NCBI RefSeq assembly: GCF_028285715.1
Contig: NZ_JANQOO010000033.1
Coordinates: 1-45,064, forward strand
Reading direction: 5' to 3'
DNA from: Ulvibacterium sp.
GTDB lineage: Bacteria > Bacteroidota > Bacteroidia > Flavobacteriales > Flavobacteriaceae
DNA: 45,064 bases
Shown: positions 1 to 45,064 of the stretch, piece by piece
Layout of the letters: each line of letters begins with the position of its first letter
How positions within the stretch are numbered: position 1 is the stretch's first letter
Translations under genes and position numbers: made by a program
Notes under the pieces: generated by a model
Told to the model about the DNA's origin: nothing
Seen by the model: the letters and a program-made list of their open reading frames with translations, nothing else
Databases searched by the model: none

Positions 1-139
1 CCGCTACCACGGCAAGTTCAGTTTTGAGTGTTTCTCACATTTCAAAGGGGTCCTGGACAAACCAACGGTAATCGAAACAAACCTCAAGTACTACGGATAT
101 AACGAAAAACAAATGGGATTAATAAAAAAGTTGGGCTAA
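1..139 (+). CDS. Aldehyde dehydrogenase, C-terminal fragment (cut by window edge)
   Basis: Read in the frame starting at base 2, the first 45 codons end at a TAA at 137-139. The peptide begins RYHGKFSFECFSHFKGVL, which matches the extreme C-terminus of class 3-type aldehyde dehydrogenases, where a YHGKxSFxxFSH segment near the oligomerisation strand is followed by a 'Y..Y...K' tail. The enzyme oxidises aldehydes to carboxylic acids with NAD(P)+. The catalytic Cys and Glu lie upstream of the window and cannot be checked. A strong hairpin follows the stop at 172-200. Family assignment is fairly sure; substrate cannot be told. Confidence 0.75.
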   Translation, partial: RYHGKFSFECFSHFKGVLDKPTVIETNLKYYGYNEKQMGLIKKLG

Positions 140-171
140 ACTAGAATGGAAAACTATGTCCTTCAAAATAT

Positions 172-200
172 GTTATGCCCCATCACAAATGGGGCATAAC
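172..200 (+). terminator. Strong hairpin behind the aldehyde dehydrogenase
   Basis: A perfect 12-bp inverted repeat, GTTATGCCCCAT (172-183) and ATGGGGCATAAC (189-200), encloses a 5-base loop. It begins 33 bases after the dehydrogenase stop codon, so it probably ends that transcript. There is no clean T-tract, only GTATTTC, so intrinsic termination is inferred rather than shown. Part of the arm (TGGGGCATAA) recurs in the hairpin at 5836-5850. Confidence 0.6.
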
Positions 201-644
201 GTATTTCACAAAATACCAAGCCGATAATATAGATAAGGGGAAAATAAAGGCAGGGTTAACAAATATGGATTCATGAAAATCGACAGTACTAAAGGATTTA
301 TAATTCTATAATAAATTTCAAAAGAGCATTTTGGTCGTCTCAACAATTTATTATTATTTTTTAGTTACCACATTGGATTTTCCCATATCCTTTCTAAAAG
401 AAGAAAGAACCCAATCCTAACCAAAAGCAAATAGTCTTTTTTCGGTCTAATTTTATATATTAAATCAACTAATTCTAAGTAATGTTGACCGAACATGGCC
501 TCTTATTTATTGCCGAAAGAAACGGAATCACATCAAATTGCGGGAGACGGAAGGAAGGGTCAAAAGAGGGTATCAAAACAATGCCCATTCTTTTGGCAAA
601 TACTTAATTCTTTGTGGTGCCTATTACATAATAAAATAAGGATT
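201..644. other. Intergenic stretch without a recognisable gene
   Basis: AT-rich sequence between the dehydrogenase hairpin and the convergent end of the serine protease gene. Open frames on the plus strand run into the protease gene antisense and have no family resemblance. No repeat or regulatory site was recognised. Confidence 0.5.
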
Positions 645-1667
645 TTACTCCTTAAAATCAATCTGAAGCTGTTCTACTTTTCCACCCCGAAGCACTTGCA
701 AAACCAAGGACTTCTGATCAAACAGTTGTGCTCTTTGCTCGTTATTTTGCTGAAGGTTTTCAAAAGATTCCTGGGTAAGAGGAAGACCATTCACCGAAAG
801 GATGATATCACCTCCCAAAACCAATTGATTTCCACTTACGGAAATACCCTCAAAACCTCCCTTTAATCCAGCATAATATGCAGGGGAAAAGACCACAACG
901 GATTCCACCAACATACCACCTCCATTTGGGACATTCAATATCCAAGATAAGCTATTGTCCAGAATGTATCCATTGATACCCGTCCATCTCCTATTTTCAT
1001 CGATAACAGCTTTTTTGGCCGAATTGGAAGTGGCTGCAAAACCGATGCCCTCAAATCCACCAGATTGAGTGATAATATAACTCGCTATGCCAATGACCTC
1101 ACCTTTTAAATTGAACATGGGGCCGCCAGAATTTCCCTCATTTATGGAAGCATCGGTTTGAAACGATTCAGGCAATAGAAACCCGGAAGTTCTTTCTTTT
1201 TTAGAATGCTTCCCACTGATATGACCTACGGAGAGGGAGTGCTCCAGCCCGTGGGGAGCACCTACAATAATGATTTCATCTCCAATGGAAACCGATTCGG
1301 AATCTCCCAATTTAGCAACATTGGATACCTTGGGAACCCAAGATAGCTTGAGCAAGGCAACATCTGCATTAGGAGCCGATCTAAAAACTTTTGCAGGAAT
1401 TTCTTCCCCGTTTAAAAAACTAACCTTTATCCGCTCGGCATCGTTGACCACATGGGCCGCTGTCAAAACCTCATTTTCTGATATCAATACCCCGGAACCC
1501 AGTCCTTCAACGGTGGTTCTTTGATTGTTATTCCCTAAGGCTTTGGATTCCGTAAAAAGGGTGACCACCGAGGGATTAACATTTTTGTAAAGCTTTGAAA
1601 TATCTTGGGCCATACCCAAGGTGAAACCAGAAACAAAGAAGATTGTGATAAATACTTTTGACTGCAT
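645..1667 (-). CDS. Secreted trypsin-like serine protease with PDZ domain (HtrA/DegP-like)
   Basis: A 340-residue protein that cleaves or quality-controls proteins in the periplasm or at the cell surface. It starts with a signal peptide of about 20 residues ending GMA-Q. The S1C protease domain shows all three catalytic residues: His72 in TAAHVVND, Asp102 in ADVALLKL and Ser180 in GNSGGP. The C-terminal 90 residues, with GLKGGFEG and a GGDIILSVNG segment, look like one PDZ domain that would bind exposed C-termini. DegP/HtrA has a similar order but usually two PDZ domains and about 450 residues, so this is a short single-PDZ form. The gene stands alone with long flanks. Family is confident; the target proteins are unknown. 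Confidence 0.85.
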   Translation of the reverse strand: MQSKVFITIFFVSGFTLGMAQDISKLYKNVNPSVVTLFTESKALGNNNQRTTVEGLGSGVLISENEVLTAAHVVNDAERIKVSFLNGEEIPAKVFRSAPNADVALLKLSWVPKVSNVAKLGDSESVSIGDEIIIVGAPHGLEHSLSVGHISGKHSKKERTSGFLLPESFQTDASINEGNSGGPMFNLKGEVIGIASYIITQSGGFEGIGFAATSNSAKKAVIDENRRWTGINGYILDNSLSWILNVPNGGGMLVESVVVFSPAYYAGLKGGFEGISVSGNQLVLGGDIILSVNGLPLTQESFENLQQNNEQRAQLFDQKSLVLQVLRGGKVEQLQIDFKE

Positions 1668-2604
1668 ATGGCAAATATACTTTTATTGGATAACATTCTT
1701 GTAAATAGAAGTACAAAGCCCAAATACTATAGTACAGAATAACACATTCATATTTCGTTAATTAGCAAGCGGAGTAACTGGAACCTTCGATTCCAAATAG
1801 TTCCTTTACTCACAGTAAAATAATACCGTTCTATGTTTTATGTCGTTTTAAACTATGGTTAATGGTATCCTTGGGAATGAAACATCCCTCAATTTAATCG
1901 ATTACACATTGAAAAAGTCTGAACTCGATTCCAAAATTAATCTAGTCTGTTAAACCATAAGGCAGCTTTGACAAACTGTCAGTTTCAATTCTAGGAGAGC
2001 TTCAACAATTTTGGAATTCCCTTTTTGATGCTTTAGACCGCTTGATAGTTATTACTCTCTTAAAATGGCAGCTCCTTTATCGAATTTTTCAATGTCTCTG
2101 AGGATGATATTCTTCTTAGCTAATTTTGCTTAGCACATACATGACATTAAGTCGTCTAAAAAGATAGCTCTCACATTTATCTTCAAAACACACATTCTTT
2201 ACCTGATTCATCAAAATAATACTTTTGTTTTCAAAATAGATAGGTTGACAATTTATATTAATATTACTTTTACAATAAGAAAGCACCTTTGGAATGACAG
2301 TGTGTAATTGGTACCTCAACTCAGTGCGAAAAGTTGGTTGATTTCAATACTTTACCAACAACGGAAGGAATTGTTTTGTACCTGAAGTAGTCTACCACAA
2401 GTATCAATTGTAAAATTTAGGTTGTAAAGAAAGATAAAGCTTTTTAGGAATTCTGAGGAAAATGATTCTCGTAAAAAAAATCGAAAACCTTTAGGAACAT
2501 GGTATTTTTATGAAGTACGGATATTATAGATTAATTTGAAAAATTAAAGGTTGGCAAATGAGTATTGAAGCAAACCGTATACACGGTTATGACCGTAGTG
2601 GGCG
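1668..2604. other. Long intergenic region, no convincing gene
   Basis: About 940 AT-rich bases between two minus-strand genes. The longest frame, 2116-2319 on the minus strand (67 codons, TTG start), is cysteine-rich and like no family I know. A further open stretch of about 23 codons lies downstream of it in another frame (around 2060-2130), so this may be a decayed minus-strand gene, but nothing identifies it. No repeats, RNA genes or operators were recognised. Confidence 0.4.
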
Positions 2605-3246
2605 TTATTTCAACCAATCCCGTATTTCCTGTTGTTTTATATATTGAATGCCCTCTTTTCCTTGCTTAAAGGCATTCACCATAGCCTCCGCCAATACTTT
2701 GGTGGATAATGGGCTTTGTGATTTCAAGACGCCAAGGGAATTCAAAAAACTTATGATTTTTACACCCCAAACTTCGGTTCCGCGTTTGCTGCCCTTTCTA
2801 TCTAACAGAGGAGGTTTTAAGATAATCGTTTTTCTAAATTCTAATTTTTTTATGGCCTCTTCCAATTGCCCTTTCATTCGGGAATAAAAAATAGGAGATT
2901 TTGAAGAGGCGTTTGCCGCGGAAACCAAAACATAATTCTCCACTCCGTTGTCTCTGGCTGCTTTTGCAAATTCATATTGGTATCCATAATCCACTTTCCA
3001 TTGCTGTTCTTTGCTACCTGCTGCCTTTACGGTAGTACCTAAACAGGAGAACAATACTCCTCCTTGGACTAGATGCCTCCATTCTTCCGTTTGATCAAAA
3101 TCGATAAGATGGGTAGTCAGTTTATCCCTTTTGGGCATGCCCCGTCTCACAAAAATGTGCGCTTCGTGGATATCGTCATCCTCCAGGAGTATATTTAAGA
3201 GGTCTTTTCCCGTAGCCCCGGTTGCTCCTATAATCAATGCTTTCAT
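2605..3246 (-). CDS. NAD(P)-binding oxidoreductase, atypical short-chain dehydrogenase
   Basis: A 213-residue soluble protein with an N-terminal Rossmann nucleotide-binding motif, IIGATGATG, at residues 5-13. The segment LVSAANASSKSPIFYSRMKG carries the Tyr-x3-Lys arrangement of the short-chain dehydrogenase/NmrA/HTATIP2-like group. Its length fits the small atypical SDRs often annotated as 'NAD(P)H-binding protein' or epimerase-like. The substrate is not predictable; related proteins act as reductases or redox sensors. It is monocistronic on the minus strand and divergent from the small gene at 3363. The ATG at 3246 sits just before the glycine motif, as in the family. Confidence 0.8.
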   Translation of the reverse strand: MKALIIGATGATGKDLLNILLEDDDIHEAHIFVRRGMPKRDKLTTHLIDFDQTEEWRHLVQGGVLFSCLGTTVKAAGSKEQQWKVDYGYQYEFAKAARDNGVENYVLVSAANASSKSPIFYSRMKGQLEEAIKKLEFRKTIILKPPLLDRKGSKRGTEVWGVKIISFLNSLGVLKSQSPLSTKVLAEAMVNAFKQGKEGIQYIKQQEIRDWLK

Positions 3247-3362
3247 GTTAGTATTTCATATTCCGTTTTCCCTCCCATTTAGTGATAAAATTACAAATCA
3301 TTTGATAATAAATAAATTCACAGCATTTTGCAGCCTCAATTTAATTTATCTTGTGGGATGAT

Positions 3363-3743
3363 ATGAAATTCAGTAAGAAGTATGAAAGGGACTATCATTG
3401 GTATTTATCCGTAATAGACGTTTTTTCCTTTGATGGTACCGAGGAATACCATAATAATCAAGGTGTTGATCTAATTCAATTTGACCGACGTGGCCGAACT
3501 GCAAAAGAGTGCTTTTACCTCTATGACAGTAACGGTATTATCAAACCAACATGTGAACCTGAAAAATTAAAGGCCCTCTACAAAACCAAGGGAAGTGTCA
3601 ACCTTCACATTAAAATGTTTGCAAAAGATAGAGCTAAGGGTTATTTGCCCAGGATTGAGTTTGAAAAAATGTGTAAGGAGTTCAATGTACCGGATTGGTT
3701 TGTCGTAGCTGTAGAAAATCAAAAGGAAAAATATTACGAGTAA
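3363..3743 (+). CDS. Conserved-looking small protein of unknown function
   Basis: An open frame of 126 codons from ATG 3363. An in-frame TTG at 3351 is less likely as a start. The protein is soluble, mixed in charge and aromatic-rich (YERDYHWYLSVIDVF near the start), with no signal peptide or membrane segment. Codon use resembles the neighbours and the frame is uninterrupted, so I take it as a real gene. I recognise no domain. It is divergent from the oxidoreductase gene, about 115 bases away, and precedes the unit starting at 3905, from which it is separated by a candidate operator and promoter. Confidence 0.6.
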   Translation: MKFSKKYERDYHWYLSVIDVFSFDGTEEYHNNQGVDLIQFDRRGRTAKECFYLYDSNGIIKPTCEPEKLKALYKTKGSVNLHIKMFAKDRAKGYLPRIEFEKMCKEFNVPDWFVVAVENQKEKYYE

Positions 3744-3835
3744 TTAGAGCTAAATGGACAGACCATACTAGATTTTGGGTGCCGCAACTTAAATTTTGAC
3801 ATAAGCGTATTATTTTTCTAGGTTTTTTTCATTAA

Positions 3836-3850
3836 TTAACCTAGGGTAAA
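3836..3850 (+). promoter_or_regulatory. Candidate Crp/Fnr-type operator, site A
   Basis: The sequence TTAACCTAGGGTAAAT (3836-3851) is an imperfect palindrome TTAACC-TAG-GGTAAA centred on 3843. The 12-mer CCTAGGGTAAAT recurs exactly on the minus strand at site C (35059-35070) and with one change at site B (29149-29160). A perfect flavobacterial -7 box begins 29 bases downstream, which would place the centre close to -42, the classical activator position. It lies 54 bases before the start codon at 3905. The regulator is inferred, not shown. Confidence 0.6.
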
Positions 3851-3871
3851 TGATTCAAATCAAAGAGTCCA

Positions 3872-3879
3872 TAGCTTTG
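3872..3879 (+). promoter_or_regulatory. Flavobacterial -7 promoter element
   Basis: TAGCTTTG matches the Bacteroidetes housekeeping -7 consensus TAnnTTTG exactly. Transcription would start near 3886, about 19 bases before ATG 3905. No good -33 TTG is placed upstream, which fits an activator-dependent promoter using site A. Confidence 0.55.
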
Positions 3880-3904
3880 TCCAGTCCCTAATATAATACC
3901 ATTA

Positions 3905-4198
3905 ATGATGAAATCAATTTATTCAAGAGTTAAAAACGAATGGGAGGAGGGCTATTGGATATACGAAGGAATTTCAATCGTTGCTTTCACTACTTTTGGG
4001 GGAGTTCCGCTTTTTGAAGTATTATTCAATGACCATAGGATTTTCCAAACGGTACAAGTGCTTAATATTCTGATTGTATGTAGCGTAGTGGCCCCTATAA
4101 TCTTGGCCGTTCAAAAACCACGAATCGTGTTTCGTACTTTCGTGACATTACTTATTGTTAATATGGTGGAACTTATAATATTCAACTTTCAACTATGA
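3905..4198 (+). CDS. Small integral membrane protein, unknown function
   Basis: A 97-residue protein with a short charged N-terminus (MMKSIYSRVKNEWEEGYW) followed by about three hydrophobic segments, so it should sit in the inner membrane. Two ATGs lie in tandem at 3905 and 3908; either could be used. I do not recognise a family. It is the first gene behind site A and its -7 box, and leads by 90 bases into the rhomboid gene in the same direction, suggesting co-transcription with the membrane-proteolysis genes that follow. Confidence 0.65.
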   Translation: MMKSIYSRVKNEWEEGYWIYEGISIVAFTTFGGVPLFEVLFNDHRIFQTVQVLNILIVCSVVAPIILAVQKPRIVFRTFVTLLIVNMVELIIFNFQL

Positions 4199-4288
4199 AA
4201 AGATTTTCTGTCTATACCAGAACCATGAAGTTGAAGTTACCATTGCTTATGACATTAAGATAGAAATTAACTGTAAAAGTATAGTATT

Positions 4289-4981
4289 GTGATTCCATTG
4301 ACTGACACCGCCAAAGTTGAAACATTCTGTTGGATGAATTGGACCTTAATCGGTTTGAATATTATCATTTTCTTTTTGGTAGCTGGGATAGATATGGAAA
4401 AGTTGCAACTATTAATCTTATATTTTGGAATTGTGCCGGAGAATTTCAGGGTACTCCTGATACATGGAATGACAGAAAATTTAGGTTTGGCTGGATTGAC
4501 ACTTATCACCAGTCAATTCCTGCACGGCGGTCTTGGCCACCTTATAGGAAATATGTGGACCCTTTACATATTTGGTGACAATGTGGAAGAGCGAATGGGA
4601 AGTTGGGGATATCTGATTTTCTATCTGCTTTGTGGAGTAATCGCTGGATTGACCCATGTTTTTATCAACCCTGACTCTGCAGTACCTACAATTGGGGCAT
4701 CAGGTGCTATCTCGGGTGTCATGGGAGCTTATTTATTCCTTTTTCCCAAGAGTAAGGTTGTGTTTTTAATACCCTGGTTTGTTCCAATAGTGTTCATTCC
4801 ATCAATATTCTATTTAGCTCTATGGTTCCTTGGTCAATCCTTAGGTGGTAGTTGGCAGGTCCTTACTTCCGAAACAGGGGGTGTGGCCTTTTGGGCTCAT
4901 ATAGGTGGGTTTATTGGCGGAATATTGATTCATTGGATTTTCGTTTTGGGAAATCGACTAAGAACCAAGGTGAAATTTTAA
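4289..4981 (+). CDS. Rhomboid family intramembrane serine protease
   Basis: A 230-residue, six-membrane-segment protein that cleaves transmembrane helices within the bilayer. The diagnostic features are GHLIGNMW after the first long loop, the catalytic serine in GASG (Ser138) and the partner histidine in AHIGGFIGG (His204). I chose the GTG at 4289 because homologues usually begin MIPL.D.; the first in-frame ATG (4334) would remove that N-terminus. The next gene begins 24 bases downstream, so the two are probably one transcript. Substrates are unknown. Pairing with a Clp-fold serine proteinase suggests a membrane-protein quality-control role. Confidence 0.88.
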   Translation: MIPLTDTAKVETFCWMNWTLIGLNIIIFFLVAGIDMEKLQLLILYFGIVPENFRVLLIHGMTENLGLAGLTLITSQFLHGGLGHLIGNMWTLYIFGDNVEERMGSWGYLIFYLLCGVIAGLTHVFINPDSAVPTIGASGAISGVMGAYLFLFPKSKVVFLIPWFVPIVFIPSIFYLALWFLGQSLGGSWQVLTSETGGVAFWAHIGGFIGGILIHWIFVLGNRLRTKVKF

Positions 4982-5005
4982 AGAACTAATTAAAATCAAT
5001 ATACT

Positions 5006-5815
5006 ATGGAAGGTTTATCAGGGTTATTATGGATTTTTATTATCGTATCAGCCATACAGCCGGTTATTGCGCGGCAGTTACTTCAAGACGAAAGGCGAAA
5101 ATTGATACAAAAACTGGAAAAAGAGCAAAAGTCCAAGGTCATTGCCCTTATCCATCGTCAAGAAAGCATGGCCTTATTAGGCTTCCCCATGGTAAAGTAC
5201 ATCAACTTGGAAGATTCCGAGGAGGTTCTCAGGGCCATTGGAGCCACCAAACCTGACGAAACCATTGATTTTGTTTTACACACTCCTGGTGGATTGGTAC
5301 TGGCAGCAATGCAAATTGCCCGAGCCATTGAACAACATCCGGGCAAGGTAAGGGTCATTGTTCCGCATTATGCCATGTCCGGAGGCACCCTGATTTCTTT
5401 GGCTGCTGACGAAATCATCATGAGCCCCCATGCCGTACTGGGCCCCGTAGACCCACAACTGGGTAGCTTGCCCGCCCCCTCTTTGGTCAAGCTAAAAAAG
5501 GAAAAATCAATTGATCATATTGACGATAAGACCTTGATTATGGCGGACATGGCCGATAAGGCCATTCATCAACTGCAATCAGGTATCAAGGAAATCATGA
5601 CCTCCACTTATGGCGAAGAAAAGGCTGAAGAGATTTCCAATATGTTAACTGAAGGAAGATGGACACATGATTATGGCATAACCGCAAGATTTGCCAAGGA
5701 AATTGGTCTTAATGTAAGCACCGAAATTCCAAATGATGTCTTAGCACTCATGCAGATGTATAGGCAACCGACGAGGTTGGCAGTGCCTACGGTTGACTAT
5801 TTACAAAAAAAATAA
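5006..5815 (+). CDS. SDH-family Clp-fold membrane serine proteinase (SppA-like)
   Basis: A 269-residue protein with an N-terminal membrane anchor (residues 3-21) followed by a ClpP/crotonase-fold domain. HTPGGLVLAA (92-101) is the substrate-strand motif and AMSGGTLISLAADEI carries the presumed nucleophile Ser125, as in signal-peptide-peptidase-like and 'serine dehydrogenase proteinase' proteins. SPHAVLGPVDPQLG is also characteristic of the family. It would degrade peptides or membrane protein remnants at the inner membrane, which fits its place directly behind a rhomboid protease. The length is normal for the family. The catalytic lysine is not assigned with certainty. Confidence 0.85.
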   Translation: MEGLSGLLWIFIIVSAIQPVIARQLLQDERRKLIQKLEKEQKSKVIALIHRQESMALLGFPMVKYINLEDSEEVLRAIGATKPDETIDFVLHTPGGLVLAAMQIARAIEQHPGKVRVIVPHYAMSGGTLISLAADEIIMSPHAVLGPVDPQLGSLPAPSLVKLKKEKSIDHIDDKTLIMADMADKAIHQLQSGIKEIMTSTYGEEKAEEISNMLTEGRWTHDYGITARFAKEIGLNVSTEIPNDVLALMQMYRQPTRLAVPTVDYLQKK

Positions 5816-5835
5816 GTTACCTTAAAACCACCATT

Positions 5836-5850
5836 GGGGCATAATGCCCC
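5836..5850 (+). terminator. Short GC-rich hairpin between proteinase and patatin genes
   Basis: GGGGCATAATGCCCC can fold into a 5-6 bp stem with an ATAAT-centred loop, 20 bases behind the proteinase stop. No T-tract follows. It could weaken transcription into the patatin gene or act as a processing site. It shares GGGGCATAA with the hairpin at 172-200. Confidence 0.4.
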
Positions 5851-5872
5851 TACTTAAGATTGAAGATTAACC

Positions 5873-6640
5873 ATGCATAATTTGGGAATGGTATTCTCCG
5901 GAGGAGGGGTAAAGGGTGCAGCCCACATTGGAGTCCTTAAGGCCTTGGAGGAACATGACATAAAACCAACCTGTGTTGCCGGTACCAGTGCGGGAGCAAT
6001 GGCTGCAGCCTTTTACGCCTGTGGCTATAAGTCTGACGAAGTTCTGGGGTTAATGACAAGTAGGAATTTTTTAAAGTTCAGTTCCCTTTCATGGGCCAAG
6101 GCGGGTATGTTAGAACCGAAACTGTTCTTGAAGGTATTTGCTGACTTTTTTAGGGACAGGACATTTGAATCCCTGGATATCGAGTTGCATGTGGCTACAA
6201 CCAATATTGTGGAAGGTTCCCTAAGGGTTTTTACCAAAGGGCCCATTTTGAAGCCTCTACTGGCTTCTTGTGCCTTTCCCTTTATTTTTTCACCGGTTCC
6301 AATTGAAGAATCATTGTACTCCGATGGTGGGATCATCAATAATTTTCCTACCGAAAGCGTCGTGAAGCGTTGTAAAAATACTTTGGGTGTATACGTCAGT
6401 CCGTTACGTAAAATCACTAAAGAACAACTCAGGAATTCCATAGATGTGGCCGATCGTGCTTATAGGATATCAAACAGGTATGAATCCATGTCGAAGAGGC
6501 AACAATGTACCTGGGTCATTGAACCTCCGGAACTTGAGCATTATGGGACTTTTACCCTAAGCAAGATTAAGGAAATTTTTGAAATTGGATATACCTATGG
6601 CAACCAAATGGTAGAGCGCATACATTCGGATTTGGAATAG
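5873..6640 (+). CDS. Patatin-like phospholipase
   Basis: A 255-residue cytoplasmic lipid acyl hydrolase of the RssA/YjjU type. The oxyanion-hole glycines GGGVKG (10-15), the nucleophile elbow GTSAG (Ser39) and the aspartate of SDGG near residue 160 form the Ser-Asp dyad typical of bacterial patatins. There is no signal peptide. It follows the proteinase gene by 57 bases on the same strand and is probably the last gene of that unit. It likely releases fatty acids from phospholipids; the substrate is not determined by the sequence. Confidence 0.87.
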   Translation: MHNLGMVFSGGGVKGAAHIGVLKALEEHDIKPTCVAGTSAGAMAAAFYACGYKSDEVLGLMTSRNFLKFSSLSWAKAGMLEPKLFLKVFADFFRDRTFESLDIELHVATTNIVEGSLRVFTKGPILKPLLASCAFPFIFSPVPIEESLYSDGGIINNFPTESVVKRCKNTLGVYVSPLRKITKEQLRNSIDVADRAYRISNRYESMSKRQQCTWVIEPPELEHYGTFTLSKIKEIFEIGYTYGNQMVERIHSDLE

Positions 6641-6718
6641 GGCATACTTTCAAAATCATATACCCATGGCAACTATGGTTTCAAGTCAAATCACTTTTAA
6701 TTTAGGTGCAAATCGTTT

Positions 6719-6733
6719 TTTACCCAAGAATAA
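6719..6733 (+). promoter_or_regulatory. Candidate Crp/Fnr-type operator, site F (degenerate)
   Basis: TTTACCCAAGAATAAG (6719-6734) matches site C (TTTACCCTAGGATAAA) at 13 of 16 positions. It lies about 84 bases upstream of the start of the decayed PAP2 gene. No good -7 box sits at the expected 29-30 base spacing, so the promoter may have decayed with the gene. Confidence 0.4.
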
Positions 6734-6817
6734 GCCCTTTCATAATTTAGCTTCATACTAATTAGAGAGGACCACCAAGCTATAATTTTGGTTACTTCTT
6801 TCGACCCTTACAAAATT

Positions 6818-7695
6818 ATGAGGCCACATAACTTTGTCATCGCTTTTATCATGGCTTTTTTATCCTCTTTTTATTGTTTAGGCAAGTAAAGATTCAAAAA
6901 AATGATACCAAATGGGACAATTTCATTTACGATATAGGCTCTATATTTGGAGAAATTGGCTATTCTTCTATTCGTCCATTATATTAGAAAGGGGAACAAT
7001 TCCGAAACCTGGGTATTCTTGTGGCCGGAACCGTTGTCCCCTTCTTAATTGATGAAGATGTTCATAAGTGGATTGATGACTTCCGTGGTGATGTACCCTC
7101 GGTTATCAATGATTATGACATTGAATACGGAAACCCATCAAACAATTATGCTTTGACCGACTCCGTAATCCTTAAAAGACTTTTTACCAAAATGAGAGGC
7201 TGAGAAGAACAAGCGTTTAGTTGATATCGTCAACAAATGCAACCGGTTTACTTCAACAATTAGGTCAGTGTGCAGTCTAAAGGGCAAGGCCGAAGACCAA
7301 TAAAAGAGCTTACACCTTTGATCGTTGTTTAAATATCGAAAGAAAATCCTCTTTTGATTCTTTTCCTTCGGGCCATGCTATGCTCATCTTTCCCAAGGCC
7401 TGCGCCAATGGAAAAAAATTTAAAGACCTTTGGTTTAAAGTTGTGATATATAACGTTGGCTTAGTTCCTGTTGCGGCGCAGTTCATCGATTTGTTCGATT
7501 GAATAATGATGTTATCTTCGGCTCGATTGTGACTATCTTTATCGTTAATTCGATATATCGTTATCTCGAAAGGCGTTGCGACGAAAGATACAACACTTCG
7601 AAATCAAATATGTTGGATTGGACACCTACAATTCACCCAACCGGCTTGGGGTGATTGTGAATTTTCGAGATTGCGACTACGGAGAAAATCAATAA
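6818..7695 (+). pseudogene. Decayed PAP2-family membrane phosphatase
   Basis: Pieces of one protein can be read in order but in different frames. A signal-like start at 6818 soon hits a stop. An acidic-hydrophobic segment follows at 7021-7203. Then come RARPKT (7281-7298) and SFPSGHA (7359-7379), which are the first and second signature motifs of type 2 phosphatidic acid phosphatases. A DVIFGSIV segment at 7508 stands where the third motif (SR…H…SD.x.GS) belongs, though its Ser-Arg and His residues are lost. The C-terminal RLGVIVNF is at 7642 and the stop at 7693-7695. At least four frame changes and several stops separate the parts, so it cannot make a functional enzyme. Confidence 0.82.
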
Positions 7696-7717
7696 ATCAA
7701 GAAAAGAATCACTTATT

Positions 7718-8506
7718 ATGTTTAGTAATCAAGAGTTAAGTAAAGGTTGTACTCGTTGGATGATATATCTCTTTCTTTTGCCTTTTATTATATCAGCTCA
7801 AATCAACGAAAGTGATTCCATTACGTTTCGAACAAAACTTAGTTTGAGCGGTTTTTGGCAAGGGGGAAATGTCGAAACCCTAATTTTCAGGACAAAATCG
7901 GATGTCAGTTTTAGGACGGGCAAAAAATGGGTATTTAAAACCACCAATTCCTATGTTTATCAAGAATCTGACAGAGTAAAGTCTGATGAAGATCTTTTAA
8001 GTATGAATTTCATTTATTTCAACCCGGAACGAAGGATATACCCTTTTGCGCTAGGTATCATTAATACTGATTTTGCTAGGGATATAAACTTACGATATAA
8101 TTTTGGAATCGGAGGAACTTACCAAATTTTGAGGAAGAAAGAGCATTGGTTGAAACTTGCAATTAATGCGGGATATGAACAAACCGACTTTGCCAGTTCT
8201 GACTTCAACCGCCCGGAGTTTAACGGAACAAGTTCCATAAGCACTTTACGCGCAACGTTTTGGGTCAATGGAAAGTACGAACTATTGAAAAAAAAATTAG
8301 TGTTCGGTCATGAGAGCTATTTTCAGCCATCATTAGAACAGAGCAACAATTTTCGTTGGCAGGCCGACTTAAGCCTCGAGATGCCCGTTTGGGAATTTTT
8401 GAACGTCAAAATCAATTATTTGCACATTCATGAGAGTGTCGTAGTTGAAGAACAGAAGAAGGAAGACCGACTTTTGACAATAGGTTTTACTCTAAATACT
8501 CAATGA
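7718..8506 (+). CDS. DUF481-like outer membrane beta-barrel protein
   Basis: A 262-residue protein with an N-terminal signal sequence (hydrophobic core near residues 16-26, ending ISAQ) and alternating amphipathic strands rich in aromatic residues, ending in an even-spaced barrel-like segment. The pattern SLSGFWQGGNVETLIFRTKSD and the WVFKTTNSY strand recall DUF481 outer membrane proteins. Function in this family is unknown; a salt-stress or envelope role has been suggested for some members. It starts 22 bases after the PAP2 remnant and overlaps the convergent frameshifted gene by 7 bases. Family assignment is from pattern only. Confidence 0.6.
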   Translation: MFSNQELSKGCTRWMIYLFLLPFIISAQINESDSITFRTKLSLSGFWQGGNVETLIFRTKSDVSFRTGKKWVFKTTNSYVYQESDRVKSDEDLLSMNFIYFNPERRIYPFALGIINTDFARDINLRYNFGIGGTYQILRKKEHWLKLAINAGYEQTDFASSDFNRPEFNGTSSISTLRATFWVNGKYELLKKKLVFGHESYFQPSLEQSNNFRWQADLSLEMPVWEFLNVKINYLHIHESVVVEEQKKEDRLLTIGFTLNTQ

Positions 8507-8932
8507 CCCAAGCTAATTAAATTAAAAGCGAAAGTTTTATTTATGCCCTTGGCTTTCTTTGGTACGGGACCCGATATTGACTCACCGGATGACATATCTT
8601 TCAACCGTGCATTGATTTCCTTCATATTGGTCAGGATATGCCTAATCACAGGATTTGAGGAAGAAGAGTTTCGAAGCTCTTCCTGACGAAAACCAAAAAT
8701 GGTATCCAATCTCCGAATAATCAAGGATATTCCGATGAATCCAAGAAAAAGCATTGGAATTGAAATCAATAAATTATTCAAAAATAACCCTGCCTATGGT
8801 GGTATCCTTATAGGCCTCCAAAAAGACAAAACCAATCATAAGAAATTGAACGTAGCCGATATACATCCGTGCCCGGTCGATATAGACCTTCCATCTTATC
8901 AAAGTTCTCTTGTTTGCTTTAATTTGTGCCAT
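8500..8932 (-). pseudogene. Small membrane protein gene split by a one-base frameshift
   Basis: Starting at ATG 8932, 52 codons encode a basic N-terminus and one membrane segment, ending at a stop at 8774-8776. The following frame (from 8781) continues with a second membrane segment and a charged tail to 8500. Removing one T from the T5 run near 8783-8787 joins both into one protein of about 145 residues with two membrane helices. It looks like a recent frameshift, or a sequencing error at a homopolymer. Function is unknown. It converges with the DUF481-like gene. Confidence 0.55.
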
Positions 8933-9118
8933 GTTCTATTTTTTAATTCTTTGTTCTTATGCTTTGATAGCGACTCCTTGGTTCGTCTGATGAACCTATA
9001 AATTACACGATCTTCAAAAAAAGCTAAATCCCAATAAACCTTTTATTTCTAATTTTAATGGAAAATTTACATTATTTTAATGATTTACTTACGAAAAATT
9101 ATTTTTTGAATTGGTCCT

Positions 9119-9319
9119 ATGAAGAAGTTTACTTTTGAACAGATACAAGCCAAGGTAGGCAGTTTGGACAAAGAGTTTGTTGAAAAGGTATTCCTGCTGA
9201 CCAATGGCATGATTGAGGTGCATGGTTTTGAGCGTGAAACAGCTTATCACAGCGCCCTTGAGATTGCCAGTAGCTGGTTGATGAATGGGAAAAGTTATTT
9301 TCCCAAATCGAAAGGATAA
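9119..9319 (+). CDS. Small hypothetical protein, 66 residues
   Basis: An intact short frame from ATG 9119 encoding a charged, probably helical soluble protein (MKKFTFEQIQAKVGSLDKEF…). Amino acid composition is natural and codon use is like the neighbours, while the opposite-strand frames across it look random. I know no family for it. It stands alone between two minus-strand genes. Confidence 0.5.
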   Translation: MKKFTFEQIQAKVGSLDKEFVEKVFLLTNGMIEVHGFERETAYHSALEIASSWLMNGKSYFPKSKG

Positions 9320-9351
9320 ATAAATCCACCTCGTGGATACCTTCAATGATT

Positions 9352-9462
9352 TTAATTTTTCGATGACCGCTTCCTATTATTTACCCCTTCTAATGGAATC
9401 CAATATTTGGGAACACCATTAGTCAATTCAATAACCTCCCTATCATAAAAGGGAAGATATCC
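9352..9462 (-). other. In-frame open segment behind the next gene's stop codon
   Basis: Immediately after the stop codon at 9463-9465, the same minus-strand frame stays open for 36 codons, ending at 9352. It encodes a plausible peptide, including DREVIELTNGVPKYWIPLEG. This may be the tail of the upstream protein cut off by a new stop, or the remnant of another gene. No start codon is obvious. Confidence 0.3.
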
Positions 9463-9774
9463 TTACTCGTTTTCTCTGGTTACCCGAACCTTTCTATTAA
9501 AGAGTATAATAATGTTCTGCCCTTCTTTTTCCTGTCCCAAAACACTGCGATAGGAATAATTTCCTGTTTCAAAATGGACAGCGTACCATCCCATAGCGGA
9601 TTCCTCCAATAGTTTGGAATTTACATCATCCATGAATCCTGATTGATCGGACCATTGGTAGGTATACATCATTATTTTCGATTCTATTTTGAAACTGGGT
9701 CCTTCAATTTTTTCCTGTGCTTTTGCACCCAAGAATATGGAAAGAGCTAGAAGAAAAAGAAATGTTTTTTTCAT
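9463..9774 (-). CDS. Small secreted protein of unknown function
   Basis: A 103-residue protein with a clear signal peptide (MKKTFLFLLALSIFLGAKAQ, cleavage after residue 19 or 20). The mature part is soluble, aromatic-rich and has no motif I recognise. It lies downstream of the nap operon on the same strand but is separated from it by a large hairpin (9793-9832). The same frame continues beyond the stop, so the gene may be shortened (see 9352-9462). Confidence 0.6.
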   Translation of the reverse strand: MKKTFLFLLALSIFLGAKAQEKIEGPSFKIESKIMMYTYQWSDQSGFMDDVNSKLLEESAMGWYAVHFETGNYSYRSVLGQEKEGQNIIILFNRKVRVTRENE

Positions 9775-9792
9775 AATTAAATGATATTACTG

Positions 9793-9832
9793 GTAGTGGT
9801 ATCCACGCCAACAAAGCCTCGTGGACCACTAC
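9793..9832 (-). terminator. Large hairpin at the end of the nap operon
   Basis: GTAGTGGT (9793-9800) and CCACG (9803-9807) pair with CGTGG (9820-9824) and ACCACTAC (9825-9832). This gives 13 base pairs with a two-base bulge and a 12-base loop. It lies just behind the last gene of the minus-strand nap operon, so it probably terminates or protects that transcript. No T-tract follows on the minus strand. Confidence 0.5.
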
Positions 9833-9859
9833 GGTTACTTCCCTTATCGAATTTACAAC

Positions 9860-10231
9860 TTATAATGTGCCGGCCTTTGGGTTTGGATAGTTGTCCGATT
9901 GATCTTCGGTAGTTTCATCCATACACATGAAATCTTTTTCCAGCGTCAATTTTAGCATGTTACCCCTCTGAAGGCTTTGGTTGTGATAAAAACCGACCCG
10001 ATCAGTAGTATCCCAATCCATTAAAAGGATATTTGGAATATAGAGTAGTATCCGGTTGCCGTTAAAAGAGACAAAAAGGTTTTCGTGTACGGCAGAAGCC
10101 TTTATTGCATATGTGAATTCAGAAGTATCGAACTCTGTTTTCTCTTCAAAATACCCTGCCCTACACAATTCCGAAACTTCGGATTTTGTTAAACGGAAGC
10201 GTACCGAATTTCCCCGTATCCTAATTTTCAT
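9860..10231 (-). CDS. DUF7009-like small protein, last gene of the nap operon
   Basis: A 123-residue soluble protein beginning MKIRIRGNSVRFRLTKSEV, a pattern I associate with the DUF7009 family (MKIRIK.NS.R.RLT..EV). No signal peptide or metal motif is visible; two cysteines and a C-terminal acidic stretch occur. It starts 11 bases behind nrfD on the same strand and so is very likely co-transcribed with the nitrate reductase. Its job is unknown; as the only cytoplasmic gene there besides napD, an assembly or regulatory role is a reasonable guess. The family name is from memory and should be treated as tentative. Confidence 0.65.
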   Translation of the reverse strand: MKIRIRGNSVRFRLTKSEVSELCRAGYFEEKTEFDTSEFTYAIKASAVHENLFVSFNGNRILLYIPNILLMDWDTTDRVGFYHNQSLQRGNMLKLTLEKDFMCMDETTEDQSDNYPNPKAGTL

Positions 10232-10242
10232 TTGTTTTGTCT

Positions 10243-11487
10243 TTAAACGTTTTCAGGTTCAAGAACCTCCTTTTTCTTATATCTCAATTCGCCCAGTTCT
10301 ATCCCAATGGCCGCTTTGGCTAGAATTGTAAAGACAAAGGCTCCCATGGCCCAAATGCCGAGAGTAACCCAGATTTCAATCCATGTTGGGGTATATTCTG
10401 CAATTTTACCGTATGGTCCCGGGATGAATCCGGGGACAATAAGGCCAAACCCTTTTTCAATCCAAATGGCAATAAAAAGAATGAAGCAGCAGAAATAGAG
10501 TACCTTGAAATTATTGCGAAACCTATGAAAGGTCAACATTACAGTGGCAAATACATTCAATGGTATTGCCGTCCAAATCCATGGCAAAAGAGCTGTTTTT
10601 CCATCCATCCCAAAGTAAAGATAAAAGGCACTTTCACTGTGATGGGTAGGCGCGTAAAATTCCTTGAACAATTCAGATACCAACATAATCAGATTGATTT
10701 GCGCAGCTACAGTTACTATCAAAGCAATTTTCTTAATGGTCTTATCAGCAATGGAAAAATCGGTGAATTTTCGAATAAGTGCGAGCACTAAAATGATAAG
10801 GGCTGGTCCGGCCGCAAAGGCTGAAGCCAAAAACCTGGGCCCTAGGAGTGCATTGTTCCAAAAAGGTCTTGCCTGTAGCCCTTCATATAAAAAGGCAGTT
10901 ACCAAATGAATGCCTACGGCCCAGAATACAGAAAGGATGGAACCCGGTACATAAACCTCATGTTTTGCTTCCTTACCTTGATAATGACAGTAGAGAATAT
11001 ACAGTGGTATAGAAAAGTTGATAAAGAGGTATCCATTAAGTACAATAACATCCCAAGTTAACATGGAATTTGGAAAATTGAACACCCCAATGCCAGGAAT
11101 CATATGCCATACCACCCAGGGTCCTCCCATATCCGCAATGATAAAAGCAAGACACATAACAAGAGCCGCAACAGCCAAGCCCTCACCAAGTAAAACTGCT
11201 TGTTTGAAATCAATATCGTGCAGGATATAAGTGGGCATGACTAGCATAACAGCTGCTGCCGCCACACCAACCAGAAAGGTGAAGTTTGAAATATATAGGC
11301 CCCAACTAACCCTATCGGTCATTCCGGTGGCACTTAGGCCTTGTTCCAATTGTATGGAATAACAATACATGCCCAAAAGCATTACAATCGTCAGGAAAAT
11401 CATCCAAATATGATATGTTCTGGAACCATAGGTGACATATCCAAAACTATCTCTTAACATATTTCCAAAAACCCTTAATGTTCTCAT
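10243..11487 (-). CDS. nrfD: NrfD/PsrC-type quinol-interacting membrane subunit
   Basis: A 414-residue polytopic membrane protein with about ten hydrophobic segments, beginning with a short cytoplasmic N-terminus and a first helix near residues 25-45. The SWGLYISNFTFLVGVAAAAV segment is characteristic of the NrfD/PsrC/HybB/ActC family, which oxidises or reduces menaquinol without haem and exchanges electrons with an adjacent FeS protein. The gene for such a protein lies directly upstream (37 bases apart). In this operon it most likely oxidises menaquinol and feeds the nitrate reductase, taking the place of NapC or NapGH. The symbol denotes the family, not a link to the Nrf nitrite reductase. 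Confidence 0.85.
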   Translation of the reverse strand: MRTLRVFGNMLRDSFGYVTYGSRTYHIWMIFLTIVMLLGMYCYSIQLEQGLSATGMTDRVSWGLYISNFTFLVGVAAAAVMLVMPTYILHDIDFKQAVLLGEGLAVAALVMCLAFIIADMGGPWVVWHMIPGIGVFNFPNSMLTWDVIVLNGYLFINFSIPLYILYCHYQGKEAKHEVYVPGSILSVFWAVGIHLVTAFLYEGLQARPFWNNALLGPRFLASAFAAGPALIILVLALIRKFTDFSIADKTIKKIALIVTVAAQINLIMLVSELFKEFYAPTHHSESAFYLYFGMDGKTALLPWIWTAIPLNVFATVMLTFHRFRNNFKVLYFCCFILFIAIWIEKGFGLIVPGFIPGPYGKIAEYTPTWIEIWVTLGIWAMGAFVFTILAKAAIGIELGELRYKKKEVLEPENV

Positions 11488-11523
11488 TGAACAGATTTTT
11501 TAATTAAATTCCACTTCTATTTA

Positions 11524-12675
11524 TCAGTCCATAAAATACCAGAACTTGGGTTCGGTACCCAAATCCTCTTTCAATCTAAAAACCTGTTTGTTTTCAAGAA
11601 CCCAACGAATGGTACTATTGGAATCCAAGAGGTTTCCAAAAATTCGAGCTCCCGTAGGACACGCCTCGACGCATGCGGGGTCTTGGCCCGATCTCGACCG
11701 TTGCACACAGAAGGTACATTTTTCCATTACACCCTTTTTTCGCATGCGGTTGCCTAAATAATGTTGGTTTTTATTTACCTCCTCTTCTAGCACCTCTGGT
11801 TTACTCCAGTTAAATCGTCTTCCATCATAAGGGCAAGCCGCCATACAATATCTACATCCTATGCACCAATCATAATCAATAACGACCAGCCCGTCTTCTT
11901 CACGCCAGGTTGCTTGGACAGGACAAACGTTCACACAGGGCGGATTATCGCAATGGAAGCATTGCGTGCCCATGTAAAAGTGTCCTTCGGCCGGTACTTC
12001 ATGATAATAATTATCGTCAGCTTCATGAAACTTAAATCCCTGACCATCTTTCATTTCATGGATTCTTATATACTGCATTTGGGAATTCCTATCCTGATTG
12101 TTTTCCTCAACGCAAGCACTGACACAGTTCATATAGCCTTGGCACTTTGATATATTGAAAGCATAACCAAAAAGGACATCCTCCAATGCGTCGGTAGAGG
12201 ACATTTTAATGTTCTTCTTTTTCCGAAGTTGGTAGGAACGTACCAATCGGTCAACGGTGGCCTGTTTTTCCTCTTTGGTCATTAACTTATAATTTCCCTT
12301 GAACTGTTCCTCCCAGTCGATTTGAGCCTTTTCCTTGGCTTCTTCCCCAGCCGTTACGCTGCAAGAAGTGTGTATGGCCCCAGCTCCAACAAGGAGGCTG
12401 GCCGTTAATTTTCGAAATGCCGTCCTACGGTCCATCCTAACATCAAACACTTGCTGAAAGCCATCTTTTTTGGTCTGGCCGACAGCCGTATCTTCCATAA
12501 GCTCCCTTTCTACGGCAGCATCAAACTCTTCGGCGGTTATAGAGTATTGGTTTTTAGGTTTAACGCTATCCAAACCACAGCCTCCTTCGGTCTTTCCACA
12601 TCCACAGGTTTCTGAAGCCGCCTGTTTGTTGTTAAGACCTAAATCCAATTGAAACCATTTCTTTTTATTTTCCAT
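11524..12675 (-). CDS. NrfC/HybA-type ferredoxin subunit with internal Tat signal
   Basis: A 383-residue protein carrying four cysteine clusters. Cluster one is KCQGYMNCVSAC (178-188), where the usual second cysteine is Tyr181. The others are CFHCDNPPCVNVC (239-251), CIGCRYCMAAC (271-281) and CTFCVQRSRSGQDPACVEAC (320-339). It should pass electrons from NrfD to periplasmic cytochromes. A twin-arginine motif (DRRTAFRKL, 82-90) followed by a hydrophobic stretch and Cys105 lies about 80 residues in, an arrangement also seen in ActB of alternative complex III. The N-terminus has an extra CGCGKTEGGC motif (24-33). It sits between the tetraheme cytochrome and nrfD. Function is inferred from family and context. 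Confidence 0.82.
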   Translation of the reverse strand: MENKKKWFQLDLGLNNKQAASETCGCGKTEGGCGLDSVKPKNQYSITAEEFDAAVERELMEDTAVGQTKKDGFQQVFDVRMDRRTAFRKLTASLLVGAGAIHTSCSVTAGEEAKEKAQIDWEEQFKGNYKLMTKEEKQATVDRLVRSYQLRKKKNIKMSSTDALEDVLFGYAFNISKCQGYMNCVSACVEENNQDRNSQMQYIRIHEMKDGQGFKFHEADDNYYHEVPAEGHFYMGTQCFHCDNPPCVNVCPVQATWREEDGLVVIDYDWCIGCRYCMAACPYDGRRFNWSKPEVLEEEVNKNQHYLGNRMRKKGVMEKCTFCVQRSRSGQDPACVEACPTGARIFGNLLDSNSTIRWVLENKQVFRLKEDLGTEPKFWYFMD

Positions 12676-12693
12676 GCAACAGTTCTTACTAAG

Positions 12694-13311
12694 CTATTTT
12701 CGTTCTATTTCCATTTGTGAATTAAATCTGATAGGCCATTTTGGAGGAATCTGAGGTTGGTGGGGGTTGTGACAGTTGACACAGGTCATTGATGCCCTTG
12801 GTTTGGCCCACCCTCCAATATTTTTTCCGTGGGCGCCACCTTTCCAATCTTCAAACTGGGGACTATGACACTGAGCACATAGCAAGTAACTCATATTAAA
12901 ATCAACCTGATCATTGGCCAAGCTTTTCAAATGATTCATATCGTTACCGTTATGACAGGTAGCACAATTCATGGTACTCGCATTGGCATGTTTCATTTCG
13001 ACATCCCAATGTGCCCTTTGAATTCGCGAATCCTTTTGCATCCCCACCAATGGTCTCGAATGGCACTCGGTACAGGAAAAAGATTTTATTTGACTTTTTC
13101 GTTCCGGTATCAAAAAGGTATGTCCACCCTCTGAGATTTCCACCAATTCATAATCATTGATATAAGCTTCCGAAGAAATATCGATTCCATGATACGTTTT
13201 ACTCTTTTCCGTAATTTTTTCTTCAAGATTGTGGTATTCTGATTCTTTGTGCTTGCAGGAAAAGAGAAGACAGATCAAGAACGACCCTATTGCTGTTGCT
13301 TTTGCTTTCAT
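12694..13311 (-). CDS. Tetraheme c-type cytochrome lipoprotein
   Basis: A 205-residue exported protein with a lipoprotein signal (LLFSC, lipidated Cys19) and four CxxCH haem motifs: CTECH, CATCH, CAQCH and CVNCH. It would be anchored at the periplasmic face of a membrane. The start codon overlaps the napB stop codon by four bases (ATGA), implying translational coupling. Its place between napB and the FeS/NrfD genes suggests that it carries electrons from the quinol module to NapB. It is not a NapC: that family has a membrane helix rather than a lipid anchor and different spacing. It belongs to the loose cytochrome c3/multihaem group. Confidence 0.85.
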   Translation of the reverse strand: MKAKATAIGSFLICLLFSCKHKESEYHNLEEKITEKSKTYHGIDISSEAYINDYELVEISEGGHTFLIPERKSQIKSFSCTECHSRPLVGMQKDSRIQRAHWDVEMKHANASTMNCATCHNGNDMNHLKSLANDQVDFNMSYLLCAQCHSPQFEDWKGGAHGKNIGGWAKPRASMTCVNCHNPHQPQIPPKWPIRFNSQMEIERK

Positions 13312-14003
13312 CTTGAGCCGTTATTTGTTCTCAGGAACAATTTTACATTTTGAATCTCATGAAGCTTGGGAACATGACATTGTCTACAATTCACACGTTC
13401 TGGATGACTTACCCAAATCTCCTTAACGGCTGAGGGTCCAGCATGACAGGCAAGACAATTTTCCCGCATTTGCAATTGATGGGGAATTACAGGTGGACTA
13501 CCAGGAAGCGCATTGTTCACCCCAATTTCGGGCGCGGGCTTTTTATAAAAATCCGTGGCCACAAATGTTCTCTGTACCTGTTGTTCTATATGGCATTGTT
13601 TACAATTGATCATTTCGGGATGTGGGGTCACTGGTGCATAAGCATTGAATTTTTCAACGAATCCACCATTCTCATGGCATTGAAGACAGTTATTTCCTCC
13701 AATACCCATTTTCTCGCTTACTGGATGTGGAATGCTTGGAGGGGCCCCCGGATAGGCCCTGTTGTCATAATAGGTGGCTATGGTTCTTCTATGCTGTTCA
13801 TCTATTGGTATCCTCGCATAGTCAAGAGCTTTATCCGAACGCTCAAAGACCTTGATTTCCGATGGGATTACAGGGCCTTTTTCCACCTCGTTTATGGGTA
13901 TGTAAGCTTCTTCCAAACCTTGATAGTAGCTATAGGTCCAATTGGCCAGAAAAGCTGTGAATAAAATGGCAAAAATCAACAATATGCCCACTCTCTTTTT
14001 CAT
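13308..14003 (-). CDS. napB: NapB-type nitrate reductase cytochrome with duplicated domain (four haems)
   Basis: A 231-residue protein with an uncleaved N-terminal anchor or signal (residues 5-20) and four haem motifs: CLQCH, CKQCH, CLACH and CRQCH. NapB normally has two haems and about 150 residues. Here the NapB pattern occurs twice: YPGAPPSIPH…CLQCH…CKQCH (84-138) and LPGSPPVIPH…CLACH…CRQCH (166-210). It donates electrons to NapA in the periplasm. I use ATG 14003, which begins one base after the napA stop; an in-frame TTG at 14018 is possible. It overlaps the tetraheme gene by four bases. Identity as NapB is supported by motifs and context; the duplication is the unusual point. Confidence 0.85.
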   Translation of the reverse strand: MKKRVGILLIFAILFTAFLANWTYSYYQGLEEAYIPINEVEKGPVIPSEIKVFERSDKALDYARIPIDEQHRRTIATYYDNRAYPGAPPSIPHPVSEKMGIGGNNCLQCHENGGFVEKFNAYAPVTPHPEMINCKQCHIEQQVQRTFVATDFYKKPAPEIGVNNALPGSPPVIPHQLQMRENCLACHAGPSAVKEIWVSHPERVNCRQCHVPKLHEIQNVKLFLRTNNGSR

Positions 14004-14004
14004 A

Positions 14005-16335
14005 CTAAGCCTTTTCAACCTTTACCGCACATTTTTTATAGTCAGGTTCTTTTGAAATAGGGCAAAAGGAGTCAAGCGTAATATCGTTGATAAGCATGCT
14101 CTCATCAAAAAACGGAACAAATACCTGCATTGGTGCCGGCACCCCACGTTCGTTCACCGAAGCGGGTAAGGTGATTTCACCCCTTCTGGTGGTCAATTTG
14201 ACCCGGTCCCCGGTATTGATGTCCATTCTTTTCGCATCATCTGGATGCAGTTCAACATAACCATGGGGCATTGCCTGATGGAGCACGGGTATTCGCCTAG
14301 TCATGGAACCGGTATGCCAATGTTCCACAACCCGTCCTGTTCCCAACCAGAAGGGGTATTCCCCGTCCGGTTCTTCTGCTGCCGGCTCGTAAGGGCGTTG
14401 CCAAATAATAGCCTTACCATCCTTTTTACCATAAAAATGAAAGTCCTTTCCATTGGAGCAAGCAGGATCGTATTTTGAGTTAAAACGCCATTTGGTCTCC
14501 TTTCCATCGACAAATGGCCACATTGCTCCTGGTTGTGATTTCAAAACTTCCAATGGAGCTAAATTGTGTTTCTTGCCTTCATGATGCTTACGGTATTCAT
14601 TGTAGATCTCTTCAATATGGCTTACTTCCTGGTAATAAAACTGTTTTTCAAAGCCCAAGCGTTTTGCGACCTCTACAATTTGCCAAGTATCACTCATGGC
14701 TTCTCCAGGAGGTTCCACCATTTGTTCAAAGTGCTGTGTCCTGCGCTCAGAGTTACCGTACAAACCCTCGCGTTCCACCCACATGGCGGAGGGGAGAATT
14801 ACATCAGCAATATCCGTCGTTGGGGTAGGGTACACATCGGAAACTACAATAAAGCGCCCCTCTTTCTTGGCCCCGTCCCTATAACGTTTCAGTTTGGGCA
14901 TGGTGACCATAGGATTGGTCACTTGTATCCACATAAACCGAATATCGCCTCGATCTAGTGCACGGAACATTTCTACCGTATGATAGGTAGGTTTTGGGTC
15001 AATGTTTTCGACGGGTACATCCCAAATCTTGGCGGCAAATTCACGATTTTCCTTATTGGCGACGACTCCGTGTGGCAGTTTATGGGTCAGGGTACCCACT
15101 TCCCTTACGGTTCCACAGGCACTGGGTTGACCGGTCAACGAAAATGGACTGTTCCCCGGACTGGAGATTTTGCCGGTAAGCAAATGAATGTTATACACTA
15201 GATTGTTTATCCATGTACCTCTCGAATGCTGGTTCATACCCATACACCAAAATGACATGACCTTGGTATTGGGATTACCAAACATAGCAGCCAAGTATTT
15301 AATGTCCTTTACAGAAACCCCGGAAAGTTTGGATATCTTTTCTGGCGCATAGTCCTCTAAAAATGAGCGATACTCCTCGAAACCAATGGCCTCCGGTTTA
15401 TCGGTGAACTGATAGTGATCTTCCAGACCATATCCCATATTCGTCAGGCCTTTACTGAAATTACAGTGCTCTTCAACAAAGGCTTTGTTCATCCATCCAT
15501 TTTCAATGATTTCGTAGCAAATGGAATTGGCAATTGCCAAATCCGTTTGGGGATTGAAGATGATTGACTTATCGGCCGCCATGCTTGTTCTAGTGGTCCT
15601 TGTTGCCAAGTCAATTATTTTTACCCCCCTTCGGAGTCGCTGGTCCAATAATCTGGAAAACAATACGGGGTGCATTTCAGCCATGTTGTTGCCCCATAGG
15701 ACAAAGGTGTCCGCATAGTCAATATCCTCATAGCAGCCCATGGGCTCATCAAGACCAAAGGAACTTAGAAAACCGGTCACGGCCGTAGCCATACAGAGCC
15801 GAGCATTGGCCTCCACATTATTAGTTCCAATACAGCCCTTGAAAAGCTTGGAAGCAGCGTACCCATCCGGTATGGTCCACTGTCCTGAGCCATATATTGA
15901 TACCGAATCCTTACCAAACGCATCGATGGTTTCTTGCATTTTATTCGCAATCAAGTCCAATGCCTCTTTCATCGACGTTTTTACATATCGCCCATTTTTT
16001 TTGACCAGCGGTTGAATCAATCTGTCCGAGCCGTACAATGCCATAATGGAGTGGTATCCTTTTACGCAGCATAACCCCTTGTTAACAGGTGACATGGGAT
16101 CACCTTTGACAGCTACTGCCTTTCCATTTTCCGTTCCTATCAGAACGCCGCAGCCTACCCCGCAAAAACGACAGGGAGCCTTTTTCCAGTCCAGGTCAGC
16201 ATTTTCAGGAATACCTTCCTCCTGTTCCTTGGCAAACATGATTCCCGGAAACATTGCGGTAGCAGCTGTCATTGCCGACAGCACCGCCATCTTTTTTAAA
16301 AATTCGCGTCGGTTCGTAAGTAGGGATTGATACAT
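14005..16335 (-). CDS. napA: Periplasmic nitrate reductase catalytic subunit
   Basis: A 776-residue molybdopterin enzyme that reduces nitrate to nitrite in the periplasm. A twin-arginine signal (NRREFLKKM, residues 8-16) ends near residue 35. The 4Fe-4S motif is C55-x2-C58-x3-C62…C90. The molybdenum ligand is predicted to be Cys181 in NARLCMATAV, within a stretch closely matching known NapA (QWTIPDGYA…DEPMGCYEDID). The C-terminal molybdopterin-dinucleotide domain (GRVVEHWHTGSMTRR) is complete. Length is slightly below the Proteobacterial 800+. Membrane Nar and assimilatory Nas are unlikely given the motif set and the neighbours napD and napB. Confidence 0.95.
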   Translation of the reverse strand: MYQSLLTNRREFLKKMAVLSAMTAATAMFPGIMFAKEQEEGIPENADLDWKKAPCRFCGVGCGVLIGTENGKAVAVKGDPMSPVNKGLCCVKGYHSIMALYGSDRLIQPLVKKNGRYVKTSMKEALDLIANKMQETIDAFGKDSVSIYGSGQWTIPDGYAASKLFKGCIGTNNVEANARLCMATAVTGFLSSFGLDEPMGCYEDIDYADTFVLWGNNMAEMHPVLFSRLLDQRLRRGVKIIDLATRTTRTSMAADKSIIFNPQTDLAIANSICYEIIENGWMNKAFVEEHCNFSKGLTNMGYGLEDHYQFTDKPEAIGFEEYRSFLEDYAPEKISKLSGVSVKDIKYLAAMFGNPNTKVMSFWCMGMNQHSRGTWINNLVYNIHLLTGKISSPGNSPFSLTGQPSACGTVREVGTLTHKLPHGVVANKENREFAAKIWDVPVENIDPKPTYHTVEMFRALDRGDIRFMWIQVTNPMVTMPKLKRYRDGAKKEGRFIVVSDVYPTPTTDIADVILPSAMWVEREGLYGNSERRTQHFEQMVEPPGEAMSDTWQIVEVAKRLGFEKQFYYQEVSHIEEIYNEYRKHHEGKKHNLAPLEVLKSQPGAMWPFVDGKETKWRFNSKYDPACSNGKDFHFYGKKDGKAIIWQRPYEPAAEEPDGEYPFWLGTGRVVEHWHTGSMTRRIPVLHQAMPHGYVELHPDDAKRMDINTGDRVKLTTRRGEITLPASVNERGVPAPMQVFVPFFDESMLINDITLDSFCPISKEPDYKKCAVKVEKA

Positions 16336-16345
16336 GCTGTTTATT

Positions 16346-16573
16346 TTATGTATTAAAACCAGAGACCAAAGCCATGAGCTTTATCTCACGTATGTTTTCT
16401 AATTTTGCCTTTAATGACTCTTCTTCTTCCTTGGTTGTGGTATCAGTTATCAAAATCAATACATCTTCATTTTCCGCGGGAAGCACCTCGCATTGTTCAA
16501 AATCAGAAAGTGCAACGGTCAGTTGAATTTTTTTCCCTTGATGTGGATGAACCAAATAACTTTTTATCGGCAT
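16346..16573 (-). CDS. napD: NapD-type chaperone for NapA maturation
   Basis: A 75-residue cytoplasmic protein with the small ferredoxin-like pattern of NapD: SYLVHPHQGKK, then CEVLPAENEDVLILI and the C-terminal strand IKLMALVSGF. NapD binds the twin-arginine signal of NapA and holds back export until the cofactor is inserted. It ends 10 bases before napA and starts three bases after the porin stop codon. It is somewhat shorter than the E. coli protein (87 residues). The call rests on pattern plus the conserved location in front of napA. Confidence 0.8.
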   Translation of the reverse strand: MPIKSYLVHPHQGKKIQLTVALSDFEQCEVLPAENEDVLILITDTTTKEEEESLKAKLENIREIKLMALVSGFNT

Positions 16574-16576
16574 TGC

Positions 16577-17845
16577 TTAATCCAATTGGTTTTCAAATAA
16601 AGTAGGCTTGATGGTCACCATGACCCAACCCCAAAAATTCGTGTTACCGTCAAAATTGTTTTTCAGCACTTCCATTCCCTCCGACGGAAATAAATGGGAG
16701 TAGCCCGCCTGAATATTGATGTCTTTTTTAAAGTTATAGTTCAGGACAACATCCGCCTCAACGCCCAGGTGTCCTGAAACATCTCCGGGCAATTCAGCCG
16801 CTGCAGAAAACGTATGGAGGCGTCCACTCAAAGTTGCGTCCGGACCTACCTTAATTACTGAACCCGCATAAACATCTACCAGTCCAACATTACTGGCGTG
16901 GTTGCCCACAAAAAAGTAGTCCATTAGCCCATTAAACTTATGATTGGTACCATAAAAGGGATTGAAGGCATGGTTATCACCATCCGAAGGTGCTCCCCCA
17001 TCATTTCCGCTGATCAGTTCACCACCTATAAGAAAAGAACATCCTGGTTTTGCCTCGTAATTGGCTTCCAGAGCCAATAAATACCCTTTGATATCATTAT
17101 CGTTGACATCTTTGCCAAATTGATAATAAAGGTTGGCCCAGCCTCCAAATCTGCTGCCAGGATACTTTAGGTGTGTCCCTATGGTCTGGCTAAATCTAGT
17201 TTCACTGTTGTCTGGTTCAATTGCATCCGTAAACTGTAAACCGTTGTTTAGGAAAAGGAAACTTGCGGATAACTTAGTCCAATCTTGATGGAACCATGCA
17301 TATTGAATGCTCTTGTAGGTATTCGTGGTGGTTAATAGGTTTCCTGTATTGGCCTCACCATCTTGGTTAAATGCCGCCCCAAGGTGTAAAATGGACGCAT
17401 TCTTTATGTATTTCAGCAGAGCTACATCATGACTCCTTGCCTGTTGTGCCCAAGCCACTCCTCCAAAGATGCGTTGATCGTCGTAGTTAAGTACCTGTCT
17501 TCCCAATTTCAAAGAAAATCCCTGATTGAAAAGAATTTCGCCCCATGCTTGGTGGACCCCAAATCCATTACGGTCGGCTCGATTCAATTGCGGGACATCA
17601 CCCCATACCCGAATATCCTGAACACTGAGGAACAACTTAAGGTAGTCCTTTTCAAAACCTGTGTTCAAGCGTGTTCTTTGGGACACGAATGCAGAGGGAT
17701 CCACATTATCGGGAAATAGGGTTCCAAACCCATGCCTAAATTCAAATCTTGGTCGAACTTCCGCCTGAATGTTCAGTTGTGAGAATGTCCGAATTACCAT
17801 CAAAAAAAATAAGCCTAGTAGTATATAGGATGGTTTCATTTTCAT
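16577..17845 (-). CDS. Alginate-export-family outer membrane porin, first gene of nap operon
   Basis: A 422-residue protein with a signal peptide ending near residue 22 (…TFSQ) and a beta-barrel made of alternating strands. QAEVRPRFEFRHGFG and the GFSLKLGRQVLNYDDQRIFG segment are typical of 'alginate export' family barrels, which in this phylum often accompany respiratory gene clusters. It probably lets nitrate, nitrite or other small anions cross the outer membrane; alginate transport is unlikely here. It is followed by napD after three bases, so it leads the operon. A candidate operator (site E) lies about 70 bases upstream. Confidence 0.75.
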   Translation of the reverse strand: MKMKPSYILLGLFFLMVIRTFSQLNIQAEVRPRFEFRHGFGTLFPDNVDPSAFVSQRTRLNTGFEKDYLKLFLSVQDIRVWGDVPQLNRADRNGFGVHQAWGEILFNQGFSLKLGRQVLNYDDQRIFGGVAWAQQARSHDVALLKYIKNASILHLGAAFNQDGEANTGNLLTTTNTYKSIQYAWFHQDWTKLSASFLFLNNGLQFTDAIEPDNSETRFSQTIGTHLKYPGSRFGGWANLYYQFGKDVNDNDIKGYLLALEANYEAKPGCSFLIGGELISGNDGGAPSDGDNHAFNPFYGTNHKFNGLMDYFFVGNHASNVGLVDVYAGSVIKVGPDATLSGRLHTFSAAAELPGDVSGHLGVEADVVLNYNFKKDINIQAGYSHLFPSEGMEVLKNNFDGNTNFWGWVMVTIKPTLFENQLD

Positions 17846-17915
17846 ATTGATTGGTCATGATTATGTCATTCAATTTATATCTTCAATCCTTTCTAAAGTA
17901 TTTAAAATCAATAGG

Positions 17916-17930
17916 TATACCATAGAATAA
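17916..17930 (-). promoter_or_regulatory. Candidate Crp/Fnr-type operator, site E, upstream of nap
   Basis: On the minus strand, TTATTCTATGGTATAC (17930 to 17915) matches site B (TTAACCTATGGTAAAT) at 12 of 16 positions. Its core CTATGGTA is shared fully. The centre (17923) is about 78 bases upstream of the nap porin start codon. I see no good -7 box at the spacing found for sites A-D, so this is a weaker member. It could also serve the divergent gene at 18076. Confidence 0.45.
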
Positions 17931-18075
17931 TCAGCATTAAGGGGAGAATCCTTAAAATTTAGAATGATTCTAATTAATTCTACCTTTTCGTTGAATCTTT
18001 CTCAATTTACAATGAACAATTCTATCGATTTTGCTATAAAAATCGGTAGATATGAAATAATTGCTAATTTGTGGC

Positions 18076-19011
18076 ATGCAAAGAATTCTTGTCTTATCTG
18101 CGCTACTTTTTGTGAGGGTTACCTGGGGACAATCGGATACGAATACGGTATTTGATTATGGAGTAGCAATAAAATTAGAATTTGAGATGCAACGGGATAT
18201 TAACTTTAAATTGAGTACCGTTGGAGGTATCGGAAGAAAAATTGATGACATTGAATTCATTTATCCCTCTTTTCATGTGGAGCTCCAAATCTTTAATTCT
18301 GGATTCGGAACTTCATTGATTCAAGCAAAACACAGAAATTTTGTATTTGACGTGCTTACATCGTTCCAAGTCAGTACTGGTATTCGCGAAATCAACGAGG
18401 TGCAACGGGAGAACAGGTTTAATCCCCTGTTTCATTTTTCAAATCTTTCAGCGACTCCCTTGCACAATCCTTATTTTAATTCCATAGGCCTAGGATCGGT
18501 CTTTATCATCTCTTCGGATAACAAGAGGGAGAGTCAACTTGTGGGCACCTTATACCTCAACATTGAGCGAACGGTTCAATTTACTTATTACAATGATGGG
18601 CCGCCTTTTGCCAATTGGCTTTCGGACGGATTTGACCGATATTATACCGGTGGGGCGCATGTGAGCTTTCATACGGACACTAAAAATTATCTAAGTCAAT
18701 ACGAGCTTTCCTATCATAAGTTTACAGGATATCAAAGGTTTGCTTTTGAAATGGCGAATCATCTTCAAATTGATTTCATACCCTATTCCGATCAGGAAGC
18801 ATTTTATTACAACCAAAGCCGCTGGCGTTTCAAGGCTGCAAATCCAGAGAACGGATACGGCATTCTCATTTCAAAATACGACATGCAGCATTGGGATATT
18901 CAAGATTTGATTCATTTTTCAAGGAACAACAGTTATCATCCAGACACCTACCGCAATAATCGATTGGGCATTGGTTTGGACTATAATTTCATCAAAAACT
19001 ATAGAGAATGA
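18076..19011 (+). CDS. Secreted protein of unknown function, possible outer membrane barrel
   Basis: A 311-residue protein from ATG 18076 with a signal peptide (MQRILVLSALLFVRVTWGQ); an in-frame TTG five codons earlier would spoil the signal. The mature part is rich in aromatic and charged residues in alternating patterns and ends in a hydrophobic-aromatic strand (GIGLDYNFIKNYRE), as in some outer membrane barrels. I recognise no family. It is divergent from the nap operon and its stop overlaps the start of the next lipoprotein gene by four bases (ATGA), so the two are translated together. Confidence 0.65.
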   Translation: MQRILVLSALLFVRVTWGQSDTNTVFDYGVAIKLEFEMQRDINFKLSTVGGIGRKIDDIEFIYPSFHVELQIFNSGFGTSLIQAKHRNFVFDVLTSFQVSTGIREINEVQRENRFNPLFHFSNLSATPLHNPYFNSIGLGSVFIISSDNKRESQLVGTLYLNIERTVQFTYYNDGPPFANWLSDGFDRYYTGGAHVSFHTDTKNYLSQYELSYHKFTGYQRFAFEMANHLQIDFIPYSDQEAFYYNQSRWRFKAANPENGYGILISKYDMQHWDIQDLIHFSRNNSYHPDTYRNNRLGIGLDYNFIKNYRE

Positions 19012-19895
19012 AAAAATCGGTTGGTCTGTTGTGTATGTTTCTGGTCTCTTGTGGCACCCTATTTATTCCTGGAGCAGAAACGGGCACATTTGATACTAGG
19101 GAAAACGGAGGGTTTTCCTTGACTTCACTCTCCAAAAAAGAGGTACAATCCAAATTGGGAGGTGAAATTTATGACCTAAGAGACTTTGAAAGCTATGTGT
19201 TTGAGATGTGCGAAAGTGCCGGCCACGACCTGGACAACTTTGACCAGACTGAAATTCTCGCTTTTCCGAGGTATAAAGAGTGTAATGAGGAGAATAAAAA
19301 AGTAGTGGAAAAAACCTATCTCTATATTCCTAAGGACGGTGATGGACCTGTCTTTTACGTGGCCACACTATCTCATAAGTATTTAGCTCGAGAATGTGGA
19401 ACCTTTAATTGTCCGGAGTTTGAGGGCAAGGTCTTTATCGAGGATCTAGATTTTCTATATGCCGGAAAGATGAATACAAAGGATGGCACCCTATTATTTT
19501 ACAATAAAAGACAGAAGGGGCGCAGTTACTTTAGCAAATGGGAATTTGATACGTTACAGGGAGAGGACTTGGTGTTGAAGAAGGCTACTCTTACGGAATC
19601 AAGATTCGATCCTAAGCCTCAAGTCGCCTTGGAATCTGTTTTCAGCATTCCCATAGTCTTCCAAAAAAGGGATTTGGTAACATACTATGGAAAAAGCCTT
19701 TTCAATGAAGAATGTTTCAATTCCTGTGGAATCAGCGCTCCGAGGCAAAAAAAGACGGCCCTAATGGACCAACCGATATTATTTATGAGCATTGGCGATA
19801 AAAAAATCGCCTTGGTTACTGTTGATGATAAAGGAGATTTCGAGACCCATGAGTTCAGCAAATCCCGATTGAAATTGAATTGGCAGCCCTATTAA
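19008..19895 (+). CDS. Lipoprotein of unknown function
   Basis: A 295-residue protein with a lipoprotein signal (MFLVSCGTLF, lipidated Cys15). The mature protein is soluble, with mixed strands and several cysteines, including a CGTFNC pair and a CFNSCG pair that could form disulfides. No family is recognised. It overlaps the preceding secreted protein gene by four bases, which suggests a functional pair, for example a barrel and its periplasmic lipoprotein partner. That is only inferred from the arrangement. Confidence 0.65.
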   Translation: MKKSVGLLCMFLVSCGTLFIPGAETGTFDTRENGGFSLTSLSKKEVQSKLGGEIYDLRDFESYVFEMCESAGHDLDNFDQTEILAFPRYKECNEENKKVVEKTYLYIPKDGDGPVFYVATLSHKYLARECGTFNCPEFEGKVFIEDLDFLYAGKMNTKDGTLLFYNKRQKGRSYFSKWEFDTLQGEDLVLKKATLTESRFDPKPQVALESVFSIPIVFQKRDLVTYYGKSLFNEECFNSCGISAPRQKKTALMDQPILFMSIGDKKIALVTVDDKGDFETHEFSKSRLKLNWQPY

Positions 19896-20041
19896 TCTTT
19901 GTATTATCAATATAGGTACCATTTTGGAATATATTCATTTGATTGTTAACCACGACGATTTGGACAGTAAGATTTCCATTTCAATAAAGAAGCTATTACT
20001 ACAAGTAAAATTATTGAGTGCATTGAAGAAAGGCCTGAAAA

Positions 20042-21082
20042 ATGAAAACACAATTCTTAATTCTAATCATTGTTCCATTTGTTTTTGGATGTCGAGATAC
20101 TAAAAAAGTTGAAACAAAAGTAATCGAGATAGCTGCCATTAAGGGTCAGCAACTTACAGGAGTTACAGTGAGCAAAGAACGTATGTTTGTTAATTTTCCA
20201 CGTTGGAGAAAGGGCATTAAATACTCAGTAGCGGAAATAGACAAGAACAATACATTTAGAGCTTACCCAAGTCAAAAATGGAATACTTGGAAGACTGATA
20301 GTGCGATAAAAGATTCCGTTTTTATTGCGGTTCAATCAGTGGTTGCTTCCGACGGTCTTTTGTACGTCGTTGATACCAGAAACCCCGAATTCCAAGGTGT
20401 TATTGGAGCACCAATAATCTTTGTTTTTGACTTAAATACTGATGAGCACATTAACACCTACAGATTGCCCAACGAGAGTTTTCGCACAAACTCATATATT
20501 AATGATATCCGTATTGATGAAAAAAGAAAATATGCCTTCCTTACAGATTCGGGTAGCCCTGGGTTGCTGGTGTTAAACTTACGAACGGGAGATGTAAAAA
20601 GGGTTTTGGACAAACACCAATCTACAACAAGCGAATTTGATTTTTTGACCATTGATGGCCAACGATGGAATAGTATAGTCCACTCGGATGGAATAGCATT
20701 GGACATTGCACAAGACGAGCTATATTTTCATGCGCTGACAGGTTATAGTCTTTACGCTATTTCGGTTGAGAAATTGATAAATGGCACTAACAAAGAAATC
20801 GAGGGGGCATTGAAATTGATATGTAAGACAACAGCACCGGACGGGATGATAATACATGGGAATTTGTTGTATTTTGGGGATTTGGAACATCACAAGATTC
20901 TACAGTTGGATTTAAGAACCAAAAAAATGTCCGTTTTGATTGAGGGAGATGATGTGGCATGGGCGGATACCTTTAGCATTGAGAACAACGAATTGTACTA
21001 CACGAACTCAAGAATACATGAGGCAAACGGGAATATTTCCAACCTGATATTTAACGTAAACAAAATTGTTCTCTCAGATTGA
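20042..21082 (+). CDS. Major royal jelly/yellow-family lipoprotein
   Basis: A 346-residue protein with a lipoprotein signal (FVFGC, lipidated Cys17). The sequence follows the major royal jelly protein fold, a six-bladed beta-propeller: LTGVTVSKERMFVNFPRW near residue 40, DGLLYVVDTRNP near 110, NDIRIDEK…AFLTDSG near 155-175 and HSDGIALD near 220. Related proteins in bacteria are annotated as L-dopachrome tautomerase-related or gluconolactonase-like; the true substrate is unknown. A monocistronic gene with 146 bases in front and 790 gene-free bases behind. Family call is good, function open. Confidence 0.8.
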   Translation: MKTQFLILIIVPFVFGCRDTKKVETKVIEIAAIKGQQLTGVTVSKERMFVNFPRWRKGIKYSVAEIDKNNTFRAYPSQKWNTWKTDSAIKDSVFIAVQSVVASDGLLYVVDTRNPEFQGVIGAPIIFVFDLNTDEHINTYRLPNESFRTNSYINDIRIDEKRKYAFLTDSGSPGLLVLNLRTGDVKRVLDKHQSTTSEFDFLTIDGQRWNSIVHSDGIALDIAQDELYFHALTGYSLYAISVEKLINGTNKEIEGALKLICKTTAPDGMIIHGNLLYFGDLEHHKILQLDLRTKKMSVLIEGDDVAWADTFSIENNELYYTNSRIHEANGNISNLIFNVNKIVLSD

Positions 21083-21870
21083 TCTACCCAATTCGGAAGG
21101 TTTCGACAATCAGTTGATTTGATATTAAACCTATGTACATAAGCAGCTTGGCTAAGATTGAAAAGTCAGCTTTTACGTCAATGCTGCATATGCTTTAATT
21201 GCCACGAACCCGAGTTAAATGACAGAGAATTTATTAAGGTAGAATATTGGTTCCTCTTGACAAGTGGAATTAAGGACGTCCCAGCAGCTTCATAACCGAT
21301 ATCCATGATTTCATCAATTACGGTAAAGTCAAATACCCGACACCTTCCGCCTTCTGTGGAATCAATGTAAATATCTCATTGTTTTTATCATGGCTCCAGG
21401 TATTGGAAATGGCAATTCTAAGACAAAGACACAGGAGATAAATCATATTCCCTACCTTAAAACAATCTTTTAAACGGTTATCATTCGAGCCTATCAATAC
21501 TTCGCAATAATACCTGACGGAGGATGTTGGAAGGTTTTTTACCAGTCCTCCATCCGCGCAACGGAATTCTCAGATGGTAACAGGCTTAAAAACAAGTGAG
21601 ATGAACATTGAGGCTAGAACAGGTTCCCCGCATTTAATATTTGGTGTTGGCTTTATTCATGTTGGTGGCGGAAGGGTATATAAGGTATCTTTAAATCCTT
21701 AAAACGAATCGGAAATCTAGAGGTTTTAGGTGCTAAAGAATTATTATTTGGGGTAATCTTTTGATGAACCCGACATAAATATCCAAAAAAACAAAATTTG
21801 AATTTCTACTATTTTCAATTTGTCCATGGCATACTATAAAAGCACACTTCCTGTTAACTAACAAGAGGAT
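21083..21870. other. Gene-free region with a possible gene remnant
   Basis: Between the royal-jelly-family gene and the convergent MscS gene, no intact gene is seen. A 65-codon open stretch at about 21511-21702 on the plus strand lacks a good start, but its last 35 codons (…SEMNIEARTGSPHLIFGVGF…) read like a natural protein C-terminus, possibly an outer membrane strand. The rest has many stops in all frames. Confidence 0.4.
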
Positions 21871-23178
21871 TCATTTTAAGGAGGTGGGCAGCTCAAATAT
21901 CTCTAAATAGAAAAAGGGTAGCACAGCGATAAGATGATCAAAAATATCTGCCATAAGGGTTTCGTATTCTTCCCATTTCTTAGAAGCACTAAAGGCATAG
22001 ACTTCAACAGGCACTCCCTGGGTGGTCGGCTCCAATACACGGACCATAAGGGTCATTTCTTGATTAATCTTAGAATTGCTCTCTAAGTATCCCTGTATGT
22101 ACTTTCTAAAGAGACCTATATTGATAGGACCATTAAGGGCCAAGTCATTCATGGGGTCATTTGCAATATTTTGTGCAAAAGTTTCCAAAGATTCTAAGGA
22201 ATCCAAAAACTCTCGAATAATTGGGATTTTAGATATAGAATTCATATCCTGAGGTGTCAAAAACCTTATGCTTTTTTGACTTACGTGCATGGCTCTTTTA
22301 ATCCGTCTGCCCCCCGAATTTTGCATTCCCCTCCAATTCTTAAAAGAATCGGAAATCAGGGCATAAGTCGGTATCGTAGTAATTGTCATATCCCAGTTCT
22401 GTACTTTAACCGTGGCCAAAGTGATTTCAATGACCGAACCATCGGCACCGTATTTCTCAAAAGCAATCCAATCCCCAATGCGAACCATATCGTTAATGCT
22501 CACTTGTATACTGGCTACCAAGCCGAGTATGGTATCCCTAAAAATCAACAGTAAAACAGCGGAAGCTGCTCCCAAGGCTGTAAAAAATTTCCAAATTGTA
22601 GTATCAGTGATTATGGCAAAAATGGTGAGTATTCCAAGAATCCATACAAAGATCATTACTACTTGGATGTAACTATCCAAAGGTTTATCCTGTAATCGCT
22701 GTAAGGTTCTTAAATAGTCCCTAAGGCTCATCAAAAGTTTTCTAATAACCGTTATGACAAGTAAAACCCCTAAAATCATTAGGGTTTTTTGAGCCAACGT
22801 GTCCAAATAATCAAAGTCATAGAAAATTATGGGCAACGTTTCGAAAAGAAGTATCAACGGTATAACATGTGCCAATGAGCTGGGAACCTTATGGTCAACA
22901 AAAAAATTATCCATCTTGGTCTTTGTCCTTTTTGCTATACGACCGGAAATCATCCGAAATATTTTGTTTAGGATAAAATCAATGACAGAAACCGCCAAGA
23001 GAACGGCAACCAATAATAACAACATGTTCACATAGGATGCAGAGGTCGGTTCCATACCTCTTTTTAGGAGATAATCGTAAAATAAACGTTCATATGTCAT
23101 ATCGATACTTTGCATGTTATTCAACAATTTTTTTGCTTCATCTGTATAGATGATTTCTTGTACTTGATGTCGTTTCAT
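21871..23178 (-). CDS. MscS-family mechanosensitive ion channel (YbdG-like)
   Basis: A 435-residue inner membrane protein with about five hydrophobic segments followed by the MscS beta-domain. The pore helix-like stretch FFTALGAASAVLLLIFRDTILGLVASIQ, interrupted here for brevity by its core AASAVLLLIFRDTILG, and the following NDMVRIGDWIAFEKYGADG identify the family. Such channels open under membrane tension and release solutes during hypo-osmotic shock. The length is close to E. coli YbdG (415). The ATG at 23178 gives a 25-residue N-terminal extension before the first amphipathic segment; a later start is possible. The upstream 88-codon frame overlaps it by 41 bases. Confidence 0.85.
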   Translation of the reverse strand: MKRHQVQEIIYTDEAKKLLNNMQSIDMTYERLFYDYLLKRGMEPTSASYVNMLLLLVAVLLAVSVIDFILNKIFRMISGRIAKRTKTKMDNFFVDHKVPSSLAHVIPLILLFETLPIIFYDFDYLDTLAQKTLMILGVLLVITVIRKLLMSLRDYLRTLQRLQDKPLDSYIQVVMIFVWILGILTIFAIITDTTIWKFFTALGAASAVLLLIFRDTILGLVASIQVSINDMVRIGDWIAFEKYGADGSVIEITLATVKVQNWDMTITTIPTYALISDSFKNWRGMQNSGGRRIKRAMHVSQKSIRFLTPQDMNSISKIPIIREFLDSLESLETFAQNIANDPMNDLALNGPINIGLFRKYIQGYLESNSKINQEMTLMVRVLEPTTQGVPVEVYAFSASKKWEEYETLMADIFDHLIAVLPFFYLEIFELPTSLK

Positions 23179-23404
23179 GGGTTTTTAAGTTCATAGTGAC
23201 GCAAATCTTTTTGTCCACCCTATGCAAAATCCTATCTAATCCCTTAAAGACATTTTCTGCCAATTTGGGTTCTTTTACATAGAGCATGGATCGAGTATTT
23301 GTTCTTGGTCCTTCAATGAGTTTGAGAGTTTCATTTTTTACGAGTTCGTATTCATCGGCCTTCTTTTTGACCTCGGAATCGGAATGTATGTTTCCATTGA
23401 GCAA
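23138..23404 (-). CDS. Doubtful small ORF overlapping the MscS gene start
   Basis: An 88-codon frame with only a TTG start (23404). Its first 60 residues (SEVKKKADEYELVKNETL…) look like a natural charged helical protein, but the last 14 codons overlap the channel gene in another frame. It may be a small real gene, the 3' remnant of a larger one, or a fortuitous frame. No family is recognised. Confidence 0.25.
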   Translation of the reverse strand: MLNGNIHSDSEVKKKADEYELVKNETLKLIEGPRTNTRSMLYVKEPKLAENVFKGLDRILHRVDKKICVTMNLKTHETTSSTRNHLYR

Positions 23405-23904
23405 GGTATTTATGTAATTTTGTGAAAGTGCACCACTCTACAGACTATAATCCACTTTAGTAGCTTCTAGACATTTTCTTGCTACCATACTCTTAATGTC
23501 AATTTGGATGCAGCTATTTACTATTTTTTGCTTCCATAGTCCCAATTTCCCTGTCTTTGGAAAGAATTTTAAAATAACACTAGCCCCTTCATCTTTGCCA
23601 ATGAAATGAGAAATACCAAGTATAAAATACATCTAATATTCCATATTAAATTTTCCATTTTAAAGTTTGTATTATTTAGTTGTTCTACCAGCGATATACC
23701 TGTAACAATGCTTGAGAAAAACTTATGTATGTTATGTCGATTTCCAATAGCAAGGTACAAAGAATCGAATATGCGAAATTTAACTTATGCTAAAAACAGA
23801 TTATAACCTTAGACCTCACTAGTTTCTACAATTGTATGCAACTAGGTCTTTCAAATACAATCTGAGGTCACTGGCAAATAAACAGAAAGGTTATTTCCTT
23901 GTAT
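23405..23904. other. Gene-free stretch in front of the AarF remnant
   Basis: AT-rich with stops in every frame. If the AarF/UbiB pseudogene once had its N-terminal half here, I cannot recognise it. No operator or repeat seen. Confidence 0.4.
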
Positions 23905-24768
23905 AAAATGAGTATCTCAACACATCAAGATTTCGGAAATCAATGGCTTTGAAGCGGATGAAATTAACCCTATGTCGTTAGCAAGAGTAGCAGTAAATCA
24001 ATTTACGGAACAGATATTGGTCCAGGGCTCTTCCACGCCGATTCGCATCCTGGAAATATCAGGGTTATTCCAGAACTTGGAAAGTTGAGTTTTAGGATTG
24101 GTTATGACGGGTCTTTTAAAGTCAGGTAATTGGGAGTCCTTAGGAGGGTGATTGGTGGATTTATCCAGCGTGATTCTTGAAAAATGATTCTTGTTCCGGA
24201 AAAATCGCAATCCAATCGGACATCAAGAACCGCCGAAAACCTGAGAAAGACCTTTAGTTCTTCATGGGGGGAACAGGAAATTCACTAATCCAAAAGGTTG
24301 AGTTAAAACCTGTCCTTAACCGCCTTAATATGATTCTTCCCGACAACCAAATCGTTCTCCCCATTATTTCTCAATCAGTATCCATGGAATATTTATGTTC
24401 GGGATTGAGCTTAACTGGATCCTGAATTCAATATTTCCAAGGACTTTCGTCCCCATATTTATAAATCCTCCCTAATGCTATCCGGGCCCAAACACCTTCT
24501 TTCGAGTTGTCGGGCATGTTTTAGGAGCTTCGACTATCTGATGAATACCTCTCTGAATATTTGGTATATAGATAAAGAAACTAGAAAAATAAAGCTAGTC
24601 ATAAATCACCAACTCAACAATTTTACTGAATCTAATTCGATATCGGATAGATTGGTAAATCAATTGTTATTGACCATTACTATTAGAGGCCTAACCATTG
24701 GTTCGGCTATTTTCGTATTGTATGGAAGCCTCCAAAAATTAATTGGATTCTCATTTTACGAGCGGTGA
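23905..24768 (+). pseudogene. Decayed AarF/ABC1/UbiB-family kinase
   Basis: The C-terminal half of an ABC1/UbiB atypical kinase can be read in pieces. EYLN then IKISEINGFEADEIN lies around 23910-23970. VAVNQFTEQIL follows, and after a frame change comes LFHADSHPGNI (24028-24060), the family's catalytic signature (usual form FFHADPHPGN). LDPEFNISKD follows near 24420, and 24475-24768 gives the C-terminal domain ending in two hydrophobic segments (TIRGLTIGSAIFVLYGSL). Several frameshifts and stops separate the parts, and the N-terminal kinase lobe is missing. Intact members act in quinone biosynthesis or lipid handling. It is not functional as it stands. Confidence 0.8.
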
Positions 24769-24864
24769 AATCTACCATTTCAGCTCTATTCTATCAGTTT
24801 TTTCTTAGCAATCTCAATGTGACGGCAAAAAAACTTTAGGAAAATGGTTTCCGTAAATCCTCTC

Positions 24865-26373
24865 TTAAATCAAAGGGGCAAAAAGCCGAAGTGTACGTTC
24901 CGCAATTTTGCTGATGTGACTACGCTTTTCCCATTTTTCTCGAGAAATCCTTTTGGCACCTTGAAGGTCCTTATAAAAAGCACCCCTCAACTTACTTGAA
25001 AAGGCTTCATCGAAAATCAAGGCATTAATCTCAAAATTAAGCTCAAAGCTCCTTTGGTCAAAATTTGCGGTCCCTATCATTGAGAGCAAGTTGTCACAGA
25101 CCATCGTTTTAGCATGTACAAACCCTTTTTCATAGCGATAAATTTCAACCCCAATGTCAAGAAGTTCCCCATAAAATGATTTTGAAACGATATTTACCAC
25201 CTTTGAATCTGACTTTCCAGGAACCAATAACTTAACTTTGACCCCGCTCAGTTTTGCTATTTTAAGGGCATTGATGATACCCTTTTCAGGCACAAAATAG
25301 GGTGTAGTAATCAATACTTCTTCTTTGGCCAAGATAATCGCCTGCATCATAGAATACATAATATCAGGATGGTCAGAATCAGGACCACTGGCAACTATTT
25401 GAACGATTTGTCGGCTTACAGGTTCTTTGGACAGGTCAATCCTTGGGAAAAAATCGGGGCTTACCCCAATGTTCTGATCGGAGCAAAAGTTCCAATCCGC
25501 TAAGAACACCCGTTGAAGCAAGAGCACAGCACTACCCTCAATCCTTAAATGGGTGTCCCGCCAAAATCCGTAGTTTTCATTTGTATTAACATACCTATCG
25601 GAGACGTTTATACCTCCTACATAGCCTACCGTTCCGTCCACCACAATTATTTTGCGATGGTTTCTGTAATTTATTCGGGTCGTGAACAAATGCCACCATA
25701 GTTTATAAAATGGGAAAACTTCCACTCCCGATTTTTTTAGTGACCGAACAAAACCACGGCTTATTCCTTGACTACCAAAATCGTCGTAAATGAATCTAAC
25801 TTGGACACCTTCCTCCGCCTTTGTTTTCAGTATTTCTGCTATTTCCTGACCAATACCTATTTCTTCGTAGATATAGTATTCAATATGTATATGATGTTTT
25901 GCGGTTTTCAAAGATTGCAGGACCTCCTCAAATTTCTGTTCTCCGTTAATCAAAAGATCTGTTGAGTTACGTACAGTTAATAGGTTTTCTAAGTTCTTAA
26001 GATGTGCGAGTCGAAAGAAATGCTTCAAATGCTCTCTATTTTTAAGGAGCATCTCTTCTGAAAATTTACCAAGTCGGACTTCCAATTCAGGAAAAGAATT
26101 ATTGTCCACTACCAGCTTCTTACTATAAATCTTCCGGGACCTATAATTTATCCCCAGAGAGAAATAGATGATCATTCCTAAAACAGGATAGAGAATGACC
26201 AAGAAAGTGTAGGCCAATGCCTTAGAAGTTGATTCGGTATTGCGAATGATAATCACAATGGTGACAAAGGCCGCGATATAAAGCATTATGTAAGGAAAAA
26301 AGTCCAAATCTATAATAGTCCTGGTTAAAAATAAGAAAAGTAAAGGATGCCGTAAGAACTCAAAAAATGGCAT
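24865..26373 (-). CDS. cls: Cardiolipin synthase
   Basis: A 502-residue membrane enzyme that condenses two phosphatidylglycerols to cardiolipin. Two N-terminal hydrophobic segments (about 28-45 and 55-75) precede two phospholipase D domains with HKD motifs: HRKIIVVDGTVGYVGGINV near residue 235 and HAKTMVCDNLLSMIGTANFD near 415. Length (about 480-500) and order fit ClsA-type enzymes. It is the last gene of the minus-strand USP-HdeD-hydrolase-Cls run, 61 bases after the hydrolase gene. A candidate operator (site B) heads that run. Cardiolipin raises fit membrane stress or anaerobic adaptation. Confidence 0.93.
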   Translation of the reverse strand: MPFFEFLRHPLLFLFLTRTIIDLDFFPYIMLYIAAFVTIVIIIRNTESTSKALAYTFLVILYPVLGMIIYFSLGINYRSRKIYSKKLVVDNNSFPELEVRLGKFSEEMLLKNREHLKHFFRLAHLKNLENLLTVRNSTDLLINGEQKFEEVLQSLKTAKHHIHIEYYIYEEIGIGQEIAEILKTKAEEGVQVRFIYDDFGSQGISRGFVRSLKKSGVEVFPFYKLWWHLFTTRINYRNHRKIIVVDGTVGYVGGINVSDRYVNTNENYGFWRDTHLRIEGSAVLLLQRVFLADWNFCSDQNIGVSPDFFPRIDLSKEPVSRQIVQIVASGPDSDHPDIMYSMMQAIILAKEEVLITTPYFVPEKGIINALKIAKLSGVKVKLLVPGKSDSKVVNIVSKSFYGELLDIGVEIYRYEKGFVHAKTMVCDNLLSMIGTANFDQRSFELNFEINALIFDEAFSSKLRGAFYKDLQGAKRISREKWEKRSHISKIAERTLRLFAPLI

Positions 26374-26434
26374 TTTAAATGTTCGTTCTCTACCAATTTA
26401 AAATAAAAGCTAATGAATAATACCTAACAAGGCT

Positions 26435-27544
26435 TTAGGAATTAAAAAAGTTATTGACCTTGTTAAAAACCACTACCATATCCTCGTCATTGCCGTCCAT
26501 GGGATCATGGTTTAACGAAAAAGGGATTTCATGTGTATAGTCACGTTCAAAATCGAGCACATCTACCTTAATTCCTAAATTACCTTCCTGACCCCCCATT
26601 GTTCGCACTACGGCATCCGCCGGAATGACATCATCCTTTTTTAGGGCGATGACATATAAGTAATCGCAATGTGCTTTGATATGTGCCTCCCTAAATCCCC
26701 GCATATGATTATATTGGTAAAATGAACGTAAGACCATTTCATCCATTCTCTGGTGTTCAGAGGATAGGATGATATCATTGACCTCCCCACCTTTAAAATA
26801 ATCCCGTAGCTTATCCTCCGCACTACTATCCAAAATAAATTTTGAAATGGGTGCTGCACTATCCAAGGTACTCCCACTGCAAAATAAACAGACTTTGGTG
26901 TGCGTAAAATATCCCTGGTAGTTGGTGAACTTTAGCATTTGTGCCAAGTAACCCCCTATGGAGTAGGCGAAGATATTAAAGGTAAAATCCTTGTGAATGA
27001 ATGAATGTTGGCCATCTTTGCAGGTCTCAATAAATCGAATCACATCGTTATAGGTTCGTATTCCCGAGTCCATAAATCGCTGAGGCCTTTCAGCAATTCT
27101 TTCACTAAGTGACGCATTGTACGGTGAAGAAGTATGGATACCGGGATTTGTTCTCTTCCTAATTCTGCTGAGTACCTCCATATTTTCTCGGTCCTTCCAT
27201 TGGCGTGGAACACGTTGCATATGGAAGGCGATGGGAAATAGAACCACGGAACTCCCGGTACCCTCACTAATCATCTCTGCCCAAGGTAGATATTTCTTCC
27301 AACTCTTTTCGTTTAGTCCATGAAAAAGGAAAATTACTTTTTTGGCAATTAGCGTTTCCTTTGGGCTAACTATAGAATAATAAAACAAATTGTTCTCTGC
27401 AATTGCCATATCCTGAAACTCAACATCACCTTCGTTGGCAAATGATGCCTTGATCGACCCTTTTGAAGGAGTCGATTCAAATTGGAATCGTTTTATTTCG
27501 ATTTCATTATTAATCGGACGTATTTTTCGAATTGCTGGTGACAC
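26435..27544 (-). CDS. DUF6051-like alpha/beta hydrolase
   Basis: A 369-residue cytoplasmic protein with an alpha/beta-hydrolase core. The oxyanion strand VIFLFHGLNEKSW is near residue 90, and the nucleophile elbow AYSIGG near residue 190 has Ala in place of the first Gly. DDVIPADAV near 310 could supply the acid and HEIPF/NHDPMD near 340-350 the histidine. The pattern matches proteins annotated DUF6051, from memory. The GTG start directly follows the stop of the HdeD gene (TAAGTG), so it is translationally coupled to it. Substrate unknown; company with Cls suggests lipid or ester turnover. Confidence 0.7.
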   Translation of the reverse strand: MSPAIRKIRPINNEIEIKRFQFESTPSKGSIKASFANEGDVEFQDMAIAENNLFYYSIVSPKETLIAKKVIFLFHGLNEKSWKKYLPWAEMISEGTGSSVVLFPIAFHMQRVPRQWKDRENMEVLSRIRKRTNPGIHTSSPYNASLSERIAERPQRFMDSGIRTYNDVIRFIETCKDGQHSFIHKDFTFNIFAYSIGGYLAQMLKFTNYQGYFTHTKVCLFCSGSTLDSAAPISKFILDSSAEDKLRDYFKGGEVNDIILSSEHQRMDEMVLRSFYQYNHMRGFREAHIKAHCDYLYVIALKKDDVIPADAVVRTMGGQEGNLGIKVDVLDFERDYTHEIPFSLNHDPMDGNDEDMVVVFNKVNNFFNS

Positions 27545-28111
27545 TTAAGTTGTTTTTTTAAGCTTCTTCAATTTGGTTGAAAAATAAATCCAGAATATCC
27601 CAATGGTCATTAATGCCAATGCTGTCCAGACCACGATTGTAAAACCTGCGAAAAGTGGATTCCATAAAAGTAAGAACGAAAATATTAACCCTAGGACTCC
27701 AAATACCATTAAGTTGCCCCAATCCAAAATTCCAATACTCTTGAGGTCTATCGAAATTCCTATAGCTCCCAAGGATCTAAAAAATACTAGGAATCCAACA
27801 TAAATGGGCAGGGTCAGTGCCGAGATATCTGGACGAACTATTAATAATGCGCCTATGCCCACGGATAAAATGCCAAATACAAGGGACCAGCCCCAATTTC
27901 TTATTTGGTCACGATTGGAAACCGCAAATACGACCTCAAAGATACCCGATATCAGAAAAGATATGCTGAAAAGTACTATGAGTGCAAGATATGATTCTAA
28001 GGGCATTACCATGGTGTAAACACCCAAGGCTAAAAATAGTACACCTACCATAAAGGGTATATACCATTGTTTAACCGCTTTTTCTGTTGAAGTTAATAGT
28101 TCTGCATTCAT
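27545..28111 (-). CDS. HdeD/DUF308-family membrane protein
   Basis: A 188-residue inner membrane protein with six hydrophobic segments arranged as three similar pairs, as in the HdeD acid-resistance family: WYIPFMVGVLFLALGVYTM, then GWSLVFGILSVGIGALLIV and LMVFGVLGLIFSFLLL. I use ATG 28111 because the longer frame (to 28174) begins only with TTG and adds a basic tail not typical of the family. It lies 93 bases behind the universal stress protein gene and is followed without gap by the hydrolase gene. Its role here, stress or acid protection, is inferred from the family. Confidence 0.8.
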   Translation of the reverse strand: MNAELLTSTEKAVKQWYIPFMVGVLFLALGVYTMVMPLESYLALIVLFSISFLISGIFEVVFAVSNRDQIRNWGWSLVFGILSVGIGALLIVRPDISALTLPIYVGFLVFFRSLGAIGISIDLKSIGILDWGNLMVFGVLGLIFSFLLLWNPLFAGFTIVVWTALALMTIGIFWIYFSTKLKKLKKTT

Positions 28112-28204
28112 GTCATTTATATTTATTGTGGTTTTGCCTACTCTATAAAGTTTTCGGCTTCTCTTTTTTTTCAAAATAAAATTTGCTAGTTCACAGAATA
28201 CCGA

Positions 28205-29032
28205 CTATCTCGCATAGGCGTCCTTGGCATAGGTCAAAACGGGTATATCCGTGTGATCCATAATGCGTTCGGCACTTAAATGGGAATCAAATAAATCCAG
28301 TTTTCCATAGGAGCGTTGTATTTTAATGGCCACAAGGTCCACAGGATTATTCCTCATATGATAGAGTACCCCTTTTTCCATACTCTCATCATTAATAATT
28401 TCAAGCTCCGTATCCGTAAGGTTGTGGATTTTGCAAAATTCCTTCCATTGATCCATGGTTTCATGAGTAGATTGCCAAACATCCTTGGTATTAACATAAA
28501 GAACCTTCAGTTTTGCATTGTTGATTTCCTGAATCTTTCTAAGATTGCCGACGGCCGTTATCGGTGTATTATCGAAATCTGTGATGAACAGGATATTCTT
28601 TATATCATCAAAATTTGTTTCTTTTCTGGTACTTAAGACAGACCCAGTTGCATATCTCATAATGTCACGCGTAGTAGATCCGACCTGTTGGGGAACTTTA
28701 CTTGCCTTCCGACCGATTACGGTAAATAGTACTTCTCGTTCTTGTGAGGTGCTTATAATTAAAGGGGCCGGGCGGCCATCCTTAATGCTGATTTCAATAT
28801 CATTGGGATTTATTGACACTTCCTCAAGGGCTTTGTTAACTTCGGATTTCGCGTTGGCAAAAACAATTTCTTTCAAACGATCGGCTTCCTCGGTTTTGTA
28901 ATAGGGATAGTCTTCCAATCCTAGGGAATGTATTAATTTGAGATTCAAACCCAAATTAGTTGCCAATTGTTTGCCCAATTTTAAGGCGTTTACTGCTTCT
29001 TTTGAAAAATCGAATGGTACGGATACTTTCAT
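28205..29032 (-). CDS. Universal stress protein, two UspA domains
   Basis: A 275-residue cytoplasmic protein made of two UspA-type domains. The first (residues 1-140) starts with the strand KVSVPFDFSKEA and ends with the GSTTRDIMRYATGSVL nucleotide-binding segment. The second (about 147-275) starts NILFITDFDNTP and ends HLSAERIMDHTDIPVLTY with a less complete binding motif. Tandem UspA proteins are induced by oxygen limitation, starvation or nitrosative stress in many bacteria. It is first in a minus-strand run with hdeD, a hydrolase gene and cls, and has candidate operator site B about 115 bases upstream. Confidence 0.88.
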   Translation of the reverse strand: MKVSVPFDFSKEAVNALKLGKQLATNLGLNLKLIHSLGLEDYPYYKTEEADRLKEIVFANAKSEVNKALEEVSINPNDIEISIKDGRPAPLIISTSQEREVLFTVIGRKASKVPQQVGSTTRDIMRYATGSVLSTRKETNFDDIKNILFITDFDNTPITAVGNLRKIQEINNAKLKVLYVNTKDVWQSTHETMDQWKEFCKIHNLTDTELEIINDESMEKGVLYHMRNNPVDLVAIKIQRSYGKLDLFDSHLSAERIMDHTDIPVLTYAKDAYAR

Positions 29033-29144
29033 GATAAATGTTTTATCGTTATTGAATGGTCGTTGTGGTTTGAGTCCATCTGGTCTCGCCCACTTCTATT
29101 TTAATTCTATAATGCTAATGTAGGATAGTTTTCCCGCTTCCTAG

Positions 29145-29159
29145 TTAACCTATGGTAAA
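29145..29159 (-). promoter_or_regulatory. Candidate Crp/Fnr-type operator, site B
   Basis: TTAACCTATGGTAAAT (plus strand 29145-29160) differs from site A by one base in 16. Its centre is 29152. A -7-like box, TACATTAG on the minus strand (29122-29115; 7 of 8 including the free positions), starts 30 bases downstream of the centre toward the universal stress protein gene, matching the spacing at sites A, C and D. Confidence 0.6.
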
Positions 29160-29220
29160 TAATGCCTATGGCTTCTAAAAGAAAACCCCTTCATTATTTG
29201 GTTAGTTCACTTTCAATGAT

Positions 29221-30025
29221 TTATGTGAACAATTCTAATTGAAGGTATTTAAAGGCAGAAACAATTCCAAGAAGGATGTCCAAGACCTTCACTCTAAGAA
29301 GCGTCAGTACATTGATTGCAAAATTATCGCTCGTTCCTAAGATTTGGAGATTTCGTCCATGACCATCCGCATATATGGTGAAAGCCTTTCTTTTGATTAT
29401 GTCGCGAATGCTGCTTCGAATACTATCGAATCGCTCATTGGAAATGTCTTCTGCGGTCTCAATATTTTGATGGAATGCAACTTTGAAACTTGCAGCAACA
29501 GGTGGGGACAGATGCCTCTTAAGTGGAAAGCACCCTCCATATTCTACCATGGATTCCAAGGAAAAATGCCCGGTGACCAAAATGTTTTTTCCCTTGATGT
29601 CTTCATCAGATTTTCTAATTCGATTAAAAAATCCCTTTCTGTACCATACTTGCACTCAGCGGTGGCGGCCGTAGGTTTTTTATGGGAATAGTTCTACCAA
29701 CGGGTATTGATGTATACTAAAATTAAATAACCATTGATTTCAATAAGGTCCGGTCCAGGAAATCCTTTTTCCAATGGTCCATTTAACATTTTGAAAGCCC
29801 ATGCTTTTAATGAGTCTTTCCAACTTCCTCACACTATTTTGTCCTTCTTTCCCAGAATTGACCCAATCTCTGTCCCCGGGCACTAAAATGACTTCCAAAT
29901 TTACAATTTGCGGAAATGGTCTTAGGAGGGCATCAAGTCTGAGGGAATCTTTTGCTGAGTTACCATTTGAGAACCGCCTATCGATGAGGCCCCCATGAAC
30001 ACTACCGTATATTTATCCTTTGCGG
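29221..30025 (-). pseudogene. Decayed metallophosphoesterase
   Basis: On the minus strand the pieces of a calcineurin-like phosphoesterase follow in order. KDKYTVVFMG is near 30020. LRLDALLRPFPQ leads to VPGDRDW (signature GD/GNHDW; 29863-29880) and NSGKEGQNSVRKLERL. After a frame change comes GPDLIEINGYLILVYINTRW, after another AECKYGTERDFLIELENLM, and then ILVTGH (TGH, 29566-29577) with VEYGGCFPLKRH. A degraded GHGRNLQ stands where GHEH is expected. At least three frameshifts and stops make it non-functional. The intact relatives in Bacteroidetes are often fused to a C-terminal outer membrane barrel, which is missing here. It lies behind the TolC/ABC operon in the same direction. Confidence 0.8.
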
Positions 30026-30213
30026 GAAGTAGGTAGTTCTAGAAAACATCTTTGAACCCAAAATCGTCAGCTATGTCCACTGCATTTCCATGGGGGAAGA
30101 CCTAGTGTTTGGGGGTGGGAAGTCCTAGGCATTTAGACGAGCCAAAACTGTCATGTCCAATAGGTGAGGTAGGATACTAAATTTCTCAGCAAGTTTCATA
30201 ATCCCAAATTGTT

Positions 30214-31437
30214 TCATTTAACTATTGTGCTTGATTCAGGGTTCCTAAATTTTTTTGAACTCCCATATTTCCTGGCCTTGAACCTAATTCGAAGTACTGT
30301 CAATATGAAATAGAACAAAGAAAGCACCCATAATTTTGCCCATTCCAATTTGATTTCCTCAAACGACGCTCCCATTTGTGTCAGTTTGATCATTCCCCTA
30401 GTACCTGAAGTGGAAGGCAAGAGTTCTGATAGGTACTTATATGACAATACAAAGCCTTCATAAGGATAAGTCAATCCGGTTAATACCAGCGAGGGAATTA
30501 CCAGAACCGAAAGGAACAAAATGGCGTCTTCACTTCTTTTAAAAAATGTACTGATAAAGATTCCCAAAAACACCAAAGAGATGATGTAGGGTAAATTGAA
30601 AATATAGACGGCACCTAGGGAAGCACGCATTGGGAAGGAAAAATAACTGAAAATCAATCCATACTGGATGGGAAAAATAACAAGAAAAATAACAAGGTAA
30701 AGACATGCCCTACCGAATAGAATCGGCATCGATCCGCCAGGTTTGATTACATGTTGCTCAATGGCCGTAATCCACTTGATATTGCTGTCCCCCCCCAATA
30801 TGCCTATGGCCAATAGAATAATGAGCTGCAACGCCAATGAAGCAATTGTGGGAACCAAATAAATGCCGTAACCAGCTGAAGGGTTAAATAGGGAAGTGGA
30901 AATTAACGATATAGGCGAAACTGCTGCCACACTGTCACCAGAAGCTATTGCCCTTTTGACTTTTATACCTCCATTATAGTACCCCTGAGCGGTGACGACT
31001 GCTCCCTGGACAGCTCTGTAAAGAACGAAATTGGAGGCATCCGAATAAATCGATACTATGGTCTGCCTGTTGGTAAGAAGATCTTTTTCAAAGTTCTTGG
31101 GAACCACCAATAGCCCATAGACCTTATTTGCATAAAAATCAGGCTTGGCATCTTCCAAGGTCGTAAATCCTCTAATGATCTTTGCACTTTGGTTAAGTTC
31201 TACCATATTGATAAATTCCCTGCTTGACCGAGAGTTATCCTGATCGATGATAGCAATGGGGACATCATGAACCACTTCTTCCCCATAAATCAATGAATAC
31301 CCAACCAAAAGTAAAAGCCCCATTGAAACAAAGACGGACACAACGGTCCTATCAGAAGAAATAGCTTTCCATTCATTTTTGAAGGCCTGTGTGAATAGGG
31401 TCTTAAAGTTTTGGATATGTTGTTTATCCTGTCTCAT
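30214..31437 (-). CDS. ABC-2 type transporter permease (second)
   Basis: A 407-residue inner membrane protein of the ABC-2/YhhJ-YbhR type. It has one N-terminal membrane helix (about 28-48), a large extracytoplasmic domain (VPIAIIDQDNSRSSREF near 76-92), then five or six helices from about residue 195. It begins one base after the preceding permease gene ends, so the two are translationally linked and probably form a heterodimer. The operon has no ATPase gene, unlike most ABC exporters. Exported substrate unknown; drugs, lipids or surface molecules are possible. Confidence 0.85.
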   Translation of the reverse strand: MRQDKQHIQNFKTLFTQAFKNEWKAISSDRTVVSVFVSMGLLLLVGYSLIYGEEVVHDVPIAIIDQDNSRSSREFINMVELNQSAKIIRGFTTLEDAKPDFYANKVYGLLVVPKNFEKDLLTNRQTIVSIYSDASNFVLYRAVQGAVVTAQGYYNGGIKVKRAIASGDSVAAVSPISLISTSLFNPSAGYGIYLVPTIASLALQLIILLAIGILGGDSNIKWITAIEQHVIKPGGSMPILFGRACLYLVIFLVIFPIQYGLIFSYFSFPMRASLGAVYIFNLPYIISLVFLGIFISTFFKRSEDAILFLSVLVIPSLVLTGLTYPYEGFVLSYKYLSELLPSTSGTRGMIKLTQMGASFEEIKLEWAKLWVLSLFYFILTVLRIRFKARKYGSSKKFRNPESSTIVK

Positions 31438-31438
31438 A

Positions 31439-32608
31439 TCATTCTTTGATGGGGTATCCTCCCTGGATTAAACGTTTACGATATATGGGCTTTCCAAAGG
31501 TAATAGGTACAATAATCATGATAAGTAATATTCCTATTTCGGGGAGCACATAAAATGAAGGTGTGCCCCTAACGGTTAAATCCTTGAATATTCCGAGGAA
31601 TTGTGTAAAAGGAAATATTTGGCCCGCCCACTGAAAAAAGGGCAGCATACTCATTAACGGAAATGAAAATCCGGACATGGTCAGTGATAGAGCCGCTATG
31701 GCGTTTCCCATAGTCATTGCTGAACGTATATCTGGTAAAGCCACAGCTAAGAAGAACGCATAGGCTTGTCCAGAAAGAATAAAGAGCAACAAAGTCAACA
31801 ACAACATTGGTCTGCTTCCATTTATGGGCAGTTCCAAAAAAGTTGCCATGCTATGAAACATTACAAGGCCAAGTAAAAAGAACCATATGGTATAAGGAGC
31901 CAATTTTCCAAAGATGATACTTGGTATATGGTTTTTACCCATTTCCATGAGCTGAGCTCCCCGTTGATACTTTAAATCTTGCCCAATGACATAAATACTG
32001 GTCAAGAGCACGAATATTTGAAGAAATACAGGCAGGAATGCAGATAAGAAGTAATATCTATAGTTTAGGAATGGATTTGAAATGATATGTGAATCCAATC
32101 GTACCGGTTCCAACGCAACCTCCAAACGCTGCGGGTTTCCCCCATTGTTGAGTCTAACCAAAGACTGGACCTTTAAGGAAAGTGCATTGACCGCCTTTCG
32201 CACGGCACTACTTTCCAACCCCCCCGGTACTAGAAGGTTTTGATTGAATTCGTTCAGGACAACGGGTTTTCTTCCCAACATTAAATCTCTATCAAAATAT
32301 TTTGGAACCATGACCAGGCCATATACCTCAGTCTTTCTGATAAGAGACTCTGCCTCTTCCATGGAAGCTACTTTATGGGCGATATGAAGTTGTGGAGTAG
32401 CCTCCAGATATTGGAGCAATAATCTCGAACTGGCGGAATTATCATAATCTACTACCGCGATGGGAATATCCCTTACTACCCCTGTATCCATAAACCCTTT
32501 AAAGAAAAAAGACATTACGAACGGCAAAGCCACCGTAAAGATTATTAGGGTCCTGTTGCCCAGGGTGTCCGCCACTTCATTTTTGAATATGTTGGTAAAG
32601 CCGCTCAT
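31439..32608 (-). CDS. ABC-2 type transporter permease (first)
   Basis: A 389-residue inner membrane permease of the same layout as its neighbour: an N-terminal helix (about 20-37), an extracytoplasmic region (PIAVVDYDNSASSRLL near 46-61) and a C-terminal bundle of about five helices. The two permeases are clearly homologous to each other. It starts five bases behind the membrane-fusion protein gene. With that protein and the TolC homologue it would form a tripartite exporter spanning both membranes. Confidence 0.85.
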   Translation of the reverse strand: MSGFTNIFKNEVADTLGNRTLIIFTVALPFVMSFFFKGFMDTGVVRDIPIAVVDYDNSASSRLLLQYLEATPQLHIAHKVASMEEAESLIRKTEVYGLVMVPKYFDRDLMLGRKPVVLNEFNQNLLVPGGLESSAVRKAVNALSLKVQSLVRLNNGGNPQRLEVALEPVRLDSHIISNPFLNYRYYFLSAFLPVFLQIFVLLTSIYVIGQDLKYQRGAQLMEMGKNHIPSIIFGKLAPYTIWFFLLGLVMFHSMATFLELPINGSRPMLLLTLLLFILSGQAYAFFLAVALPDIRSAMTMGNAIAALSLTMSGFSFPLMSMLPFFQWAGQIFPFTQFLGIFKDLTVRGTPSFYVLPEIGILLIMIIVPITFGKPIYRKRLIQGGYPIKE

Positions 32609-32613
32609 TTGAA

Positions 32614-33606
32614 TCAGTTGGCAAATTGTTTTCCGTCAACTAAAACGCTCATCCCAGGTCGTAGGCCATGTTCATCTTCCAATGGTTGGGCTTTTATTTC
32701 AAAAGTCCTAACATCGAATTCACCTGTGGTTTTCGTAGCATTCCAGGTAGCAAAATCACCAAGGGCAGAGATATAGTAAATTTTAAAAGTGAGTTTCTTA
32801 TTGCCTAAAGCCGGGACAGTAGCCGTAAATTCCTCTCCTTTCTTGAATTTGTGCAATAGGGTTTCCTTAATATTAAGAACGGCATGGGCATCCTGTAAAT
32901 CCACTAGATGTACAACAGGAAAACCAGCACCTATCAACTCTCCTTCTTCGGGTAGGAATTCCAATACTTCGCCATCAATATTCGAGACTATTTTACGCTC
33001 ACCTTGATAGACCAGAACCTCTTCCCACGCACTTTTTGCCCTTGCTTCATTGGCGCGGGCAGCAGCCAAATCTTCGCTCCGAGTGGCTTTGGTCGAAATA
33101 ATGTAACGGTTATGAGCCACTTGTTCATCTCTCAATGCTGCTTCCTTTTTAGCAAATATTTCATCGCGCTGTTGTTCAGAAACTACTCCGTCCTTATAAA
33201 GAGTTTCGATACGTTTGTAGGTCTTCAGCATTACCTCGGATGCCGCCTTGGCTTTTTCATATACGCTCTTTGCCGTATTGATTTCTTCATCTCTAGCCCC
33301 TTTTAATGCTTTGCTCTTAAGTGCCATTGCAGCATCCCTCGCAGCAGCTGCTTGCTGCTCTTTGGCATCAATTTCTGGGCTTTCCAAAGTAACCAGCAAT
33401 TGACCCCTTTGAACGGAAGTTCCTTCCTTTACTTCCAAGGTTTTGAGACGGGAAGGTATTTTTGCAGAAAGGTATACTTCTCGAGCTTCTACCCGTCCCT
33501 GATATACTTCTTCCTTAGGTTTTAGAAATACCCAGAGTACTGCCAAAAGTAAGGTCATAACAATCACTGAGATTATCACGGTTCTAGTCATATTAGATTT
33601 TTTCAT
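32614..33606 (-). CDS. HlyD/AcrA-type membrane fusion protein
   Basis: A 330-residue periplasmic adaptor with an N-terminal membrane anchor (residues 7-27). A first lipoyl half-motif follows (VYQGRVEAREVYLSAKIPSR, about 35-54), then a long coiled-coil hairpin (about 75-195), a second lipoyl half and a beta-barrel domain ending in GLRPGMSVLVDG. It links the inner membrane permeases to the TolC channel. It lies 10 bases behind the TolC gene and five bases before the first permease gene. Resembles E. coli YhiI/YbhG adaptors in size. Confidence 0.9.
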   Translation of the reverse strand: MKKSNMTRTVIISVIVMTLLLAVLWVFLKPKEEVYQGRVEAREVYLSAKIPSRLKTLEVKEGTSVQRGQLLVTLESPEIDAKEQQAAAARDAAMALKSKALKGARDEEINTAKSVYEKAKAASEVMLKTYKRIETLYKDGVVSEQQRDEIFAKKEAALRDEQVAHNRYIISTKATRSEDLAAARANEARAKSAWEEVLVYQGERKIVSNIDGEVLEFLPEEGELIGAGFPVVHLVDLQDAHAVLNIKETLLHKFKKGEEFTATVPALGNKKLTFKIYYISALGDFATWNATKTTGEFDVRTFEIKAQPLEDEHGLRPGMSVLVDGKQFAN

Positions 33607-33616
33607 GATGCTGATT

Positions 33617-34960
33617 TTAGTTTAAAAAATTATCGATCTGACCCATCCGAACCATCAGTTCACCTTTTGTGACACTGTAATCGTAGAGGTTCATTATTTT
33701 TTGAAAGCGTACTTGTGATAATAAGAGTGTTGCATCAACTACTTCCAGTGAGGTGCCCGTTCCTTCTTCAAACGCTCTTCTTCTCATGAACATTAATTCT
33801 TCTGCTAATTTCTGGTCGTTCTCAAGGCTTTGTGATAGCTCGTATTGCTTTTCCATGGAACGGTATAGTTTTTCCGTAAGAGTCATCAATCCCAATTCTG
33901 CCTGTGACTTTAAGGCTTCTACCTGTGATTTCATCTCTTTTGCCGCCTTGATTTTATGTTCTCGCTGGAAACCATCAAAAAGGTTCCATTGTAATCCGAG
34001 ACCTACGTACCAGTCGGTTTGGCCAATCGCAAAACTTTCATTGTAAAATCGATAGCTGCCCATAGCAGCCAGGGAGGGCAAATAGGCACTTTTTTCAGCC
34101 CTAATGTTAACTCCAGCAAGAACTTTGTTCTGTTCCAGAACATCCAAACCGAGACTTTGCGTTATCATGATTTCCTGAAATTCCTCTAATGTTGGCAGTT
34201 CTTCAGGAATATGAAATGTTGAAGAAAGATTCTCAATGGCGATATTGCCTATGAGGTTTTGGAGAGCTGTTTTTGCTAGATTATAATCTTTTTCTGCAGC
34301 TACTACCTCACGATTGGCATTGGAGTAGGCCACTTTTGCATTCAATATCTCGACCTCTGGTATCATACCATTTTCAAAAAACTTATCAGCCCTGTCTTTA
34401 TGCAAGGTTACAGTGTTTAGTACCTCTTTACGAAGGATTAAGAGTTCTTGGGCCAATTTCGTCCGATAATAGGAGTTTATAAGTTCGATCATCAAATCAC
34501 GTTCTTTGATATCTTGCTGCTTCGCTCCGATTTCAAGTCTGATGCCCGAGGCTTTGTTGGCAGCATTGATTTTGCCACCTGTGTAGAGTGGCCATCGGAA
34601 TCTTGCGCTTGCAAATGCGAAGTCCTTTCCTTGTAACACCCTCCTCCAATTCCCCAACGCATTAGGGTCAGGGACGTTCAATAATCCCGCGAGTAAGTCC
34701 CGTTCATTATTAAGGTCAACACTAATGTCGTCTTGAAGATGTAAGTAATTGCCCAAGATACTCAAACTGGGATAGTACAATCCTTCATTGACTTTTTTTT
34801 CCTCCCGTAACCTATTAACTTCAATGACAGAAGCATTATATTCCCCGTTGTTCTGCAATAACAATTTCTTGGCAGTGGTAAGGGTAAGTTCTTGGGCCGA
34901 CAGTATTAAGGGTAAAAACATCAGCAGTAGTAGGACCAATTTTGATATTTGACGTTTCAT
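33617..34960 (-). CDS. TolC-family outer membrane efflux protein
   Basis: A 447-residue outer membrane factor with a signal peptide (…LPLILSAQ, residues 1-22) and the repeated helical-hairpin and strand layout of TolC. Each half ends in an aromatic barrel strand (FRWPLYTGGKINAANKAS and LQWNLFDGFQREHKIKAA), each the typical W-P/NL-x-GG/F pattern. It is the first gene of the exporter operon. A candidate operator (site C) with a -7-like box is about 105 bases upstream, on the side shared with the divergent nrfHA genes. Confidence 0.9.
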   Translation of the reverse strand: MKRQISKLVLLLLMFLPLILSAQELTLTTAKKLLLQNNGEYNASVIEVNRLREEKKVNEGLYYPSLSILGNYLHLQDDISVDLNNERDLLAGLLNVPDPNALGNWRRVLQGKDFAFASARFRWPLYTGGKINAANKASGIRLEIGAKQQDIKERDLMIELINSYYRTKLAQELLILRKEVLNTVTLHKDRADKFFENGMIPEVEILNAKVAYSNANREVVAAEKDYNLAKTALQNLIGNIAIENLSSTFHIPEELPTLEEFQEIMITQSLGLDVLEQNKVLAGVNIRAEKSAYLPSLAAMGSYRFYNESFAIGQTDWYVGLGLQWNLFDGFQREHKIKAAKEMKSQVEALKSQAELGLMTLTEKLYRSMEKQYELSQSLENDQKLAEELMFMRRRAFEEGTGTSLEVVDATLLLSQVRFQKIMNLYDYSVTKGELMVRMGQIDNFLN

Positions 34961-35059
34961 ATGGTTGTATTTTCATGATTTCCTTGGAGGGAAACCAAGG
35001 TTGATTTACACTTTGGAGGTTAATCCGAGTGCAAGGTATAATAAGCTCATGGAGAGAAA

Positions 35060-35074
35060 TTTACCCTAGGATAA
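35060..35074 (-). promoter_or_regulatory. Candidate Crp/Fnr-type operator, site C
   Basis: TTTACCCTAGGATAAA (plus strand 35060-35075), centred on 35067. Read on the minus strand it is TTATCCTAGGGTAAAT and shares the exact 12-mer CCTAGGGTAAAT with site A. A -7-like sequence TACCTTGC (minus strand 35038-35031) starts 29 bases from the centre toward the TolC operon. Toward nrfH, TAAAATTG (35094-35101) starts 27 bases away, so the site could also act on the nrf side. Confidence 0.6.
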
Positions 35075-35099
35075 AAAGTATTAATCCTTATGTTAAAAT

Positions 35100-35112
35100 T
35101 GGGTATTACCCA
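35100..35112. promoter_or_regulatory. Perfect short palindrome between tolC and nrfH
   Basis: TGGGTATTACCCA has 6-bp perfect arms around one base, 45 bases from the centre of site C in the divergent tolC/nrfH promoter region. It could be a second operator for either operon. Its half TACCCA resembles the TTTACCC half of sites C and F. No regulator is known. Confidence 0.35.
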
Positions 35113-35273
35113 TGAATTGCAGGAATCATATCAATATTCCTTGGGCCTTGTGTAACTTCATTTTTTTGAATCTCTTAAGGGTTAAAAAATACCTCTGGTA
35201 TCAATTACCTTTTTTTAATCATCCATTCCATTAACATTTCTTAACAATTCGCTATCTTTAAGGGGAACAGAAC

Positions 35274-35876
35274 ATGCTAGGATTCCTAAGAAAATATTGG
35301 CCTAAAAAAGATTCCAAGTGGCGCACAACGGCGGTGGTTCTGGTTGCAAGTATCTTAGGTCTTGGTTTATTTATTATTAAAGAGGGAGAAGTTGTATCTT
35401 ATCTTTCTGATGACCCCCAGGCCTGCGTGAATTGTCATGTAATGACTCCGGTGTACAATAGCTGGATGCACAGTTCACATCGGGAGTTGGTTTCATGCAA
35501 CGATTGTCATGTCCCTCATGATAACCTAATCAAAGCCTACTCTTTCAAAGCAATGGATGGGCTATATCATGCTTCAATATTCACAGCCAGAATGGAGCCT
35601 GAGGTCATTTTTATGCGTAAAGGTTCCCAAGAGGTGGTACAAGACAACTGTATACGTTGCCACGTACAGCAGGTAACGCAAGTGAAATACGATGGGTTTA
35701 TCGAGAACCATAGGACTAACAGAACCGAAAGGCAGTGTTGGAGCTGTCATAGAGAAGTGCCCCATGGAAGTGTACATGGTATGTCAACCATAAGATACAA
35801 TATTGCTCCGCTACCTACAGATACGGAGGAAATGATAATTCCCAAGTGGTTGCAACTGGAAATGGAAATGAACTAA
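35274..35876 (+). CDS. nrfH: NrfH, menaquinol-oxidising tetraheme subunit of nitrite reductase
   Basis: A 200-residue membrane-anchored cytochrome of the NapC/NirT family. One N-terminal helix (about 19-36) is followed by four haem motifs: CVNCH (51-55), CNDCH (75-79), CIRCH (126-130) and CWSCH (155-159). The CVNCHVMTPVYNSWMHSSH stretch and the final CWSCHREVPHG are typical of NrfH. It takes electrons from menaquinol and passes them to NrfA. The nrfA ATG follows the stop by 11 bases. It also might serve as quinol oxidase for Nap, which lacks its own NapC, but that is a guess. Confidence 0.93.
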   Translation: MLGFLRKYWPKKDSKWRTTAVVLVASILGLGLFIIKEGEVVSYLSDDPQACVNCHVMTPVYNSWMHSSHRELVSCNDCHVPHDNLIKAYSFKAMDGLYHASIFTARMEPEVIFMRKGSQEVVQDNCIRCHVQQVTQVKYDGFIENHRTNRTERQCWSCHREVPHGSVHGMSTIRYNIAPLPTDTEEMIIPKWLQLEMEMN

Positions 35877-35887
35877 ATCCAATTGAG

Positions 35888-37387
35888 ATGAAAAATAAGG
35901 TATTGTTTATCGTAACCATTGTGGTCGTTTTCCTATTAGGGCTATTGGCATCTAGTATTATAAATAGAAAAAGTGAGGCAAAATACAAGTATGTACCTCA
36001 GGTCGATATCGGGGAAAACGAAGTAAAGAATGAGGTTTGGGGAGAAAATTACCCTAAGGAATATCAGTCTTGGTTGCAGACCTCTGAAAGCTCTTTCGCT
36101 TCTTATCAAGGAGGCTCTGCCATGAGGGATATGCTCGAAGAGGATCCTAGGTTGGTTGTACTTTGGGCGGGATATGGGTTTGCCAAGGACTATAATCAAG
36201 GTCGTGGGCATTATTATGCAGTCGAAGACATCCATAATTCGTTGAGGACTGGAGGGCCAAAAGGTCCTGGCGATGGTCCAATGCCAGCGACATGTTGGAC
36301 TTGTAAAAGTCCCGACGTCCCGAGACTCATGGATGAAAATGGTATAGCAGAATTTTATAGTGGGAAATGGGCGGATAAAGGACCTGAAGTTACCAATCCA
36401 ATCGGTTGTGCTGATTGCCATGACCCAAAAAGTATGAAACTTCATATAACACGACCAGCTCTCGTTGAAGCCTTTGATGCAATGGGCCGCGACATCAATA
36501 AGGCCACTCACCAAGAAATGCGATCATTGGTCTGTGCGCAATGCCACGTGGAATACTATTTTAACAAAGACCTACCAGGAAAAGAAGGAATTCCTTATCT
36601 AGTGTTTCCATGGAAAGATGGCATGTCAGTTGAGGAAATGGAGGGATATTATGACGATTTAGGTTTTTCAGATTGGACCCATAAGATTAGTAGGGCTCCG
36701 ATGTTAAAGGCTCAGCATCCGGGATATGAAACCTACCTAACAGGGGTCCACGCCGATCGAGGGGTGTCTTGTGCTGATTGTCATATGCCCTACAAAAGTG
36801 AGGGAGGTCAAAAATTCACTGATCATCACCTTCAATCACCCCTCAATAATATAGCCAACTCCTGTCAAGTTTGCCATCGTCAAGAAGCTGCTAAATTAAT
36901 GGAGAATGTATATGAGCGACAACGAAAAACTACTGAGAATCGTCTAAAACTGGAAGATCTTCTTGTGCGAACACATATAGAGGCTGGAAAAGCTTGGGAA
37001 CTTGGAGCAACTGAAGAACAGATGAAAGAAATTTTGATAGACATACGTCACGCCCAATGGCGTTGGGACTATGCTGCGGCAGCCCACGGCGCATCTTTTC
37101 ACTCGCCCGTGGAGACCGCACGCGTTATTGGGGGCGGTATGAACATTGCTCAGGAAGCTCGAATAAAATTAGCCCGACTTTTGGCAGATTTGGGACATAA
37201 TGAGCCTGTTCCTGTTCCTGATATCACCACAAAGCGAAAAGCACAAGAATTCATTGGGCTTGATATGGAGCAACTGACACAGGAAAAAGAGGAGTTCAAA
37301 AAAACACTGCTCCCTAAATGGCTTAAGGAGGTCCAGGCAAGGGAAATACATGCCGATGAAGAAGAGGTCAGTATGAATAAGAAGTAG
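35888..37387 (+). CDS. nrfA: NrfA, pentaheme ammonia-forming nitrite reductase
   Basis: A 499-residue periplasmic enzyme reducing nitrite to ammonium with six electrons. It has an N-terminal signal or anchor (residues 4-24), the active-site haem motif CWTCK, and four CxxCH motifs (CADCH, CAQCH, CADCH, CQVCH). Active-site residues are visible: Arg in NSLRTGGP, Tyr in CAQCHVEYYF and His in LKAQHPGYE. I use ATG 35888; a GTG at 35846 would overlap nrfH and spoil the signal peptide. The CxxCK haem needs a special lyase, probably supplied by the ccsBA gene 31 bases downstream. Confidence 0.96.
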   Translation: MKNKVLFIVTIVVVFLLGLLASSIINRKSEAKYKYVPQVDIGENEVKNEVWGENYPKEYQSWLQTSESSFASYQGGSAMRDMLEEDPRLVVLWAGYGFAKDYNQGRGHYYAVEDIHNSLRTGGPKGPGDGPMPATCWTCKSPDVPRLMDENGIAEFYSGKWADKGPEVTNPIGCADCHDPKSMKLHITRPALVEAFDAMGRDINKATHQEMRSLVCAQCHVEYYFNKDLPGKEGIPYLVFPWKDGMSVEEMEGYYDDLGFSDWTHKISRAPMLKAQHPGYETYLTGVHADRGVSCADCHMPYKSEGGQKFTDHHLQSPLNNIANSCQVCHRQEAAKLMENVYERQRKTTENRLKLEDLLVRTHIEAGKAWELGATEEQMKEILIDIRHAQWRWDYAAAAHGASFHSPVETARVIGGGMNIAQEARIKLARLLADLGHNEPVPVPDITTKRKAQEFIGLDMEQLTQEKEEFKKTLLPKWLKEVQAREIHADEEEVSMNKK

Positions 37388-37418
37388 TTGGAAACTGCCA
37401 AACTACCGTTATTTGTCT

Positions 37419-40400
37419 ATGAAATTTTTATATCGTTTTTTCTCTTCCCCTCAATTAGCCCTAATACTATTGCTTGTTTTTGCATTGGCCATGGGCACGG
37501 CCACGTTTATTGAAAATGACTTCGGAACAGGTACAGCTTGGTCAAAAGTATACAATGCGATTTGGTTCGAATTGGTCATGGCAGGATTAGGGCTGTGTTT
37601 TATTGCCAATATCTTTAAATATCGTCTTTGGCGCAAAGAAAAATGGTCAATTCTACTGTTTCATTTGTCCTTTATTATAATCCTAATTGGGGCTGGAATT
37701 ACTAGGTACCATTCCTATGGGGGAATCATGCGAATACGGGAGGGATCTTCGTCCAATATTATCATTTCGGATAAAAACTATTTTCGGGTGGATTTTGAAG
37801 ACAAAGGAATAAACAAATATTGGGAAACGCCTGTTTCATTTTACTCTGGAATGGGAACCAATTTTTCCATGATATTCGATTGGAAAGACCACCCTGTTAA
37901 AATTACTTACCGAAAGTACATTCCGGATGCGCGACCGGAAATAGTGGAAGATCAGGAGAATGGGTATCCCCTTTTAAAAGTGGTAGTAACTACCGGAAAT
38001 GGTAGGGAAACCCTTTTTTTAAAGAAAGGGGAAATTGAAGAGCTTGGAAGGTTTAAACGGAAATTGGGATTTGAGGCAGAGGGTAGCAATCTTATCAATC
38101 TGTTCGAATCCAATGGTACATTCCAAATACATTCCACTGAACCCTTGGATTTCTTTGTCATGGCCGATCAAAGTGCTGGAGTAATCAAAGCGGATACATT
38201 ACAAACGATTAAGCTTAAAAACCTATACCGCTTAGGGGATATTTCTTTTATTCCTCTTTCCTTTCATCCCAAAGGGCGAATAGAATTGGTTCCCAAAGGT
38301 GAAAACAATCTTCAAAATGACAAGACCTTAGACGATGTATTATTGGTTAATGTAGAAAGGAATGGTATACAAAAGGAAGTAGCCCTACTTTATCGTGAAG
38401 GCCATCTTCCACCCACACATGGTGTTTCCATAAATGGTTTAGGTTTGAAGCTCTCTTATGGGGCCAAACCAATTGACTTACCGTTTTTCATTAAACTTAG
38501 GGATTTCCAATTGGAGCGCTATCCTGGTTCCGAAAGTCCCTCGTCATATGCTAGCGAGGTTGTTGTGGTTGAGGACGAAAGAGCAACATCCTACCGTATT
38601 TTTATGAATAACGTCCTCGACTATGGGGGATACAGGTTCTATCAAGCTAGTTACGATACGGATGAAAAGGGAACCGTGCTTTCCGTCAATCATGATGTGG
38701 CCGGAACTTATATCACCTATCTTGGCTATTTTTTAATGATGACAGGTATGTTCTTCACGTTGTTCGGAAAAAAATCCAGGTTTATATTGATCAATCAAAG
38801 ATTGCGTCAACTCAAGGCAACAAAAAAGCGAATATCGGCCACCTTGATTATCGGCCTATTTTCATTGACGTCTTTTGCCCAAAAAGATATACCCATAGAC
38901 GTTTTGGTTGCCCAACAACAAGTGGAGCGTCAACATTCTGATCTATTTGGACGTTTAATGGTCCAAGATTTAGATGGACGCATTAAACCAGTAAACACCT
39001 TGGCATCCGAATTTTTAAGAAAGGTGTCGCGTAGGCCCTACTTCAAATTTGAACTAGGGCAGCAAAAGATAAGGTTGGATGCCAATCAAGTGTTTTTAAC
39101 AATGCATGTGGCTCCTAAGGCCTGGCAACACATTCCGATTATTAAAATAGATGTCAAAAAGGGAAGGGGCTTTTTCGAAAATCTAAAAGTCAACAAGGAA
39201 GGCCTGATTGCTTTCAATGATCTAATTGACCTCAAAGGCGAATATGTATTATCAAAAAAAGTGCAGGAGGCTAACGCCAAAAAGCCTGCTGAACAAAGCG
39301 AATTTGATAAAGAGATACTTAAGGTAGATGAACGTTTCAACATTTTGTTTAACATTTTTTCAGGAAATTATTTGAAAATTTTTCCAAATCGTCTGGATGA
39401 GAATGATACTTGGTTCAGTTATAATCACCACTTTTCGGATTTCCCTTCTGAGGATGCCAGGTTTATTGAGACCATCATGCCCAATTACTTTGAGGACATC
39501 ATTGAGAGAAATTGGAAGGCAGCCTCTGAAAAGCTTTCATATATCAGTACTTATCAAAGTACTTTGGGGGCTCATATCATACCCAGCACAAAAAGAAGGG
39601 AGGCGGAAATATGGTACAATGCCATGAACCTTAACTTTTGGTTATTTCAGGCCTTCTTTACTATTGGATCTATACTATTGGTTTTGGTCCTTGTCAGGAT
39701 ATTCAAGAATAACCGGTTGTTAATCCTCATTTGGAACATCATGGTTTTAGTTGTGCTTGTGGGTTTTCTTGTATTTAGCGGTAACATTCTATTACGTTGG
39801 TTTGTGGCAGGGCACGCTCCTTGGAGCAACGGCTACGAAATGTTGGTGTTTGTAGCTTGGGTATTGATGCTTTGCGGACTCATGACCTTCCGAAAGTCTG
39901 ATTTTGCATTGCCCTTGGCTACGTTGTTCTCTGGTTCATTGCTTCTTGTGAGCTATCTTGATTGGCTAAACCCTGAAATCACCAATTTAATGCCTGTACT
40001 TAAGTCCTTCTGGTTAAAAGTACATGTAGCTACCATCGTAAGCAGTTATGCTCCTCTTGCACTTTCTGCGGTTATTGGTCTTATGGCCTTAATACTGATG
40101 ATTTTAAGGACCGACTCTACACACAAGACTATTGGTCTTAAAATTCGGGAACTGACCTATATTAATGAAATTTCAATGACCATTGGACTTTTTGTGTTAT
40201 CTGTTGGCACCTTTTTAGGGGCTGTTTGGGCCAATGAATCCTGGGGGCGATATTGGGCATGGGACCCTAAGGAAACATGGGCCCTTATTTCCATTATCGT
40301 GTATGCCGTTGTATTGCATTTACGTTTTATTCCAAGTCTTAGATCCGATTACGTATTAAACCTAGCTAGTGTCATAGCTTTTGGTTCCATAATAATGACT

Positions 40401-40568
40401 TCTTTTGGAGTGAACTACTATTTATCTGGATTGCATAGTTATGCCGCTGGGGATCCTTTGCCCATTCCTAAATTTATCTATGTGATATTGGTAGTAGTAC
40501 TGGCTATAGCTACCCTAGCATATATAAAAAGGAAGAAAAAGCGCGAAAAAACGATATGTGCTGAATAA
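37419..40568 (+). CDS. ccsBA: Fused cytochrome c synthetase CcsBA (ResB-CcsA; NrfI-like)
   Basis: A 1049-residue inner membrane protein that carries haem to the periplasm and attaches it to CxxCH or CxxCK. The N-terminal part is ResB/CcsB (helices near 8-30 and 45-80, then a large periplasmic domain to about 430). The C-terminal part is CcsA with GHAPWSNGYEM near 806 and the haem-handling WWD signature WGRYWAWDPKETW near 941. ATG 37419 is two codons into a longer TTG-started frame. It directly follows nrfHA, as nrfI does in Wolinella, and so probably matures NrfA's CxxCK haem; it may also serve the haems of the Nap cytochromes. Confidence 0.93.
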   Translation: MKFLYRFFSSPQLALILLLVFALAMGTATFIENDFGTGTAWSKVYNAIWFELVMAGLGLCFIANIFKYRLWRKEKWSILLFHLSFIIILIGAGITRYHSYGGIMRIREGSSSNIIISDKNYFRVDFEDKGINKYWETPVSFYSGMGTNFSMIFDWKDHPVKITYRKYIPDARPEIVEDQENGYPLLKVVVTTGNGRETLFLKKGEIEELGRFKRKLGFEAEGSNLINLFESNGTFQIHSTEPLDFFVMADQSAGVIKADTLQTIKLKNLYRLGDISFIPLSFHPKGRIELVPKGENNLQNDKTLDDVLLVNVERNGIQKEVALLYREGHLPPTHGVSINGLGLKLSYGAKPIDLPFFIKLRDFQLERYPGSESPSSYASEVVVVEDERATSYRIFMNNVLDYGGYRFYQASYDTDEKGTVLSVNHDVAGTYITYLGYFLMMTGMFFTLFGKKSRFILINQRLRQLKATKKRISATLIIGLFSLTSFAQKDIPIDVLVAQQQVERQHSDLFGRLMVQDLDGRIKPVNTLASEFLRKVSRRPYFKFELGQQKIRLDANQVFLTMHVAPKAWQHIPIIKIDVKKGRGFFENLKVNKEGLIAFNDLIDLKGEYVLSKKVQEANAKKPAEQSEFDKEILKVDERFNILFNIFSGNYLKIFPNRLDENDTWFSYNHHFSDFPSEDARFIETIMPNYFEDIIERNWKAASEKLSYISTYQSTLGAHIIPSTKRREAEIWYNAMNLNFWLFQAFFTIGSILLVLVLVRIFKNNRLLILIWNIMVLVVLVGFLVFSGNILLRWFVAGHAPWSNGYEMLVFVAWVLMLCGLMTFRKSDFALPLATLFSGSLLLVSYLDWLNPEITNLMPVLKSFWLKVHVATIVSSYAPLALSAVIGLMALILMILRTDSTHKTIGLKIRELTYINEISMTIGLFVLSVGTFLGAVWANESWGRYWAWDPKETWALISIIVYAVVLHLRFIPSLRSDYVLNLASVIAFGSIIMTSFGVNYYLSGLHSYAAGDPLPIPKFIYVILVVVLAIATLAYIKRKKKREKTICAE

Positions 40569-41103
40569 GGGTTTTAAACAAACAAGTGTAAATATTTGGA
40601 GTACCACTTTATTAGTTGAGCGAACCCCTATGAACAATATAAACTATGTATTTAAAATAAAAGGGAACAACAAAGATTATTGAACGTTTGGATAGAATCC
40701 TTCAGCAAATGGAGAACGCCCAGGCTGATATTCAATCGCGTCAACACTTATTATAAAAAAGTGCGACATATATGCATGGATTAAAGTTCATTTCAGAATC
40801 TATTTCAAAGTTAAACCGATGCAATAAGATCAATTTCCCAGTAACAAGGGCATCATGGAAAACCAGATTTAATTATTCTATGGTTTTTCATATTTTTAAG
40901 GAAAATATTTTTTGACACGATTTGTTACAATTACTGCTGAAACGACCATGACCAGAAATCGTATGGATTTCCATTACATTATTTCACTTTTTGTTATGTT
41001 AATATGATAGAGAAATATCTCCCTAAATGAAAATTATTTTTTTATGCCGTCAAATAGCTAGTATTTCGTATATAAGTCTACTTCTCTTCAAAATGCATAT
41101 AAT

Positions 41104-41137
41104 AAAATCATTCACTGATTAATCAATGAATGATTTT
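41104..41137. repeat. 34-base near-perfect palindrome
   Basis: AAAATCATTCA (41104-41114) is matched by TGAATGATTTT (41127-41137). The centre TGATTAATCA (41116-41125) is itself a perfect palindrome, leaving one mismatched pair. As RNA it would form an AT-rich hairpin followed by T's, weakly terminator-like; as DNA it could be an operator for a dimeric or tetrameric regulator. It lies 137 bases before the hydrolase start codon. Confidence 0.6.
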
Positions 41138-41177
41138 TAGAAATGGTGACAAAAAGTTTTATCTATAATCAACATTT

Positions 41178-41192
41178 TTTATCATAGGATAA
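41178..41192 (+). promoter_or_regulatory. Candidate Crp/Fnr-type operator, site D
   Basis: TTTATCATAGGATAAG (41178-41193), centre 41185. On the minus strand, TTATCCTATGATAAAA matches the site C sequence TTATCCTAGGGTAAAT at 13 of 16 positions. A -7-like box GAACTTTG (41215-41222; one mismatch to TAnnTTTG) begins 30 bases downstream of the centre, as at the other sites. The hydrolase start codon is 81 bases from the end of the site. Confidence 0.55.
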
Positions 41193-41204
41193 GACTTTCA
41201 AAAA

Positions 41205-41241
41205 ATTATCTTGAGAACTTTGTTGCAAATAACAAGATAAT
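41205..41241 (+). repeat. Inverted repeat flanking the -7-like box
   Basis: ATTATCTTG (41205-41213) and CAAGATAAT (41233-41241) form a perfect 9-bp inverted repeat with a 19-base spacer that contains the -7-like sequence of the hydrolase promoter. It could be a repressor site over the transcription start or a hairpin in the 5' leader. Confidence 0.5.
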
Positions 41242-41273
41242 CCTAACCGGATTGCCTATAAAATCAATAGGAC

Positions 41274-42137
41274 ATGAAAAGTATAGAAGTAATGAACCAC
41301 TTAGCTACAGGTAAATTCGTCCACGTAGATGGAACCAATGCTTTTGTATACGATCAAGGATCGGGAGAACCAGTAGTGTGCTTTCATGGGGTACCCGCTT
41401 CCTCTTATCTCTATCGGAATATTGTGACTGGACTGGCTATTAAAGGATTCCGGGGTATTGCTTTTGACCTCTTGGGAACAGGCCTATCGGAAAGGCCTGA
41501 GAATTTTGACTACACCTGGACCAATTTAGGTAAATGGTCGCTAAAACTGATTGACAACCTCCGATTGAAAAAGTTCCACATCGTACTTCACGATATTGGT
41601 GCTCCAATTGGCTGCGAGGTAATCGCCAAGATACCCGATCGAATCCTTTCGGTGACTATAATGAATGCACCACTGGCAAATCTGCACCGTTTTAAAAAAC
41701 CATTTCCAATGTTTCTGTATGAAAAAAAGGGGGTTGGCGAACTTCTGGCAAATTCATCAAATGCCATTGGTTTTAAAAAACTCATGCACTTGAAAGGGGT
41801 CGTTGATCGCGATAAGATTGGCTTTAACGAAGCCCGAGCGTATGCAAAATTCTTGAGAGGGAACAATCAAGGGAGGTCCTTTATTAAGATAATGAGGGGA
41901 TTTGAAACTACGATGAAGAAGGAAGTGCTTTACATCAATGCACTCAAAAATCTTAACGTACCCAAACAAATTATTTGGGGGACGGAAGATAGAGGTTTGA
42001 CCATTGAGGAAAATGCTGAGCCCTTGCGCAATGCTTTAGGGTTGGAAAAGATTATCAAATTGAATGGCAAGCACTTTCTCCAAGAGGACAGATACGTTGA
42101 AATAACGGAGTTAATTTCAATGCTAGCAAAAACGTAA
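41274..42137 (+). CDS. Alpha/beta hydrolase of the epoxide hydrolase/haloalkane dehalogenase type
   Basis: A 287-residue cytoplasmic enzyme. The oxyanion strand VCFHGVPASSYLYRN is near 35-49, and the nucleophile elbow HDIGAPIG puts an aspartate (Asp107) where serine hydrolases have serine, as in haloalkane dehalogenases and epoxide hydrolases. IIWGTEDRGLTIEE near 230-243 supplies the acid and NGKHFLQED near 265-273 the histidine. It opens C-halogen or epoxide bonds through an ester intermediate; the exact substrate is open. The gene stands alone under site D, with a rich set of symmetrical elements upstream, so it is probably tightly regulated. Confidence 0.82.
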   Translation: MKSIEVMNHLATGKFVHVDGTNAFVYDQGSGEPVVCFHGVPASSYLYRNIVTGLAIKGFRGIAFDLLGTGLSERPENFDYTWTNLGKWSLKLIDNLRLKKFHIVLHDIGAPIGCEVIAKIPDRILSVTIMNAPLANLHRFKKPFPMFLYEKKGVGELLANSSNAIGFKKLMHLKGVVDRDKIGFNEARAYAKFLRGNNQGRSFIKIMRGFETTMKKEVLYINALKNLNVPKQIIWGTEDRGLTIEENAEPLRNALGLEKIIKLNGKHFLQEDRYVEITELISMLAKT

Positions 42138-42633
42138 TACTAGGATATGTATTTTACCCCAGGGAAAAAATGTCTCTGTCCTTCCGCACTAATTTGGTCT
42201 ATCAAATAAAAGATTAGCTTTCAAGGTATCCAAATAGTTCGTTGAGATAAAATAATAAGTAAAAAGATCCTTAATATATAATAGAAATGCAATCATAAAA
42301 CTAATTGTGGCAAGTTCGATTCTAGAGTTTTTTTTCAATAAACCTATTCATAAGGGTAAAAGATTTGAGAAGAGTCTTTAGAGATATGTCTACCTATATT
42401 CCGTGAGACGGAGTAATTGATGAAGGAAATGAGGCACATTCATTACATAGAAGTGTTAGACAGAATCGTTAGATGTTATGCAATCTTTCATTATCAGTTT
42501 TATGAGCGATTAGGCAGGATACAAGTAGGACCAAATTTTGCAAGAAACTGGCACTTACTTTAGATAAGTATTGTAGAATTTGAACCAAATTCTGAGTCAA
42601 AACAACTTTAAATAATCTTAAAAATAGAATATC
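42138..42633. other. Gene-free region in front of dps
   Basis: About 500 AT-rich bases with no intact gene. Possible promoter elements for dps include TACTTTAG near 42553 (7 of 8 to TAnnTTTG counting the free positions). GGTAAA at 42355 resembles one half of the A-F operators, but its other half does not match. No repeat seen. Confidence 0.4.
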
Positions 42634-43113
42634 ATGACTGTATTAAACAACATTGGGCTCCAAGACCAGCCTTCAAGGGAGTTGGCTGAAAAACTGAATA
42701 TTCTTTTGGCCAACTATCAATTATTCTATATGAATGCCAGAAGCTTCCACTGGAACATTAAAGGGAATTCCTTTTTTGAACTACACCTAAAATTTGAAGA
42801 ACTTTACACAGATTCATTAATCAAAATCGATGAGATTGCGGAAAGGGTACTGACCTTGAGTCATGGCCCCTCGCATACCTTTTCCAAGTACTTGGCTGAC
42901 TCCAGCATAAAAGAAGCCAAAAATATTAGCAAAGGTAATGAGGCTATCAAAAAGATTTTAGAAGGATTTGAGATTCTCTTGCCTTTGGAAAGAGAGATTT
43001 TATCATTGTCTGACGAAATGAATGATGAAGGCACCAACGCAATGATGAGTGATTACATCCGTGAACAAGAAAAATTGGTATGGATGTATTCTGCGTATTT
43101 AAATGAACATTAA
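42634..43113 (+). CDS. dps: Dps-family DNA-protecting ferritin
   Basis: A 159-residue four-helix protein that forms dodecamers, oxidises and stores iron and protects DNA from oxidants. The inter-subunit ferroxidase ligands are visible: His39 (RSFHWNIKG), His51 (ELHLKFEELY), Asp66 and Glu70 (IDEIAERV). The N-terminus lacks the lysine-rich DNA-binding tail, so DNA binding may be weak. The length is normal. It is followed 12 bases later by the ABM monooxygenase gene and is probably co-transcribed with it. In anaerobes Dps guards against re-oxygenation, which suits the respiratory context. Confidence 0.92.
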   Translation: MTVLNNIGLQDQPSRELAEKLNILLANYQLFYMNARSFHWNIKGNSFFELHLKFEELYTDSLIKIDEIAERVLTLSHGPSHTFSKYLADSSIKEAKNISKGNEAIKKILEGFEILLPLEREILSLSDEMNDEGTNAMMSDYIREQEKLVWMYSAYLNEH

Positions 43114-43125
43114 TAACCTTTAATC

Positions 43126-43485
43126 ATGAGTTTTTTAGAAGCAATGGAATATGGGTATACAAATCAGAAATATTATCCCACCCATACTAAAGAGAAAAAA
43201 AAATTGACTGTAGTGGTCAGAGTTTTTGCGAAGGCCAACGGACGTGGGTTAATAAAGTCTGAATTAACCAAACTAATTGAGTCCATGGGAAAGGAAAAAG
43301 GCTGTATCAGTTGTAATCTTTACCAAGACAGCCAAAACGATAATCTTTTCCTACTTATTGAAAATTGGGAAAACAAGGATTTATGGCAAAAACATATGAA
43401 CAATAAACACATGAAGTCATATATGAAGGCTACCAGTGGAGCCATTAAGGAGTTTACAATAAATGAATTGTTTCATATTGTATAA
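43126..43485 (+). CDS. Antibiotic-biosynthesis-monooxygenase (ABM) domain protein
   Basis: A 119-residue protein whose residues 27-115 form one ABM/dimeric alpha-beta-barrel domain: LTVVVRVFAKANGRG, then GCISCNLYQDSQNDNLFLLIENWENK and MKSYMKATSGAIKEF. Such proteins are small cofactor-free oxygenases or quinol monooxygenases (YgiN-like). The N-terminal 25 residues are extra. It follows dps by 12 bases, suggesting a shared oxidative-stress response. The substrate is unknown. Confidence 0.8.
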   Translation: MSFLEAMEYGYTNQKYYPTHTKEKKKLTVVVRVFAKANGRGLIKSELTKLIESMGKEKGCISCNLYQDSQNDNLFLLIENWENKDLWQKHMNNKHMKSYMKATSGAIKEFTINELFHIV

Positions 43486-44489
43486 TTCCTCTTTCAGTGA
43501 TAATGGTCGGAAACGATAATCCAGGCCAAATCTCCAATCATTTTTTACTGAAGATCTCCTAGTAAAAGTTAGTCCTTTCAAAAATAAGATGAAAAAATAG
43601 CTATTCCACTCAATTGAACCCTGGTTTGGGCAAGAAAAAACAATCCCAAATCACTATAATGATTTGAAAATCAATTTTCTGAGATATGAATTCGTTTTGA
43701 ATAAACTTGAAATCATGACCAAGTCGAAAAAAGTTCATTGGTAAGGGCAATTTAGGGAAACCAAAAATAAAATGTGACAAGTGTGTTTGTGGTCAAATTC
43801 CTCACAAGCTTTTTATCGCCTCCTAAAATCCATAATGTTGACTACATAACTACCGTTATCAAAGATGTAATTCATAACGATTACCGCTACGCACAAATTA
43901 TTGACCTAACCTTGAAGAGAAATCCATATCACTTCTGCAATAGAAGAAGAGAACTTGGCTTATATCAATGTTGATTCTAGCATCTTTTTCGTCAAACCTA
44001 CCAGCGATTTCTATTTGAACGATGAGCAATATAATATTATTGCAGTCAGTAATATAGTCAGGTTTGGGGTGACCGACTAACTGAATTAATAAATATCGCA
44101 AGACAGAAATAAATTTTCAATAAAAGTTGAGCGACAAAAGTCTTTTGTTTGATTACTGAAATGATTTACTTGAAATATCACAAATTTTGGGGCATGCTTT
44201 TAGGTCATTGTAATTCCAATTCAGTTTGACTGTGAATTTTTTCAATCCAGGAAATAAAATCTATACATCCCAGTAGTTTATTTCGCACTAAAATAACCGC
44301 CAAGATTTTCAATAGAACTAGAACCTATACTATTTTGTTCAAATGCATTTACCAACGATAGTGTTAAAATAAATGGTCCAGTTCTTCACTTTTTTTCTTA
44401 GTTCTATACAATAAGCTTCTTTATGGCCACTTACTCTAAATAAAATACCCAAATACTTCTAAGGTATTAATGTTTTTCGCTATATTTAA
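43486..44489. other. Gene-free region with a small coding remnant
   Basis: About 1 kb before the regulator gene. Two consecutive plus-strand stretches in different frames read like parts of one protein: IKDVIHNDYRYAQIIDLTLK (about 43856-43915), and from 43919 to the stop at 44078-44080 a 53-codon segment with EEENLAYINVDSSIFFVKPT and EQYNIIAVSNIVRFGVTD. There is no intact start, and I cannot name the family. The rest shows nothing recognisable. Confidence 0.4.
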
Positions 44490-45064
44490 ATGTATTTTCT
44501 TCTATATAATTTGGTTAGAACGGATAAGTATATCAAACTTCAGGATATCCTCCAATGGGCTGATACCCTTGACCTTAATATTGAAAGCATACGGGTGAAG
44601 AAGGGCAATGTTTTTCTTGAGCAGGGCCATAAATGCAGTTATTTTTATTACATCGTCAGTGGATTGATGCGCATTTTCTACTATGATCGTGAAGGCCATC
44701 AGGTCACGCATTGGTTTAGCTCCCAGGATATGATGATAACCTCTCCAGATAGTTTTTTCAACAACAATGAGAACATCCTAAATTTTGAGGCACTGGAGGA
44801 TTGTGAACTGTTGTTAGTGACTAGGGACCATTTAAAAACCGCCTCCAGAAATGTCCCTGGCTTCGATACCCTATACCGAAAGCTCATCGTCGATTTCACC
44901 ATATTGTTAAGCAGGAGGGTGATGAGCATCCACACGGAATCCGCGGAGTACCGATATTTGCAACTCATCAAACAATATCCTGGTATTTTTCATAGGACCA
45001 AGCTCTCCTATATTGCCTCCTACTTGGGGGTCACCCAGCAAAGCCTGAGCAGGATACGGAAAAA
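44490..45064 (+). CDS. Crp/Fnr-family transcription regulator (3' end outside window)
   Basis: An open frame from ATG 44490 runs to the window end (191 codons, no stop). Residues about 20-130 form a cyclic-nucleotide-binding-type sensor domain (VKKGNVFLEQGHKCSYFYYI, SGLMRIFYYDREG, then a long dimerisation helix near 125-150). The last part is the winged-helix region with recognition helix VTQQSLSRIRK, close to the Crp/Fnr pattern (T…LSR.…). No N-terminal cysteine cluster for an FeS sensor is visible, so it is more Crp-like than Fnr-like. It is the only transcription factor in the window and a candidate for the A-F operators, though nothing in the sequence proves the link. Confidence 0.85.
   Translation, partial: MYFLLYNLVRTDKYIKLQDILQWADTLDLNIESIRVKKGNVFLEQGHKCSYFYYIVSGLMRIFYYDREGHQVTHWFSSQDMMITSPDSFFNNNENILNFEALEDCELLLVTRDHLKTASRNVPGFDTLYRKLIVDFTILLSRRVMSIHTESAEYRYLQLIKQYPGIFHRTKLSYIASYLGVTQQSLSRIRK

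What the first reader, a model, noticed from the sequence alone, without database searches (positions are those of the whole stretch)
3836..41222. A shared palindromic operator marks six transcription units, often at the activator position
Six non-coding sites fit TTAwyCTAkGGTAAAw: A 3836-3851, B 29145-29160, C 35059-35075, D 41178-41193, E 17915-17930 and F 6719-6734. A and C share an exact 12-mer (CCTAGGGTAAAT). The sites stand in front of the rhomboid unit, USP-HdeD-hydrolase-Cls, TolC-HlyD-ABC, the Asp-type hydrolase, the nap operon and the PAP2 pseudogene. At A, B, C and D a sequence resembling the flavobacterial -7 box TAnnTTTG starts 29-30 bases from the centre (perfect at A), which puts the centre near -42, as for class II Crp/Fnr activators. 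I know of no published consensus like this; the matching spacing on both strands makes chance less likely. E and F are weaker and lack the spacing.
Basis: partly seen in the sequence, partly recalled or inferred. Interest (0 to 1): 0.85.

Follow-up and report, generated by a model that had tools for sequence, protein, structure and literature searches.

The report
Crp/Fnr operators at fixed promoter distance
A small set of stress and membrane genes in a flavobacterium and its relatives carries the same palindromic switch, at one fixed distance from the promoter and close to the gene of one Crp/Fnr-type regulator, so a complete local control circuit can be proposed from sequence alone.

Summary
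Sites A-D are real; E and F are not supported. The operator is an 18-bp palindrome, TTTTAnCnTAnGnTAAAA. In the 5.0-Mb genome its core TTAnCnTAnGnTAA occurs at 10 places, 7 on the small contigs C30 and C31 (the window), p about 1e-11; the reversed control at 30. All 7 island operators have a -7-type box starting exactly 29.5 bases from the centre; the 3 others do not. The Crp/Fnr protein at 44490 has close relatives in 3 of 397 family genomes, the three whose fetched loci show strong composite sites. Three further named genomes found through the protein alone add 7 operators, 7 of 7 with the box. Of six more distant homologous genes, five have an operator just after crp and one has none. With the published box position (-12 to -5; PMC9723704, passages) the centre falls at -41.5, the class II position. 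Targets look like envelope, stress and redox genes, not nap. Many boxes are TAnnTTGY (the published SM5 type) and not sigma-A TAnnTTTG; one operator serves both. Binding, activation and signal are untested.

The parts
3834..3851 (+). operator A, before 97-aa ORF-rhomboid-SppA-like-patatin
   Evidence: score 20.6; box at 29.5
3872..3879 (+). -7 type box of A, TAGCTTTG (sigma-A type)
29143..29160 (-). operator B, before USP-HdeD-DUF6051-Cls
   Evidence: score 19.7; USP promoters of L138 and L139 have the same operator
29115..29122 (-). box of B, TACATTAG
35059..35076 (-). operator C, before TolC-HlyD-ABC
   Evidence: score 25.9
35031..35038 (-). box of C, TACCTTGC (SM5 type)
41177..41194 (+). 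operator D, before alpha/beta hydrolase 41274-42137
   Evidence: score 20.1; hydrolase promoters of L140, L141, L142 have the same operator
41215..41222 (+). box of D, GAACTTTG (sigma-A type)
23778..23795 (-). operator X2, before a decayed copy of the DUF6134 gene
   Evidence: score 18.3; decayed gene 36% over 103 aa to the C30 copy
23750..23757 (-). box of X2, TACCTTGC (SM5 type)
42152..42169 (+). probable operator X3, box TAATTTGG at 42190-42197; next intact gene is Dps, 465 bases on
   Evidence: score 17.0; box; target uncertain
1846..1863 (-). doubtful operator X1 upstream of a trypsin/PDZ protease (645-1667)
   Evidence: score 12.3; box TATTATTT does not fit NAnnTT
44490..45062 (+). Crp/Fnr-type regulator, cut by the contig end
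   Evidence: PF00027; 68-78% identical relatives beside operators in five loci

Best explanation
The palindrome is the operator of the Crp/Fnr-type protein encoded at 44490 (a homodimer by analogy with its family). The dimer binds centred at -41.5, where no separate -33 element is seen, and helps RNA polymerase bound at the -12 to -5 box, as in class II activation. It controls a small local set: the rhomboid unit, USP-HdeD-Cls, TolC-HlyD-ABC, an alpha/beta hydrolase and DUF6134 genes here; SDR-ALDH, a 152-aa family, HdeD and an ABC1-type kinase in relatives. Shown: operator, exact spacing, orientation to genes, linkage and co-occurrence with this regulator. Inferred: that this protein binds, that binding activates, the start of transcription, and a stress signal.
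For: Core pattern at 10 places genome-wide, 7 on C30/C31 (p 9.5e-12), 7 of 7 with the box at 29.5 against 0 of 3 elsewhere. Matrix made from A-D alone and blind to the box: 14 positions scoring 16 or more in C30 and L138-L142, 14 of 14 with NAnnTT at 29.5; below 16, 2 of the 28 listed have it; random positions 6.6%. Protein at E <= 1e-45 in 3 of 397 family genomes, the same three with strong composite sites. Same gene types under the operator in different genomes: USP, hydrolase, SDR, 152-aa. In five close loci an operator starts 2-6 bases after the crp stop, and in five distant ones just after crp, where the last 20 residues compared stay 75-90% identical while the first 130 fall to 28-42% (four with a correct translation).
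Against: No binding or expression data. The 16-mer alone is weakly enriched; with one mismatch the composite in the own genome is below its reversed control (12 against 19). L181, a distant homologue (E 4e-36), has no operator, nor have two plasmid homologues of 35% identity. One strong operator with a fitting box lies in G614 without a close relative of the regulator, inside an open frame of 199 aa. C30:22143 scores above 14 without a box. L176 has a box that does not fit NAnnTT.
Confidence: 0.82

Rival explanations
1. The same protein is a repressor at these sites: it binds at -41.5 and blocks polymerase.
For: Class II position overlaps the promoter; orientation and spacing alone do not fix the sign. 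BT4338 of Bacteroides works both ways (PMC6989115, passages).
Against: No -33 TTG/TTTG is seen between operator and box, and the operator's own TAAAA lies at that place; many boxes depart from sigma-A consensus, as expected of activator-dependent promoters; a repressor would not need one exact spacing.
Confidence: 0.12
2. Another regulator, not the Crp/Fnr protein, binds the palindrome; the crp gene is only a neighbour.
For: No binding data; G614 shows one strong operator without a close relative of the protein.
Against: Presence in the same 3 of 397 genomes; three more genomes found through the protein had the operators; homologues down to 37-61% identity in other families keep an operator right after crp; geometry 5-4-5 as in other Crp/Fnr sites.
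Confidence: 0.05
3. Chance resemblance of AT-rich promoter sequence.
For: The loose 16-mer is only mildly enriched; family-wide single operators are rarer than the reversed control (54 places against about 97, my hand sum).
Against: 7 of 10 genome-wide places in 1.35% of the genome, 7 of 7 boxes against 0 of 3; repeated in genomes reached through the protein alone. E and F, which look like chance, fail the tests.
Confidence: 0.01

Closest known systems
Class II Crp/Fnr activation (E. coli CRP and FNR; recalled)
   Same: Two half sites of 5 bases around 4, centre at -41.5, box from -12
   Different: Half site TTAnC with a conserved central TA, not TGTGA or TTGAT; flavobacterial boxes
HcpR2 of Bacteroides, Thermotogales and others (PMC1274295, passages)
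   Same: 5-4-5 geometry and C....G core: GTAACnnnnGTTAC
   Different: Half site GTAAC; predicted targets are mainly hcp; this regulator was not compared with HcpR2 by tree
BT4338 (Crp/Cur) of B. thetaiotaomicron (PMC6989115 and PMC3878776, passages)
   Same: Bacteroidota Crp-type regulator, palindrome with central nTAn: wwwTATGTTnTAnAACATAwww
   Different: Half site TATGTT; global sugar regulon; here a local stress-type set
SM5 promoters of Flavobacterium psychrophilum (PMC9723704, passages)
   Same: TAnnTTGY box, here at the place where -12 to -5 is expected
   Different: Passages read describe LPS, amino-acid scavenging and gliding genes, and no Crp/Fnr operator (terms Crp and Fnr: 0 occurrences)
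3dn7, cyclic nucleotide binding regulatory protein (PDB)
   Same: Best match to the regulator profile over most of its length (E 1.9e-20)
   Different: Only the deposited name was seen; no operator known to me

Membership tests
Crp/Fnr superfamily regulator | cNMP-binding type N-terminal domain | tested here: met
   PF00027, E 2.6e-10, above cut-off
Crp/Fnr superfamily regulator | C-terminal helix-turn-helix | tested here: inconclusive
   No Pfam HTH hit; alignment to 3dn7 to its end; structure model too poor (pLDDT 44)
FNR (Fe-S oxygen sensor) | Four conserved cysteines and NCBIfam Fnr model | tested here: not met
   One invariant cysteine in six relatives; Fnr model 22.7 bits against cut-off 228
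E. coli CRP equivalog | NCBIfam CRP model at its cut-off | tested here: not met
   Weak match in 3 of 6 members, best E 8.8e-05; cAMP binding not testable
Class II activated promoter | Operator centre 29.5 bases from first base of -10 type box | tested here: met
   14 of 14 box-blind positions; 7 of 7 in own genome
Class II activated promoter | Regulator-dependent transcription from a start 41-42 bases from the centre | not testable with these tools
   No expression data
SM5 promoter | TAnnTTGY box | tested here: met
   Met by C, X2, both C30 sites, the L138 and L139 sites, L140 SDR, L141 152-aa, L142 SDR and HdeD; not by A, B, D, other hydrolase sites, ABC1
SM5 promoter | Mapped start that puts the box at -12 to -5 | not testable with these tools
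   Position taken over from PMC9723704

The most novel reading that the evidence does not exclude
TAnnTTGY boxes (SM5) do not need an alternative sigma factor but are an activator-dependent form of the sigma-A promoter: one Crp/Fnr dimer at exactly -41.5 drives polymerase from TAnnTTTG or from the one-base-shorter TAnnTTGY, and one promoter type (SDR) has TAACTTGC in L140 but CAACTTTG in L178 with operator and distance unchanged. The circuit would then explain a promoter class of flavobacteria without a known sigma factor, and give a compact, portable activator-promoter pair.
Probability: 0.35. Interest if true: 0.75.

Novelty: new variant of a known kind. Interest (0 to 1): 0.68.

Why it matters
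For Bacteroidota the passages I read give operators for only a few Crp/Fnr proteins. Here operator, promoter distance, regulator and targets can all be named from sequence and predict each other across families, so one gel shift and one reporter assay would decide. It couples an activator to the SM5 box, for which the passages read name no sigma factor, and it shows a self-contained regulon that stays beside its regulator in a few genera.

Tried and rejected
E and F as members: rejected on score and spacing. A family-wide regulon: in 120 family genomes the single operator has 54 places against about 97 for the reversed control (hand sum); in 397 family genomes 345 have no exact composite (52 have one or more). 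SppA-like protein as a guide to related islands: no relative in genome contigs, 15 of 395 phylum genomes with a match; the five SppA loci among the ten fetched showed no composite above 14. Loci fetched for single hits: G079 nothing above 14; G614 one strong operator (23.4) with TACGTT at 29.5 but inside an open frame of 199 aa and no Crp homologue in the 16 kb; G702 a weaker operator (12.8) with a good box, not pursued; G001 (same genus) one site inside an open frame of 165 aa. Structure prediction of the regulator: mean pLDDT 44, so no fold search was run. Plasmids: two homologues of 35% identity, no operator. SDR in the own assembly: none at E <= 1e-30. Papers: searches gave in their listings no paper with this operator or pairing; they list only part (15 of 27, 10 of 891, 10 of 250), so absence from print is not shown, and most subscription journals are not held. 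Papers were seen as listings, abstract starts or passages; none was read whole. In one search my frame for the L178 protein was wrong, so it is left out of the identity figures.
Full report
What was checked. The window is a whole contig (C31, 45,064 bases) of a 5.0-Mb genome in 31 contigs. Sites A-D exist where stated. As a loose 16-mer the motif is only mildly over-represented (21 hits against 11.25 expected, 1 of 100 shuffles as high). With a position weight matrix the picture sharpens: in C30 plus C31 nine places exceed 14 bits against 0.42 expected in Markov sequences; the matrix was built on six of the nine, and one of the nine (C30:22143) has no box. E and F fail (scores -1.9 and 5.3).

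Genome-wide test. TTAnCnTAnGnTAA occurs at 10 places in the whole genome, the reversed pattern at 30. Seven of the ten lie on C30 or C31, 1.35% of the sequence (binomial p 9.5e-12; the pattern was shaped on A-D and the C30 sites, so this p is optimistic). All seven have NAnnTT starting 29.5 bases from the centre on one strand; none of the other three has. With the box in the pattern (N22, TAnnTT) the own genome has 6 exact places, all on C30 or C31, against 0 for the reversed control. With one mismatch allowed the total is 12 against 19 for the control, so only near-perfect sites carry information.

Tests on sites not used to set up the motif. (a) The two C30 sites were found by operator alone and have TAACTTGC and TAACTTGT at 29.5. 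(b) Among 397 family genomes 52 have an exact composite; apart from the own genome (6) the most are 3, in G704 and G115. I fetched G704, G651 and three others; matrix scanning gave 5 composite sites in 19 kb for G704 and 2 in 1 kb for G651 in gene direction. Both loci encode a protein 68% and 73% identical to the window's Crp/Fnr protein. (c) That protein, sought in 397 family genomes, is present at E <= 1e-45 in exactly G000, G651 and G704 (the profile was built from these three). A matrix made from A-D only and blind to the box gives 14 positions scoring 16 or more in C30 and L138-L142; all 14 have NAnnTT at 29.5 on at least one strand, 11 of 14 TAnnTT; of the 28 lower positions listed 2 have NAnnTT (seven best per locus listed, my count). 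Random positions show it in 1327 of 20000. Nine of the 14 (C30, L138, L139, L140) owe nothing to the box in their discovery; L138 and L139 are close relatives, so the effective number is smaller.

Distant relatives. A class sample of 395 genomes returned six with a match at E <= 1e-35: the own genome and five others with six genes. Near the four genes of E 1e-64 to 1e-69 (L176-L179, 47-61% identical) and the one of E 4e-40 (L180, 38%) an operator-like palindrome stands just after crp: 9-11 bases after the stop in L176, L177, L179 and L180, 15 bases after the end of the match in L178, with scores 13.6-26.3. At the box position are TAACATTG, TACTTTCG, CAACTTTG, CACCTTTG and TATTTTTA; four of the five fit NAnnTT. 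The next gene resembles an SDR in L177 and L178 and looks like one in L180 from its first codons. The sixth gene (L181) has no operator nearby. In the five close loci an operator begins 2-6 bases after the crp stop.

Geometry. In F. psychrophilum the sigma-A box TAnnTTTG and the SM5 box TAnnTTGY lie at -12 to -5 (PMC9723704, passages). A first base at -12 puts the operator centre at -41.5, the class II position (E. coli value recalled). Predicted leaders: A 21, B 78, C 66, D 47 bases (my arithmetic). No separate -33 box is seen; the operator's own TAAAA lies there.

Two kinds of box. Hydrolase promoters carry GAACTTTG (D), CAACTTTG (L140, truncated gene), GAATTTTG (L141) and GAATTTTG (L142, before an internally deleted copy). 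USP, SDR, 152-aa, HdeD and DUF6134 promoters of the window's group carry TAnCTTGy, except the window's B (TACATTAG); the weaker L142:10909 has TAATTTAC. The SDR promoter is TAACTTGC in L140 but CAACTTTG in L178. One operator at one distance thus goes with both box types, which is easiest to explain if one holoenzyme reads both; this is inference.

Targets. Window: 97-aa ORF-rhomboid-SppA-like-patatin (A), USP-HdeD-DUF6051-Cls (B), TolC-HlyD-ABC (C), hydrolase (D), a decayed DUF6134 gene (X2). C30: USP fragment-HdeD and DUF6134. Relatives: USP, 152-aa family, SDR-ALDH, hydrolase, HdeD, ABC1-type kinase. Envelope, lipid, aldehyde or redox stress is my inference; nap and nrf are neighbours and, as far as tested, not targets.

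The regulator. PF00027 domain; nearest solved sequence 3dn7; far below the cut-off of NCBIfam's Fnr model; one invariant cysteine in six relatives. The ligand is unknown. The last 20 residues compared stay 75-90% identical in L176, L177, L179 and L180 while the first 130 fall to 28-42%.

A related case. G115 has two composite hits 1.1 kb apart, weaker by the matrix (13.7 and 9.3), with boxes TAATTTTA and TACATTTA, and two Crp/Fnr-like genes of 25-29% identity within 2.7 kb.

Limits. Everything is sequence evidence. The contig ends inside crp; its last 99 bases recur, reverse-complemented, at the start of C30, so the operator predicted after crp cannot be read here.

Verdict. A real, self-contained operator-promoter set with class II geometry, most likely read by the linked Crp/Fnr protein, with a half site that the paper searches named above did not show: a new variant of a known kind.

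Noticed in passing
window 44966-45064 and C30 (L018) 1-99: The last 99 bases of the window (crp 3' end) recur exactly, reverse-complemented, at the start of C30 and then diverge: the contigs stop at a repeat or an assembly branch inside crp.
   Followed up: partly
window 2-136, + strand: This frame reads like the C-terminal end of the aldehyde dehydrogenase of the SDR-ALDH operon in L139 and L142 (by eye); no SDR at E <= 1e-30 in the assembly, so part of the island may be missing.
   Followed up: partly
window 21082-24865 and C30 (L018) 344-658: Decayed genes: patatin (21082-21871), DUF6134 (about 23200-23510, -), ABC1-type kinase (23924-24831), and a USP fragment on C30; they look like decaying duplicates of units that are intact elsewhere in the island.
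   Followed up: partly
G115 C1:1277072-1278186 (L189): Two composite hits of the form TTAACATATGTTAA / TTAACATAGGTTAA with boxes at 29.5 beside two Crp/Fnr-like genes of 25-29% identity: perhaps a second regulator with the same geometry.
   Followed up: partly
L139:10616-11095, L141:8217-8675, L138:10653-10973, L142:10897-11433: A 152-aa type family under the operator in four loci; the two members scanned (L139, L141) have no Pfam match.
   Followed up: no
whole genome G000: TTAnCnTAnGnTAA is rarer outside the island than its reversed control is in the whole genome (3 against 30 places): avoidance of stray sites, or mere rarity of CTAG-like cores.
   Followed up: no
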